Source: Planctomycetota bacterium (lineage in GTDB: Bacteria; Planctomycetota; Phycisphaerae; UBA1845). From it: a DNA stretch of 56,610 bases. The stretch covers positions 1-56,610 of the forward strand of contig JAUWWQ010000026.1 of assembly GCA_030616775.1 (NCBI GenBank), read 5' to 3'. Shown here piece by piece: positions 1 through 56,610 of the stretch. Position numbers and translations under genes: made by a program. The notes beneath the pieces were generated by a model. That model had not been told where the DNA came from. It did no database searches and saw only the letters and a program-made list of their open reading frames with translations. The first letter of the stretch is position 1. Each line of letters begins with the position of its first letter.

Positions 1-485
1 GTCGGGGCGGATTCCCTTTGGCCAGGCCCCTTCCCTCTATCCCCTCCGCGGCCGGTTGCCCGGCGTTGTTCGGGGACTTCGCAGGTACTACAGGCCTGTC
101 CGACTTCCCGTGTCCGTTCATCATCGGCGTGTGTCCTTGGACTTCCCGACACGACCCGCTGCACCATCTTCCGCGGGTGGACACGGGATCTCCCGGTTCT
201 CGCGCGAGGTGTTTCCGTACATGCACGGGGTCTTAGACCGCGCGGGGTTCCGCCGCATCTCGCGATTACGATGCGCCGGATGTAGCCTTCCGCATACCTC
301 CACAGCGTCGGCACCCCGGAGGGATTTTCTTTCGCGGCTCAATACCCGGCCTGCACGTACCCCTGTCAACGCTTCGCCCCTACCCTCACGGGCAACGACG
401 CATGACTCGGGGCCGCTGTGGGCCGCTAACCCTTCAACGTATGACTCTTTCATTCACAACACCCCGCCGGTTTATCCCGGCGCAC
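1..485 (-). mobile_element. Group II intron, 5' part (domain I), truncated by window edge
   Basis: Read on the minus strand, this stretch starts with GTGCG at 485, the canonical group II intron 5' end. It then carries sequence I recognise from a widespread bacterial group II intron family, including the ORF-like tract 453-121 that begins MKESYVEGL and contains GEALTGVRAGRVLSRE. In databases that tract is usually annotated as a small hypothetical protein, but it is the structured domain I RNA read as codons. The reverse transcriptase/maturase and domains V-VI would lie beyond position 1, outside the window. The minus-strand GGAGGT at 301-296 can pair 5 of 6 with the last six 5'-exon bases (TCCTCC, complement of 486-491), so it is a candidate EBS1. 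The insertion lies directly upstream of, and antisense to, the first secreted-protein gene. Recognition is from memory of the family, not an alignment. Confidence 0.82.
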
Positions 486-492
486 GGAGGAA
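486..492 (+). promoter_or_regulatory. Shine-Dalgarno site abutting the intron end
   Basis: GGAGGAA lies 6 bases before the ATG at 499 and fixes the start of the first secreted protein. Base 486 is the first base outside the group II intron, so the intron has replaced or displaced everything upstream of the ribosome binding site, including any native promoter. Confidence 0.75.
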
Positions 493-498
493 CAAATC

Positions 499-2307
499 AT
501 GAAGGGGTCAAAGGCATTGGCTTTTTGTTGTTGCCTGGGAGGGCTGTTCAACTCGGCTGCAAGTGGTGCAGGAGTTGACTTGGTCCCGATCAGTGCGGAC
601 GGTGCCCACACGATCACCGGTAACGAGATCGTCCTGGAGGGCGGAGGGCAGAAGGTTTTCCTGGAGATATACGTCGGCGGCTGGGACCCGGACCAGATCA
701 AATCGTGGCAGGCGGTGATCGATTCGACAGGCTATTCCAGTGCATTGCGCGGCACGCTGACCCCGTGGAATCCCGCGTGTACGACTGATGGGGACTGCGA
801 GGCCCTGATGGGCTCGCTGGGTCACCCCTGGGGTACTGCTAAGGGTGGTTGTGGGGCCACTGGATGGCCGGACGGGGAATGCATCCCCGCGTGGATCGAT
901 AACAGCCGGACCGACTACGTGTTTGCCGCGCAGGGCGAGATGGCCGCGGTGGACGTGAGCACCCTCGACTACCGCTACGGCAGCACCTTAACGAACTCTC
1001 TTGCAGCCGACCCGGGCACGTGGTGCTACGCCGGGACCCTGGCCCTGGACGTACCGCTCGGCGCTATGGGCACCTTTACCGTGGGGTTCCAAAGCGAGGG
1101 CACCCACATGCAGGATGAGAACGGCGTCTATATCACACCGTTGACGCTAACACCCGCCCTGATCACTGTGCACTGCCTGATAAACTCGGATTGCGTTGAT
1201 GATAACGCCTGTACGGACGACACTTGCGAACAGAACGGGTCGTGCTCGCACGAAAACAACTACGATGATGAGGTTGACTGCTGTAACCCCGTCGACGGTA
1301 CCCTGACACAGATCAACGACGGCAACAGTTGCACCAGCGATACTTGTGACCCCAGCACCGGTGAAGTGAGCCATGTCCTGCTGGACGACGGAACTCCCTG
1401 CGACGACGGGTTGTTCTGCAACCTGGGCGAAACCTGCATGGACGGCATATGCGGCGGCGGAACGCCTCGTGACTGCGACGACCAGATCGAATGCACGGAG
1501 GATTCGTGCGACGAGGACGGCGACGCGTGCGTCAACGCACCGGATGACAGCTTCTGTCCCGACGACGGGCTGTGGTGCAACGGAGAGGAGTTCTGCAATC
1601 CTGGCGTGGGTTGCGACCGCACAGATCCCCCATGTGGCGGCCCGTGCGACGAAGAGCTTGACATTTGTCTGTGTGATGCACCCAGCTCGCTGGTGTCCGG
1701 CGGGCGGTTCTTGGCGATTGCGGCCGAGCCGGCAGATTCGGACATCCCCCAGGCAATTCTGATCACGCCGGATTGTCCAGGCGGCATATCCAGGTATGTC
1801 GGTCCGCCAAGCCCGATCACCATCGATGCGTACCCTGATTCCGCATGGAATATTGCAACGCTGGTCGATGACCCGAGCGAGGCGGTCTACCTCACGCCGC
1901 CAGAATGGGGCAACTTGCTGGTCTACCACCAAGATATTGTGCCGGCCGCTCTCTATCAGGTGCAGGCAGATTGCGGCTCGCCTGGAAATCCCGGTCTGTC
2001 AGACCCGACTACGATAACCACGCCGAAGTTGGGCGATACCGTCGGCCGCCAGTATGGGTGGTGGTGGTGGGACCCACCGGACGGGACGGTCAACATCATG
2101 GACATCATAGCCGTCTTGGACAAGTTCAGGGGCCTTCCCGGGACTGTACCTATCTGGTGGGTGGACCTGGTCGGCACCGGCGGAGGCGGAATCAGGTGGT
2201 GTACACCGAATCTCCGCATAGACATTATCGATGTTGCCGTTGCCCTGGACGGGTTTAGGGGATTCCCATACACGCAGTCTACGGGGTGCCCGGAACCCTG
2301 TCTCTAA
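499..2307 (+). CDS. Secreted cysteine-rich protein with cohesin-like N-terminus and split dockerin-like C-terminus
   Basis: This 602-residue exported protein has unknown function. A signal peptide occupies about residues 1-24. Residues ~25-225 form a cohesin-like beta domain of the type shared with the genes at 2496 and 19679; it has a WDPDQIKSWQA segment, an SRTDYVFA motif and a CYAGTL motif. Residues ~225-390 hold C-x-D-x-x-x-C-T-x-D-x-C repeats resembling Dicty_CTDC repeats. From ~395 to the end is the module shared with the genes ending at 3728, 5135 and 22987: a beta region, then two dockerin-like halves ending LDKFRG and LDGFRG, and a terminal FPY...C-x-x-PC cap. The ATG has a GGAGGAA site 6 bases upstream. 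Calcium binding and a structural or adhesive role are inferred. The upstream neighbour is an antisense group II intron, so expression may be disturbed. Confidence 0.85.
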   Translation: MKGSKALAFCCCLGGLFNSAASGAGVDLVPISADGAHTITGNEIVLEGGGQKVFLEIYVGGWDPDQIKSWQAVIDSTGYSSALRGTLTPWNPACTTDGDCEALMGSLGHPWGTAKGGCGATGWPDGECIPAWIDNSRTDYVFAAQGEMAAVDVSTLDYRYGSTLTNSLAADPGTWCYAGTLALDVPLGAMGTFTVGFQSEGTHMQDENGVYITPLTLTPALITVHCLINSDCVDDNACTDDTCEQNGSCSHENNYDDEVDCCNPVDGTLTQINDGNSCTSDTCDPSTGEVSHVLLDDGTPCDDGLFCNLGETCMDGICGGGTPRDCDDQIECTEDSCDEDGDACVNAPDDSFCPDDGLWCNGEEFCNPGVGCDRTDPPCGGPCDEELDICLCDAPSSLVSGGRFLAIAAEPADSDIPQAILITPDCPGGISRYVGPPSPITIDAYPDSAWNIATLVDDPSEAVYLTPPEWGNLLVYHQDIVPAALYQVQADCGSPGNPGLSDPTTITTPKLGDTVGRQYGWWWWDPPDGTVNIMDIIAVLDKFRGLPGTVPIWWVDLVGTGGGGIRWCTPNLRIDIIDVAVALDGFRGFPYTQSTGCPEPCL

Positions 2308-2495
2308 TCATCCGCGGTACGGGTGACAGCCAGGCTCTGTCCGATGAATCGGGTCCGACGCGTGATGGGGTCGTGACTGGTGGCGTATCCGATCCTGCGA
2401 TTGCCATGTCGGGCGCTATGGGGTATAAGCTTCGAGTTGATTGCGGATGCCGGGAGCACCCGAACTGGCAACTATGATTTGGCGAAGGATGATTG

Positions 2496-3671
2496 ATGGT
2501 GAACGCTATAGGGCAGTTTATAAGACTGTTGTGTGTGTCGGGCCTGGTGACGTCGGTAGGATTGGCTCAAAACCCTACATTCTCTCTCGAGGTCATCGAG
2601 CTCAATTCAACCCCGCTGGAGCGCCCGGTGAGCCATATCCAGGTCTCGCCGGGAGATGTAATGACGGTCAAGATCTTTGTCAGGGACTGGTCACCGAACG
2701 GCGAGCGCATGCGGGCCTATCAAGCCCAGCTCGACTATGAGAGCTATACCAGCGGTTCGCAAGGCAGCGTCATGCCGATGGACTACGATATCACTTCGGC
2801 TGTGAGCACAGAGAACCTGGAAAACGCGTTCATTGACACCACCGATCCCATGTATGCTCACTCCGGTAAGGCAACGGTGGCAATCGTCGACAGCGTGACT
2901 TGGGGATACCGTTGGCTTAGCGTGGTGATCGATCGGGAACAGACCGCTAGTTGCCCGAAACCGGGCACCAAGTATTACTGCGGCACGCTCAACCTGCAGG
3001 CCTCGGAAGACGCACAGGGTTCGTTTACGCTGAGACTCGACGAGGAGCCAGGCATGAGCGTCCTGCACGACATAGACAGCATCATGATCGCCCCGCTCGA
3101 CTTCGAGCCGTTGACCATCGACGCCGTCGGGGATATAGTGACGCTTCGGGTCATCTCGAGCGATCCACCAAGCAGGGCCATCGACGCCCGACAGCCCATC
3201 TATCGCGGTGAACCCGCTGCTGGGTTCAGCGCCGTGGACCTGACATTCAATACGGACAGCGCGCGATTGACCGCTGCGGACTTTGCGATCGATGACGGTA
3301 GCACAAGCCCTCCCAATATCAAACGGGTGGAGTCTAAAGGGGCTGTGCTGACTATGGCACTGGACCGTGGAATCAGTGCCGGGAGGTGGACCACGATCAC
3401 GTACAAGGCCAGCGGGACCGGCACGCGCATCGGCTATCTCCCCGGTGACGTGAACAATGATGGGATCGTCAGCGTGGATGACATGCTGGCTCTGGTTGGC
3501 GGGCTGGAGGATGCTGCGGCGCGACAGCTCTATCGGTTGGACATCGACCGCAACGGTGTATCCGGCGTGGCCGACGTTCTAAGGCTCATCGACTTGTTCG
3601 CCGCACCGGACGTCTACCGCGCCGTCTTGCCCAGCCGTGCAACGCCAGAGGCAAGATCGAGCCCGTCTTGA
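2496..3671 (+). CDS. Secreted cohesin-like/dockerin-like protein
   Basis: About 391 residues. ATG 2496 is preferred over the in-frame TTG three bases earlier because AAGGA (2485-2489) is then 6 bases away. The signal peptide is about residues 1-24, ending near SVGLAQ. Residues ~30-210 match the cohesin-like N-terminal domain of the 499 and 19679 genes: a SPNGERMRAYQAQLDY segment, FIDTTDPMYA, and KYYCGTLNL, followed by IAPLDFEPLTIDAV. A second beta domain spans ~220-320. The C-terminus holds two dockerin-like calcium loops, GDVNNDGIVSVDDM and DIDRNGVSGVADVL, ~40 residues apart. It has no cysteine-rich repeats, which makes it the simplest member of the cluster. It lies 188 bases after the previous gene on the same strand and is convergent with the next. 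Surface or matrix role inferred; no enzyme motif seen. Confidence 0.82.
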   Translation: MVNAIGQFIRLLCVSGLVTSVGLAQNPTFSLEVIELNSTPLERPVSHIQVSPGDVMTVKIFVRDWSPNGERMRAYQAQLDYESYTSGSQGSVMPMDYDITSAVSTENLENAFIDTTDPMYAHSGKATVAIVDSVTWGYRWLSVVIDREQTASCPKPGTKYYCGTLNLQASEDAQGSFTLRLDEEPGMSVLHDIDSIMIAPLDFEPLTIDAVGDIVTLRVISSDPPSRAIDARQPIYRGEPAAGFSAVDLTFNTDSARLTAADFAIDDGSTSPPNIKRVESKGAVLTMALDRGISAGRWTTITYKASGTGTRIGYLPGDVNNDGIVSVDDMLALVGGLEDAAARQLYRLDIDRNGVSGVADVLRLIDLFAAPDVYRAVLPSRATPEARSSPS

Positions 3672-3727
3672 CGTGCTTGGCGCCTGGGCGGTTAAGCTCC
3701 GGGTTCCGGGTGGGTAGCGGCACCCGA

Positions 3728-5005
3728 TTACTGAGGGAGAGAGCTGCCGAAGACCCTCGCAAATGCGGCAAAGTCAAGAAGGTCCACGTCGTCGTCCCCA
3801 TCGGCGTCAAAAAGGCCGCAGCCCGGGCCGGTCTGTTCTGCGGGGCCGGCCAGGCACGGGACGAAGTCCGCGAAATCGTCAAGTCCCGGACCGGCTGAAC
3901 AGGGCTCCACACACGGATAGCTCGCCCCGCCGCAAGCGTCCCGAGCACTCTCCACATCATGAGCATCGATCTGGCGATCGGGCAGGCAGGGAGCCAGGTC
4001 GAGATTCTCCAAAATGGTGTCGCCGCTGAAGATGCCCTGCGAACCGTCAAGCACCAATGTGAAATCGTTGATAAAAACGACGCCATTGTTATCGACGTCG
4101 CCCCATATCCACGTCGTAGCACTTGCCGGACTCGACATAGACTGCACCTGCTGGTCCTGCCCGCAGGCCGCTTGTACATGGTACCTGGCGCTGGGAACGA
4201 TCTGGAGGTCGGTCACGTGAATCGTCCCCCATTCGTCCGGCGCCTGGAAGACCGGAGAGGCGCCGAGCGCGCCGTTCGTCTGGACAAACAGCGACATGCA
4301 GGCAACGGCTGGATCATCGGCTTCACCAGTGACCAGCAGCGCAACTTGGTCCGCACCCGGCGCCGACGTGACCGCCAGGTACCGAGAGCCGATGGCGACA
4401 ACCGTCGGCCGCGAACACCCCGTAAGCGTCACCTCTGCGGGTGGGCCCAGCGTGCCGATGATATCCTCCCCCGGGGCATCGCCGGAGGCCACAAGCGTTC
4501 GCGTGCTCTCCCCGAATGCCATCTCCAAACGTAACTCGCTGACTCCGGTATCAAGCGCCTGAAACATGAACGTGGTGACCCAAAGGCCTTCCGGGGTCGC
4601 GACAGCCGGGTCCCCCGAAGCTAACTGCCCTAAGGCATTGTACAGGGCGTTGCCGTCGGTGAAGGTGTCGTTCAAGCCGTCTGCTTGTGAGTCATCGAGA
4701 AAACCTGAGCTAAGCCAGTCGTAAGCGTTTTCCGGGCATGTACCCTGATCACAGGGATCCACAATGGCCCATAATCCCAGATACGTCGGATCCCAGACCA
4801 GGATCGCAGTTATGGCTGCCACGGATTCGTCGAGGCCGCTGTCGGCAACGGCGTACAGGGCGATTTCGACCATTTCGCCGACTTCAACCGTCTGTCGGAC
4901 GGGCCGCCACTCCAAGTTGACCGCCGCCTCCGATCGTGACGCGCCTGGCAGGGGAAGCACCGTCATCACCAGCGCGAAGGCAAAAGAGTTGAAGCGGCGC
5001 CCCAC
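3728..5005 (-). CDS. Secreted cohesin-like protein with split dockerin-like C-terminus
   Basis: 425 residues. It starts at GTG 5005 with GGAG eight bases upstream; there is no better in-frame ATG. The signal peptide is about residues 1-28. Residues ~29-195 form a cohesin-like domain with the shared segments VNLEWRPVRQTVEVGE, VWDPTYLGL and DGNALYNALGQL, also found in the 5135, 13060 and 22987 genes. Residues ~200-370 are the shared C-terminal module: GSRYLAVT, VALLVTG, WGTIHV, then GDVDNNGVVFINDFTLVLDG and a YPCVEPC cap. Unlike its relatives, this protein continues past the cap with a further ordinary dockerin loop, DADGDDDVDLLDFAAF, at the end, so it has three calcium-loop-like segments. It lies 129 bases downstream of the giant gene on the same strand and could be co-transcribed with it. 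Confidence 0.83.
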   Translation of the reverse strand: MGRRFNSFAFALVMTVLPLPGASRSEAAVNLEWRPVRQTVEVGEMVEIALYAVADSGLDESVAAITAILVWDPTYLGLWAIVDPCDQGTCPENAYDWLSSGFLDDSQADGLNDTFTDGNALYNALGQLASGDPAVATPEGLWVTTFMFQALDTGVSELRLEMAFGESTRTLVASGDAPGEDIIGTLGPPAEVTLTGCSRPTVVAIGSRYLAVTSAPGADQVALLVTGEADDPAVACMSLFVQTNGALGASPVFQAPDEWGTIHVTDLQIVPSARYHVQAACGQDQQVQSMSSPASATTWIWGDVDNNGVVFINDFTLVLDGSQGIFSGDTILENLDLAPCLPDRQIDAHDVESARDACGGASYPCVEPCSAGPGLDDFADFVPCLAGPAEQTGPGCGLFDADGDDDVDLLDFAAFARVFGSSLPQ

Positions 5006-5134
5006 GACTTCTACTCCGGCAACCTCGGTGAACTCCGTGCGCCCAAGGTCACGATGCTGTCAGCACGAGCACGCATGACGACGCACCATGGCATCTTAGC
5101 CCTGCGTCCATCACTTCACCCACGCCATGATAGT

Positions 5135-8100
5135 TCACGGGCAAGGATCGCTACACGGGTATGGGAACTGCCTGAAGGCATCCAAGGCGACGGTCGCGTC
5201 CGACATGTCAATCACCAGTTGCGGGAGGCAGTCGATTCCCGTTCTTCCGCAGAGGTCCACCGCATACAGAGTAGCCATGTCGAAGATGCCCCGGAACCCG
5301 TCAAGGACTAGGGTAATGTCCAGGATGGTGACGAGCCCGCCGGAGTTGTCGGTGTCAGCCCAAATCCACGTTGTGCCGGCGGCCGGTGTGGACAGGCCTA
5401 TGCCCTGGCCCGTATCGCATTCGGCTTGGACAATATAGCTCGTGTCTGGTACAATCTCCAGGCCGCGGACATGTGCAGTACCCCATCCCGTCGTCCCCGT
5501 CGGCGGTTTATAAACCGGACTTGTCCCGAGCCTGCCGTCCGACCGAACGTAAAGCGATATGCACGACACCTCTTGATCCACCCCGGTCACAAGCAGAGCC
5601 ACGGGCGTGGCCCCGGGGCGGGGGGTCACCGCCAGGTACTTGGACCCCTCCCCGACGACCATCGGCTCTTGGCAGCCACACGACTGGTTGGCCTCATTGC
5701 ACAGGTTCGGGTCGTCACAGGGACTGTCACCCGGCTGGCAATCGACCATGGTATGACAGAACTCAGGGCCGTTACAAAACAGACCGTCATCACATAGAGC
5801 GTCGTTGGGCGGATAGACGCAGACTCCGTCGACACACGCATCCTCCGTGCAGTTCACCCCGTCATCGGGGCAATCCGCAACCGTGAAGCAGTCAACACAC
5901 TGGTCATTATCCTCGTCACACAGTTGACCCGGACAGGCATCCCCGCTGCCCACACAAACGCCAATGCTGCACACGTCGGTCGCCGTGCAGAACAACCCGT
6001 CGTCACAGGGAATCGTGTTGACGTAGTTGGTGCAGGTGTTAAGCCGACAAAGGTCAGTGGTGCAGATGTTCCCATCGTCGCAGTGCTCGTCAATCTCGCA
6101 CTCCACACAGGCGTCGAGCGTCTCGCTACAGAGCAAAGGAGGCGTACAGGGGTCACCGCTGCCCACACAGACGCCGTCCACACAGGTATCGATTGTCGTG
6201 CAGAACAGCCCGTCGTCGCACGAGAGGGCGTTGATGAAGTATTCGCAGAGGTTGGCGTTGCAGAAGTCGTCCGTGCAGACGTTGGCGTCATCGCAGTCTG
6301 GATCCGTCAGGCAGTCGACGCAGCGGTCGTTCGCCTCGTCGCAGACCTCACCCGGACAGGCATCCCCGCTGCCTACGCACACACCCGCACTGCACATGTC
6401 GGTGGCCGTACAGAACAGGTCGTCGTCACACGGAATCGTGTTGTCCGGGTTCTCGCACGTCCCGAAGGCATCGCAGATATCATCCGTGCAGAGATTCCCG
6501 TCGTCGCAGTCGGCAGCCGTGAGGCACTCTACGCAGGCGTCGAGGTCTTCACTGCACAGCAGCGGAGCCGGACATGGATCAAAACTACCCACGCACGCCC
6601 CGCCACTGCATGTATCCGTCGCCGTACAGAACAACCCGTCGTCGCACGGCAGCGCGTTGTTCGTAAACTCGCAGACGCCGGTGTTGCAAGCATCATCGGT
6701 GCAGAGGTTCCCGTCGTCGCAATCGGCGTCGCCCTGACACTCGGTGATGCGCACCGTAGCCGACCCGAGGCTGCCGGTAAGATCCTCGCCGAGCATCTCC
6801 CCAGCGCCTATAACCCGCGTCTCGGTGAACGAGCCCACCCAAGGTGGGATGACGATTTGCGAACCCGTTGTGCCGTCCAGGGCAAGGAACTCAAAGGTCG
6901 TCACCACCAGCCCACCCGGTGGTATCTGGACGCCTGACTGCAAGGCGGTCAGGGCTTGATACAGGGCATCGCCGTCATTGGCAGGCGTACCCGCAAACGG
7001 TTCGTTCAACCCGTCCAGACCGGAGTCGTCCGGGAAACTGGAGAACAGCCAACTGGTGCCGCCAGCGTCCGTATTGCCCGCCAGCTCCAACGTAAACGGA
7101 TCCCAATCCAGGATTACCTCGATCGCCCCGGCAGGGTGATCCATACAGGTCGCCGACACGGCTATAAGATCAATCTGGGCCGTCTGACCTACGTTGACCG
7201 TCTGGGTCGCCGGCGACCACACCAGGTTCACGGAAGGGGTATCTACCAGCGTTCCGGCGCACGTTCCGTTAGAGCAGACGTCGTTGATCGTGCACGAGAA
7301 CCCGTCGTCGCAGGCACCCCCCTCGTTAGCTGGCTGGGCATAACAGATACCCCTTGCCGGGTCGCACGTACCTATATTGCAACTGTCATCGAAACTCGAG
7401 CAGTCAATCGGGGTACCTGCGCAAACACCGGCTGAGCAAACATCGTTGAGCGTGCACAGATCGCCGTCATCGCAGGGGTCGGCCAGGTCGGTATATTCAC
7501 ACACTCCTGCGTTGCAGACCTCTGCCGTGCAGACGTTAGCGTCGTCGCAATCGTTGTCCACGTCGCAGTTCCAGCAGTCCGGAATCCGGGTTCCCGTGCA
7601 GACGCCGGATGTACAAGTGTCATTGTCCGTGCACGGGTCGCCGTCGTCACAGCCACCGCCTTCGTTAATGGGGACCGGTTCACAAGCCCCACTTGCCGGA
7701 TTGCAGGTCCCCACATTGCAGGCATCGTCCAGACCGGAACAATTGACCGCGACCCCGGTACAGACACCAGCGGAACACTTATCCAGTCGCGTGCATAGAT
7801 CACCGTCGTCGCACGGACTATTCTCACTGGCGGGCATCGCCTGGCAAGTGCCCGTCTGCCAGTCGCAAACGCCAAGGTTACAGGTATCGGTAAGATGCGT
7901 ACAATCGATCGATGTTCCGGAACACACACCGCTGGCGCAAACATCGTTCTCCATGCACAGATAACCGTCGTCGCAGGGAACCCCGTCGTTTGCAGGTGTC
8001 AAGTCGCAGGCTCCCGTCTCCGGATTGCAGGTTCCGATGTTGCATTGGTCACCGATCCCGGAACAATCGACCGCAGTACCGGCACACACACCGGCCGCAC

Positions 8101-10888
8101 AGGTATCGTTTTCGGTACACAGATCGCCGTCGTCACAGCCGCCGCCTTCGTTAATGGGATCCGGTTCACAGATCCCCGTCGCCGGATTGCAGGTCCCCAC
8201 ATTGCAGGCATCGTCCAGCGCCGTGCAATCCACAGGCGTGCCCAGGCAAGTGGTACTAACACAGGTGTCGTCTTCGGTGCACAAGTCTCCGTCATCACAG
8301 GCCCCGACAATGGCGGTGTACCCACACACACCGGCGTTGCATACGTCGGCGGTACAGGTGTTGCCATCGTCGCAGTCCGTGTCCAGCACGCAGGCCCCGG
8401 CAGTTACCGTGATACTCCCACCCACGAGTACGGTTGTCAGACCTTCCCATGAACTCGTTCCCAAACTGGTGCTGAGCGTGACGTCCCACACACCATCCGC
8501 CCCGGAACTGGCGGTCACCGGGAAGCCTGCCAGGTCACCCACATAAGTCAGAGGCCCGGGCATAAACGATCCGTTATCATCAACGTAGCCGTTGAGCACG
8601 GCTGAGCCGGTCAGGTCTGTGTCATAGGGGGCAAACGAACCCAAGCTCGGCCAGGGGTCGTCGATCTGGTATATGTCGGGGGCGGGAGTGAAGGTGAGCG
8701 TGCCGACAGCCCCGGCTCGCGGCACGAGCTCCGCCATAATGGTCACACCATAGGTCCATTCATCCTCCACCTCACCCGAAACCACCACACCCACTGTTGC
8801 CCCCGGCGGCATCGCGAAACTGTTGACCGAAAGGCTGACGTCGGGCGCCACGGTAATCGTTCCAGAAACCAGAGTGGTCGAGACTACCTCCCACCTACTG
8901 TTGCCGAAGGAGGTGGAAAGCTTCACATCCCATACACCGCCGGCATCGGCGCTGGACACCACCGGAAAGGCCGCCAGAAAACCGGTGAACGTCGTCGGAC
9001 CCGGTACGAACGTCCCGTTGTCATCGACGCTACCGTTAAGCAACGAGGAGCCGGTCAAACCGGTATCATAGGGGGTGAACATCCCCACACCGGGCCAGGG
9101 GTCATCAACCTGATAGATGTCCGTGGCGGGCGTAAAGACAACCGTACCGACATTCCCCACCCGCGGAACGATCTCTACATAGAGGCTCACACCGACAGTA
9201 TCAAAGCCGGCAATATCTCCCGAGATCACGACGTCGGCAATGACACCTTGAGACATACTGAGGCTTTCCACCGACAGGGAAGCCCAACCGGCTATGCACA
9301 GATCGTTCGCTTCGTCACACACCTGGCCGGGACACGGATCACCGCTTCCCAGACATGTCCCGCCGCTACACACATCGGTTAGCGTGCAGAACAGGCCGTC
9401 GTCACATGGTGCCGTGTTATTCGGGTTGTCACATGTGCCGGTGACGTCGCAAATGTCGTCCGTGCAGACATTCCCATCGCCGCAATCGGCTGCCGTGAGG
9501 CACTCCACGCAGCTAGTGAGGCCTTCACTGCATAGCAGCGGAGCCGAACACGGGTCACCGCTACTCACGCAGGTTCCGCCAACGCACGCCTCGGTGCCCG
9601 TGCAGAACAAGCCATCGTCACAGGAGGCCGCGTTTGGTGTGTATTCACACAGACCGCCGTTGCAGGCATCGTCCGTACAGACGTTGCCGTCGTCGCACTC
9701 CGGGCCTGTTGTGCAGCCCCTGCAACTGTCCGACGCCTCCTCGCAGATCTGGGGCAGACACGGATTCCCGGTCGAAGAGCAGTCCTGCAGCGGATCGCAA
9801 AACTCGGTCCCGTTACAGTACAAACCGTCATCAGGACAGTTCGCGTCGTTGGCCGTAAAGCTGCAGCTCCCGCTGACGCAGGCATCGTCCGTGCAGCCCA
9901 CGCCGTCAGCGCAATCACCGTCCACCAGGCATTCGTCGCAGGTATCCGTCGTCTCGTTACAGAACTCGGTTACCGAACAGGGATCACCGCTCGAGACGCA
10001 GTCCAGTAGCGCATCGCAAGACTCGGTCCCGTTGCAGTACAAACCATCGTCCGGGCAGTTGGCGTCGTTGGCCGTAGACGCGCAGCTCCCACCGATGCAG
10101 GTGTCGTCCGTACAACCGACACCGTCGAAGCAGTCCCCGTTTACCAGGCATTCGTCGCAGGTGTCCGTCGTCTCGTTACAGAACTCGGTTACCGGACAGG
10201 GATCGCCTGTCGAAAGGCAGCCCAGAACCGAATCGCACATCTCCGTTCCCGTGCAGAACAAGCCGTCGTCCGGGCAGTTGGCATCGTTGGCCGTGGATAC
10301 GCAGCTCCCAGTTGAGCAGACGTCGTCCGTGCAGTCCACACCGTCATCGCAGTCCGGGTCCGTCAGGCACTCTGCCGGTGTAACCGTAATGGTTCCCGCT
10401 ACGAGCGTGGCCGTCAGGCGTTCCCAATTGCTGTCCCCGACAGACGTGGAAAGCGTCACATCCCAAATGCCGTCGGCGCCAACGCTCGAGATCACCGGAA
10501 AGCCGGCCAGATCTCCCGAGAAGGTCACCGGAGCCGGCTCATAGTTTCCGTCATCGTCAACCGAACCGTTGAGCGTCACTGAGCCGGTCAAGTCTGTGTC
10601 ATAAGCACTAAACGTGCCTAGTCCAGGCCATGGATCCCAGATCTGGACGATGTCCCCGGGGGGTGCGGCCGTAAACGTTACCGTCCCGGTGTTCCCGCCC
10701 CTGGGAACGATCTCGAGAAGAATATTGACGCCGTATGTAAATTCTCCGCTGACAGAGCCGGATACCACAACGGTAGCCGTTTGGTCCTGAGTCATGGCCA
10801 GGTTGACCACCGAGAGGTCGGCTGCTTGGACACTCCCCGCCCCGACCACGACCATCAGCAGGAAACCTGTCACTCGGCTACGGAACAT
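5135..10888 (-). CDS. Giant cysteine-rich modular secreted protein (~1917 residues)
   Basis: The largest protein in the window. ATG 10888 has GAGGA six bases upstream; a TTG lies six bases earlier. The signal peptide is about residues 1-23. Layout in order: a ~150-residue beta module (DNA 10370-10822); a long block of CDDGLFC and C-x-DGN-x-CT-x-D-x-C repeats; two tandem copies of the beta module (8840-9285 and 8395-8840); a second cysteine block; a cohesin-like domain starting VNLVWSPATQTVNVGQ (about 6735-7230); a third cysteine block; and the shared C-terminal module with GSKYLAVT, LDGFRG, LDAFRQ and the FPYPCSDPC cap. The cysteine blocks resemble Dicty_CTDC repeats (established family); disulfide bonding is inferred. 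There is no transmembrane helix, sortase motif or PEP-CTERM. A rigid, protease-resistant surface or matrix protein is the simplest reading. No enzymatic domain is visible. Confidence 0.87.
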   Translation of the reverse strand: MFRSRVTGFLLMVVVGAGSVQAADLSVVNLAMTQDQTATVVVSGSVSGEFTYGVNILLEIVPRGGNTGTVTFTAAPPGDIVQIWDPWPGLGTFSAYDTDLTGSVTLNGSVDDDGNYEPAPVTFSGDLAGFPVISSVGADGIWDVTLSTSVGDSNWERLTATLVAGTITVTPAECLTDPDCDDGVDCTDDVCSTGSCVSTANDANCPDDGLFCTGTEMCDSVLGCLSTGDPCPVTEFCNETTDTCDECLVNGDCFDGVGCTDDTCIGGSCASTANDANCPDDGLYCNGTESCDALLDCVSSGDPCSVTEFCNETTDTCDECLVDGDCADGVGCTDDACVSGSCSFTANDANCPDDGLYCNGTEFCDPLQDCSSTGNPCLPQICEEASDSCRGCTTGPECDDGNVCTDDACNGGLCEYTPNAASCDDGLFCTGTEACVGGTCVSSGDPCSAPLLCSEGLTSCVECLTAADCGDGNVCTDDICDVTGTCDNPNNTAPCDDGLFCTLTDVCSGGTCLGSGDPCPGQVCDEANDLCIAGWASLSVESLSMSQGVIADVVISGDIAGFDTVGVSLYVEIVPRVGNVGTVVFTPATDIYQVDDPWPGVGMFTPYDTGLTGSSLLNGSVDDNGTFVPGPTTFTGFLAAFPVVSSADAGGVWDVKLSTSFGNSRWEVVSTTLVSGTITVAPDVSLSVNSFAMPPGATVGVVVSGEVEDEWTYGVTIMAELVPRAGAVGTLTFTPAPDIYQIDDPWPSLGSFAPYDTDLTGSAVLNGYVDDNGSFMPGPLTYVGDLAGFPVTASSGADGVWDVTLSTSLGTSSWEGLTTVLVGGSITVTAGACVLDTDCDDGNTCTADVCNAGVCGYTAIVGACDDGDLCTEDDTCVSTTCLGTPVDCTALDDACNVGTCNPATGICEPDPINEGGGCDDGDLCTENDTCAAGVCAGTAVDCSGIGDQCNIGTCNPETGACDLTPANDGVPCDDGYLCMENDVCASGVCSGTSIDCTHLTDTCNLGVCDWQTGTCQAMPASENSPCDDGDLCTRLDKCSAGVCTGVAVNCSGLDDACNVGTCNPASGACEPVPINEGGGCDDGDPCTDNDTCTSGVCTGTRIPDCWNCDVDNDCDDANVCTAEVCNAGVCEYTDLADPCDDGDLCTLNDVCSAGVCAGTPIDCSSFDDSCNIGTCDPARGICYAQPANEGGACDDGFSCTINDVCSNGTCAGTLVDTPSVNLVWSPATQTVNVGQTAQIDLIAVSATCMDHPAGAIEVILDWDPFTLELAGNTDAGGTSWLFSSFPDDSGLDGLNEPFAGTPANDGDALYQALTALQSGVQIPPGGLVVTTFEFLALDGTTGSQIVIPPWVGSFTETRVIGAGEMLGEDLTGSLGSATVRITECQGDADCDDGNLCTDDACNTGVCEFTNNALPCDDGLFCTATDTCSGGACVGSFDPCPAPLLCSEDLDACVECLTAADCDDGNLCTDDICDAFGTCENPDNTIPCDDDLFCTATDMCSAGVCVGSGDACPGEVCDEANDRCVDCLTDPDCDDANVCTDDFCNANLCEYFINALSCDDGLFCTTIDTCVDGVCVGSGDPCTPPLLCSETLDACVECEIDEHCDDGNICTTDLCRLNTCTNYVNTIPCDDGLFCTATDVCSIGVCVGSGDACPGQLCDEDNDQCVDCFTVADCPDDGVNCTEDACVDGVCVYPPNDALCDDGLFCNGPEFCHTMVDCQPGDSPCDDPNLCNEANQSCGCQEPMVVGEGSKYLAVTPRPGATPVALLVTGVDQEVSCISLYVRSDGRLGTSPVYKPPTGTTGWGTAHVRGLEIVPDTSYIVQAECDTGQGIGLSTPAAGTTWIWADTDNSGGLVTILDITLVLDGFRGIFDMATLYAVDLCGRTGIDCLPQLVIDMSDATVALDAFRQFPYPCSDPCP

Positions 10889-11010
10889 TGCCAATCCTCA
10901 CAGCACCGCCGCGATGAGCTCCACCCACCCAATGCTAGCCGGCGCTGACAACCTCAAACACCTCCTCGTAATCCGATACCCTCGATGCCGACTCCATGTT
11001 CCTTCCCCAT

Positions 11011-12990
11011 TCACGGCGAAATCAGCGGAAGTCTGAAAAACGGGTTGACATCCGCCCGTGCGGCCCCAACGTCTGAGAGCCGTACTTTCGCATCCTTATC
11101 CATATCGTACGCCTCCGTTACCGGGAAGAATAGGAACGGATTGAAACACGTGCAGTTACGGATGAGGAACGGATCGGTCAACTCCGTCTTCCGGTTCCCA
11201 TCTACATCGCCGGGCATGTTGCCCAGATAAAAGACCGCGTTCCCTCCGCCCGTTCCATCGCCACTCGGAAGCACGACGGGGTTGCCGCTCATCTCCCCGT
11301 CCAGCTCCACCCCGCTCGCGGTTACCTGTGTCGAATCGATCGTCACCTTCAGCCACCGGGCGCGCACATGATCGTCGGCCAGGACGATCTCGACAACCGT
11401 CACCCCACCTTGCATGCTCGGGGTGACCGTAATTGCGCTGGCAGCGTTGGTCACCGGCGTGAAGATATTCACGTCGCAGATTCCCCCGCCCAGAATGCAC
11501 TGGTCGTTGGGATGGTCCGGGTTGCAGGATTGCCCGTGGTTGCTGCCACCGACGCACTCCGGACGTTCCGACCACTCGAAAAAGAATGCTGCATCCGGCG
11601 TTGTCGCAAAACTGACCACATCATTGAAGAACACCCGGACGCCGGTAACGCCGTTGACATAGTTGGTTATGTTGTCGAGGTTGGACGACGCACATGTACC
11701 GCGAGGGCAGCTCCCCGTGGAACAGTCGCCCGGACTGCTGCAAGGCAGCCCGTCATCGATACCGCCAACGCACACGGTGCAGTCAGTGTTATCCGTGCAA
11801 GTCAAACCGTCATTCCCGCCGCCGACACAAAAGAGCGCGGCGCCCGCGCCCAGGAAGGATCGACTCGGATCGGGTTGCTCCGGAAACGCGCAGATGCCGT
11901 CTGGTATCGGATCTGTCCCGACGCAGTTGCCGTCGGTGGAGCAACCGAGGCCGTCTCTGTTACCGCCAATGCACGTCCCGAACCGCCCGGCGTAGAACAC
12001 CTCGAGATTGGCAACGTGGATGGGGGCGAGACACTGGTCGTTGGCCTCGTCACACAACAGGGGAGTGCAAGGGTCGCCGCTCGAGACACACACGCCCAAG
12101 TTGCAGGTCTCGGTCCCGTCGCAGAACACCCCGTTGTCGCAGGATCCACCCTCGTTGGCGGGCTGCGCTTCGCACAGCCCCGTTTGGTCGTTGCATGTGC
12201 CGACGTTGCAGGCGTCATCCAAGTGCGAGCAATCGATCGCCGTCCCCGCACAGTTGCCGGAGGTGCACACGTCGTTTTCCGTACAGAGGTCGCTGTCACC
12301 GCAGGGGAGCCCCTCGTTAACCGGCTGGGGCTCGCACGCATCCGTGGTCTCGTTGCACACGCCGTCGTTGCACTGATCGGTCAGAACACTGCAATCCGGT
12401 GGTGTCCCCGGTTGGCAGCTACCGCCCACAAACGTTTCCAGACCGTTGCAAAACAACCCGTCGTCGCAGGTACTGGTAATGACGGGCGAGTTGGTCGTTG
12501 GCGGGAACACGGTCGAGTTGTCCATCGCCAGCGTGAGCTTGTTACGGAACGGATCGACGCCGGCCCGGAAGGTCACAGTGGTCGCCCCTTCTCCGATGGC
12601 CTGAAAAATCAGCGTCGCAACGGGACCGGCAGCGGTCGTGTCCCCACCGTTAGCGACAATCGCATAGTCAACGTCGCCGTTCGTATCCGCCAGGTAAACC
12701 TCTATCCAGCCTTCCGCCGGCGCGATGAGCGGCAGGTCCTCCGGCACTATGCTGAGCAACGTGAGCAAGGTATCGTCATAGTGCATTAGCGCCTGGACAC
12801 CATTGATGGCCGCCGACAGGTTGGCGACCTCCAGCGTTACGTTCACCGTGTCCCCAGGCATGACAGACTCAGACCCGGGGACCACGTTGAGGCTCAGATC
12901 ATCATCAGCCATCGCCGGCGTCATCGCCAACAAGACCCATAAGCCGGCGATTGCCGCGATGACCGGAGCTTTTTCCCTATGTCTGATCAT
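11011..12990 (-). CDS. Secreted cohesin-like, cysteine-rich protein
   Basis: 659 residues from ATG 12990, chosen because GAGG lies eight bases upstream and MIRHREKAPVIAAIAGL begins a normal signal peptide ending near AMA; the longer frame only adds an implausible leader. Residues ~30-165 form a cohesin-like domain with DDLSLNVVPG, VANLSAAINGVQALMHYDD and SLAMDNST-like ends, clearly paralogous to the N-terminus of the gene at 14461. CTDC-type cysteine repeats follow (CDDGLFCNGLE, C-x-END-x-C). The third part has several C-x-GG-x-x-DGL-x-C units, also seen in the 22987 protein. A beta domain starting near NYVNGVTGVRVFFND and ending around GNAVFYLG follows, then dockerin-like loops GDVDGNRKTELTD and DMDKDAKVRLSDV. 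Structural or adhesive role inferred. Confidence 0.84.
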   Translation of the reverse strand: MIRHREKAPVIAAIAGLWVLLAMTPAMADDDLSLNVVPGSESVMPGDTVNVTLEVANLSAAINGVQALMHYDDTLLTLLSIVPEDLPLIAPAEGWIEVYLADTNGDVDYAIVANGGDTTAAGPVATLIFQAIGEGATTVTFRAGVDPFRNKLTLAMDNSTVFPPTTNSPVITSTCDDGLFCNGLETFVGGSCQPGTPPDCSVLTDQCNDGVCNETTDACEPQPVNEGLPCGDSDLCTENDVCTSGNCAGTAIDCSHLDDACNVGTCNDQTGLCEAQPANEGGSCDNGVFCDGTETCNLGVCVSSGDPCTPLLCDEANDQCLAPIHVANLEVFYAGRFGTCIGGNRDGLGCSTDGNCVGTDPIPDGICAFPEQPDPSRSFLGAGAALFCVGGGNDGLTCTDNTDCTVCVGGIDDGLPCSSPGDCSTGSCPRGTCASSNLDNITNYVNGVTGVRVFFNDVVSFATTPDAAFFFEWSERPECVGGSNHGQSCNPDHPNDQCILGGGICDVNIFTPVTNAASAITVTPSMQGGVTVVEIVLADDHVRARWLKVTIDSTQVTASGVELDGEMSGNPVVLPSGDGTGGGNAVFYLGNMPGDVDGNRKTELTDPFLIRNCTCFNPFLFFPVTEAYDMDKDAKVRLSDVGAARADVNPFFRLPLISP

Positions 12991-13059
12991 CCACAATGCC
13001 TCTTTTCCCTGCGCTACTGGGAGCTCGAACATCGAGCCTACCCACACTATTACGTTGCC

Positions 13060-14304
13060 TTACGGTGCGGGACCTAGCGCCACGTCTTGAAACGCAGCGT
13101 AATCGTAGTCGTCAATGTCCCCGTCGTCATCAAAATCATAGACGCCGCACGAGAGCCCCGGCGTCAAGGCGTAGGCCGGCGGCTCGATCGGATCGAGCGC
13201 GCCCGTAAAACACAACTGAAACTCCGAGAAGTCGAACATGTCGATCGCCGCGTCACCGTTGCCGTCGCCAAGCTCGACAATAATCAGCGTTCCGTCCCTC
13301 AGCGTCGTGTCCAGTTCCTCCCAAAAGCTGCTATCGTCGTAGGAGGTCGAGAGTCTCACATCCCAAACACCCTGGGCATCCGCGCTTGTTACCACCGGAA
13401 AAACCGTCAGCGGCCCCGAGAACGTCAAAGGTATCGGTACCCACGATCCGCTATCGTCTATCGACCCGTTGCGGTCCGGTGACGAACTCAAGTCAGTGTC
13501 AAAGGGAGTGAAGGCTCCCATCACGGGCCACGGGTCGCCAACTTGGAGGATGTCAACCGGCGGGGCCTCGGTGAACGTAACCGTACCCGTGTTTCCGGGA
13601 CGAGCGACCAGCTCGGCCACAATCTCCACGCCGAACGTGAGACGATCGGAAACGGTCCCCGAGACGACGACCGCTTGCGTGCGGCCGGCCGCTGCAGACA
13701 AGTCCCATACGGACAACGCCGCCGCTCCGAGGATCGTAATGGATGCACTTCCGAGGTTCCCTGTCACTTTCGTCACACCCTGCAACACCCGTGTGACGGC
13801 ATACTGCCCGCCCAGCGTCTCGACGATTGCAACCTCAGTCAGCGGCGTTTCAGCCAACGCGTTGAACCGGAAGGTCGCAACAAGAACGCCTTCCGCGGTG
13901 GCCGTTGCCGAACTGAGCGACCCCGCCTGAAACATGGCGTCACCGTCGTTGAACGGCAGGCCGGTGTACGGGTCGCAGAACACATCCTCACCACAATCGG
14001 CGTTCAAACGATCGAGCTGCTCATCTGATAGAAAGCCGAAGATAAACCAGTCGTGCGGGCCGTTATCAATCACCGGCTCGCCCAGTTCGAGCACCGCTGG
14101 ATCCCAGGTTATCAGAACGTCCAAACCGGAGAACACGGTTCCCTCGTCGGACACGGCGTAGAGGCCGACGTCGACCACAGACCCCACGCCGAATGTCTGC
14201 CGCTCGGTCCGAAGCTCGAGGTCCACCGCGGCGCGCGCGTATGGCCCTGCCGGACTCGCAACTGTCGCGAGCGCTGCCAGAGCGCCGACCAGCGGAATCC
14301 TCAT
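13060..14304 (-). CDS. Secreted protein: cohesin-like domain, beta module, dockerin-like loops
   Basis: 414 residues with a clear signal peptide (about 1-26). A GAGGAGAGG tract lies ~9 bases upstream of the ATG. Residues ~27-195 are a cohesin-like domain: VDLELRTERQTFGVGSVVDVGLYAV, split here by a typical ITWDPAVLEL strand, and DGDAMFQAGSLSS. Residues ~195-345 are the fourth copy of the ~150-residue beta module (DNA 13270-13730): GTVTFTEAPP, DPWPVMGAF, FDTDLSSS and VWDVRLSTSY. The C-terminus has GDGNGDAAIDMFDFSEF and DFDDDGDIDDYDYAAF, two good dockerin-type calcium loops. It lacks the cysteine repeats of its neighbours. It is the third minus-strand gene of the cluster and sits 69 bases upstream of the 12990 start, so co-transcription is plausible. 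Confidence 0.83.
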   Translation of the reverse strand: MRIPLVGALAALATVASPAGPYARAAVDLELRTERQTFGVGSVVDVGLYAVSDEGTVFSGLDVLITWDPAVLELGEPVIDNGPHDWFIFGFLSDEQLDRLNADCGEDVFCDPYTGLPFNDGDAMFQAGSLSSATATAEGVLVATFRFNALAETPLTEVAIVETLGGQYAVTRVLQGVTKVTGNLGSASITILGAAALSVWDLSAAAGRTQAVVVSGTVSDRLTFGVEIVAELVARPGNTGTVTFTEAPPVDILQVGDPWPVMGAFTPFDTDLSSSPDRNGSIDDSGSWVPIPLTFSGPLTVFPVVTSADAQGVWDVRLSTSYDDSSFWEELDTTLRDGTLIIVELGDGNGDAAIDMFDFSEFQLCFTGALDPIEPPAYALTPGLSCGVYDFDDDGDIDDYDYAAFQDVALGPAP

Positions 14305-14460
14305 CGCTTACGCCTCTCCTCGTTCACCAACGGTCACTCACCGCGGCTGGCGGATGATTCCGCCAGCAGCCGGTCCCCCACCCAGTCGGCGACTCAATCG
14401 GTACCCATCGCTCAAGTCCGCTATCGAACCTTGATGGCACCGGGGAAGAGAACACCCCAT

Positions 14461-17400
14461 TTACTTATCCAGACCTCGTCCCGATCGACGAAGGCTGGAA
14501 CGGACTTTGCGTCCCTCGAGTTTGTCCAGCGTGGCCGTGAACTCCGGCGTCAATTCCAGACCGTTCCGCCGCGCGAAAGCACGAATGTCTCTCGCGTCGA
14601 CAACGCCGTCACCGGTCAGGTCGGCCTTGGACGCACTGGGAAACGCCAGACTTTCAACGGAAACGCTGGCCAACGGTAGTCTTCTTATCTCGCCCACCGG
14701 AATAGGCTCTGCGTCGACAGGCTGCAGACCGCCATCCGTGATTCCGGCTGCTGCCGTGCAGTTGTCGACAGGTTCGCCGACCTTAAAGAAGTTCGCCTGG
14801 ATCGCGGCAAAGTCGAGCATGTCCTGCAAACCATCGCCTGTCGCATCGCCACCGGTCGTAAGGTTCGGGTCGATACCCTCGTTCCACAGCGTCGCCAGGA
14901 TCGAGAAGTCGGTAATGTCGCACAGGTTGTCCTGAGCCACGGCACCCAGGTGGAAGTCTCCGGTCAGCAGACTGCCGGAACCGGTCCGGGTAACCTGCGC
15001 CACCATGCAAGTACCATAGTTCACTTGCCTGCTGCGCCTGAGCGTGTGCCCCTCCTGCATACTGATCCAGTTAGCGGCCGCACTTGTATCGGTTATAATC
15101 ACCGACCCGAGTCCGGTGTCGTTCACGGTAACGGGTATGACACGGTTGTCTATCGACCCGCCGCATTCGGTGATCACGAAGGTCACGTCTCGCGTGATCG
15201 TATCGGTGGGCAGCGGAAGGAGGACGCCCCCAAGCTCGAGCGTCACGTCGATGCTCGGTTGGATGATGTTGACGATCTTCTGGCACGTGTTCACGCAGCC
15301 GTTTGCATTGGTAACGTTGATTACAAGGGTAACGGTCGTGCCCGTGCCGGCGTCGTAGTTGATGGACTTGGTCCCCTGACCGCTCGTGATCTCTCCGCCG
15401 GTTATAACCCAACCGTACATCTCACCCCCGACCCCACTTGGAACCGAGGCGAAGTTGTTGATCGATTGATAGCAGACGTCATCAGCCGCGAGAATCGTGC
15501 AGTCCGGGGCATTAACAATGATTTCCTTCTGGCACATACTCACACAGCCGTTGGGATCGGTGACCGTGATGGTAAGCGTAAGCGATGTTCCCGCCTCCGC
15601 CGTGTAGGTGATCGACGGGGTGCTCTGCCCCGTGTCGATGATTCCGCCGGTTATGCCCCAGACGTAGGTCCCGCCCGTGGGGGGCACTTCGGCGGCGTGC
15701 CCGCCTGTCCCCGCACAGACCAAGTTCTCAGCCGAAATGGTGCAGTCCGACAGGGGGTTAACCGTGACCGTGGCACAGTCGATTGCACTGAAGCAGTTGT
15801 TCACGTCGGTGACGGTTACGCACACCTGGTGCTCGGCGACACCCGCGCTGGCCACGTCGAACGTCGGATTCGCAGCCGTGGTGTCGTTCAGGTACGCCGC
15901 CCCGGCACCCGTCCAATCGTACGTGTAGGGTGCGGTGCCGCCCAACCCTGTGGGCGACCCGCCGACTACCTGCCCGCCGGCGTCCTCACAGACCGCGAAG
16001 TCGGCCCCGGCGTCGGCTGTCGGTGGAGCGCTGGCCACCGTAACAATATACTGACATGTATTGGTGCAGGCGCTGATATCGGTCACGATGACGTCGATGG
16101 TCACCGTCGGGCCGGCGCCCGCCGTGTAGGTCATCGTGAATAAGTCGTCCGGTGTGTCCTGGTTACCGTCGGTCACCTCCCAGTCATACGTCGCTCCGAG
16201 ACCGGCGTCGCCGACCTGCGCGTCATGCGTAGTGCCCGAGCAGACCGGATCAGTCGTCGTGATCGAGCAGTCCAGGACTATACTGACGCTAACGATCGCG
16301 CAGTCGGTCGCGGAAACGCACGAGTTGGCGTCGGTCACGGTGACACAAATGTCGTGCGAGCCGACCCCGGCCACCGACACGTCGAACGTCGGATTTGCGA
16401 CGATCAAGCTGCTAAGGTAGGCGGCACCCGTTCCTGTCCACGCATAGGTGTACGGGGAGGTCCCGCCCAAAGCGGTCGGCGAACCGCCGACGACTGGATC
16501 CGACGCGTTGGCACACAGGGCGAAATCGGACCCTGCATCCGCGATCGGAAGGGCGCGGACGGTAACCGTGGCGCAGCTCACAGCGCTGTCACATCCGTTA
16601 GCATCGGTCACCGTCACGCATACCTGATGCGAACCTCCACCCGCGGTTGCTACGTCCAACGTCGGATTGGCCGCGGTCGTGTCGCTCAGGTATGCGGCAC
16701 CGCCTCCCGTCCATAAATAGGTGTACGGACCGAGTCCACCTGACCCCGTGGGCGCTTCGCCGACCATCGGATCGGCCCCATCCGCACAAAGCGCAACGTC
16801 GCTGCCCGCATTCGCCGTCGGGAACGCGTATACCGTCACCGTAGTGCAGTCGGTCACGCTGACACAGGTGTTGGCATCGGTAACCGTCACACAGACCTGG
16901 GTGGTACTGGGGCCCGCCGTGGCCACATCGAATGTCGGATTCGCTGCGGTCGTGTCGCTCAGGTAGTTCGAGCCGGTTCCCGTCCACGCGTACGTGTACG
17001 GACCGGTTCCGCCCCAAGCAGTGGGTGCGCCACCCACCGTGGGACTGGTGTCGTTGGCGCAGGCCGTGATATCGGCACCTGCATTCGCCGCCGGAACCGC
17101 GTCGATCGTAACCGTGGCGCAGTCGATAGCGCTGACACAGGTGCTGGCATCGGTCACCGTCACGCACACCTGATATGAAGCGGGCGTGGGAGTGGACACG
17201 TCGAACGTCGGGTTCGCAACCGTTGTACTGCTCAGGTATGTGGCTCCGCTTCCCGTCCATGAATAGGTGTACGGACTAGTCCCGCCCAATGCGGTCGGTG
17301 CTCCACCCACCGTTGGATCGAGCTCGTTGGCGCAGGCCGTGATATCGCCACCTGCATCGGCCACCGGAAGGGCGTTGACCGTCACCGTCGCGCAGTCGGT

Positions 17401-18972
17401 CGTGCTGACACATGCGTTGGAATCGGTAACCGTTATACACGCCTGATACGAACCAGGACCGGCGGTTGTCACGGCGGTTGTCACATCGAACGTCGGGTTG
17501 GGCACTGTCGTACCGCTGAGATATATGGCCCCATCACCCGTCCATGAGTACGAGTAGAGGCCGGTTCCGCCTGAAGCGGTCGGTGCTCCGCCGACACTCG
17601 GATCGGGTACTACGTCTTCGCAAACCGCAACGTCGGCACCCGCATTCGCCGCCGGAACATCGTATATCGTCACCGTTGCGCAATCCGTCGTACTCACGCA
17701 TGTGTTGGAGTCGGTCACCGTCACACACACCTGATACGAGCCGGGTTCGGCGGTTGTGACACCGAACGTCGGGTTGGCCACGATCGTGCTGCTGAGGTAG
17801 CTCGCGCCGGTGCCGCTCCACACATACGTGTATGGGCCGAGTCCGCCGGAGCCGGTCAGGGAGCCGCCGACCGCCGGATCGGCCGCATCCTCGCAAAGCG
17901 TTATATCACTTCCGGCGTCGGCGGCCGGAAGCGCATTGACCGTAATCGTGGCGCAGTCTTCGACGCTGTCGCAGGAGTTGACGTCGGTAACGGTCACGCA
18001 CGCCTGATAGGAGCCCACCGCCGCCAGCGACACACCAAATGACGGATTCGAGGAAAACGTGCTGCTCAGATAAGTGACGGCCGTTCCGGTCCACAAATAC
18101 GTGTATGGCGCGGTACCGCCTGTGGCCGTCGGGGCCCCACCGATCGTAGGATCAGAGGCGTCGGCGCAGACCGCGATGTCGCTGCCGGCGCTGCCCGTCG
18201 GCCTGGGGTCTACAGAGATAATCTCCTGGCACGTGCTAACACAGCCGTTAGGGTCGGTAACCGTAACGTCGATGGTGATGCTGAGCGGAACCGTTGCGGT
18301 ATAGGTAATATCGTTCGTACCATCCCCTCCGGTTATGTCGCCACCTAAAATCGTCCACTCATAGGTCGAGCCGACACCCTCATCCGGCACCGAGGCCCCG
18401 TTGCCCGTCGACCCTTCGCACACCGGGTCATCGGCTGTCATCACGCAGATCGCAGGTCCGATAAAGATGCCACCGGAATCGATCATGTTCGGCCAGATCG
18501 TAGTTGCGTCGCTGGCTCTGGTGAGCTTTGTAACGAATGGCGGTTCGTCATCCCGGAACGTCACTACGGCCGTGCCGTTGGCAATCGCCGTGAACGTCAG
18601 CTTGGCGATCCTGTGCGGCACCCCTTGCGAGTTCCCGTTGATCACCGCAGCCCAGTCAATGTCGCCGTCGGTGTCCGTCTGGCTGATCTCGACATACCCT
18701 TCGTCGGGCGGAGGGAACTGCAGGTCATTCGGCTCGACGTCCACCAGGGTCATCAACGTGTTGTCGTAGTGCAGGCGCACCTGGACACCGTTGATGGCCG
18801 CCGACAAGTTGGCGATATCCAGCGTCACCTCCACCGTGTCGGTTACCTCGACACACTCTGTCAGGGGATCGACGTTGAGGCTCAGATCATCCTGGGCAAA
18901 CGATGGCCTCACACCCATCATCGCTGCCGACGCCGCCATCAGTACAATGGCAAAAACTTCTTTCCGTTTCAT
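14461..18972 (-). CDS. Giant secreted repeat protein with cohesin-like head and PKD/SprB-like repeats (1503 residues)
   Basis: ATG 18972 has GAGGAG about eight bases upstream. The signal peptide ends near SFAQ (~27). Residues ~28-170 are a cohesin-like domain paralogous to that of the 12990 gene (DDLSLNV, ANLSAAINGVQVRLHYDN). Two interleaved repeat families follow. Type A, ~88 residues and eight copies, has DAGSD-x-x-x-C, VGG-x-PTA-x-GG, PYTY-x-W-x-G, YLS, NPTFDV and CVTVTDAN-x-C. Type B, four copies, has C-x-I...VC...Y-x-W-x-I-x-GG and VTDPNGCV-x-x-CQ. These resemble PKD/SprB-type surface repeats known from gliding bacteroidetes; that resemblance is by eye. The C-terminal ~270 residues form a second type of dockerin-bearing end shared with the gene at 19679, with GDATGDGLQDMLDF and ADLTGDGVVDARDI loops and a basic tail. 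Adhesin or surface filament is the likely role. Confidence 0.87.
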   Translation of the reverse strand: MKRKEVFAIVLMAASAAMMGVRPSFAQDDLSLNVDPLTECVEVTDTVEVTLDIANLSAAINGVQVRLHYDNTLMTLVDVEPNDLQFPPPDEGYVEISQTDTDGDIDWAAVINGNSQGVPHRIAKLTFTAIANGTAVVTFRDDEPPFVTKLTRASDATTIWPNMIDSGGIFIGPAICVMTADDPVCEGSTGNGASVPDEGVGSTYEWTILGGDITGGDGTNDITYTATVPLSITIDVTVTDPNGCVSTCQEIISVDPRPTGSAGSDIAVCADASDPTIGGAPTATGGTAPYTYLWTGTAVTYLSSTFSSNPSFGVSLAAVGSYQACVTVTDVNSCDSVEDCATITVNALPAADAGSDITLCEDAADPAVGGSLTGSGGLGPYTYVWSGTGASYLSSTIVANPTFGVTTAEPGSYQVCVTVTDSNTCVSTTDCATVTIYDVPAANAGADVAVCEDVVPDPSVGGAPTASGGTGLYSYSWTGDGAIYLSGTTVPNPTFDVTTAVTTAGPGSYQACITVTDSNACVSTTDCATVTVNALPVADAGGDITACANELDPTVGGAPTALGGTSPYTYSWTGSGATYLSSTTVANPTFDVSTPTPASYQVCVTVTDASTCVSAIDCATVTIDAVPAANAGADITACANDTSPTVGGAPTAWGGTGPYTYAWTGTGSNYLSDTTAANPTFDVATAGPSTTQVCVTVTDANTCVSVTDCTTVTVYAFPTANAGSDVALCADGADPMVGEAPTGSGGLGPYTYLWTGGGAAYLSDTTAANPTLDVATAGGGSHQVCVTVTDANGCDSAVSCATVTVRALPIADAGSDFALCANASDPVVGGSPTALGGTSPYTYAWTGTGAAYLSSLIVANPTFDVSVAGVGSHDICVTVTDANSCVSATDCAIVSVSIVLDCSITTTDPVCSGTTHDAQVGDAGLGATYDWEVTDGNQDTPDDLFTMTYTAGAGPTVTIDVIVTDISACTNTCQYIVTVASAPPTADAGADFAVCEDAGGQVVGGSPTGLGGTAPYTYDWTGAGAAYLNDTTAANPTFDVASAGVAEHQVCVTVTDVNNCFSAIDCATVTVNPLSDCTISAENLVCAGTGGHAAEVPPTGGTYVWGITGGIIDTGQSTPSITYTAEAGTSLTLTITVTDPNGCVSMCQKEIIVNAPDCTILAADDVCYQSINNFASVPSGVGGEMYGWVITGGEITSGQGTKSINYDAGTGTTVTLVINVTNANGCVNTCQKIVNIIQPSIDVTLELGGVLLPLPTDTITRDVTFVITECGGSIDNRVIPVTVNDTGLGSVIITDTSAAANWISMQEGHTLRRSRQVNYGTCMVAQVTRTGSGSLLTGDFHLGAVAQDNLCDITDFSILATLWNEGIDPNLTTGGDATGDGLQDMLDFAAIQANFFKVGEPVDNCTAAAGITDGGLQPVDAEPIPVGEIRRLPLASVSVESLAFPSASKADLTGDGVVDARDIRAFARRNGLELTPEFTATLDKLEGRKVRSSLRRSGRGLDK
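15290..18210 (-). repeat. Interleaved ~88-residue coding repeats in the 1503-residue protein
   Basis: Eight type A units and three of the four type B units lie in this stretch; the first type B unit lies just upstream of it. The units are clearly homologous but diverged at the DNA level, so this is an old amplification rather than a recent tandem duplication. Each type A unit carries two conserved cysteine pairs, one near its start and one flanking the VTD-x-N-x-C turn. Confidence 0.8.
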
Positions 18973-19678
18973 GACGCATCTCCTCGGTTATTCCGGCGGA
19001 CTCTATCTGTACCGCTCCCTGGCCCTTGTTTATATGACACTCTGATCCCACACAGGATCAAGATCCGTTTCTCAAGTTCGCCTTGCCTGGTTGCAGACGC
19101 CAAAGACACTTCGATCGCCCACTACGAGAAAGCCACGCCGCAATCACCCGGCCGCAGCCAACTCACCACAAACGCTACTTCTGAGCGTTTCGCGCCGGCG
19201 CCATCGGATTCCGCGCAAGCATCAAACCCACGAGGTTCAAGCCGCGTGGAGCAACCCTCCGTAGCTCTAAAGGGGTAGGATCAGGTACACATGCTCCCCC
19301 CAATGGTCCTTCTGGCGACCTCGCTGTCACCAGAGCTGCCTCTGCCCAGCCCTCCAAGTACAGGCAACAGCACTCCTTCCCCGCCTCAACGCTGGCGGTT
19401 TGTGCGCCGGTGAATACCACCCCGAGTCAGAGTCAACCGTGAATATATCACGTCGCCTCATATAATTCAAATGATTCCTTTATCCACTCCTACTTACATC
19501 CACCCCCTGGCTTGCAGGCAAATCGTATGCTTGCCACGTTACCGGTACTTCTCGCCCCCCTAAGACTATACGGCACAAGCAAGGTCCGGACGCCCACGGC
19601 GAGAGCTACCGCCCATTCAGTGTGCTGTCCGGTAAACGGCACTACCATTACCCGCATCCTCACGAGGCTACTGAGACC
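18973..19678. other. 706-bp gap between two giant genes
   Basis: No convincing gene, RNA or mobile element is visible. The first ~100 bases contain the ribosome binding site and presumably the promoter of the minus-strand gene starting at 18972. A TATAAA lies about 60 bases upstream of the ATG, but no well-spaced -35 was found. The rest reads as non-coding. Confidence 0.5.
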
Positions 19679-22600
19679 TTACCGCCTGGGCGGGCGCTGC
19701 CGCGTGGACTTACCCCGCTTTCCGCCTCCATCATCACCTATCGACCTACGGTCGTATTCGGACGGGAGGTCTCCATTCATCAGCGTGATCACGTCGTCCA
19801 TGTCCAGTACACCGTCCTGGTTAAGGTCGGCCGCGATCAAATGCTCGAGCCCCATCTGCCGCAGCTCCCGTACCGATATCGCGCTAATGGGCCCGGAAGC
19901 TGCTGAGGCACCGCCCCCACCACAGCAACTAGGCTCGCTCGCCTGCAGGCAGCTGCCAACGAATATCACCAGGTCAAGAAGGTTGACCTGATTGTCTCCG
20001 TTGATGTTTCCGTCAGGCCCGCCGGTTCCGCAAGGTGTATTTTGATTCGCCTGTGACATGTGCAGCGAGAACAACACACCGAAATCCAGAATGTCGATGA
20101 AGTTGTCGTCGTTGAGGTTGCCGCCGAGCAAGTGGTGTCCGCCTGACCCGCGATCGCCGACGAAGGTCGCCGTGTAACTCCGGCCGTCGCTTGTCGAGAA
20201 GTCGGCGGCCGTGCTACGCAGAGTGTGAAGCTCGTCCCGAGCAGTTATACATTCCCATGCACCACCGGGAATCACCATGTTCGCACCGGAGCCCAGACCA
20301 TTCGTAAACGTCATTGTATGCTCAATCGTGGCGTGGCGCGCCTCGGGGGGACCATCACAGTCCCACAGATCGAAGGTGATGCATCGGTCGAACGGACCGG
20401 CAACGACCGACGAAAGCTCGACATTCACGGTCAAGACCGCCGGCTCCACGGTGACAGCAAAGGTGCACCAGTCCTCGATCCCACACGAATTCACTGCGGT
20501 ACAACTGACCATCGTGGTCCCGGGGGTGAATACCGATCCGCTGGGCGGATCACAGGTCACCGGAACAGAGCCGACATCGCAACTGTCGGTCGCCTGCGGC
20601 GTGATCCACGTAACCACTGCGGTCAAAAGGCCGGGGTCCGGCAACACCGTCATATCACCCGGACACGACGTCAGAATCGGCGGGCTCCCGTTGATCTTTG
20701 CCGGCGTCATGTCGACGAGATTGACCCTGACCTCCTCACCGCCCTGAGCGGTCAGCCGGTTAGGTTCGCCATTCGGCCCGGACGGACGGTATCGTACGTA
20801 CCCTTCGCACTCGGCAATCGCCTGAAACGTAATAACCGCAACGGTGGCCGGCCCCCGAGTCGTGGTGCCGAAGCTGGTGCCTACAACGTAGTCGATGGTT
20901 CCATATACCGGGTCGACGGTCTCGTTGAATTCCAGCGCAAACGCGGAAGAGGGGTCCACCGAGTTGCCAGGGTCGATGCTCACAAACTGGAGCGTTGTAC
21001 TGTCGTATTCCAGGAAGAATTGCGCACCGACAATGGGTACGTCCGAGGCGCCCATCTCGACCCGGACGTCGAACGTCTCGAGGGAAGCGTAACAACCCGG
21101 AACGGGCAGCGACCCGGGCTGGGCGACAAGTTCCAGCAGCGGTCCGGCCTCACAGAAGCAAAAACCGGGTACCAGGTCGCCGCACGTATTGTTTCCGAAA
21201 CAGTCCGCGTCGGTTGTGCACCGGATGGTGTTGATGTCTGTGTTGACACAGACTCCGTCGATACATTCATCAAGTGTGCAGACTAGGGTATCGTCACAAC
21301 CAGCATTGAGCCCGTTAGTTACGGGCTCGTGGTCTACCGAGCCATCGGGGTTGCAGATATCGTCCGTACAGGGATTGCCGTCATCTATAAGGGTCAGGTC
21401 GCCGGTCGACGGGGAACAGCAATAGAGGGTATCGTTATAGTTCGGCGCATAGACACAGGCACCGTCTATGCAAAAGTCATTGGTGCAGACGTTGAAGTCC
21501 TCGCAGGTCGTGTCCGTCACGCTCAACGTAAACGTACCGGTCGCACCGCCCCTCCCATGAACGAGAATCAGATAAGGCACACCCAGCGTCGAACACCAGC
21601 TCACGGACTCCCGGCTGCTGCCTATGTTGTCAGCGTCTCCCACACATGACAAAGCGGCGCAGCTTCCCTGGTAGACGGTCAAGCGCGTGTCATACGAAGC
21701 ACTGGACAACGAGGCCGTCATGAGGTTGTCCGTGCCCACAACGGAATACCAAACGCCGGGCGAATCAACGAAGCCTTCGCCGCAGTCAAGCCCGGTGTCG
21801 TCGTTGATCGCCGTGTTCTCGGTGGACCCCCGGGTACTCGACGGAGCGCTGACCTGCCTGGCGTTTACGCACTCATCCGGGGCACAGGTGATCTCGATGC
21901 TCCCTGATCCTGTCAGGTCACCGGTCGCACCCACGCGGACCTTGTAACAGAGCCCCTGGACGACTCCCGTCGCCACTGCCTTTGAGGTAAGGCCGCAACC
22001 AGGGCCGTTATCGTTGCACACCAGCAGATCGCCATCAGCGACCGGACATGTGCAGGTGTCATAGACAGCCACTCTCGTGTCGAAGTCGGCGTTGCCGCAC
22101 GTGCTGACCGTAAGGACACCGGTGCAGGTGGCTATGTGGTCGTACCAGATATCATTGCTGACCGTGTTCGAGCCGGCTTGGTCGCAACCGCTGCCCGGGT
22201 GTGAGGGACCGTCTGTCGTGGCATCGTAGGTACTGAACGATGTGGCCCCCTCGGCAATCGCCAGGGCTGCGGCGCATTCATCATTAATCACGAAATCAAG
22301 AACGGTTACCGTAACTCCGTTGGAAGGAACTACGGAAATCGGCGTGATAAGGGCGCCGTATTGGCTGAGGAGCATCGTGGGCTGGATTTCATCGCCCGGA
22401 TCTGCCACCACTAATCTGACCTGGAAGTCGCCGGAGGCGTTAGACGAGGCCTTGAAGATGTACGTGCCACAGTACTTCGCTTGCGTGACTGTAAGGGCGC
22501 CCCCTGCATTCATCAGCGTGGCCGCAATCTCGAGCTCAGCCGTGTCGACAATGTCGAAGGCGGCCAGGTTGCTGAAGACCCAGTCCGTCCTGCTTGTGTC

Positions 22601-22882
22601 AACAAATATGCTCTCATTATCCGGCCATGGGGTCACTGGGTCCACCAGCGTCAATGAGCCCGCCGACCCAGACCCCGGAACAATCTCGAGCGTGGTTTGG
22701 TAGCCGCGCAGGCGGTCGGGGTCGACGATGCCGTTGACGAACACTTCAACCGTGATCTCGCCGCCGGGACTGATCGTCGTGACCCCACCTGGGACGACCA
22801 GGCTCAACTCCGCTGCCTGCGCGGAAAGGGCGGCAGTCAAGGCGCCCAGTGTGCAAATACCCCTAATGATTAACAACCTCAT
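19679..22882 (-). CDS. Secreted cohesin-like/cysteine-rich/HYR-like protein with dockerin-like end
   Basis: About 1067 residues from ATG 22882, preceded by a strong GGAAGGGAG; the upstream TTG would overlap that site. The signal peptide ends near SAQA. Residues ~25-200 are the cohesin-like type shared with the 499 and 2496 genes (RLRGYQTTLEI, FVDTSRTDWVF, KYCGTYIF). Residues ~205-465 form two beta domains of the bacterial pre-peptidase C-terminal style: DECAAALAI...FSTYDATTDG...SNDIWYDH, then DECVNARQV...GVWYSV...YDTRLTVYQGSC. A short cysteine block and another cohesin-like domain (residues ~590-720) follow, then an HYR-like domain (SCPGDMTVLPDPG...VSCTAVNSCG). The end is the type shared with the 14461 gene: a beta domain with ARDELHTLRS, loops NLNDDNFIDILDF, NINGDNQVNLLDL and DLNQDGVLDMDDV, then a basic tail. 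Ligand unknown. Confidence 0.86.
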   Translation of the reverse strand: MRLLIIRGICTLGALTAALSAQAAELSLVVPGGVTTISPGGEITVEVFVNGIVDPDRLRGYQTTLEIVPGSGSAGSLTLVDPVTPWPDNESIFVDTSRTDWVFSNLAAFDIVDTAELEIAATLMNAGGALTVTQAKYCGTYIFKASSNASGDFQVRLVVADPGDEIQPTMLLSQYGALITPISVVPSNGVTVTVLDFVINDECAAALAIAEGATSFSTYDATTDGPSHPGSGCDQAGSNTVSNDIWYDHIATCTGVLTVSTCGNADFDTRVAVYDTCTCPVADGDLLVCNDNGPGCGLTSKAVATGVVQGLCYKVRVGATGDLTGSGSIEITCAPDECVNARQVSAPSSTRGSTENTAINDDTGLDCGEGFVDSPGVWYSVVGTDNLMTASLSSASYDTRLTVYQGSCAALSCVGDADNIGSSRESVSWCSTLGVPYLILVHGRGGATGTFTLSVTDTTCEDFNVCTNDFCIDGACVYAPNYNDTLYCCSPSTGDLTLIDDGNPCTDDICNPDGSVDHEPVTNGLNAGCDDTLVCTLDECIDGVCVNTDINTIRCTTDADCFGNNTCGDLVPGFCFCEAGPLLELVAQPGSLPVPGCYASLETFDVRVEMGASDVPIVGAQFFLEYDSTTLQFVSIDPGNSVDPSSAFALEFNETVDPVYGTIDYVVGTSFGTTTRGPATVAVITFQAIAECEGYVRYRPSGPNGEPNRLTAQGGEEVRVNLVDMTPAKINGSPPILTSCPGDMTVLPDPGLLTAVVTWITPQATDSCDVGSVPVTCDPPSGSVFTPGTTMVSCTAVNSCGIEDWCTFAVTVEPAVLTVNVELSSVVAGPFDRCITFDLWDCDGPPEARHATIEHTMTFTNGLGSGANMVIPGGAWECITARDELHTLRSTAADFSTSDGRSYTATFVGDRGSGGHHLLGGNLNDDNFIDILDFGVLFSLHMSQANQNTPCGTGGPDGNINGDNQVNLLDLVIFVGSCLQASEPSCCGGGGASAASGPISAISVRELRQMGLEHLIAADLNQDGVLDMDDVITLMNGDLPSEYDRRSIGDDGGGKRGKSTRQRPPRR

Positions 22883-22986
22883 GAGGCTCCCTTCCAAAAC
22901 GGATAGTCACGTTCAAGCCGCTAGGCTTTCCCCCCTCGACTATCCCCCGACCTCCAGTACCGCCGTCACCGGCAGCGGCCCGGTCG

Positions 22987-25269
22987 TTACGGTTGACACC
23001 GCGTGACGGCACAAGGGTCCGGGAACCCCCGAAACGCGTCCAAGTCGACCGTAACGTCAAGAATACTGATGACCCGCTCAGGCATGCACCCCGTAGCCCC
23101 ATAAACATCAACGTTTTCCAACGTAGCCGAAAGGCACTTATAAACCGTAGTGTCGCACGTGAAGTGCGGCGGCACTGGCGGGTTCATGCAGTCTTCATCG
23201 ATTTCGCAGTAAAACGTATGGAACATGCCACGGAACCCGTCCAGAATCCGAGTCACATCGCGGATGTCCACCCCGCCCCAATTGTCGGTATCCCCCCACT
23301 GCCACAGGGTAGCGCTTACCGGCTCGGAAAGACTGGTGCCGGGGTTTGCAGGATCGCAATCGGTCTGGATACTGTACGTTTTCCCGCCGATCAACTCGAA
23401 GCCCCGCACCTGGACCGTGTCCCAACCTTCCGGACCCGGTGGCAAGTAATCCGGCTCGCAAGGTGGGTTGTCGCATTGTTCTACTTTGCCTCTGTATGTC
23501 GCGCTTCGCACGTACCCGTAGACGCAGGACACATCCGGATCCTCGCCGGTTACCCATATTGCCTGCTCCGGCGGACCGGGTTGCGGTGTAACCCCGATAT
23601 ACCGCGACCCTTCCGTCACCGCCACCGGCGCCGGGCACGCCAGACATACGCCCTCTTGGCAGATACCGTACGGACAATCACTGCCATCGATGCATGCAAC
23701 TTGCACAAGAGCGGGCTCGCCCAACAATCCGGTAACATCCTCCCCGGGCACTGCTCCGCTGGCGACCTTCGTTCTAGTCTGCACGATGCAGTTCTCGACA
23801 GCGACCGGCGTGCCGTCGGAGATCCCCAGGGTGGCCGCGAGGGCTCTGAACTTGAAAGTGGTCACCCAGATACCCAAGTCCGCCACACACGCCGGATCGG
23901 CACGCTCTCCGTCGCATACCCATTGCTGGTTAGCGGTGTAAAAAGCGTCGCCATCGTTCCCCGCAGTCCCCACCAGTGTGATGCAGTAACCCACGTCCTC
24001 CGGAGGACAGTCATCGTGAATCAAACAAGGTAGGCCGTGGTTGACTCCGCCAGAGCAGAATCGGCGGCACGGGGCGTTGATGTCGTCGCCGAACGGGGGG
24101 CAATCGGACGGGAAGAACGATTCGCTCCAGTTGTATCTGATGGGCGAGCCGCAGTCGTATTCGCACGGATCAGGATCGTCGCAGGGGTCCTCGGGGTTCA
24201 CCCCGCATTCACCCACGCCTGCTGGAGGACATTCAGCGTCGGTCGAACAAGGCAGGCCGTCGTAGTCTCCACCGTAGCAAACACCCGTCGGAGCAAGCTC
24301 GAGAACAAGGGGGTCCCAACTGATGACAGCTTCAATGGCTGCCACGGGTTGGATAGTCCCTCCGCAGATGTCGTTCGAGGCGCATCCACTGGCCGTCATA
24401 TGGAACTCGATCTCCACGATATCCCCGACGCTGATCGTCTGAACACCAGGTGCTCGAAGCTCGAGGCTGACGCAACCGTCAGATGGTCCACCCACGCAGA
24501 CGCCGTCTTGGCATTCGTCAATCCAGGTGCACTGATCTCCGTCATCACATGGGACGCCGTCGCTCATCGGGGTGAAGCTGCAGTCGCCCGTTATCAGGCT
24601 ACACCACCCCGTGTGACACTCCGGTGCTTCGGCCATGCAGTCCTTTGGCAACCCGGCGCATACCGGCCCGACGCATGTTCCGGAGACAATGCCAACGCAG
24701 TCGCGATTATCAATGCAGATCTCGCCGTCGTGATCGCCACCCTCACAGACGTCTCGACACGCGTCGTCCACTGTGCAGTTGTTGCCGTCATCACACGGCC
24801 CGGTGCTGGGCGAGTACTGACACCCATTCACTACGTCGCAGGTATCGTCTGTGCAAGGATTCTGGTCGTCGCAATCGGCGTGAGTCTCACACCAAACGCA
24901 CTGGTCGAGAACCTCGCTGCAGAACTTGCCCGGCGGGCAACTGAGAGGCGTACCAGGAATGCATTGCCCGAACGGAACACCGCCGCAGTCCGGATAGGTT
25001 GTGCAACACAGCTCGGTCCCGTTGCAAAACAATCCGTCCTCGCAATCAGAGACATTCCAGCATACGCCGGGAGGGCCAGTAGGGCCGATCAGGCATTCAT
25101 CTTTCGTACACGGATTGCCGTCGTCGCAGTCAGCATCAACGGTACAGGCTTGCACCACCGGTGGGGCAGCCAAAAACAACCCCAGAATCACTGCGAGGCA
25201 TCCACGCCCACTGCAGAACCTCACCACCACCCCCGTGCCAGGCTTCCGTTCCAGCCAGTTCGATGACAT
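22987..25269 (-). CDS. Secreted cysteine-rich protein with cohesin-like and split dockerin-like modules
   Basis: 760 residues; ATG 25269 has AAGGGGG ~9 bases upstream. The signal peptide is about residues 15-41, after a basic leader. Residues ~41-275 are cysteine-rich, mixing CTDC-type repeats (CDDGNPCTKDEC, CDDQNPCTDDTC) with C-x-GG-x-x-DG-x-x-C units like those of the 12990 gene. Residues ~276-545 are a cohesin-like domain starting SLELRAPGVQTISVGD, interrupted by inserted C-x-GG units (CYGGDYDGLPC, CSGGVNHGLPC). Residues ~570-760 are the shared C-terminal module: GSRYIGVT, WDTVQV, GDTDNWGGVDIRDVTRILDGFRG, DVTVDLDAFRG and a short cysteine cap. The two halves are separated by an extra ~45-residue cysteine insertion. 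It is the first gene of the minus-strand series, 104 bases upstream of the 22882 start. Confidence 0.85.
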   Translation of the reverse strand: MSSNWLERKPGTGVVVRFCSGRGCLAVILGLFLAAPPVVQACTVDADCDDGNPCTKDECLIGPTGPPGVCWNVSDCEDGLFCNGTELCCTTYPDCGGVPFGQCIPGTPLSCPPGKFCSEVLDQCVWCETHADCDDQNPCTDDTCDVVNGCQYSPSTGPCDDGNNCTVDDACRDVCEGGDHDGEICIDNRDCVGIVSGTCVGPVCAGLPKDCMAEAPECHTGWCSLITGDCSFTPMSDGVPCDDGDQCTWIDECQDGVCVGGPSDGCVSLELRAPGVQTISVGDIVEIEFHMTASGCASNDICGGTIQPVAAIEAVISWDPLVLELAPTGVCYGGDYDGLPCSTDAECPPAGVGECGVNPEDPCDDPDPCEYDCGSPIRYNWSESFFPSDCPPFGDDINAPCRRFCSGGVNHGLPCLIHDDCPPEDVGYCITLVGTAGNDGDAFYTANQQWVCDGERADPACVADLGIWVTTFKFRALAATLGISDGTPVAVENCIVQTRTKVASGAVPGEDVTGLLGEPALVQVACIDGSDCPYGICQEGVCLACPAPVAVTEGSRYIGVTPQPGPPEQAIWVTGEDPDVSCVYGYVRSATYRGKVEQCDNPPCEPDYLPPGPEGWDTVQVRGFELIGGKTYSIQTDCDPANPGTSLSEPVSATLWQWGDTDNWGGVDIRDVTRILDGFRGMFHTFYCEIDEDCMNPPVPPHFTCDTTVYKCLSATLENVDVYGATGCMPERVISILDVTVDLDAFRGFPDPCAVTRCQP

Positions 25270-26191
25270 TATTTGATACCCCCTTCAGAGTTCCGCACAC
25301 CGATGAGCACCGATGCACTTTGACCGCTGCGTGCCAGCCGCTTCCCCTCGCCAGAGCTTTGCCGTGTGAGCCCCCAACGCCCCCGACGGGACAGAGACTG
25401 ATTTGGCGCGGACGGCACCTTCTCCCTCATTAACCTTCGGTCAATGTACCCGATTTGCCCCCCGGTGACAACACGCATTCCCCAAAAAAGTATCGGACCC
25501 CCCCGACGCGTCACCCTACCTGGAGGCGGGGTAACGACGCTTCGAAGCGAGTATCCCTCAGAACGTTATGAGCCTGACGTGCCAAAGGCAAGCCTGGAAT
25601 TGCCCGCGATTGTTGCCTGACCATCCGAGTATTCTGCCCGCTCCGGGTTCCAGCCAGTGGCGACCGCAGCAACGTACACGCTATCGCACAGCTCTGACAG
25701 CTCTGAGCTTAACTCAAACCGCACCCAATGGTCCGAGAATATGAGCTAAACTGGCCATTGAGGCCTGGATCACGTCGTCGGACCGACCACACGCTCATTA
25801 TCAGCCCCCGCACGGGAACCCTCACAAGCAGGCAACTGCCCTGTTGGTCGGAGCCGTTGCCGGGTGGCTGTCCCCTCCGTGTCCAAGTGCACTGAATCGT
25901 GCCTCGGGCAGCCGGATCCTAGTGCTTGGCACGGTATATGTTGAATCAGGGGCCCGGGCTTGGTATCCCACGTTGTACAGCTTGTGAGCCCGATCCGGGG
26001 CGGGCGGACCGCCGGCTGACCAGTCAGCAGTGGCGCTGGTCCAGCTGGCTTGGCCGGTCGGGCAGAAATAGCAGAAATAGAGGTAAGGGAGAGGGGCTCC
26101 CGCTGAAATGGGGCTTTAGCCGAATACGGTCGCCGATCAGAGTTTCCGGACCTACGGAATGGGGCGGCGAACGGAGGATGGAAGGAGTTCG
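25270..26191. other. ~900-bp gap between divergent secreted-protein genes
   Basis: This gap separates the modular cluster (minus strand) from the PEP-CTERM gene (plus strand) and must hold both promoters. I find no credible ORF, tRNA or repeat. A TTGGCACG at about 25924 recalls the -24 element of a sigma54 promoter, but the -12 element is not at the right spacing. Confidence 0.45.
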
Positions 26192-26803
26192 ATGAAGCGC
26201 GGCGGCACGATTGCATGTTTGACGATGCTCACCGTGTGGGTCGTCGCAGCGAAAGGCCTCGCGGCCACGGTGGACTTTGAATCCGTGAAGCCGGGTACGA
26301 CCTTCGGCCAGGCGTTCGGCAACACCACCGGACAGACTTTACTCACTCAGGAAGGCATCGCCATGTCCGTCGAGGAGTTCTTCCTGGGCACCTTTGTGGG
26401 ATTCATAAAGGCCGAAGTCGGTGGGAGGTACGATGATTACTTCCCAACCACACCGCTCGAGCTTGATAACATCGGTGTCCGGTTCGACTTCGCCGATATC
26501 AGCTATGATGTCATGCTCGTGACACTGGAGTATCAAGAGTTCGGCGGCGGCAACAACTTTGCCGTCAACGACCAAACGCTCCACCAGGTCAGCCCGCTTA
26601 GCGACCTTCCGACCGATGTGGCTCCGGGCGTCACGGCTTCCGTTGATGCGGGGCTTGTCACGCTCGAGGGGAACATCGACAGCTTCCAGATCGGCGAACA
26701 AGAGCTTGGCATTGACAACATCGTGGCCGTCCCTGAACCGATGAGCATCCTCCTGGTTGGCCTCGGTGGCGTAGCCCTCCTGCGCCGTCGCCACAAGGCA
26801 TAG
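26192..26803 (+). CDS. PEP-CTERM sorting-domain protein
   Basis: 203 residues. ATG 26192 follows AAGGAG (26182-26187) and starts a standard signal peptide ending near GLAA; the longer frame upstream is rejected. Residues ~26-175 form a single beta-rich domain beginning TVDFESVKPGTTFGQAF, typical of exported PEP-CTERM proteins. The tail is VPEPMSILLVGLGG, then a hydrophobic stretch and RRRHKA: the full PEP-CTERM tripartite signal (motif, helix, basic end). Such proteins are processed by an exosortase (established); none is encoded here. It is followed by an unusually perfect terminator, so it is probably monocistronic. Its ligand or matrix role is unknown. Confidence 0.88.
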   Translation: MKRGGTIACLTMLTVWVVAAKGLAATVDFESVKPGTTFGQAFGNTTGQTLLTQEGIAMSVEEFFLGTFVGFIKAEVGGRYDDYFPTTPLELDNIGVRFDFADISYDVMLVTLEYQEFGGGNNFAVNDQTLHQVSPLSDLPTDVAPGVTASVDAGLVTLEGNIDSFQIGEQELGIDNIVAVPEPMSILLVGLGGVALLRRRHKA

Positions 26804-26858
26804 CCAAAGCGGGACGCCGAACAAGCCGAACAAAGCGCTTACCGGAATTGAATACAAG

Positions 26859-26895
26859 AGTGTCGGATCCGAGTCGACTCGGATCCGACACTTTT
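26859..26895 (+). terminator. Rho-independent terminator with a perfect 34-bp palindrome
   Basis: Bases 26859-26892 are an exact inverted repeat centred on GAGTCGACTC and followed directly by TTTTT. The RNA would make a stem of about 15 pairs closed by a 4-base loop, then a U-run. It begins 55 bases after the PEP-CTERM stop codon. Confidence 0.88.
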
Positions 26896-26906
26896 TCGCG
26901 TGCCTT

Positions 26907-27107
26907 GTGGTCCTCATCACAACCTGGCGAGCATTCGATGAGGGGCAGATTGCGGGCGGGCGGTTTACGGCCGGTCGGATCGCCGGGGCGGGCTTCCAAT
27001 TCGAGTACAACCCGATTCCCGGCGTAATCACGCCGGAGCCCACGAGCCTGGTCCTGCTCGGTCTCGGCGGCCTGATGGCAATTCGTCGCCGCACGTGCTG
27101 GCCCAAT
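26907..27107 (+). pseudogene. Orphan PEP-CTERM tail (gene remnant)
   Basis: One frame encodes GFQFEYNPIPGVITPEPTSL, then VLLGLGGLMAIRRR: a complete PEP-CTERM signal (TPEP motif, hydrophobic helix, arginine cluster). It has no start codon with a ribosome site, no signal peptide and no upstream domain. There is also no stop after the arginines; the frame runs on into the response regulator gene. This looks like the 3' end of a lost PEP-CTERM gene. A recent deletion or a failed duplication of such a tail is the likely source. A translated short peptide cannot be excluded. Confidence 0.65.
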
Positions 27108-27171
27108 CCCCGTTTGACGCTACACTGCCGGTGGATCAGTTTGCGAGGCCGAGACTCCATAGGAGGATCCA

Positions 27172-27582
27172 ATGTCGCAAGATGCCGGGAGCATGACGCC
27201 GCAGCACACGGTGCTTTTGGTCGAGGACAATCTGCAGCATCTCGAGTTGCTGGAGGCCTACATGGAGGACATGCCCGAGATCCGCGTGGTGACCGCCACG
27301 AACGGTCTCGAGGCCCTTCAGAAGGTGCAGGAAGAGTCGCCGGACCTGGTGCTGCTGGACATAATGATGCCGAAGATGTCCGGCTTCGAGGTGTGCAAAC
27401 GGCTCAAGAGTGACCCGAAGACCCGCGACATCCTTATAGTAATGGTCACGGCCTTGAACGAGACCAGCGACATCGAGCGTGCGGCCGAGTGCGGCACCGA
27501 CGACTACCTGTCCAAGCCGGTCGATCGCCAGGCCCTGGTCGACCTGATTCGTAATCTCCTGACTGCCAAAACGCGGGAGTAG
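27172..27582 (+). CDS. Single-domain response regulator (CheY-like receiver)
   Basis: 136 residues, essentially one receiver domain with no output domain. The start is certain: AGGAGG (27161-27166) five bases before ATG. Acidic pocket residues E18/D19, phosphoacceptor D63 in LLDIMMP, T93 in MVTALNE and K115 in YLSKPVD are all present, so it should be phosphorylatable. It would act as a phosphorelay intermediate or bind a partner protein. No histidine kinase is encoded nearby; the closest signalling protein is the Ser/Thr kinase at 30183. It is convergent with the beta-propeller gene. Confidence 0.93.
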   Translation: MSQDAGSMTPQHTVLLVEDNLQHLELLEAYMEDMPEIRVVTATNGLEALQKVQEESPDLVLLDIMMPKMSGFEVCKRLKSDPKTRDILIVMVTALNETSDIERAAECGTDDYLSKPVDRQALVDLIRNLLTAKTRE

Positions 27583-27646
27583 TTCTTCGGGCGTCTTTCA
27601 GAACCCGTGGGATCATTGCGCTCCAGGGCTCTAAAGATGGAACAGC

Positions 27647-29875
27647 TTATTCGAACAGCAGTTCGTAGGAGATGCTTGTAAGATCGTTGACCAGGCCACC
27701 GCGGACGCCGTGATCGGTCACTGCGAACACGTTATCACCGATGAAGACGCCACGGGTGAAGGAGGCCCAGTAGTATCCGGCTTCCTCAAATCGCGTGCTA
27801 ATCCACCCCAACTCGGTAAACCCATCCTCCGCAGACACACTGAAGACGACGAGTCCCTCGAATTCCTCGGGGGTAAAGGGCATGGCATCATCGATCGGTT
27901 CCGCCGGCTCATCAGGCTCGGGTGCCACATCCGTGTCGGTTTGGGCGGGGTCCTTGGTGTCACTTTCGACGGGGGCGACTACATCAACTACGCCAACACC
28001 GGTGCCCGGAACATCGTCAATCTCAAAATCAAGGAAGAAGATGTCGTTGTACATGGACACCGGCAGAGCTACCAGGCCGCGCTCGGCGAAGTAGGTAAAC
28101 GCCTTGGGGTTATAGAGCGCTTCCGAAGATGCCCCACCCTGCTCACCGAGAACGACACTGGGCGCGGCGAGCTTCGGATCGGTAAAGTCAGAGACATCGA
28201 AGATGGATAGCTGCACACCCCATCCGAAAAACGGCCCGTCCTCGGGAATGTACTGGCCGACCGTAAGCAGATGATCGTCGCCCATCGGCACGATGAACGT
28301 CGAGAATCCCGGCACTTTCAGCTCGCCGGCTATTTGCGGATCGGTCGGATCACGCAGATCCAGAGTAAACAGCGGATCGATCTGCTCGAAGGTGACCAGG
28401 TAGCCACGCTCGCCGATGAATCGCGCCGACTGGATCGTCTCACCCGGGGCGATATTAACGATACTCCCGACTTCCTGGAGCGTTGTACCGGTCTGACCAA
28501 GAACGTATACGTTGTTGTGCGGCTGGCTGCGCCCGCCAAGCAGCGAGAACGTGGGACCGACCGTGGTGGCGATACGCAGGTGACCTGCGTATTCACCCAT
28601 CGAGTACTGGTTGAGGACTCGCCCAGGCACGCTTCCCGTTGCCGTCGCCATTGCGCCGCGATCCACGTAGGCGAACTTGTAGATGTCGGTAGTCTCGCGA
28701 TTGTTCCCCAAGAAGTCCCACTCGGTATCAGTCAAATACAACGCGTTGAGGGAGGAGTAGATCAGGCCGGGCTCGGCCACAACGCCGACCGCAGTAAACT
28801 CCGCGTCGTTGTCCACATCGAGACTGACCACCGTCACCAAGCCGAAACCGTCCGGATCGGTCGGCCGGTAAAGCTCTTGCCAGGTGACCGTGTTGCCGGT
28901 CTGCTCAGCCCCGTCGGCGTCGACGCGCTCGAAGCCCGGCAGTATCGCCTGGACGTCGATCGTACTGACCTCCAGCTCCGGCTGCCCGAGCATCGGCAGT
29001 ACGTCATAGTAGTAATCCTGATAGTTCGCCAGAACGAGGTGCAACACGCCGTCGATCATTCGGCTCGAGGATGGGATGCCGTCAAAACCGGTCTGGGAAA
29101 GAATCACCGGCTCATCCCGCGAAGTTACATCAATCACCGTGACAATCGTACGAGGTCGCTCGTAGCGCATCTCGCCGACAGAGCCCGGCTCGACGACATC
29201 GGCCTCGACCTCCTCGGTGGCCATGTCGGAGCCGGTACTGACATCGGGTTCATCCATAGTGTCAACCGCAATTCCTCCGCCGCCGAGGATATAGAACCCG
29301 CCGCCCGTCTGGGTCAGTGCCACGACCTTGTCGCCGTACAGGTAAATCTCACGGCCGTTGCCTTCGAGCGATACTTCGCTAAGCAGGGCAAGCTGCTCAG
29401 GCGGTGACGCGCGGACAATGCGCAAGACACTGTCGGGGTATGCGCTGTCGATGATGTACAGGTACGTTCCGTCCGTCTTGACTACGTCAGCCTCGTCGAC
29501 CCCTTTCTCCTGGATCGTCGTTTGGGAGAAGTCTTCGTCTGACAGACCTGCATCACCACCTTCGGCACCACCGGGCTCTCCCGGAGCGGGACCGGTCGGG
29601 GCATCGAGTGCGCCGTTCGTTCCGTCGGCTGCCGCATCGCCGCTGGTGAAGTCGCCGGCCGCCTGATCCGAGCGCCCCACTAGGCCGATCTCGTCAAACC
29701 GATCGTTTCGCGAGGTGATCTGCTGAGAGAAGTAGTCTGCAAGCTCCTTTTCGGACTCGAACGCTTTCAACTCGGGTGATCCCGTCTCGCGGTCGCACAG
29801 CCCGAACCACTCGCACCACACACCACAGCCGGGAATCAGGGCGACAGCGACGAACAAAGGCAAGTACCGATACAT
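27647..29875 (-). CDS. Beta-propeller lipoprotein (PF09826-like)
   Basis: 742 residues. The signal is of lipoprotein type: a short hydrophobic run, then LIPGC with the lipidated cysteine at residue 17. The segment FSQTTIQEKGVDEADVVKTDG, given here in pieces as QEKGVDEADVVKTDG, is the hallmark of the secreted C-terminal beta-propeller family (Beta_propel). Repeated blade-like strands follow (YLYIID, VVALTQ, GYLVTF, LLTVGQ, YFAERGLVALPV). Acidic low-complexity inserts lie near residues 60-95, 195-230 and 640-670. AGGAG sits eight bases before the ATG, and a good promoter lies 70-100 bases upstream. The family's biochemical role is not established; a surface protein-binding scaffold is likely. 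Confidence 0.88.
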   Translation of the reverse strand: MYRYLPLFVAVALIPGCGVWCEWFGLCDRETGSPELKAFESEKELADYFSQQITSRNDRFDEIGLVGRSDQAAGDFTSGDAAADGTNGALDAPTGPAPGEPGGAEGGDAGLSDEDFSQTTIQEKGVDEADVVKTDGTYLYIIDSAYPDSVLRIVRASPPEQLALLSEVSLEGNGREIYLYGDKVVALTQTGGGFYILGGGGIAVDTMDEPDVSTGSDMATEEVEADVVEPGSVGEMRYERPRTIVTVIDVTSRDEPVILSQTGFDGIPSSSRMIDGVLHLVLANYQDYYYDVLPMLGQPELEVSTIDVQAILPGFERVDADGAEQTGNTVTWQELYRPTDPDGFGLVTVVSLDVDNDAEFTAVGVVAEPGLIYSSLNALYLTDTEWDFLGNNRETTDIYKFAYVDRGAMATATGSVPGRVLNQYSMGEYAGHLRIATTVGPTFSLLGGRSQPHNNVYVLGQTGTTLQEVGSIVNIAPGETIQSARFIGERGYLVTFEQIDPLFTLDLRDPTDPQIAGELKVPGFSTFIVPMGDDHLLTVGQYIPEDGPFFGWGVQLSIFDVSDFTDPKLAAPSVVLGEQGGASSEALYNPKAFTYFAERGLVALPVSMYNDIFFLDFEIDDVPGTGVGVVDVVAPVESDTKDPAQTDTDVAPEPDEPAEPIDDAMPFTPEEFEGLVVFSVSAEDGFTELGWISTRFEEAGYYWASFTRGVFIGDNVFAVTDHGVRGGLVNDLTSISYELLFE

Positions 29876-29945
29876 GGGGTGATCTCCTGAACTCGCATTT
29901 TCTGAGGGATCGACCGTCCCTGGCCGTCAATCCACATACACCTTA

Positions 29946-29974
29946 AGTATTCGTAGCCTAAAATGGCCGGTCAA
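29946..29974 (-). promoter_or_regulatory. Sigma70-type promoter of the beta-propeller gene
   Basis: On the minus strand TTGACC (29974-29969) and AATACT (29951-29946) are separated by 17 bases, matching 5/6 and 4/6 of the housekeeping consensus. The predicted transcript starts near 29939, giving a ~64-base leader. The rest of the 29876-30182 gap shows no gene; the kinase promoter must lie there but no convincing one was seen. Confidence 0.5.
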
Positions 29975-30182
29975 GCGACCCCGAGCTGGGCAGGCGGCCA
30001 AAAACGTACGGAGTTGTAGCCTCCGAGGTCCTCACCAGACCCAGTAGGAGCGGTCCAACTTACACTGCTACTTGCACCGTCATGCCCGACAGCGGACAAT
30101 CCGGCGGGCCGTTTCCAGGTACTTCATGTGCCTACAAGAGCACCGGCTCGGCATTGCCCGGGCCAGACTATGGGAAAATGCC

Positions 30183-33100
30183 ATGCCAGAAGAACCTCCG
30201 AGAGGGGTAGAGCCTGCAGGGGATCCGTCGGCCGACGCCCAGGAGCCGTCGACGGAGACGCAGGTCACGCCGCGGATGCCTGCTGCAATACCCAAGAAGA
30301 TCGGGCGGTTTCATGTCAAGGGCGTGATTGCCTCGGGTGGGATGGGGACGGTCTACAGAGCGGTGCAAGAGCATCCCCGGCGGACCGTGGCCGTCAAGGT
30401 GATGAAGCGAGGTATCGCCTCACGCTCGGCCATGCGGCGGTTCGAGTACGAATCGCAGATCCTCGCCCGGCTGCGCCATCCCGGTATCGCCCAGGTCTAC
30501 GAGGCCGGTACGCACGACGATCCCGGCGCGCCGGGAGAGCCCGTGCCGTTCTTCGCCATGGAGTACATCCCCAACGCCAAGCCGATCACCGAACACGCAA
30601 AGGAAAAGAAGCTTGGCACGCGCGAGCGGCTGGGGCTGTTCGCTAACGTCTGCGAAGCAGTTCATCACGGCCACCAAAAGGGCATCATCCACCGCGACCT
30701 CAAACCCGGAAACATCCTGGTCGACTCGCACGGCGAGGTAAAGATCATCGACTTCGGTGTCGCCAGGGGCACCGATTCGGACCTGGCCGTCACTACAGTC
30801 CAGACCGACATCGGCCAGCTCATCGGGACGTTGCAGTATATGTCTCCCGAGCAGTGCGAAGCCGACCCGGATGACATCGACACGCGAAGTGACGTCTACG
30901 CGCTGGGCGTGGTGCTCTACGAGCTGCTGTCCGGCAGACTGCCCTACAACGTGAGCAGCTCGAAGATCTACGAGGCCACGCGGGTTATCCGTGAGCAGGA
31001 GCCGACAAAGCTGACCACGATCAACAAGGCGCTGCGTGGAGATGTGGAGACGATTGTCCTCAAGGCCCTGGAGAAGGACCGCGACCGCCGTTACCAATCG
31101 TCCGACGAGCTGCGACGAGACATCGAGCATTATCTCAAAGGCGAGTCAATCGCCGCCCGGCCGCCGAGCATGGTCTATCAGCTCCGGATCTTCGCCCGCC
31201 GGAACAAGGCCCTGGTCACCGGAGTGGTCGCCGTGTTCCTCGCCCTGACGTTGGGTGTGATCGGGACGAGCGTTGGGCTTATCCAGGCCAATCGACAGCG
31301 TCTCGCAACCGCCCGCGAGGCCGCCAAGGCCCGTACGACGCTCGGATTTCTGGAGGAACGGCTGCGGGCCGTCGACCCGAACAAGGCCCGCGGACGCGAG
31401 GTGACCGTTCGCTCCATGCTGGACGAAGCCGCCCGGCAGATCGAGGCGGGCGAGCTGGCCGATCAGCCCGAGGCGGAGGCGTCCCTGCGAGCCACGCTCG
31501 GGCAGACGTATACGAGCCTGGGTTTATACACCGCCGCCGAGCCGCATCTAAGGGCCGCCCAGAGCATCCGAAAGCGGGTACTCGGCGACGAGCACCCGGA
31601 CGTGGCCCAGAGCCTCTACGACCTGGGGGAGTTGTTCTTCGGTAAGTTCGACTACGATGCGGCCGAGCCGCTCTATCGCCAAGCTCTCGCCATGCGTCGC
31701 AAGCTGCTCGGCGAGGACCACCGCGACACGCTCCTGTCCGCGTATTCGTATGCCTTCGTGCTGAACCGCCAGTGGAAGCTCGAGGAGGGCGAAACGCTCG
31801 TGCGCAAAACACTTGAGACCCAAAAACGCATCCTGGGCGTAGAGGACCGCGACACCATTAACTCGATGAGGCTGCTCGGAAACCTGCTTTCGAATCAGGG
31901 CAAAACAGATGCGGGCGAGGCGCTTTACCGCGAGGGATTCGAGCTTTCCCGCCGCGTTCTGGGTGAGGATGACGTCGACACGTGGAAGCTGGCGAACAAC
32001 CTTGCGATGGCCCTGAGGTGGAAGGGTGACTACGCCGAAGCCGAGTCGCTGCTCCGCCAGTGCCTGGTAACGTATCGCAAGCTGCTGGGGGATAGGCACC
32101 CGTACTTGTACTACCCGATGATCAACCTCGCACGGCTGTTGATGGCCAAGGGTGAGTACGCCGAAGCGGAGACACTCGTGCGCCAGATCCTGGAAGTCCA
32201 TCGCGGCGCTCTGGGTCTCGAGAACCCTCGTACGCTCCAGTCGGCGAGCGGTCTGGCCTACATGCTTGCGGAGGTAGGGAAGCTGCCCGAGGCCGAGTCG
32301 CTGAGCAGACGCAACCTGGAGGATTACCGCCGTGTGTTCGGCGACGAGGACGAGTCGACGCTTTGGGCGATGGATTCCCTGGCCACGCTGCTGATGCGTC
32401 AAGGCAAGCTGACCGAAGCCGAGGCGCTGAGCAGGCGTTGTCTGGAGGGTTACCGTCGCGTTCCCGACGCCGAGGACGCGTCCATGCATTATTTCCTGGA
32501 CGCGTTTGCCAAGGTGCTCACGGTGCAAGGCAAGCTGGAGGAAGCGCGCCCCTACGTCGCTGAGTTTCTCGAGGTAACGGGGCGCCTGTCCCAGCGCTCG
32601 GAGGCCACCGCGCTAGACCTCAATAACTACGCCTGGGCACTGCTGACGTGTGAACCGGCTGACCTGCGCGATCCGGTCGCCGCGCTTCCACTTGCGAAGA
32701 AAGCGGTCGAAATGAGCGGCGGAGAGAATGCGACACTCCTCGATACGTTGGCCCTGGCGTACAAGATGACGAGCGACATCGACAAAGCAATTGAGACACA
32801 AAGGCAGGCTGTGGGCCTGCTCCAGACCGGCGGAAACGGGTTACGAACCGCCCTTGGAACAAGGCTTGTCAGCTTCCTTCGAGAAAAGGGAGATCACGAT
32901 GCCGCCAACGCAATGCTTGATCAGGTGATTGCTCGCGTGCGCAGAGCCCACGGCGAGAGGCACGCGGAGCTGGTCGGGCGTATGATGGATCTGGCCTTAC
33001 TGCTGTTGGCGAAAGGCAAATACCTCCTGTCGGAAGTGCTTTGTGACGGTGAGCTCACCCAACTGCGCCGCGGGTTCACACCACAACGGGAATCCGGCAT

Positions 33101-33485
33101 TGCCCATTTGGTCGTGGTCTACGCGACCGCGCTCGTGAAGCAGCACAAGTACGCCGAAGCGGAGCCGTACCTGCGCGAATGCCTCGAGATTCGCAAGCTG
33201 GCCCTACCGGAAGGTGACTGGCGCGTGCAGGATGCCGGCTGGCAGGTCGCCCACGTGATGAGCCTCCTCGGCGCGTCACTCACCGGCCAGGGCAAGTTCG
33301 CCGAGGCCGAGCCGCTGCTACTCGACGCCTACAGCCAGATGCAAGACAACGCGGAGACGATACCCGAGGACTACCGAGACGACCGCATCCGCGAAGCCCG
33401 CGAGCGCATCGTCAACCTCTACGAAGCCTGGGGCAAGCCCGACCAAGCGGCCAAGTACCGCGTGAGGTTGGACAATAGCGAATGA
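30183..33485 (+). CDS. Membrane Ser/Thr protein kinase with long TPR tail
   Basis: 1100 residues from ATG 30183. The open frame extends upstream to 30072, but that part has no plausible protein character; the ribosome site is weak for every choice. The kinase domain is residues ~41-300, with glycine loop GVIASGGMGTVY, Lys72, HRD at 170-172 and DFG at 190-192, followed by SPEQ, all intact, so the domain should be active. One transmembrane helix spans about 343-366. The remaining ~720 residues are TPR repeats of the TPR_10/TPR_12 kind (AEPLYRQALAMRRKLLGEDH pattern) and would be extracytoplasmic if the N-terminus is inside. This Hanks-type architecture is characteristic of Planctomycetota. Target unknown. 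It is convergent with the minus-strand dehydratase operon. Confidence 0.93.
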   Translation: MPEEPPRGVEPAGDPSADAQEPSTETQVTPRMPAAIPKKIGRFHVKGVIASGGMGTVYRAVQEHPRRTVAVKVMKRGIASRSAMRRFEYESQILARLRHPGIAQVYEAGTHDDPGAPGEPVPFFAMEYIPNAKPITEHAKEKKLGTRERLGLFANVCEAVHHGHQKGIIHRDLKPGNILVDSHGEVKIIDFGVARGTDSDLAVTTVQTDIGQLIGTLQYMSPEQCEADPDDIDTRSDVYALGVVLYELLSGRLPYNVSSSKIYEATRVIREQEPTKLTTINKALRGDVETIVLKALEKDRDRRYQSSDELRRDIEHYLKGESIAARPPSMVYQLRIFARRNKALVTGVVAVFLALTLGVIGTSVGLIQANRQRLATAREAAKARTTLGFLEERLRAVDPNKARGREVTVRSMLDEAARQIEAGELADQPEAEASLRATLGQTYTSLGLYTAAEPHLRAAQSIRKRVLGDEHPDVAQSLYDLGELFFGKFDYDAAEPLYRQALAMRRKLLGEDHRDTLLSAYSYAFVLNRQWKLEEGETLVRKTLETQKRILGVEDRDTINSMRLLGNLLSNQGKTDAGEALYREGFELSRRVLGEDDVDTWKLANNLAMALRWKGDYAEAESLLRQCLVTYRKLLGDRHPYLYYPMINLARLLMAKGEYAEAETLVRQILEVHRGALGLENPRTLQSASGLAYMLAEVGKLPEAESLSRRNLEDYRRVFGDEDESTLWAMDSLATLLMRQGKLTEAEALSRRCLEGYRRVPDAEDASMHYFLDAFAKVLTVQGKLEEARPYVAEFLEVTGRLSQRSEATALDLNNYAWALLTCEPADLRDPVAALPLAKKAVEMSGGENATLLDTLALAYKMTSDIDKAIETQRQAVGLLQTGGNGLRTALGTRLVSFLREKGDHDAANAMLDQVIARVRRAHGERHAELVGRMMDLALLLLAKGKYLLSEVLCDGELTQLRRGFTPQRESGIAHLVVVYATALVKQHKYAEAEPYLRECLEIRKLALPEGDWRVQDAGWQVAHVMSLLGASLTGQGKFAEAEPLLLDAYSQMQDNAETIPEDYRDDRIREARERIVNLYEAWGKPDQAAKYRVRLDNSE

Positions 33486-33499
33486 GGAATTGCGAATAG

Positions 33500-33522
33500 C
33501 GAAAAGACCGACCCACGTCGGT
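33500..33522 (-). terminator. Rho-independent terminator of the dehydratase operon
   Basis: On the minus strand ACCGAC-GTGG-GTCGGT (33522-33507) is followed by CTTTTC, starting 7 bases after the stop codon at 33529. The stem is short (6 pairs) but GC-rich. It also lies in the 3' flank of the convergent kinase gene. Confidence 0.5.
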
Positions 33523-33528
33523 AGAACA

Positions 33529-34479
33529 CTACCGCCAGGGAAGATTGCCCAGGTCGACGTTTCCGCCGGTGAGAATTATCCCGATACGCTTACCGGACAG
33601 GTCGATGCGGTGCGTCAATAACGCCGCTAAGGTCACCGCGGATGAGGCCTCGACGACGATCTTCATTCTCTCCCAGATGTGGCGCATGGCCTGGGTGATT
33701 CCCTCCTCGCTCACGGTGACGACTCCCCGGACGTGCCTCTTGATGATTGAAAAGGTCAGCTCACTAAGAGGCATGCGCAGCCCGTCGGCGATTGTATCAC
33801 GATTACTCGCGGGAAGGACCCTGTCAGCCTGAAGACAACAAGACGCATTGTCAGCCATTTCCGGCTCTACGCCGATCACTTGGGTCTTCGGTGAAATCGC
33901 GGAAACGGCAATAGCAGTCCCGCTGATCAGACCACCACCACCGATGGGCGTCATCACCATGTCGAGGTCAGGAATCTCCTCGCAGAGTTCCATGGCCGCC
34001 GTACCCGCACCCGAGACTATTCGCCTGTCGTTGTAGGAATGGATGAAGGTAGCCCCTGTGCGATCGAGCACCTCTGCGCAGACCTCTTCGCGAGCCTCGG
34101 CCGTCGGTCCACAGTAGTGAATCTGAGCCCCATAGTAGGCCACGGCATTTTTCTTGGGCTCGGGGGCGCTGTCCGGCATCACCACGTACGCCCTGGTCCC
34201 TCGCCAACGGGCAGCAAGCGCCAAAGCAGCCGCATGATTCCCGGATGAATGGGTGGCTACGCCTCGAGCAGCCTCCTGGTCGTCAAGAGAAAACACCGCA
34301 TTAGCCGCCCCGCGGATCTTGAAGGCCCCTCCCTTCTGAAAGTTCTCGCACTTGAAAAACATCTCCGCGTTACACATTTCATTAAGGGCGCTGCAAGTGA
34401 GAACCGGAGTGCGGTGTGCAAAAGGTTTGATTAACCGATGAGCTTCCTTAATGTCTGTTATCGTGGGTTCATTCATCAT
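33529..34479 (-). CDS. PLP-dependent threonine dehydratase / serine racemase-like enzyme
   Basis: 316 residues, the length of catabolic threonine ammonia-lyases and serine racemases, with no C-terminal ACT regulatory domain. The Schiff-base lysine is K54 in FKIRGA. The substrate loop SSGNHA is at 79-84, a phosphate-binding GGGG lies in PIGGGGLISG, and the end LTGGNVDLGNLPW is typical of the serine-racemase-like branch. It should deaminate L-threonine/L-serine to 2-oxo acids or racemise serine; the sequence does not decide between these. It is the last gene of a run with a D-amino-acid-aminotransferase-like gene 16 bases upstream, which favours a role in D-amino acid or 2-oxo acid metabolism. 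Two adjacent ATGs compete as start. Confidence 0.88.
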   Translation of the reverse strand: MMNEPTITDIKEAHRLIKPFAHRTPVLTCSALNEMCNAEMFFKCENFQKGGAFKIRGAANAVFSLDDQEAARGVATHSSGNHAAALALAARWRGTRAYVVMPDSAPEPKKNAVAYYGAQIHYCGPTAEAREEVCAEVLDRTGATFIHSYNDRRIVSGAGTAAMELCEEIPDLDMVMTPIGGGGLISGTAIAVSAISPKTQVIGVEPEMADNASCCLQADRVLPASNRDTIADGLRMPLSELTFSIIKRHVRGVVTVSEEGITQAMRHIWERMKIVVEASSAVTLAALLTHRIDLSGKRIGIILTGGNVDLGNLPWR

Positions 34480-34495
34480 CGAATTCCGGGTCTTA

Positions 34496-35344
34496 CTATC
34501 TGGCGCGTGAACGCTTCACGAATTCTTCATACAGGCGCCGTGTGATCGGTCCGACCCGACCATCTCCTATCGGCTGATCGTCGACGGATGTGATCCCCAA
34601 AGCATCGACAGTCGTGCCGGACATGAACACCTCGTCGGCTGCGCATAGCGTGGCGATGTCGAATGCTTCTTCATTGACCTTCAGCCCGATCGCAGCGGCA
34701 CACTCCAACAAAAGACCCTGGGTGACGCCGTGCAGGATAGATTCCGTGCGCGGCGGAATCGTCAGCTTACCGCCCTTGGCAATGAACAGGTTGTAAGCCG
34801 TGCACTCGCGTACCTCACCGGTCTCGGTAACAAAGATCGCGTCATCATAACTGCGGCGCAGGGCCTCGTTCTTGGCGATCACGTTGGGCAATAGTATGAT
34901 CGCTTTCACATAACAGTTGGCCCAGCGCGTATCGAGTGTTGTCATCATGCGGGCACCGCGCTGCCGAAGCTCGTCCGGTACAACTGGAAGCGGCTTAAAC
35001 GTCATGACCACGGTGGGCGTGATGTTCTCGGGGATCTCGTGTGACCGTGGGGCGACACCACGTGTGAGCTGAACGTACACCAGAGCATCCGAGAACTCGC
35101 AGCGACGCAACCCCTCGGCGATGATCGGTTCGAGCGGATCTTCATCGAAGTCGTAGTCCAGCATGATCGCCGCGGCGCTTCGCCGAAGGCGGCGCATATG
35201 CAGCTCCAGCAGGAACAACCGACCGTCGTATGCGACGATCACCTCATAGACCCCGTCACCAAACTGAAAACCACGATCCTCGATCGAAACCGTGGCCTCA
35301 GCGATCGGCCCGAAGACTCCGTTCACGTAGGCCAGCTCCGGCAT
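34496..35344 (-). CDS. Class IV aminotransferase, D-amino-acid aminotransferase-like
   Basis: 282 residues, matching the D-amino-acid transaminase length. The N-terminus YVNGVFGPIAEATVSIEDRGFQFGD, read as VSIEDRGFQFGDGVYE, is diagnostic for fold-type IV PLP enzymes. The catalytic lysine is probably K147 (CYVKAIILLPN), followed by the conserved AKNEA segment; the PLP-binding glutamate is in ECTAYNLF and the phosphate loop is ILHGVTQGLL. It would convert D-alanine and 2-oxoglutarate to pyruvate and D-glutamate, a peptidoglycan precursor; branched-chain or 4-amino-4-deoxychorismate relatives are alternatives. It sits 15 bases from the rhomboid gene upstream and 16 from the dehydratase downstream, so the three are almost certainly co-transcribed. 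Confidence 0.88.
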   Translation of the reverse strand: MPELAYVNGVFGPIAEATVSIEDRGFQFGDGVYEVIVAYDGRLFLLELHMRRLRRSAAAIMLDYDFDEDPLEPIIAEGLRRCEFSDALVYVQLTRGVAPRSHEIPENITPTVVMTFKPLPVVPDELRQRGARMMTTLDTRWANCYVKAIILLPNVIAKNEALRRSYDDAIFVTETGEVRECTAYNLFIAKGGKLTIPPRTESILHGVTQGLLLECAAAIGLKVNEEAFDIATLCAADEVFMSGTTVDALGITSVDDQPIGDGRVGPITRRLYEEFVKRSRAR

Positions 35345-35359
35345 GTGCTGATGCCCCTG

Positions 35360-36574
35360 CTATGCTTCCGGCGCCGGGCGTCCCAACGCTGCCCGGACGG
35401 TTTTTAGCCACTGAAAACACTGATCCCGACGCGCCCGATCCCGCAATGTCTCCATCGATACTGTCAAATGCTTGTCAGCCACTTCGTAGTCCCGCAAATC
35501 TCGGGCGTTGATGATACCCAACAGCAGTCGCACGTTGCCCGCTTCTATCGACAGCGGGTAGGATTCTACATAGCGTTCGAAAGCAGCCGCAGCCTCGGGG
35601 AAGTGCCCGGCACCGTAGAAATGGCGGGCAATGTCAAGCTGGTGACGCTCCGACAAACACTGCCGGGAATCGATCTCGAGCAATTGCCCGTACAGCTCGG
35701 CTCCGGCCGCGGTGTCAGGTCGCTCCAGTGCTTCACTGATCCGGCTCCGCAGGTTGGAGATCGTGTCAAAACGCTGCTCGTCGATCGCTTGCTGCTTCGG
35801 ATCGGCAGCTACCGTTCGTGCCACGGATCCGTATTGAGCCTTAGCGGCCGCGGCTGGATCGGACATGGCTGCGGCAAATTCCCGACGCTGATGCCAGCGC
35901 TTCCACAGGGCCAGAATGTCGAACTGATCCCTCGGTAATGCCCGCATAAGGAGCATGCCCAAGGCACTGAGGAAGCCAAACAGATACCCGGCCAGATGGG
36001 CACCGTGAGCGACGGCACCCTGCCCTCCCAGACCCGGAGCGATGATGTTATCCCAGACGATGATCTTCAGGCCGATGATGATCATCGCCGGTAGCTCGAA
36101 GAAATGGATGAAGATAAACAACCACACCAGCACGGTCACACGGCTGCGCGGGAACAGGACAAGATACGCCGTGGTCACCGCGGCGACCGCGCCGGACGCG
36201 CCGACCAGATGAAACGGCCTGGCCGTAATAACAGCGTATCCCCAAGCGGCGAAGACACCTCCGGCCAGATAAAAGAGAAGATACGGCACGTCACCCATCT
36301 TGGCGTTTACGCTGTTGCCGAATACCCACAAGAACAGCAAGTTGCCGAGCAGGTGCCAGACGTCGGCGTGCAGAAACTGGTAGGTGAAGAATTGATAAAG
36401 CGCCGGCTCCGCCGAGTGGAAATAGAGGTATTGCTCCTTGAACGATGCCATCGCGGTGTCCGCCATCCCGTAGTTGAAGATGAGAAACAGAAAGACGTTG
36501 GCGCCGATCAGGACGTAATTGACCAGCGGTGTGCGTCGAATGTTGGACTCGGTACGGATTGGGATGATGAGCAT
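35360..36574 (-). CDS. Rhomboid-family intramembrane serine protease with TPR-like tail
   Basis: 404 residues. Several membrane helices span residues ~18-215. The conserved H-x-x-x-x-HLLGN motif lies in helix 2 (residues ~69-78), the catalytic serine is S127 in GASG, and the catalytic histidine is H193 in AHGAHLAGYLFG, so the dyad is intact. From ~230 onward the protein is soluble: a helical region with TPR-like pattern (AEAAAAFERYVESYPLSIEAGN area). That cytoplasmic tail is longer than in minimal rhomboids and recurs in planctomycetes. Substrates are unknown. It is the first gene of a tight three-gene run with two PLP enzymes; the functional link is unclear. Confidence 0.9.
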   Translation of the reverse strand: MLIIPIRTESNIRRTPLVNYVLIGANVFLFLIFNYGMADTAMASFKEQYLYFHSAEPALYQFFTYQFLHADVWHLLGNLLFLWVFGNSVNAKMGDVPYLLFYLAGGVFAAWGYAVITARPFHLVGASGAVAAVTTAYLVLFPRSRVTVLVWLFIFIHFFELPAMIIIGLKIIVWDNIIAPGLGGQGAVAHGAHLAGYLFGFLSALGMLLMRALPRDQFDILALWKRWHQRREFAAAMSDPAAAAKAQYGSVARTVAADPKQQAIDEQRFDTISNLRSRISEALERPDTAAGAELYGQLLEIDSRQCLSERHQLDIARHFYGAGHFPEAAAAFERYVESYPLSIEAGNVRLLLGIINARDLRDYEVADKHLTVSMETLRDRARRDQCFQWLKTVRAALGRPAPEA

Positions 36575-36726
36575 GGCATCCTAACTACCGTGGCAACTCA
36601 TGCTGCGGCGATCCATCTCCGGATAGGCCCGACTCTCCAATAGGGCAAAAACCGGCTGATAATCCGGTCGCACAAAGGACGGAATGGGACACTCTTCGGG
36701 CTGACACGGAACCTGGCAAGCGACAG

Positions 36727-37164
36727 CTACTTCTTCTTGTCCTTTTCGGGTTCCGACGGTGTCGGCTGGGCCGTTGTCACCTGTACATACTGCATCCGCA
36801 ACTCGTAGGTCACGCTATCGAGCATGCGCTTTTCGTCGTCGGTCAGGTTACCCTCGGTTTTCTTCTGCAGAGCCTCCAGCAGATCGATGTGATGCTTGGC
36901 GGCGAACGGGTTGGGCGGAATACGCTCACCGCCCGGGCCTTGCACACCACCTAGGGCAATCACTACCTGCATGGCCAACAGGTTGACCAGTTCGACAAAG
37001 TTGGCGGGCGCTGCTCCGGCCGCCGCTCCTGGTGCCGCACCGGCCGCCTTCTGCTCTTGCTGCTCGCGTTTCTCCTGCTCGGCCAGGCGTTCCTTCTCTC
37101 GGGCAGCCTCCTCCTTCCAATCGGAGTCGATATGCAGACCGCCTTCCGCCGGTTCATCACTCAT
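36727..37164 (-). CDS. DUF1844 domain protein
   Basis: 145 residues. The N-terminal third is charged and probably coiled (KEEAAREKERLAEQEKREQQ), followed by an Ala/Gly/Pro linker. Residues ~53-125 are the DUF1844 domain: NFVELVNLLAMQVVIALGG, then PNPFAAKHHIDLLEAL, EKTEGNLTDDE-like and LRMQYV segments. The family is common in Planctomycetota, Acidobacteria and deltaproteobacteria and has no known function. It lies 152 bases upstream of the rhomboid gene and 114 bases downstream of the next gene, all on the minus strand. Confidence 0.88.
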   Translation of the reverse strand: MSDEPAEGGLHIDSDWKEEAAREKERLAEQEKREQQEQKAAGAAPGAAAGAAPANFVELVNLLAMQVVIALGGVQGPGGERIPPNPFAAKHHIDLLEALQKKTEGNLTDDEKRMLDSVTYELRMQYVQVTTAQPTPSEPEKDKKK

Positions 37165-37278
37165 GGTCTTCTCCCAGGCCTGGTTAGTGTCCTAGCGTCC
37201 CCTGGCCCGCATATTGACAGTCGTCCGCAGCCCCTGGCGGGCCGATTCCACACCTCTACAAGCATCCCGGACGCGACA

Positions 37279-38829
37279 CTATACCCGAAAACTACGTTGG
37301 GCGGGAAGGGCCTCGAGCAGCCTCTCCAGCCTCAGCCGGTCGAAGAGCCCGAAGAAGTACTCGCGCCCCTGGGCGATCCTGTTCTCCTGCAGGTCCTGGA
37401 CGGCTTGTGCGAGCTCGCCGCGCTTGGTGGTCACTGAGTCCTTTCGCTCGCTCAGAATGGCGGCGTTCAGATCGCGGATCTCGGAGAACGCCGCACGCCG
37501 AGCCTGGTGGTTGCCCCGGTCACTCTCGCGCAGATCGACAGCACGCCGCACCATCTCGGCACGTCGCTCAATCAACGGCTGCACATCCGCACCTGTCGGC
37601 ACATTCCGCTGTGGGTTGTACTGAAGATCACGCAGTGTGTGGCGCAAACGCCGCACGGTGTCGGGCATCGTGTCATTGCGCGGCAGATCCATGTGCAGCG
37701 TCGCGGAAACGCACGCCATCCCGGGCGCAGTGATCCCATAGTAATCGGCTATGATCGCGTCGGTGATACGGTCATACTTGGCTCCGCCGATCCCGTGAAT
37801 GAACAAGTCCGCAAGCAGAAGTCTCGCCCAGATAGTAAGCGTCAGCGCCCGTGGCCGCAGGCGCCAGCCGGATAGATCGGAGAATACACTCTCCAAGTCC
37901 TCACACGAGCCTGGCCGCAGCAGCGGAAAGACACCAATCCGGGTCTGGTCGGCAAAGAGCTGCAGCACGTCACCCGCGCGATTGACGAACAGGCGGCGAC
38001 GCGGACCATCACCCCGATACGCCCACACAGCCGCCTCGCACCGCTCGTCGCTCACATGCAGATCAGGGATTGGACGCTGGGCCCCACGGACTCGGTACTC
38101 GCGGCGGTACCACCTAAGCGCATTGTTGTAACTTGCAGCGAAGCGGTCAGCCCCAGTGAGCATGTCGATCAGTAACGGGCTGCACCAGACACTGCTGAAA
38201 CGCTGTTCATCAATCTTGACGCCAAAGTCCGCCTCGACGGCCCGACGTCCGGCAACGGCCTGATCCACCCAATCACGTGCGTCGGTGGCACCAGTGAATC
38301 CCTTGAAGAAAGTGGGCATCTGCGACGCGTCGTACCGCTCACCCATTATCTCACAGAGAGCGTCCTGAAACTCCGCTACCTCTTGTGGTGTCTGTCGTGC
38401 AATTAGTTCGTATGGATAACCGGTCGGTAGTCGGGCAAACCGCACGGATCGTAGAGCCACGCCTGCCCCTGTCACCGATGGAACTGGCAAGAGAGTGCTT
38501 TGGGGGGCATCGCTGTCCACCACCAGATTAAGGGCCACACCGTCTACGGCGGCGGCCAAACGCACCGCGACTATATGCTTCGCCCAAACCCCCGGATGAA
38601 TGAACGCCGGCTGATGCCCGGTCATAACCACCAGTGCGTCGTCGCAGCCGACTATGGCCTGGCGCGTCTTTCGCCGCCAAGCGGCCAAGGTCGGACCCGC
38701 CAGGGAAACCTCCGCCCCACGAAGGGACTGATTGTTCGCCCGCGCCGCCTTGACCAAGGCAGCAGCCTGCGGAACCACCAGCACGTCCCCATGATTGGCC
38801 GGGGTCTTCAACTTCGAGAAATCGAGCAT
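37279..38829 (-). CDS. Hypothetical protein, possibly a distant BshC-like enzyme
   Basis: About 516 residues from ATG 38829; a TTG at 38859 would give 526 and overlap the upstream glycosyltransferase stop. No signal peptide or membrane helix. Near residue 70, VVMTGHQPAFIHPGVWAKH recalls the TGQQ-x-x-x-x-x-GP motif of BshC, the bacillithiol-forming cysteine ligase, and the overall length matches that family (~540). A later IHGIGGAKYDRITDAII segment also looks family-conserved, and the last ~80 residues form a helical, probably coiled, region. The assignment is tentative: the first Gln of TGQQ is His here and no other bacillithiol gene (bshA, bshB) is present. The adjacent glycosyltransferase is of the dolichol-phosphate-mannose-synthase type, not BshA. 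Real gene, function uncertain. Confidence 0.7.
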   Translation of the reverse strand: MLDFSKLKTPANHGDVLVVPQAAALVKAARANNQSLRGAEVSLAGPTLAAWRRKTRQAIVGCDDALVVMTGHQPAFIHPGVWAKHIVAVRLAAAVDGVALNLVVDSDAPQSTLLPVPSVTGAGVALRSVRFARLPTGYPYELIARQTPQEVAEFQDALCEIMGERYDASQMPTFFKGFTGATDARDWVDQAVAGRRAVEADFGVKIDEQRFSSVWCSPLLIDMLTGADRFAASYNNALRWYRREYRVRGAQRPIPDLHVSDERCEAAVWAYRGDGPRRRLFVNRAGDVLQLFADQTRIGVFPLLRPGSCEDLESVFSDLSGWRLRPRALTLTIWARLLLADLFIHGIGGAKYDRITDAIIADYYGITAPGMACVSATLHMDLPRNDTMPDTVRRLRHTLRDLQYNPQRNVPTGADVQPLIERRAEMVRRAVDLRESDRGNHQARRAAFSEIRDLNAAILSERKDSVTTKRGELAQAVQDLQENRIAQGREYFFGLFDRLRLERLLEALPAQRSFRV

Positions 38830-38840
38830 CGGCGTTGTTA

Positions 38841-39587
38841 TCAATGGCACGGCAGACAACCGACGTCGGCCTTCCCGGCAGGCACCGCCTCGTGGGCCAT
38901 CTCCGCCTCGAAAACCGCCAGGTAATGCTCGAGGCGGACCATCGGATCATCCAACGTCCCCCCGAAGTGTCGGCTCGGATCGTTATAAATCAACCTCACC
39001 GGCAACTCCCGTACCCGAAGACTCGCCCGGGCCACCTGCACCCAAAGCTGCATCGGCATAGCGTAGCCCGGGACGGTGATATTGATATGACGCAGCGCTG
39101 CGACGCGATAGGCCTTGAAGCCGCAAAACGCGTCGGTGATGTCAAGGCCTAGCCGCTGATTCAGCATTGCCGTGATTTGTCGGTTGATTTCCCGGCGATC
39201 CGCCGGCACCGACACGTCGACTTCCCGTCCGATGGGATAACGCGTTCCGCTGATGAGGTCCGCGTCGTCCCGGGCCATCGCCGCAAGGAACCTGGGTATG
39301 TAGGACGCCTCGTGCTGCTCATCGCAGTCCATCGTGATAAGCCACTTGTAGGCATGCCGCTGTGCGAACTCGAAGGCGTCGCCCAGACTCTTGCCGTAGC
39401 CTTGGTTGTCTGGATGGGTAATCACGTGGATCGTGTCATGCCGTCGAAGCGCTTCCGATGTTCGGTCGGTCGAGCCGTCATCGATGACCAGGATATGGCG
39501 GCAGTACCGCTTGGCCTGCTCGATGACCCGGTGAACATATCGTTCTTCATTGAAGACCGGGATGGCGAGTAGATGCCCTTCATCCAT
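38841..39587 (-). CDS. Family 2 glycosyltransferase (DPM1-like)
   Basis: 248 residues. A GT-A fold is indicated by LLAIPVFNEERYV at the N-terminus, the VIDDGSTDRT nucleotide-binding motif near residues 34-43, the metal-binding MDCDEQH (DxD-like) near 86-92, and the acceptor segment DITDAFCGFKAYR. Unlike many polyprenyl-phosphate transferases it lacks C-terminal membrane helices. It would move a sugar from a nucleotide donor to a lipid carrier or polysaccharide. No strong ribosome binding site is visible before the ATG. It heads the minus-strand run and is divergent from the TPR lipoprotein gene, 365 bases away. Confidence 0.9.
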   Translation of the reverse strand: MDEGHLLAIPVFNEERYVHRVIEQAKRYCRHILVIDDGSTDRTSEALRRHDTIHVITHPDNQGYGKSLGDAFEFAQRHAYKWLITMDCDEQHEASYIPRFLAAMARDDADLISGTRYPIGREVDVSVPADRREINRQITAMLNQRLGLDITDAFCGFKAYRVAALRHINITVPGYAMPMQLWVQVARASLRVRELPVRLIYNDPSRHFGGTLDDPMVRLEHYLAVFEAEMAHEAVPAGKADVGCLPCH

Positions 39588-39861
39588 GCGCTGGTTTCTC
39601 TCTAGAATGTCTTGTTTCCCGAGTCGGCCGCGACGGCCTTATCCTATGGCTGGATCACAGAAAATCAAACCGTACGGTGTTCAGACATGTCAGATCCCTC
39701 AGTCACGGCCAGGCCGGCGGCCCAGTGGCCAGTTCGGTACCGGCACTGTATAAGCCTCGCAATGAGTATCCTGCCGATGCGCAAGCCGGACTCTTTTCGG
39801 CGGGATACTTGGATTGTAGATTGAGGGACGTGTGACAGGCAAGGAACGACACACCGCAACA

Positions 39862-39886
39862 CGAGCCGCAGGCTTCAGCCTGCGCG
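39862..39886 (-). repeat. REP-like palindrome, copy 1
   Basis: A 25-base element with stem GCAGGC / GCCTGC and loop TGAA (minus strand). It matches the element at 42385-42409 at 23 of 25 positions, in opposite orientation. Its presence inside the upstream part of the TPR open frame argues that this part is not translated. Confidence 0.7.
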
Positions 39887-39951
39887 AACCTCTCTGCGTC
39901 TGCAAGGCCGGGGCTCGCCGTAGTCGGTGTACCACACGCTGGCAGAGCTAC

Positions 39952-40950
39952 TTGATCAGATCAGCAGTTGCCGGCGCGGCGCTCGCTATCACCGGAGGGT
40001 GTGCGGTAGTCAACGAATATCGGGCGAACTGGCATGTCGACCGTGGCGAAGCACTGCTGGCGGCACAGGATCTGGAGGCGGCCTTGGCGGAGTTCGATGC
40101 CGCAGCCCGGCTCACACCGCAAATGGCCGTCGCACACTCGCGGATGGGTGTGATCTACCGGAGGATGGGTGAATACGAGCGGGCCATCGACAGCTTCGTG
40201 CAGGCGATCCACCGAGACCCTTTCTCGTTCGATGATACGTTCAACCTGGCCCAGCTATTCCACTTCATGGACCGAATCACGGAGGCCATCCAGGCTTACC
40301 TGCACGCAGTCCAGCTCGATCCTGAAGATTTCGATGCCCAGATCAACCTTGGCGTCTGCTACCAACAAACCGGCGACTTCAACCAGGCCATCGAGCGGTT
40401 CCGCAAGGCGATCGACATCGATCCGAATCGGCCTCACGCCTACGTGAACGTCGGCGTCGCTCTGGATGCCCAAAAGAGGTATTACGAAGCCATCCATGCT
40501 TACAAAGAAGCGTTAGAGCGCGACAGCCACCAGCCGCTGGTACTCGTCAACCTCGCCCATACCTACCTGAACCAGGACCGCCTCAAGATGGGTCGGCGTG
40601 CGCTCGAGCAGGCTATACGCATGGATCCGCAACTGGCCGCCGCTCACGAAGCGCTCGGTTACTGCCTGTTTCGCATGCGCGACTTCGAGGGCGCTGAGCT
40701 GAGCTACAAGCATGCCCTGGCATACGATTGGCGGTTGCCGCGCTCCCTGGCCGCCCTCGGGTCAGTCAACATGTTGCGATTCCTCAAGGACGATTCTCTG
40801 GTTGGCCGACGCGACCGCGCTTTAGAGTATTGGCACCGATCGCTCGAACTCGATCCCGACCAGCCGCGCATCCGCAAACTCATCGCCCAATACAAACCGA
40901 AACCCAGCGACCCCGAGCAAGCCCTGCTGGACCATCGCAGCACACCGTAA
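39952..40950 (+). CDS. TPR-repeat lipoprotein
   Basis: 333 residues from TTG 39952. The open frame reaches back to GTG 39832, but that extension reads through a REP-like palindrome, whereas TTG 39952 starts directly at a lipoprotein signal (LIRSAVAGAALAITGGC). The GTG has a GAGGGA only three bases upstream, so it remains a weak alternative. After the lipidated cysteine come about seven TPR units (AEFDAAARLTPQMAVAHSRMG, abbreviated AAARLTP-x-MA; AIERFRKAIDIDPNRPHAY; ALERDSHQPLVLVNLAHTY). It would sit in the outer or inner membrane as a protein-interaction scaffold. The chain of seven TPRs resembles PilF/NlpI-type lipoproteins; no specific partner is suggested by context. Confidence 0.82.
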   Translation: MIRSAVAGAALAITGGCAVVNEYRANWHVDRGEALLAAQDLEAALAEFDAAARLTPQMAVAHSRMGVIYRRMGEYERAIDSFVQAIHRDPFSFDDTFNLAQLFHFMDRITEAIQAYLHAVQLDPEDFDAQINLGVCYQQTGDFNQAIERFRKAIDIDPNRPHAYVNVGVALDAQKRYYEAIHAYKEALERDSHQPLVLVNLAHTYLNQDRLKMGRRALEQAIRMDPQLAAAHEALGYCLFRMRDFEGAELSYKHALAYDWRLPRSLAALGSVNMLRFLKDDSLVGRRDRALEYWHRSLELDPDQPRIRKLIAQYKPKPSDPEQALLDHRSTP

Positions 40951-40960
40951 GCACACGTGG

Positions 40961-41130
40961 GACGGGTGGCCCACCCCGTCCCGGGGCGTGCGTGCGATTC
41001 TTGGCTTAACCAGACAGGTAGGTCGGGCTCCGAGAAGGATGAAATATGAGGGATGAAGGATGAACCGGAGAAGGTGTCGGACGGATGGACCATCCCGTTT
41101 CGGAGTGGGCTTGCGATTCTTGACTTAACT
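40961..41130 (+). repeat. Degenerate ~51-bp direct repeats
   Basis: 40961-41011 and 41080-41130 match at 40 of 51 positions. Both begin GACGG-x-TGG and end CGATTCTTG-x-CTTAAC. A third partial copy of the head (GACGGGTGG) starts at 41213. The head of the first copy is itself an imperfect palindrome (GACGGGTGG / CCACCCCGTC). Most differences are transitions, as in old decaying repeats. Confidence 0.65.
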
Positions 41131-41133
41131 GCT

Positions 41134-41157
41134 GGTGCGAGAATCACTTCTCGCACC
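41134..41157. repeat. Perfect 10-bp stem hairpin
   Basis: GGTGCGAGAA and TTCTCGCACC flank the loop TCAC with no mismatch. No U-run follows on either strand, so it is not a typical terminator. Confidence 0.65.
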
Positions 41158-41187
41158 CACGATTGCGGGAATCCGTACCCCTAAATC

Positions 41188-41205
41188 GCAGGAAAGGATT
41201 CCTGC
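41188..41205. repeat. 7-bp stem hairpin
   Basis: GCAGGAA and TTCCTGC flank AGGA, 30 bases after the previous hairpin. Together with the direct repeats it makes this 250-base stretch unusually structured. Confidence 0.55.
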
Positions 41206-41489
41206 GGGTGTAGACGGGTGGTCCACGCTACCGCCAGTCTTACGGCCCACATCAACCGTATTTAGGTCCTTGTCGATCGCCGCAAGTGTCGCCCTGACAA
41301 GGGGACACGTTTGGGCACGTGCAGCCGAAGCTCTGGGGTAGAATCTGGGAGAAGCCGCTGGTCCCCAGAGGGCAGGATATGTTGCGTTGGCTTGACAGCG
41401 AGGGCTCCCACTCACGCGTACCGCGCGGTAAACTACCTCTTCCTGTGTTGAGGGGGCCCGTCGACTTTGTCGAGAAGAGTGAGGATGGC

Positions 41490-41575
41490 GGTCGTTCAGG
41501 CGTGGTGGAGTTTCTCATCGCCAAGGGTGCGGACGTAAATGCTAAGAGCAAGAAGGTCGTCACGCCTCGTCTGCC
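41490..41575 (+). pseudogene. Ankyrin-repeat remnant
   Basis: One frame encodes GVVEFLIAKGADVNAK followed by SKKVVTP, an unmistakable second half of an ankyrin repeat. It is flanked by sequence without protein character, and no neighbouring ankyrin unit exists. The frame closes with TGA at 41610-41612, overlapping the ATG of the DUF1572 gene. It is best read as the fossil of a lost ankyrin-repeat gene. Confidence 0.6.
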
Positions 41576-41608
41576 AAGCTCACGGCGCACCGTGCGGAGG
41601 TTGATCGG

Positions 41609-42151
41609 ATGACACAGGACCCGGCAAAATCTGAAGCCATCTTCCTTGAGAGTGCCATCGCAACATTTCGATCGCAGAAGAAGCTCGCCGAGCGGGCTAT
41701 CGAGCAATTGAACGACGACCAGCTTCGCCGGCCGCTCGATGCCAACACCAACAGCGTCGCGGTCATCATGAAACACATGGCCGGGAACATGCTGTCGCGC
41801 TGGACAGACTTTCTCACGACCGACGGTGAGAAGACGTGGCGAAAGCGCGACGGCGAGTTCGTGGATGATTTCGGCTCGCGGGACGAGATCATGGCGTTCT
41901 GGGAGCGTGGTTGGGATTGCGTTTTTGGGGCTCTTAGCACCCTTACACCGGAAGACCTGACCAGGATAGTGCGCATTCGCGGCGAGCCGCACACCGTGTT
42001 CCTGGCCATCCACCGCCATCTTGACCACTACGGCTACCACGTAGGGCAAATTGTCCTGGTTGCCCGCGTTCTGGCCGGGGATAACTGGACGACGCTGAGC
42101 ATCCCGCGAGGGCAATCGGAGGAGTACAATCGTCGTATGTGGCAATCGTAG
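41609..42151 (+). CDS. DUF1572 / DinB-superfamily protein
   Basis: 180 residues. A four-helix-bundle metal-binding fold is expected. The candidate metal histidines are in IMKHMAGNM (near residue 50) and in HRHLDHYGYHVGQIV (near 135-145), the latter being the family signature. The family is related to DinB and bacillithiol/mycothiol-type S-transferases, but DUF1572 members have no proven reaction. A presumed ribosome site (GGAGG about 10 bases upstream) is present. It is followed by PhzF and another DinB-type gene on the same strand; both flanking DinB proteins could act in thiol or metabolite detoxification, which is inference. Confidence 0.88.
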   Translation: MTQDPAKSEAIFLESAIATFRSQKKLAERAIEQLNDDQLRRPLDANTNSVAVIMKHMAGNMLSRWTDFLTTDGEKTWRKRDGEFVDDFGSRDEIMAFWERGWDCVFGALSTLTPEDLTRIVRIRGEPHTVFLAIHRHLDHYGYHVGQIVLVARVLAGDNWTTLSIPRGQSEEYNRRMWQS

Positions 42152-42200
42152 TGACAGCCGGCCGTCAAGATAGCGAAGCGCGCCGGACAGAACCGAGCCG

Positions 42201-42240
42201 TCCCGACGCCTGTCCCGATGCGCATCGGGGTACGTCGGGA
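42201..42240. repeat. 40-bp nested inverted repeat
   Basis: Outer arms TCCCGACG and CGTCGGGA (42201-42208, 42233-42240) enclose a perfect 16-base palindrome CCCGATGCGCATCGGG (42214-42229). It has no U-run. It is intergenic, 50 bases after the DUF1572 stop. Confidence 0.75.
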
Positions 42241-42384
42241 TCAGGAAGCGGCAAATTTCCGTGACACGGTCGCGGTTGCCGTTCGGGTCTCAAGACATTC
42301 GGTTAGAGATTTGCCGACTAGCGCGAATCCCGTTTCGGTGTACCGGGTACCGTCCTGCTCGATCGTCGCAAGGTCGTGGGATTC

Positions 42385-42409
42385 CGCGCGGGCTGAAGCC
42401 CGCGGCTCG
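42385..42409 (+). repeat. REP-like palindrome, copy 2
   Basis: Stem CGCGGGC / GCCCGCG with loop TGAA. It matches the inverted copy at 39862-39886 except for two compensating bases that keep the stem paired. It lies 42 bases upstream of the PhzF start, so it is part of the leader or promoter zone of that gene. Confidence 0.72.
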
Positions 42410-42451
42410 GATCACAATTTCGGGAAATGCTCTAGTGTGGAGGATAGATGA

Positions 42452-43342
42452 ATGCCAGATCCCAGGTTCTACATCGTCGACGTTTTTGCTGAAGAGAAAT
42501 ATACCGGTAATCAGTTGGCGGTGTTCAGAGATGTCGAAGGACTCTCGGATACGGACATGCAGCGCATTGCCAAGGAGATGAATTACTCCGAGACGACGTT
42601 TATTCTCTCCGAACAGACCCGCAACGGCGGATATGACGTCCGCATCTTCACACCGGAGGAAGAGCTGCCCTTTGCCGGCCATCCGACACTGGGAACCACC
42701 TTCGTGATACGACAGGAAATCGCAGGCCAGCCCGTCGAGCAAATTATTCTCAATCTGAAGGTCGGACAGATCCCGGTCACCATCAATTACAGCGGCGGGC
42801 AGGTGGATATGCTGTGGATGAAACAAATGCCACCCACCGCCGGCCTCACGTTAAACGCCGGGCGAATAGCACCGGTCTTGAAAATTGATGAAAACGATGT
42901 GGACGCTCGGTTCCCGATCCAGGAGATCTCTACGGGTGTGCCCAGCCTGATTGTCCCTCTCAAGACGCTGGATGCCTTGAAGAAGATCTCGGTGGCCACA
43001 GACAAATACTACGAGTTGATCAAGGACATGGATGCCAAGCTGATACTGGTCTTTTGTCCCGAAACGCGGAAGCCGGAGAACAACTTGAGCGTACGGGTTT
43101 TTGCCGACTACTATGGCGTGCCGGAGGATCCGGCCACGGGGGCCGCGAATGGGTGCCTGGCCGGATATCTGGTGAAGCATCGGTACTTCCAGAACGATCG
43201 GATCAACGTTCGAGTTGAACAAGGATACGAGATAGGGCGACCCTCGCTGCTGTTCTTAAGAGCGGAAGACAAAGAAGGTCAAATAGACGTCTTCGTTGGG
43301 GGAAAGGTCATAATGGTTGCCCAGGGGGAACTGAACACGTAG
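42452..43342 (+). CDS. PhzF-family isomerase/epimerase
   Basis: 296 residues with GGAGGA seven bases before the ATG. The diaminopimelate-epimerase-like fold is shown by the N-terminal FYIVDVFAEEKYTGNQLAVF, the catalytic glutamate E47 in MNYSETTF, FAGHPTLGT near residue 75, and the second-half signature DPATGAANGCLAGYL. Known relatives isomerise a 2,3-dihydro-3-hydroxyanthranilate in phenazine synthesis, but most family members act on unknown metabolites. No other phenazine gene is present, so a phenazine role is not supported. It sits between two DinB-type genes on the same strand. Confidence 0.93.
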   Translation: MPDPRFYIVDVFAEEKYTGNQLAVFRDVEGLSDTDMQRIAKEMNYSETTFILSEQTRNGGYDVRIFTPEEELPFAGHPTLGTTFVIRQEIAGQPVEQIILNLKVGQIPVTINYSGGQVDMLWMKQMPPTAGLTLNAGRIAPVLKIDENDVDARFPIQEISTGVPSLIVPLKTLDALKKISVATDKYYELIKDMDAKLILVFCPETRKPENNLSVRVFADYYGVPEDPATGAANGCLAGYLVKHRYFQNDRINVRVEQGYEIGRPSLLFLRAEDKEGQIDVFVGGKVIMVAQGELNT

Positions 43343-43461
43343 AGATATAGAGCTGGTTTGGGCGCCCACGCTCTGCAGACGCCGGTGGGAAGTGGGCAGA
43401 ATGCGGCCTACCGGTTTAGACGAGGTGGGCCATCCCCACCGTGCAATGCCAGGAGGTTGAC

Positions 43462-43977
43462 ATGGCTAAATGGCCTTGGATCGAGCGCAAGTTCAACTTT
43501 GAATACCCCCCGACGAAGTTCCCGGATATTCTGGAACGATTTCGCGGTACACCGGCCCGACTCGAAGAGCGGGTAGCAGGGCTTCCGATGGCCGTTCTGA
43601 CACGCCGGGATGACAAAGGTTGGTCGATTCAGGAGAACGTCGGACACCTGCTCGAGACCGAGCGTCTACCGCAGCAGCGCGTCGAGGAGGTGTTGGCAGG
43701 CGAGTCCGTGATGTGCGCAGCCGACATGACCAACCGCAAGACGAACGAAGCCGATCATAATGCCAAGCACATCGAAGTGTTACTCAACGCGTTTAGACGA
43801 GAGCGTGAGAAGTTGGTCGCACGCCTGGAGCAGTTGGACGAATCCGACTGGGGCAAGTCGGCTTTACATCCGCGCCTTGAGCAGCCCATGCGCATTGTGG
43901 ACATCGTGCTGTTCCACAGCGAGCATGACGACTATCACCTGGCCCGTATCGGGGAGCTGATTCGGGCGTTTGCGTAG
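43462..43977 (+). CDS. DinB-family protein
   Basis: 171 residues. AGGAGG (43451-43456) five bases before ATG 43462 decides the start over the GTG at 43441. The metal-ligand pattern of DinB/YfiT proteins is present: one histidine in ENVGHLLETE (near residue 62), and two more in FHSEHDDYHLARI near residues 152-160. Such proteins form helical bundles; some transfer thiols (bacillithiol or mycothiol transferases), the rest are uncharacterised. It is the last of the plus-strand group and convergent with the next gene. Confidence 0.9.
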   Translation: MAKWPWIERKFNFEYPPTKFPDILERFRGTPARLEERVAGLPMAVLTRRDDKGWSIQENVGHLLETERLPQQRVEEVLAGESVMCAADMTNRKTNEADHNAKHIEVLLNAFRREREKLVARLEQLDESDWGKSALHPRLEQPMRIVDIVLFHSEHDDYHLARIGELIRAFA

Positions 43978-44058
43978 CAAGGCAGTTGGGGTCATCTGCT
44001 TGCGTGATGAGTGTGGGATAACGTATATACCCCCATCCCGATAACGCTTTATTCAGGT

Positions 44059-44646
44059 TTATCGCTGAAGAGGTTTGTGTACGGTCCGTAGGACGTCTTC
44101 GGCCGGGCGGTCGTGGTAATCCAGGAGTGTGGGTAGTTGGCACGATGCGATGCGGACGCCGCCCGAGCCGGCCAACGTGGCGCAGACGTCGGTGCCACCG
44201 ACGACACGGTCACCCATATTACCAGTATATTGCGTAAGCCAACCGGCCATCGGCGTTGTCGCAGACGCCGCGTACGATAGGGCAGTGACGTACGGCGGCT
44301 CAAATGAATAGAGTTTCGCAAGTTGCAGATCGACCGCACAGGGTAGCGGGTTGCGCTTGGCCGCTGCGCGCGTGGCATCATAGTCCTGTTGGGCAGCCAC
44401 CCCGTCGGCGCGAAGGAAGCACATTGCCTCGCGACCGGTCAAGCGTTCGTCGGGTACACCTTGAAGCTCCAGGCCGCCACTGTCGGTCGCCCGATATATT
44501 TCGTACGCGGTGCCCCTGCGGTGGGCATCGGACTCCCGAAGAACGCGGATCTCCGCTGCAGTGTAGCCGACCGAGACGTGGGTCCCGAAGTCGTAGACGT
44601 ACAGTCCGGCATAACGCTCAGGGTGGGGAATCGGTGGGATCTTCAT
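44059..44646 (-). CDS. Hypothetical protein, 195 residues
   Basis: I do not recognise the family. It is codon-like throughout, soluble, and has no signal peptide. It begins MKIPPIPHPERYAGLYVYDFG and has a charged centre (GREAMCFLRADGVAAQQDYD) and a glycine-rich C-terminal part (GDRVVGGTDVCATLAGSGG). It lies only 20 bases downstream of tyrS on the same strand and is probably co-transcribed with the tyrS-ymdB-rny cluster. Function unknown. Confidence 0.75.
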   Translation of the reverse strand: MKIPPIPHPERYAGLYVYDFGTHVSVGYTAAEIRVLRESDAHRRGTAYEIYRATDSGGLELQGVPDERLTGREAMCFLRADGVAAQQDYDATRAAAKRNPLPCAVDLQLAKLYSFEPPYVTALSYAASATTPMAGWLTQYTGNMGDRVVGGTDVCATLAGSGGVRIASCQLPTLLDYHDRPAEDVLRTVHKPLQR

Positions 44647-44666
44647 GGCCGGGCATTCCGTCCAGG

Positions 44667-45887
44667 TTACGGTAACACCAAGCGAACAAACCGACGTTTG
44701 CCCCGCTGCAGGATGTCGCCGGTTTTGACTGCGACTGGTCTTACCGCGTCCTCGATGACTACGCCGTTCAAACGGACCCCGCGCTCGGCAACCAGCCGCC
44801 GGGCTTCGCCGCGGGACTTCTCGAACCCGCAGTGTGTAATCATGTCGATCGGAACGATCTTTCCATCAGCGATTTTGTCGGCAGGCAGTGTAACCTCGGG
44901 AATCTGATCGGGCAGACCGCCGCTGCCGGCGGTGTGCACGCGCCTAAATTCTTCAGCGGCTGCATCGGCGGCTTCGGCGGAGTGGTATTGAGTGATGATG
45001 ATCTTCCCGAGCGTCTCCTTGCTGTCGCGCGGGTTGCTCTGTGATGGATCGGTCAGTTTTGCGATCTGGTCAACCGGGACGTCGGTCAACAATTCAAGAT
45101 AGGCGCGCATCAGTTGGTCCGGGATGCGCATTACCTTGCCGAACATCTCGCCGGGCGGATCGGTTACGGCGATATAGTTGCCCAGCGACTTGCTCATCTT
45201 TTCCTTCCCGTCGGTCCCGATCAGAAGCGGCGTTACCATGACGATCTGCGGGAGCTGTCCGGCGTTTCGCTGGAGGTCCCGGCCGCAGAGGTTGTTGAAC
45301 GTCTGGTCGGTCCCACCGAGTTCGACATCCGCCTCGATTGCCACGCTGTCGCGAGCTTGCATCAATGGGTAGAGCAGCTCGTGCAGGTAGATTTCCTTGC
45401 CCTCGGCTTGGCGGTTTGCGAACGTGTCGCGCTCCAACATCCGTGCCACGGTCATCTGGCCCATCAGCTTGATAACGTCGGCGCAGGTCATCGGTGTGAG
45501 CCATTCGCTGTTGCGACGGACTTCCAGTTTATCGTCCGAAAGATCAAGCACCTTCCCCGCCTGCTCAAGGTAGGTTTGGGCGTTGGCCTCGATCTCATCC
45601 CTGGTGAGCATTGGGCGGGTTTTGGATCGGCCGCTCGGATCGCCGATCATGGCCGTGTAGTCCCCGATGATCAGGACCGCCTTGTGCCCGAGGTCTTGAA
45701 ACTGCCGCAGCTTTCGCAACACCACGGTATGGCCGAGGGTCAGATCCGGTGCCGTGGGGTCCATTCCGAGCTTGACGCGCAACCGCTTCCCTGCAGCCAA
45801 GCGCGCCGTAAGCTCCTCCACGGTGTACACGCGATCGCACCCCCGCAGGAGGAGGTCCAACTGTTGCGAATCAATCGTCCGGCTCAT
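44667..45887 (-). CDS. tyrS: Tyrosyl-tRNA synthetase
   Basis: 406 residues from ATG 45887; the longer frame upstream adds 47 residues that overlap ymdB deeply and are rejected. It is a class I synthetase attaching tyrosine to tRNA(Tyr). Seen: the HIGH-equivalent LGHTVVLRK near residue 53, ELGGTDQTFN, and KMSKS in EKMSKSLGN near 233, all intact. A C-terminal S4 RNA-binding domain (GEARRLVAERGVRLNG to end) follows a linker. The sequence is of the longer TyrS branch found in many non-Firmicutes bacteria. Its start lies inside the 3' end of ymdB (17-base overlap), implying translational coupling. No T-box leader is possible at such a position. Confidence 0.96.
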   Translation of the reverse strand: MSRTIDSQQLDLLLRGCDRVYTVEELTARLAAGKRLRVKLGMDPTAPDLTLGHTVVLRKLRQFQDLGHKAVLIIGDYTAMIGDPSGRSKTRPMLTRDEIEANAQTYLEQAGKVLDLSDDKLEVRRNSEWLTPMTCADVIKLMGQMTVARMLERDTFANRQAEGKEIYLHELLYPLMQARDSVAIEADVELGGTDQTFNNLCGRDLQRNAGQLPQIVMVTPLLIGTDGKEKMSKSLGNYIAVTDPPGEMFGKVMRIPDQLMRAYLELLTDVPVDQIAKLTDPSQSNPRDSKETLGKIIITQYHSAEAADAAAEEFRRVHTAGSGGLPDQIPEVTLPADKIADGKIVPIDMITHCGFEKSRGEARRLVAERGVRLNGVVIEDAVRPVAVKTGDILQRGKRRFVRLVLP

Positions 45888-46695
45888 ATCCTTGCTGCAC
45901 CTCGGGGGCACCATTGTAGGTAATCCGCTCAATGTTCGTTGCCAGCCCGGTCGTGCAATCGACGGAAACGATGACGCCGCACAGGCGTACGTCATCGGTC
46001 GCAACATCAAAGGGACTCGGCACGGCACTTCTCATCATGCAAAGCACACGCTCCTTCGCTCTGCCGAGCACGGAATCGTAGGGCCCGGTCATGCCCAGGT
46101 CCGTCACATAGGCGGTTCCTTGGGGGAGGACACACTCGTCCGCAGTGGGCACGTGGGTATGCGTTCCGAAAAGCACACTCACACGACCGTTCAGATGCCA
46201 CCCCATGGCCACCTTTTCACTAGTAGCCTCCGCGTGCATATCGACAACGATGATCTTGACATCCCTGGGCACCGTCGCCAGCACCTGATCCGCCGCCGCG
46301 AACGGACAGTTGGCCGGCATCTTCATGAACATCCGCCCGAGCAGCGAGATCACCGCCACGCGGTGGCTTGAAGCTGTTTCACAAATTGCGAACTCTTTCC
46401 CCGGCGCCGTAGCCGGCAGATTGGCCGGACGCACGATGTTGTCCGCCGTCTCCAAAACCGGGATGATCTCCCGACGGCGATATATATGGTCGCCGAGGGT
46501 CACCAGATTGGCACCGTATGCGATTATCTTCTTGTGAATCGCGGGAGTGATTCCCGAGCCGGCGGCGGCGTTTTCCGCATTGACGATGACGCAATCGATG
46601 CTGCGCTCCGGTACGATCACCTGGAGCGCTTCGCGGAGGACGCGTCGGCCAGGGGCACCCACCACGTCCCCAACGCAAAGTATTCTAAGCTCCAT
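45871..46695 (-). CDS. ymdB: TIGR00282/YmdB-family metallophosphoesterase
   Basis: 274 residues from ATG 46695, with AGGA five bases upstream; the longer frame adds eight unlikely residues. Metal-site motifs are complete: GDVVG (residue ~9), NAENAA (~43), GDHIY (~72), DMHAEATSEK (~150) and GTHTHVPTAD (~175), then TDLGMTGP. In Bacillus the homolog is a 2',3'-cyclic-nucleotide phosphodiesterase acting together with RNase Y, so this supports the neighbouring rny assignment. It overlaps tyrS by 17 bases and lies 126 bases after rny on the same strand. Confidence 0.95.
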   Translation of the reverse strand: MELRILCVGDVVGAPGRRVLREALQVIVPERSIDCVIVNAENAAAGSGITPAIHKKIIAYGANLVTLGDHIYRRREIIPVLETADNIVRPANLPATAPGKEFAICETASSHRVAVISLLGRMFMKMPANCPFAAADQVLATVPRDVKIIVVDMHAEATSEKVAMGWHLNGRVSVLFGTHTHVPTADECVLPQGTAYVTDLGMTGPYDSVLGRAKERVLCMMRSAVPSPFDVATDDVRLCGVIVSVDCTTGLATNIERITYNGAPEVQQGYEPDD

Positions 46696-46821
46696 AGCGA
46701 TCCTGCCGAGTACGCACAACTAACCGGACGGGAACCATCCGGCCCGAGAGGTCTTCGCCCGACGGGCAACGGCACGACAGCCACAAGACCGCCCCGGGGA
46801 GGCTCCAGCCACCGCGGCCCC

Positions 46822-48426
46822 CTAGCGAGCACGGGCTACGGCCCGAACCTCGCGGAGGACCGTCACGCGAATCTCGCCGGGATAGGTCATCTGCTCCTCG
46901 ATCTCCTTGGCGATATCACGGGCGATCTTCGCGGCAATAGCGTCGTCTACACGCTTGGCGTCAACAATGACCCGGATTTCACGACCGGCCTGAATGGCAA
47001 ACGCCTCCTTGACGCCCTGAGGCTCTTTGGCGATCTCCTCCAACTGCTGGAGACGCTGGATGTAGCGCTCCAACGATTCCCGCCTTCCCCCGGGCCGGGA
47101 AGCGCTGATCGCGTCGGCGGCCATGACAATCGGCGTATACGGGCTGGTCGATGGAATGTCACCGTGGTGACCCTCGAGCGCATTGAGAACTTCCGCCCGT
47201 TCATTGAAGCGCTTGCAGAAGTCGGCTCCAATCTTCTGATGGCTGCCTTCAACCTCGTGATCGATGGCCTTGCCGATATCGTGCAGCAACCCGCAACGCC
47301 GGGCAAGCCGGCCATCGAGATTCAATTCGTCCGCAATGGCCTGACACAAAAAGGCTACTTCTATACTGTGCTTGAGAACATTCTGCCCGTAACTCGTCCG
47401 GTACTTGAGGCGTCCGAGCAAATCGAGTTGTTTACGGTGCAGCCCGCCGACATTGGCCTCTAAGCTGGCCTTCTTCCCCGCCTCGATGACTTCGGAGTCC
47501 ACCTCCTTGCGCACCTGATCGACCAGCTCCTCAATCCGGCCGGGATGGATGCGCCCGTCCTGAATCAGCCGCTCGAGCGACCGACGGGCAATCTCCCGCC
47601 GCACGGGGTCGAATGCGCTTACCAGGACCACCCCGGGGGTGTCGTCCACGATGACATCAACCCCGGTGACCTTCTCGAAGGTGCGAATATTCCGTCCTTC
47701 CCGGCCGATAACCCGCCCCTTCATCTCGTCGGAGGGGATGTCTACCGTGGACACGGCGCTCTCACAGGTGTGCTCGCCGGCATACCGCTGGATCGCCGTC
47801 AGTGTGATCTCCCGTGAACGGCTGAAGGCCTCGTCCTTGGCGGTGGCCACGGATTTGGCGACCATTTCTGCGGCCTCATGCTCGAGTTCCACCTTAACAT
47901 CGTCGAGCACCGTTCGCCTGGCTTCCTGGATCGACATTCCGCTGATCCTCAGGAGCTGTTCCTGCCGTTGGCCCAGAAGTTTCTCCGTCTCCTGCTCCCG
48001 TTTGCCGAGCTCCTCGCTGCGAGCAACCATCTTTTTCTGAGCTTGATCTAGGTTTCGCTCCTTGGTGACCAGCGTGTCCAGTTTGGCCTCCAGGTTGTCT
48101 TCGCGCTTGGTAAGACGTTTTTCCACCTCCTTCAACTCTGCCCGCAGCTCGTTGGATTCTGCGCGGAGCTTCTCCTGGCTCTTGAGAAACTCTGCCCTCG
48201 CGTCGACCGCGGCGGCCTTGCGAGTGACATCCGCCTCAGAGCGGGCTTCGTTGAGGACACGTTTGGCCTCGTTGCGCGCCTCATCAAGTCTCGCACGGCC
48301 CAACCACCGCATCAGGAGGTAGCCACCCATCAAGCCCACGATCGCGCCGATGGCACCCGTTAAGGCGCCGGGTAACAGGCCGCGCGGCACCTGCGCTATG
48401 ATGCATCCCAACAAAAACGTATTCAT
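46822..48426 (-). CDS. rny: Ribonuclease Y
   Basis: 534 residues from ATG 48426 (MNTFLLGC); the longer frame is rejected because the N-terminal helix begins there. It has an N-terminal membrane anchor (about residues 15-42), then a long coiled coil (~45-190). A KH domain carries DEMKGRVIGREGRNIRTFE near 225. The HD phosphohydrolase domain has HSIEVAFL and the key LLHDIGKAIDHE. This endoribonuclease starts mRNA decay at the membrane (established). Length and order match the family. A 240-base gap separates it from the upstream 48-codon ORF, and a promoter for the whole unit lies at 49099-49126. Confidence 0.97.
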   Translation of the reverse strand: MNTFLLGCIIAQVPRGLLPGALTGAIGAIVGLMGGYLLMRWLGRARLDEARNEAKRVLNEARSEADVTRKAAAVDARAEFLKSQEKLRAESNELRAELKEVEKRLTKREDNLEAKLDTLVTKERNLDQAQKKMVARSEELGKREQETEKLLGQRQEQLLRISGMSIQEARRTVLDDVKVELEHEAAEMVAKSVATAKDEAFSRSREITLTAIQRYAGEHTCESAVSTVDIPSDEMKGRVIGREGRNIRTFEKVTGVDVIVDDTPGVVLVSAFDPVRREIARRSLERLIQDGRIHPGRIEELVDQVRKEVDSEVIEAGKKASLEANVGGLHRKQLDLLGRLKYRTSYGQNVLKHSIEVAFLCQAIADELNLDGRLARRCGLLHDIGKAIDHEVEGSHQKIGADFCKRFNERAEVLNALEGHHGDIPSTSPYTPIVMAADAISASRPGGRRESLERYIQRLQQLEEIAKEPQGVKEAFAIQAGREIRVIVDAKRVDDAIAAKIARDIAKEIEEQMTYPGEIRVTVLREVRAVARAR

Positions 48427-48666
48427 TTCAGTTTGACCTGCCCTAATTTGAACGCCGAAGCGTAGGGTCTTACGATGCTCGCGCACCGCTGCACACCCTA
48501 CCGATCACGCCCTTGCGCGATCGCGGCGGTTCCTATGGGATTGCCCGAAATACCTGATGAACGGCGCCCGTTGGAAGGGGGTGAACGGCCTGCCTGATGC
48601 CCTCCTCGACGTAGGGCCAAGGCCGCGCCGAAACGCGGAGTGAAACGTGGGTGACAGTCTGTCAGT
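48427..48666 (-). other. Non-coding 240-bp gap upstream of rny, possible small RNA
   Basis: No ORF fits. On the minus strand a strong hairpin (CGATCGCGC-AAGG-GCGTGATCG, 48523-48502, one G-U pair) and a second potential stem GTAGGGT/ACCCTAC (48501-48495 with 48468-48462) are present. In several other phyla 6S RNA sits directly before rny, so this is a position to test, but I could not fold a convincing 6S structure here. Confidence 0.25.
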
Positions 48667-48813
48667 CTACGGCTGCTGCACTCTCAGGCTCGATTGGATA
48701 ATTCGACTGCCCGTTTCGCCTCGACCCAAACGCGTTGCCAGCCGGAACGCTGCATAGGCAACCACCACAAATGCGGTAATCGGTTCGCCAGGAAGAATCG
48801 CAGCTAAAACCAT
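48667..48813 (-). CDS. 48-residue putative membrane micro-protein
   Basis: A short ORF on the minus strand starts ATG 48813 with AAGGAG at a spacing of four bases, an excellent ribosome site, and stops with TAG at 48667. The peptide begins MVLAAILPGEPITAF, has one hydrophobic helix (about residues 12-27), then a basic stretch RLATRLGRGE and a polar tail. Membrane location is inferred. It lies between the promoter at 49126 and rny, so it would be the first gene of that transcript. No homolog is known to me; it could be a leader peptide, a small regulator of the membrane-bound RNase Y, or a chance ORF. Confidence 0.5.
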   Translation of the reverse strand: MVLAAILPGEPITAFVVVAYAAFRLATRLGRGETGSRIIQSSLRVQQP

Positions 48814-49400
48814 CCGGCTCCTTGGACCACGCGATCGATACGCCAGTGATGAGGAACTACATCATCGGGGCCGGCCAACGCCGGCCGATCAGCCCTACCC
48901 CCGAACTCCGGGCTCCTGTTCACAGGAAGGACGCAACAACGGCAAATCTTGCTGCTAGTCCCGGAGCAATCCCGGAAGATGGACGACGACAGTTCTCCTC
49001 AATCTTGAACTACTGGCCAATAAAATCTGGCCATACTGTACTAACTAGATGTAAAGCGGCAATTCATATGCCGCGACAAAACACTTCGTCACGAGATAAG
49101 TATAGTTAGCCATACCACGCTGTCAAGAACTATCGGCTCCTATGTAGGTCGGGCCTTTACTCTCGCCCGGACTTTCGTCGATAGGCCCGTTTACACGGCT
49201 GTGGGTGGCTTTGCGGGCAGCCGAATCGGCCTCCTGTCGATAGCTCGCACCAGGGGCGGGCAGGGCCGTCATTTCCTGTCGCGAAACTGATCCTTGGCCT
49301 GGACCTCGCCGTATAATGGTCAACTTGCGCGGCCTGAAAGAGCATGCAATGCTGGGCCTCTCGGTGGAAGGACATACAACCGACCCGGTGAGACTTCTTG
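48814..49400. other. Divergent intergenic region with structured leader
   Basis: The minus-strand transcript expected from the 49099-49126 promoter has a ~280-base leader before the micro-ORF. It holds GCGGCA-TATGAAT-TGCCGC, TGGCCA-x8-TGGCCA (self-complementary arms) and a 7-bp GC-only hairpin at 48869-48886 (GGCCGGC-x4-GCCGGCC). On the plus strand a perfect TATAAT (49312-49317) precedes dsbD, but its -35 is poor. Confidence 0.4.
49099..49126 (-). promoter_or_regulatory. Near-consensus sigma70 promoter for the rny unit
   Basis: On the minus strand TTGACA (49126-49121, 6/6) and TATACT (49104-49099, 5/6) are 16 bases apart. Transcription should begin near 49092 and run toward the micro-ORF, rny, ymdB and tyrS. 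It is the best housekeeping promoter I found in the window. Confidence 0.65.
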
Positions 49401-51716
49401 ATGATGAGCACGCATATGAGGATATGTGCAGTCGCAGCGGCAGGAACTCTGCTCGCGACGGGTCCGGTCCTCGCACAGCTGGGTCCCGGCAAGCCCCAGC
49501 CCAAGGGCAAGATCAACCTGGTGGCCTCCGTCGAGGCGGTGGCCCCAGGGCAACCCTTTGACGCGGCCCTTCGCTTTCAGCTTACGCCCGGTTGGCACAT
49601 TTACTGGAAGAACAGCGGCGATAGCGGTCTTCCTCCCTCTGTACAGTGGTCGCTGCCGGAAGGATTTACGGCCGGCGACCTACAGTACCCCGTGCCAAAG
49701 CGACATCACGATGCCGGGGGGATCACGACCAACATTCTCGATGGGGAACCGCTGCTGTTGGTCCGGATCACGCCCCCGAAGACCATCAGCCAACAAAACG
49801 TCACGCTGGACGCAAAGGTCCAGTATCTGATCTGTGCCACGAAGTGTCTTCGCGAAGAGGCGGAGGTGCGTTTGGAACTCCCCATCCGACCACCGGGTGG
49901 GGAGGTGAGCTTTGTGAATAGCGAACTGTTCCGCCGTGCGCAAGCGGCGTTGCCGAAAGAAAAGAGCAAGTACTTGTCAGTCGCGGTGGTTACGGAGCCG
50001 AAAGAGCTGTCGGCCGCGCTGACGTTCGACCTCCTCGTGAACATCGACATCAAGCGGGGCTTCCACATCCAATCGCACGAGCCGTTGCATCCTAGTTTCA
50101 TCAAGTGCGATGTTTTTCTCGAGCGGACCGAGGGGATTCTGTTTAAGAAACCGGTCTATCCGCCGGCGAGATTCCGCACGCTCAAATACCTGGGCAAAGT
50201 GAGCGAGTATGCCGACAGAATCACCGTACGCATTCCCGGCGAGATCGACACGGCAGGCGTACCCGGACCGGTGCGGCTTGGCGGCATCGTCAAGTATCAG
50301 GCCTGCAACGAGAAGGGACACTGCTTCCCGCCGGAAGCACTGGTTTTCTCCTCGGTGACCGCGAGTATTGGCGAGGCGCTTGCCACCGCGTTGACCTCAT
50401 CCGACGGCAGTCAAGAGGCAGGATTCCTCGGCCGGTTTGGAATCGTAGGACTGCTGATTGGATGCTTTGTCTATGGTTTGGCCCTGAACGCTACACCCTG
50501 CGTCTTGCCCTTGCTGTCGATCAAGGTCATGGGATTCGTTCAGCATGCCCACGAGTCGCGCCGCCGGACCCTGGTTCTAGGCCTGGCATTTGGCGTCGGG
50601 GTGATGTTGTTCTTCGTTGTCCTCGGTTTCCTGGCAGCCGCAGGAAGGAATGTGCTGCAATATCCAGCCGCGGTCATCGGCCTGGGAGCAGTGGTCATGG
50701 CCCTGGCACTGAGCATGCTCGGCGTGTACACCCTGCAAGTCCCTACTACAGCAACGAAGCTCGAAGCCAGCATCCAGAAGGAAGGCCCGCTGTCTTCGTT
50801 CGGCAAGGGGGCACTGGCGCCGGTACTTGGGTTTGCGTGCACCGGGCCGCTGCTTGCCGGGGCGTTCGGCTGGGCAACACAACAGCCGCCTCTTATCGCG
50901 GTTATCGCTTTTCTGTTTGCCGGTCTAGGCATGGCCAGCCCCTACGTGCTGCTCGGCGCCAATCCCAACTGGCTGGGATTCCTTCCCAAGCCCGGCCCGT
51001 GGATGATCACCTTCGAGCGGATCATGGGATTTCTTCTGCTGGTGATGGTGATCTGGCTGCTCAGCCCATTGATTGCCCAGATCGGCCCCGAGGGACTGGA
51101 GTGGACGCTGGTGTTCCTGGTGGCAATCGGGATGGGGTGCTGGTTGGTAGGCAGGGTTGAAATAACCATGCCAACGTCGCAGCGCTGGCGCTATCGCGGT
51201 GGTGCAATAGCGCTGGTGTTGGGTGTGGGCGTGCTCATTTATGGATGGATATATCCGCTTGATAAGGCCAGTGCGAGGGAGCGATCTGCACGAATGGTGT
51301 CGCATTCAACCGACGCTGGTTGGCCCTCGGAGATTCCCTGGCAGCTCTGGTCGCCGCAGGCGGTCGAGAGGACAGTCCGCTCGGGAAAGATGGCCTTTGT
51401 TGATTTCACGGCCGCGTGGTGCGCGGTTTGCAAAGTCAACAAATTCGTGGCCATCAATACGCCAGAGTTTCAGGACAAGATCAAGGCGCTGGAAGTAGTG
51501 CTGTTTCGAGGGGACTTCACGACTGACGATCCTCAGATTGCCGCCGCGTTGAAGAGCCACCGCCGGCCGGCCCTGCCACTAAACCTGATCTACCCCGCAG
51601 GGCAACCGGACAATCCCATCGTCTTACGCCCCAACCTGACCAAGACGTATCTGCTTCAGAAGCTCGACGAAGCCGCCCGCCCCCGCACCGCCTCCGCCTC
51701 CGGCCGAGGGGAATGA
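49401..51716 (+). CDS. dsbD: DsbD-family thiol:disulfide interchange protein
   Basis: 771 residues from ATG 49401, with GGTGAG eight bases upstream; a TTG lies three bases earlier. A signal peptide ends near VLAQ. The periplasmic N-terminal domain (about 30-320) resembles DsbD/ScsB alpha domains and has the cysteine pair CATKC in VQYLICATKC. The membrane domain (about 345-630) has NATPCVLPLLSIKVMGF and GFACTGPLLAGAFG, the two buried cysteines that relay electrons. A C-terminal thioredoxin-like domain carries WCAVC (near residue 675). The complete electron path is present, so it should carry cytoplasmic reducing power outward to reduce or isomerise disulfides or mature cytochromes. No ccm or dsb partners are nearby. 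Confidence 0.92.
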   Translation: MMSTHMRICAVAAAGTLLATGPVLAQLGPGKPQPKGKINLVASVEAVAPGQPFDAALRFQLTPGWHIYWKNSGDSGLPPSVQWSLPEGFTAGDLQYPVPKRHHDAGGITTNILDGEPLLLVRITPPKTISQQNVTLDAKVQYLICATKCLREEAEVRLELPIRPPGGEVSFVNSELFRRAQAALPKEKSKYLSVAVVTEPKELSAALTFDLLVNIDIKRGFHIQSHEPLHPSFIKCDVFLERTEGILFKKPVYPPARFRTLKYLGKVSEYADRITVRIPGEIDTAGVPGPVRLGGIVKYQACNEKGHCFPPEALVFSSVTASIGEALATALTSSDGSQEAGFLGRFGIVGLLIGCFVYGLALNATPCVLPLLSIKVMGFVQHAHESRRRTLVLGLAFGVGVMLFFVVLGFLAAAGRNVLQYPAAVIGLGAVVMALALSMLGVYTLQVPTTATKLEASIQKEGPLSSFGKGALAPVLGFACTGPLLAGAFGWATQQPPLIAVIAFLFAGLGMASPYVLLGANPNWLGFLPKPGPWMITFERIMGFLLLVMVIWLLSPLIAQIGPEGLEWTLVFLVAIGMGCWLVGRVEITMPTSQRWRYRGGAIALVLGVGVLIYGWIYPLDKASARERSARMVSHSTDAGWPSEIPWQLWSPQAVERTVRSGKMAFVDFTAAWCAVCKVNKFVAINTPEFQDKIKALEVVLFRGDFTTDDPQIAAALKSHRRPALPLNLIYPAGQPDNPIVLRPNLTKTYLLQKLDEAARPRTASASGRGE

Positions 51717-52245
51717 ACACGCGGTATCGCCGACAGATGAAACGGCAGTTTCACACGCGGGTTTATGGACATTGCTGCCACGTGGAAGCCGCAATCTCGC
51801 AAACCAAACATCGTCTGGGATCGTCGCTGCGATCGATCAGCGATCGAGCCTGCGATGCGGGATGCCCTGCCTAAATCCCACACCTGGTCGGCAGGGGGCG
51901 GGTGGCATGCTCCATGCTTGCGTGGGCATGTTTCACGCACCGCAGCATATCATGGCCACGAAGATGTGGCCATGCCACACAGCCGGGCGCGGTGGCCATG
52001 GCCGCCCTGATCACCCACCCGACCAACCGGACGCGGGACGCCTTCCGGGCCACCCAACCGCTCCGCCGGGCCGCATAATTGGCGTCTTTTTCAGGATGCA
52101 CCCCGAAGGGCGTCGCAACACATACTGGATTGTTTGGCCTGTCGACGTATTATGGCATACTGTGGTCGCGGTGCGGGTCGGGAAACTCCCCGATCGTCGC
52201 GGTGGGCCGGACGACTTTGCGCCGTAGCCTCCGAGGATACTCGAT
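51717..52245. other. 529-bp intergenic stretch rich in inverted repeats
   Basis: No gene is evident. It contains the hairpin CATGGCCAC-GAAGAT-GTGGCCATG (51951-51974, 9-bp perfect stem) and nearby half-palindromes built on the same GTGGCCATG/GTGGCATG word (about 51900-51930 and 51989-52005), resembling decayed REP elements. The promoter of the next gene must be near its right end. Confidence 0.5.
51951..51974. repeat. 9-bp perfect stem hairpin
   Basis: CATGGCCAC pairs exactly with GTGGCCATG across the loop GAAGAT. Related words recur within 60 bases on both sides. Confidence 0.65.
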
Positions 52246-55104
52246 ATGACCGAACACCACGCCATATGGTACCTGCCCGATGAGGATGGTCAGCCGGATG
52301 GACCGTACACGGAAGATCAGGTCCTCCAATGGATGCACATAGGTAGGGTGCCCGAGTCGACGCGCATAATGCGAGAAGGCACGACCGACTGGCGTCCGTT
52401 GGAAGCGGTTGAGCCATTCGCTTCGGTGATCCGAGAGGGCAAGGCCGCTTCGCGCCGACGCAAGCTTCGGATTGCTGTGGCCGTCACAGCCCCTGCCGTG
52501 GCACTTGTCGCCATCGTCCTGGGGTATTTCGTACTTGCGGTTCCGCCGGAGGTCCGTCAGGGAAGGGAGCATATCGACGCCGGTCGGTACACTGAGGCGT
52601 CGCGAGTACTCGAACAGTTTGTGCGTGAACATCGGGATGATCCCAGGGCAGCCTATCTACTCGCGCTTTCAAAAGTGAGTGCGTATGCTTCTGCGAAGGG
52701 CGGGCCAGGCGGCGACTTCAGAAGAGCCCTGACCCGGGGCGTTCCGCTGCTGGAGGCGAAGAAGCTCTTTCAAGCCGCCTTCTCCCAGGACACGGATTGG
52801 ATGCAGAACGCCACGACGGATCTGGCAGCGGCTTCCGCCCTCATCCCGGGAGACGCACCCGATGCCGTGGAGCGAGCCCTGGCCATCGCCCGTCTCCGCG
52901 ATGAGCTGGGCGTAGGTAATCCCAGGCAGCTTGCTCGGGGTCTTCTGAACACGGTATCGACCCGTCCCGCAAATGAAGCTTTGCGCACCTTGGACGACGA
53001 GCTGGCTTTGCAGATTCTGCGGTGGGATCCTTCGCTTGCCGGAGATATCTTGGGACTTGCGTTGCCCGGAGAGGATGCCTCACTGGGCGATGTGTCCCGT
53101 GCGATTGACGCTCTCCGGCGGTGGGGCAAGAGGCACCGTGCCTTCGCCACCTTGTTGCCGTCCGCACTGCTTCATCGCGCGGACCAATTCATCGCATCGC
53201 GGAAGTACGACCACGCCGAACTTTTGCTGAGTGCATGCGGGCAGATCAGTCGTGGCCTGCTGCCTGAGGTGGCTCGCAAACGCTTGGCCTATCTCAAGCG
53301 GCGTTTAGAGGCCGGCGATGCCCCGGGCGTCGTTCGGGTCCTCGATCGCACCAGCAACGAGTCGCCTGACATGACAAGCGGAGCTGCAAAGTTGTACCTC
53401 GATGTGGCAATGCAACTTCGCGAAACTGACAGGTCCACGGCTCAAAACGTACTTGCGAAAGCGCTCAGGCTTGTGCCAACGGTGGCCAACACCGAGGAGA
53501 GCGCTTTTATATGTATCGAGCTGGCTCCGAAGCCGGACGAAGCAAAGCTCAAGCGCTGCCGGGCGTATCTGCGCGATTATCCCGAAAGCCGACACCGCGC
53601 AGAGGTCCTAATGACCATTCTCGGCGATACCGCCGCGGTATCCAGGGGACAGCGGGGTTACTATCGCAGGGAGGCCAAGGCGTACCTTGAGGTGGCTGAG
53701 CGTGTTGCTAAGGAGTTGCTGGAGGAGCACCCGGAGACAAAGGAGCTGGACGCCAAGGTCTTTGCCCTCGCACAGTGCCTGGCTGGCAATGATCAGACGG
53801 ACAAAGCACTAAAACTCGCTTCAGAGCTGCTGGAAGTCGTGCCGAACACCCGGATGAGGCTCCAAGTCGAGCAAGCAGCCGCACGCTGGCGCCGGCAAGA
53901 GGGCCGCGGCACACTACCGCCCGAGTTCGATGAGCTCGCCGATCGTGTCGATCAGGCCCTCAAGATCATGACCCTCTCCGCTCCCGGCGCCGTGCGGGCT
54001 TTGGCGTCGGACCCCACGGCGGTCCACGTGGTGGAAGTTACCAAGAACTGTACGGCTGACAAATTCAGCAGTGAAGAGAGCGAATTACTCCGACAATGGG
54101 TGGCTCAGGGAGGCGTCCTGTGGGCTTGCAACGACGTGTTGTCCTTCTTCAATGTGGGCTTCTCGGAGGTTCGCCATGGTCCGGGACGCGAGTATGCATG
54201 TGATCCGGCCGCCGATCCACAATGGTGTCCGGTGCTCACGGGTTGCAATCGTGTCCAAATACGTATGCCGGGTAGGGATCCCACCATGCTGTGTAATCTG
54301 TCTCACAGGCAAGTGATTCCACTTTGGGGCATCGGTGATCGAACGCACATGTCCATGGTGCCCTTTGGAAACGGCTGGATCATTGATGAAAAGCCCATAG
54401 ACCTGAACAAATATGACGGGGCCCGTTTCTGGCTGAATCTCCGTCTGTTCTGTTTGGGCTGGGATATCCCCGGCGCCGAGAAGCAAGCCATTGAGCCACC
54501 ATCTCGCGGCAAATGGGCGGCGAAGCCGGTGGCCCAGCCTAACGTGATTACCACGACGGATGAGCTGTCCGAGGCGTTTGCCAACCTGAGCGAGCAGCGA
54601 GTCATGTGGGTCCGCATGAAGAAAGACGACATCAGCAGCGAGGCATGCCAGCAACTCAAGGAATGGGTCCGATCCGGCGGCGTCCTCTGGCTGGAGACGG
54701 ACCTGGGGCGAAAGTTTACCTATCGTGTGGGTCTGGTCTCCTCACCCGATAGGTTGGGAGGCCAAGCGGAGGTGCTGGAGTCCACTCACCCAATCCTGGA
54801 GGATGTCAAATCGGACGCGACAATCGGATATACTCTGTCCTCGGACGGCTTTGTGGTAATCGGTACGCCCGGGAGCTTCCTCCGCCAGAAGATAACGCCA
54901 TTACTAGGTTGGCAGAGGGGCAAGGCTTCGCGATCGGTCGTCTGTGCCCTGCGTGGCGAGGGGAAAGGGATGGTCATCTTCCGACCAGCCGAGATCGACC
55001 CTGGCAACGAAGCGGGCCGTCGCCTTGATGCCAATCTCCTGTCATTCAGCGTGAATGCTGCGGAACGGTCCCTCTCGCAATCGCCCCCGGACGACAACGA
55101 GTAA
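52246..55104 (+). CDS. GYF_2 / TPR membrane protein with duplicated C-terminal domain
   Basis: 952 residues; GAGGA eight bases before the ATG. Residues 1-60 are a GYF_2 domain (WYLPDEDGQPDGPYTEDQVLQWMHIGRV, read as GPYTEDQVLQWM; then TDWRPLE). A transmembrane helix spans ~75-100. TPR-like helical repeats span ~105-550. The C-terminal ~360 residues contain two related alpha/beta units: LLRQWVAQGGVLWACND and LKEWVRSGGVLWLETD head each copy, in the style of DUF4159 or class I glutamine-amidotransferase-like domains without visible catalytic triads. GYF_2 proteins are frequent in Planctomycetota and bind proline-rich peptides in the cytoplasm, so the TPR part would lie outside. Function unknown. 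Confidence 0.85.
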   Translation: MTEHHAIWYLPDEDGQPDGPYTEDQVLQWMHIGRVPESTRIMREGTTDWRPLEAVEPFASVIREGKAASRRRKLRIAVAVTAPAVALVAIVLGYFVLAVPPEVRQGREHIDAGRYTEASRVLEQFVREHRDDPRAAYLLALSKVSAYASAKGGPGGDFRRALTRGVPLLEAKKLFQAAFSQDTDWMQNATTDLAAASALIPGDAPDAVERALAIARLRDELGVGNPRQLARGLLNTVSTRPANEALRTLDDELALQILRWDPSLAGDILGLALPGEDASLGDVSRAIDALRRWGKRHRAFATLLPSALLHRADQFIASRKYDHAELLLSACGQISRGLLPEVARKRLAYLKRRLEAGDAPGVVRVLDRTSNESPDMTSGAAKLYLDVAMQLRETDRSTAQNVLAKALRLVPTVANTEESAFICIELAPKPDEAKLKRCRAYLRDYPESRHRAEVLMTILGDTAAVSRGQRGYYRREAKAYLEVAERVAKELLEEHPETKELDAKVFALAQCLAGNDQTDKALKLASELLEVVPNTRMRLQVEQAAARWRRQEGRGTLPPEFDELADRVDQALKIMTLSAPGAVRALASDPTAVHVVEVTKNCTADKFSSEESELLRQWVAQGGVLWACNDVLSFFNVGFSEVRHGPGREYACDPAADPQWCPVLTGCNRVQIRMPGRDPTMLCNLSHRQVIPLWGIGDRTHMSMVPFGNGWIIDEKPIDLNKYDGARFWLNLRLFCLGWDIPGAEKQAIEPPSRGKWAAKPVAQPNVITTTDELSEAFANLSEQRVMWVRMKKDDISSEACQQLKEWVRSGGVLWLETDLGRKFTYRVGLVSSPDRLGGQAEVLESTHPILEDVKSDATIGYTLSSDGFVVIGTPGSFLRQKITPLLGWQRGKASRSVVCALRGEGKGMVIFRPAEIDPGNEAGRRLDANLLSFSVNAAERSLSQSPPDDNE

Positions 55105-55266
55105 GATGACGAGTAGTGCCAAAGCAGGCATGCTCCACCGCGCAGCGAAGTGATTCTGAGGAACGATTCATTCCCACCGCTGGGTGAACCGCTGAGCTGG
55201 ACGTCTTGAAAATGGAGTCGTACCCACGGCGCGCCGCCGCACGATGAGATTCCGATTCAAAGCGAA

Positions 55267-56610
55267 CTAACGGCTTGTATCCAGGACGAAAAGACGGAAC
55301 CCCGGCTCGGTTCGGTACGCTTCTATATGGTCTTGGGTCCATTGGGTTGGTGATCCGGACGGAAAGAAGTACTTGATTCCGTACTTGCGAAGCAACGCGC
55401 GGCGAGTCTCCCACGGCGTGTCCGCTGCGAGCATGGCCTTCAAGTCCCTGCGCCGCTGCGGGAGGTCGGGGACACCGGTGCTGCCGCGGCGCGGTGCCAC
55501 AACGTGACAGTCGTGAATCATCGTCAGCACCATACCCGACCATTCTTCAACGAGCACATTCACGCCGCGCGGAATGTGTTTCTCGCAAAAGCCCATGACC
55601 AGTCGGGTCTTGTCCAAGTACTCTTCTCGTTCCTGCCGCGGTGCAACGGCCTTTGAGTAATAGGTCGGCCAGGTATAAGGCTCTTTGTGCTTCGCAAAGA
55701 CCACGCCGAAGAATAGCGCGAAGCACAAGGCCAGCACGCTAATGATCGTGTTTACCCACCGGAGGCGTGTTCTCGGCTCGACAAGGAACGCCGCAGCGGC
55801 CGGCGCCAAACCTACAAAACCCAAAAGCAGCACGAAGCCCATCCGACCGACAATCCACTTCTTCCCGAGCACTCCCACAGCGGCCGTACAAAGCGGAGGC
55901 ACATAGAAGACCAGTGCCGCTGTCCCCGCAATAGCCAGAAGAACCAAGGCCTGTTTCCGGCGCGAGCCTACAAGCGCGCAGATGATCCCCGCACCAAGAC
56001 ACGCTGTCCGCCAGTCGGGCGATCCCCAACCGGCTCTGGGGCCCATCCTAACCCAGGCTTTCTTGGCATCGGTAGACGCCGGCTGATCGGTCGTCGGCGC
56101 TTCTACAACCGACGAAGGCGAAGATGCGGATCTGCTGGTGGTAAACTTGGAAACCAACAGAAACGGCAAGGCCGCGGTCAACGCGGCGGTACACGCCGCC
56201 AGACGCCAGCGGTCCGGTTCCCGCCGAATAAATCGCACCAGGGCAACGCAACCCAAAACCGGTCCCAACACGATCCCCACAAAGGCGCCATACAAGCTGT
56301 GCACCTGTCCCAGGACCAACGATCCTACGGCGAGCTTCAACATAGACCGCCATGTGCACGGAGACTGGCACGCCTGAACAGCAAAGCCAATCATCAGCGC
56401 GCCGATCCACAACGGGGCGAGCTTGTTGGGATAGTTGAGGAAATTCAGAGGTCCGCGCAGGCCGACCATGAAAACCGCCGCCACCCAGCCGACCCAACGG
56501 CGGTCGAAGACGCACCAGGCCATGTAGTACGAGCCGGCGGCCACCACCAGCTTGGCCCAGGGCAGACTTGCAAACCACACGAAGACGTGGTGGATTCCGG
56601 TCAGTTGCGA
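55267..56610 (-). CDS. Multi-pass membrane protein, 5' end beyond window
   Basis: The frame is open to the right edge, so the 447 residues seen are the C-terminal part of a longer protein; a GTG at 56580 is only an internal candidate. About eight hydrophobic segments are visible (around LVVAAGSYYMAW, WVAAVFMVGLRG, LAPLWIGALMIGF, GIVLGPVLGCVALV, VALTAALPFLLV-like, ALVLLAIAGTAALVFYV, GFVLLLGFVGLAPAAAAF, IISVLALCFALFFGVVF). A soluble C-terminal ~120 residues follows with LVMGFCEKHIPRGVNVLV and KYGIKYFFPSGSP. This layout is that of GT-C-like or O-antigen/glycan membrane enzymes, but no catalytic motif can be named. It is convergent with the GYF/TPR gene. Confidence 0.8.
   Translation of the reverse strand, partial: SQLTGIHHVFVWFASLPWAKLVVAAGSYYMAWCVFDRRWVGWVAAVFMVGLRGPLNFLNYPNKLAPLWIGALMIGFAVQACQSPCTWRSMLKLAVGSLVLGQVHSLYGAFVGIVLGPVLGCVALVRFIRREPDRWRLAACTAALTAALPFLLVSKFTTSRSASSPSSVVEAPTTDQPASTDAKKAWVRMGPRAGWGSPDWRTACLGAGIICALVGSRRKQALVLLAIAGTAALVFYVPPLCTAAVGVLGKKWIVGRMGFVLLLGFVGLAPAAAAFLVEPRTRLRWVNTIISVLALCFALFFGVVFAKHKEPYTWPTYYSKAVAPRQEREEYLDKTRLVMGFCEKHIPRGVNVLVEEWSGMVLTMIHDCHVVAPRRGSTGVPDLPQRRRDLKAMLAADTPWETRRALLRKYGIKYFFPSGSPTQWTQDHIEAYRTEPGFRLFVLDTSR

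Follow-up and report, generated by a model that had tools for sequence, protein, structure and literature searches.

Nine neighbouring genes for secreted proteins (p1-p9) at positions 499-25269 of the window, the 56,610 nucleotides of Phycisphaerae DNA analysed here, probably encode the scaffold proteins of a protease-displaying cohesin-dockerin complex that works outside the cell, depends on calcium and resembles the hypothetical 'planctosome'. We give this reading, in which the binding of cohesins to a widespread C-terminal tail is predicted from sequence, a probability of just under 0.6. Cohesins of types A and C, and perhaps module B, would be the sockets on the nine proteins, dockerin pairs at the C-termini of these proteins would link the scaffolds to each other in tiers, and about 40 secreted proteins encoded genome-wide, many of them proteases, would plug in through a uniform FN3-dockerin tail. 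The PKD, HYR and Cys-repeat segments may be spacers or contacts to substrate or surface. The outcome would be a protease-displaying machine, with a presumed pairing of partners, a presumed anchoring site and a putative role in protein degradation.

Experimental knowledge of cohesin-dockerin assembly comes mostly from cellulose breakdown. If our reading is true, the same plug-and-socket logic would serve protein degradation in uncultured environmental bacteria, the planctosome idea of 2019 could be tested directly, its sockets and plugs now having names, and the system would be a possible source of new orthogonal cohesin-dockerin pairs.

Organisation of the cluster

The sequence-only reading had described nine consecutive exported proteins with reshuffled modules, and the frames were found where it had placed them, with modules common to several proteins in varied order (Table 1). 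Module sharing is far above chance, with E-values down to 6e-70 in an all-against-all BLASTP comparison within the cluster. A Sec signal peptide is plausible at the amino-terminus of all nine proteins, as judged by eye, and p5 probably starts at an inner ATG near 12990. Genes p1 and p2 lie on one strand and p3-p9 on the other, converging, so the cluster is not one operon. NCBIfam holds no model for any of the nine. The proposal that almost every module is shared was right in general, except for the PKD-like repeats, which within the cluster are confined to p7 (the gene at 14461), and the HYR domain, confined to p8 (at 19679) in the Pfam search. There are no cohesin arrays; the proteins carry one cohesin per chain, or two at most if module B is counted.

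Table 1. Genes and modules of the cluster, with positions in the window
Feature	Position	Strand	Content or evidence
p1	499..2307	+	signal peptide, module B, Cys repeats, FN3-dockerin tail; ortholog in CP070827.1
p1 module B	574..1188	+	module comparison
p1 Cys repeats	1168..1668	+	Pfam Dicty_CTDC 28 bits, cut-off 27
p1 FN3 and divergent dockerin tail	1669..2304	+	tail profile; FN3 fold predicted
p2	2493..3671	+	module B, middle region, canonical dockerin; orthologs 43-76% identical
p2 module B	2571..3146	+	module comparison
p2 dockerin	3441..3590	+	two canonical calcium loops; Dockerin_1 17.5 bits, below cut-off
p3	3728..5005	-	cohesin C, FN3-dockerin tail, additional terminal calcium loop; orthologs 45-80%
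p3 cohesin type C	4418..4930	-	profile match
p3 FN3-dockerin tail	3896..4420	-	tail profile, calcium loops
p4	5135..10894	-	1919 aa: D, Cys, D, D, Cys, cohesin C, Cys, FN3-dockerin tail
p4 module D copy 1	10379..10825	-	
p4 module D copy 2	8855..9277	-	
p4 module D copy 3	8399..8863	-	
p4 cohesin type C (internal)	6743..7240	-	
p4 FN3-dockerin tail	5138..5671	-	
p5	11011..13047	-	cohesin A head, Cys repeats, C-terminal calcium-loop pair; orthologs 52-85% (aligned parts)
p5 cohesin type A	12478..12906	-	Pfam PF00963 27 bits, cut-off 24.1; PDB cohesins
p6	13060..14304	-	cohesin C, module D, canonical dockerin loops; orthologs 41-89%
p6 cohesin type C	13732..14235	-	modelled fold, Z 16.3, rmsd 2.0, 132 residues to 2vo8
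p6 module D	13270..13728	-	module comparison
p6 C-terminal calcium-loop pair	13075..13272	-	model helices 356-367 and 399-410
p7	14461..18972	-	cohesin A head, PKD/SprB repeats, dockerin; orthologs 43% over 1330 aa
p7 cohesin type A	18433..18891	-	PF00963 29.4 bits
p7 dockerin region	14563..14940	-	Dockerin_1 E 0.0007, 20.1 bits, cut-off 22.9; two loops
p8	19679..22897	-	module B, Cys repeats, cohesin A, HYR, calcium loops; planctosome-adaptor-like
p8 module B	22274..22816	-	
p8 cohesin type A	20693..21136	-	PF00963 37.7 bits
p8 HYR domain	20447..20683	-	PF02494 33.9 bits, cut-off 21.7
p9	22987..25269	-	Cys repeats, cohesin C with two long Cys-rich insertions, FN3-dockerin tail
p9 cohesin type C	23695..24480	-	
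p9 FN3-dockerin tail	22990..23637	-	

Cohesin modules

Three types of cohesin-like head had been proposed, and at least two of them are true cohesins: type A by Pfam and by PDB profile, and type C by its predicted fold. Type A scored 27.0, 29.4 and 37.7 bits against PF00963 in p5, p7 and p8, above the gathering score of 24.1, and its profile matched solved cohesins in the PDB (1g1k, E 7.6e-5). The two expected copies, in the genes at 11011 and 14461, were both found, together with a third that the earlier list lacked, inside p8; this copy (residues 588-735) is the top-scoring Pfam cohesin of the genome, in which three of the four Pfam cohesins found lie in this cluster.

The type C modules fall below Pfam cohesin detection but align to the type A profile (Prob 91, E 1e-6). 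The model of the p6 copy superposes on solved cohesins with a Z-score of 16.3 and an rmsd of 2.0 over 132 residues, and the 50 entries listed with this superposition are nearly all cohesins; Foldseek and VIA-align both list almost nothing else. Mean confidence of the structure models is low (51 and 57); in the p6 module most pLDDT values lie at 65-86 in residues 21-80 and 121-160 and are lower in between. Among solved folds the closest are 2vo8 and 2jh2 (Z 16.3 and 15.1), cohesin-like modules from Clostridium perfringens glycosidases; they share 12-14% identity with type C and sit on secreted glycosidases, whereas type C sits on non-catalytic scaffolds. For types A and C we found neither non-cohesin folds nor membership of unrelated known families. 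As a head, type C was correctly assigned in the genes at 3728 and 13060; in those at 5135 and 22987 it is internal. The head of the 5135 gene is instead another module, of 150 residues, D ('DPWP'), present in three copies in p4 and one in p6, and its assignment as a cohesin was rejected (hhalign Prob at most 1 against both A and C, and an empty PDB search).

The remaining head type, module B of p1, p2 and p8 (genes at 499, 2493 and 19679), has a pattern suggestive of a cohesin, yet hhalign relates it weakly to type A (E 2e-3 to 8e-3), with Prob 0.6 to type C, and its profile gave no PDB match; we do not class it as one. The p1 model is poor; with it Foldseek gave weak FN3 matches only, and VIA-align covered residues 387-511 only, outside module B and the Cys repeats.

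Dockerin ends and the FN3-dockerin tail

We took as dockerins two calcium loops of the form D-x-N/D-x-D/N ... D with a helix after each. Such loops occur at the C-terminus of six of the nine proteins, with two loops within the last 130 residues in five and at least one in a sixth, against about 0.01-0.04 in shuffled sequences. Two canonical loops are present in p2, p3, p5, p6 and p7; p8 has one, or three if N is permitted at position 1, and p1, p4 and p9 have variant loops. The Pfam gathering score for PF00404 (22.9) was reached by none of the nine (p7 20.1, p2 17.5, no match for the rest). The expectation of dockerin-like ends of at least two types was borne out, as paired calcium loops or as divergent dockerin halves.

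The divergent form follows an FN3 domain in p1, p3, p4 and p9. This tail matches canonical dockerins over both repeats (Prob 94-95, E 2e-7 to 2.5e-8), its first calcium loop carries long insertions, and an FN3 fold precedes the dockerin half (Z 8.5, p1 model residues 387-511). We infer that the tail consists of an FN3 domain and, behind it, a divergent dockerin of two repeats, and predict that it binds cohesins in a calcium-dependent manner.

The tail is found at 51 places in the genome and on at least 36 proteins outside the cluster. Counting among tail-bearing proteins only, 11 of these carry peptidase domains (M4, C25, S8 and C1 twice each, and M14, M12B and M28); beta-helix and RCC1 proteins are also tagged. 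The earlier statement that catalytic domains are lacking therefore stands within the nine proteins and fails for the system as a whole. Glycoside hydrolases were absent from the 25 commonest Pfam families of 36 tail-bearing proteins, beyond which lie 11 further families.

An unlikely alternative is that the tail serves as a signal for sorting or anchoring, in the manner of the C-terminal T9SS CTD, PEP-CTERM or the 'GC-type dockerin', and is read by a secretion or surface machine and not by cohesins, the cluster then encoding modular adhesins that share the signal. In 35 of 40 frames the tail does lie at the extreme C-terminus, at most 20 residues from the stop, behind diverse heads, and sorting domains of the T9SS are common on C25 proteases elsewhere. 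It also has a faint likeness to the GC-type dockerin anchor NF041540, a dockerin-like tail at the C-terminus of many secreted proteins. However, the tail scores 16-23 bits against that model, the best match in the genome is 23.5, and the cut-off of 29 bits is reached nowhere, so that NF041540 was rejected as its family; the insertions in the first loop and the FN3 partner set it further apart. The dockerin likeness over both repeats, the additional residues beyond the tail in p3 and a few other frames, and a genome with true cohesins that are often missing from tail-poor relatives also argue against a sorting signal.

Comparison with known systems

The planctosome was hypothesised in 2019 for lake Phycisphaerae (Nemodlikiaceae), with an HYR-cohesin-dockerin adaptor, M12B and M14 cargo and a lamin-tail anchor (PMC6461901). 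Our system likewise has cohesin-dockerin proteins in Phycisphaerae, with no cellulases among the tail-bearing families listed. The planctosome adaptor (signal peptide, dockerin, HYR, cohesin) resembles p8, which has PF00963, PF02494 and dockerin-type loops that are not a Pfam dockerin match, and both kinds of cargo, the M12B reprolysin (L073) and the M14 carboxypeptidase (L060), end in the tail here. Differences are the conserved multi-gene cluster, the three head types, the FN3-dockerin tail and the Cys and PKD repeats, and a far larger scale, with about 40 tail-bearing proteins and seven peptidase families. A search of the genome, 97.8% complete, did not turn up the lamin-tail domain PF00932, which counts against our reading. 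The system fits a planctosome of the hypothetical kind, far larger and with a presumably different anchor.

With cellulosomes the cluster shares the cohesin fold, the calcium-loop pairs of dockerins, adaptors with both partners and the pattern of few scaffoldins and many dockerin-tagged cargo proteins. The FN3 domain adjoining the dockerin recalls the X-dockerin pairs of cellulosomes, which put an Ig/FN3-like domain beside the dockerin. Here, in contrast, there are no cohesin arrays and the cargo consists of peptidases and beta-helix or RCC1 proteins; a cellulosome proper looks unlikely, given that glycoside hydrolases are absent among the tail-bearing families listed.

It had also been noted that cohesin and dockerin partners occur in the same chains, and we confirm cohesin modules together with C-terminal loops on cluster proteins. 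This arrangement, the Cys and PKD repeats typical of structural surface proteins and a gene order kept as a set are what one would expect if the nine proteins assembled mainly with one another to form a lattice or matrix at the surface that has no part in enzymatic work. Adaptor scaffoldins of cellulosomes normally carry both partners in one chain, so this is not by itself a pointer to a lattice. The same tail occurs on the proteins outside the cluster, peptidases among them, and the few cohesins against many tails look like a scaffold with cargo. A scaffold with cargo encoded elsewhere in the genome fits better, and we consider the lattice improbable.

Conservation in relatives

The core gene order of the cluster is kept in three other Phycisphaerae genomes (CP070827.1, OFTM250 and OFTM174) at 41-89% identity, and so is the order of modules; that of p4 is the same in CP070827.1 and OFTM250, with p4 orthologs 50-85% identical. 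Gene order and whole-protein architecture are retained in other genera at 41-53% protein identity, which calls for selection on the set, and which makes it very improbable that the nine are a modular secreted family that grew through duplication and domain shuffling and forms no shared complex, despite stretches of tail and module B DNA that are 85-98% identical between otherwise unlike genes. Judged from these stretches, tail and module B DNA has been copied recently between genes.

Within the same family, a cohesin is present in 24 of 25 tail-rich genomes and in 9 of 26 others, and at least seven copies of module B in 25 of 25 and 5 of 26, respectively (raw counts in both cases, kinship ignored). 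It is possible, though on the unlikely side, that the scaffold cluster runs a tail-tagged proteolytic machine of about 40 proteins in one Phycisphaerae family, in which recent copying spreads the tail, while module B represents a new class of cohesin and the main socket for the tail. The tails go with module B more closely than with A or C; the socket might be B instead of A or C, or B and the tail might merely travel together.

Cohesin types and module architectures

The nine secreted-protein genes (p1 to p9, named by start) are present as the sequence-only reading described them, on two converging strands. Architectures were derived from an all-against-all comparison of the nine proteins and from module profiles, and the modules they have in common make the proposed sharing real and well beyond chance. 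The same reading had described three types of head as cohesin-like, which was upheld for types A and C. Type A, found in p5, p7 and p8, scores over the Pfam PF00963 cut-off, and a nine-sequence profile matches the solved cohesins 1g1k and 2vn5 (E 7.6e-5), identifying these modules, on sequence grounds, as cohesins. Type C lies under Pfam detection and has a profile-profile match to A (Prob 91, E 1.2e-6). In p6 its predicted fold matches the solved cohesin 2vo8 (Z 16.3, rmsd 2.0, 132 residues), in an AlphaFold model that is weak overall (mean pLDDT 57), mostly 65-86 at residues 21-80 and 121-160 and weaker between. The third head type, module B, aligns weakly with the A profile (E 2e-3 to 8e-3), without a hit in the PDB, and may be a further cohesin type. 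For module D ('DPWP'), profile comparison against A and C and a PDB search found no known relation. The source genome (4.45 Mb, 97.8% complete; this is its contig 30) yielded only four Pfam cohesins, three within the cluster, with 7 copies of module C and 18 to 21 of module B, the head type of p1, p2 and p8.

The p9 cohesin contains two long Cys-rich insertions nested within it, of the GGxxxGxxCxxDxxC type, and a similar motif occurs in p5. In a second small cluster (L089), the first protein, of 1240 aa, combines B, cohesin A and Dockerin_1; the next, of 286 aa, has cohesin C and Dockerin_1.

Features of the contig and of two other loci (tail, C-terminal FN3 and divergent dockerin)
Feature	Position	Strand	Modules or context
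p1	499	+	B, Cys, tail
copied stretch, module B of p1	604-1166	+	
p2	2493	+	B, middle, dockerin
p3	3728	-	C, tail, extra calcium loop
p4	5135	-	D, Cys, D, D, Cys, C, Cys, tail
p5	11011	-	A, Cys, calcium-loop pair
p6	13060	-	C, D, calcium-loop pair
p7	14461	-	A, PKD/SprB repeats, dockerin
basic end of p7	14461-14560	-	
p8	19679	-	B, Cys, A, HYR, calcium loops
basic end of p8	19679-19760	-	
p9	22987	-	Cys, C, tail
p9 cohesin	23695-24480	-	
PF09826 beta-propeller protein	27647-29875	-	outside cluster
TPR Ser/Thr kinase	30072-33485	+	outside cluster
rhomboid-domain protein	35360-36574	-	outside cluster
DsbD-like protein	49398-51716	+	
second cluster, L089 (G000:C107)	1052-4879		
p7 ortholog, L049	17542-19158		CP070827.1

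Dockerin ends and a dispersed tail

Dockerin-like ends had also been proposed, and a scan for the loop motif D.[DNST].[DN]......D plus hydrophobic bore this out, with exactly two copies each in p2, p3, p5, p6 and p7, always within the last 130 residues, against about 0.01-0.04 per 130 residues in shuffled sequences. One copy is present in p8; permitting N at position 1 gives two in the last 130 residues and three in the C-terminal part. Variant loops, mostly bearing insertions, occur in p1, p4 and p9. These three share with p3 a tail composed of an FN3 fold (VIA-align Z 8.5, rmsd 2.6, 87 residues) and a divergent dockerin, which aligns with canonical dockerins of this genome across both repeats (Prob 94-95, E 2e-7 and 2.5e-8). 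Its two helices repeat one pattern, DVTAVLDKFRNL and DVTxVLDAFRGF; internal symmetry of this kind is known for type I dockerins. Beyond their calcium loops p7 and p8 have strongly basic ends (SSLRRSGRGLDK, GKSTRQRPPRR).

A profile built from the four cluster tails located 51 places in the genome. The sequence included the stop for 40 tail-bearing frames, and in 35 of them it lies at most 20 residues from the tail. Peptidase domains occur on 11 of 36 tail-bearing proteins outside the cluster: M4 (loci L055, L057), C25 (L056, L062), S8 (L059, L064), C1 (L066, L068), M14 (L060), M12B (L073) and M28 (L078). Under an assumed background of 4-8% peptidases the probability of this count is 1e-7 to 8e-5. 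Others include beta-helix and RCC1 proteins.

Genes that otherwise differ share tail-coding DNA at 85-98% identity, often at contig ends (own-genome loci L059, L061, L063, L064, L069, L076, L078, L080, L081, L084, L086-L088); this DNA has the look of a dispersed coding repeat, copied recently, at which the assembly breaks. Part of a further gene (L053, contig 55) shares 91% DNA identity with module B of p1; B is therefore also undergoing recent copying.

Conservation and relation to the planctosome

In the nearest named relative, MAG CP070827.1 ('Phycisphaerales bacterium bin11', assigned to the same genus), p7-p6-p5-p4-p3 and convergent p2-p1 retain order and architecture, with 75-89% identity for p2 to p6; the M4 protein L057 has its ortholog there at a distance of about 7.5 kb from the cluster. 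Its p7 ortholog keeps the basic end and contains a masked (N) stretch, so that the comparison excludes the PKD region. OFTM250 retains p7-p6-p5-p4-p3 and convergent p2, and OFTM174 p7-p6-p5-p4 up to the end of the stretch examined (41-53% identity). Neither p8 nor p9 was seen in the compared loci of these three genomes.

Seven or more tails occur in 25 of 51 genomes of the family. Counted without regard to shared ancestry, and with at most about 29 candidates scored per genome, the best co-occurrence with the tail is that of module B (7 or more copies in 25/25 tail-rich genomes versus 5/26 others, p 7e-10), alongside Pfam cohesin (24/25 versus 9/26, p 4e-6) and module C (24/25 versus 12/26, p 1e-4).

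The closest known system is the planctosome, put forward in 2019 as a polypeptide-degrading cohesin-dockerin complex of lake Phycisphaerae, with an adaptor bearing dockerin, HYR and cohesin, M12B and M14 cargo, and an anchor with a lamin tail domain (PMC6461901). Here p8 fits the adaptor and the M12B and M14 cargo also fit, but the anchor has no counterpart, as no PF00932 was found in this 97.8% complete genome. We therefore file the system as a new, much larger variant of this hypothetical kind rather than as a member established on all features. According to a 2024 survey, a further planctomycete that is non-cellulolytic has dockerins attached to peptidase-like and redox domains (PMC11557425).

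The elements observed are two cohesin types (sockets), calcium-loop pairs and FN3-dockerin tails (plugs), a cluster conserved between genomes, and proteases as cargo that share one type of plug. The plugs may dock into A and C sockets by means of calcium, module B being a further candidate socket, with scaffolds linked via the canonical dockerins of p2, p5, p6, p7 and p8, and cargo would be loaded through the uniform tail. The nine secreted proteins, several very Cys-rich, share the contig with a DsbD-like thiol-disulfide interchange protein.
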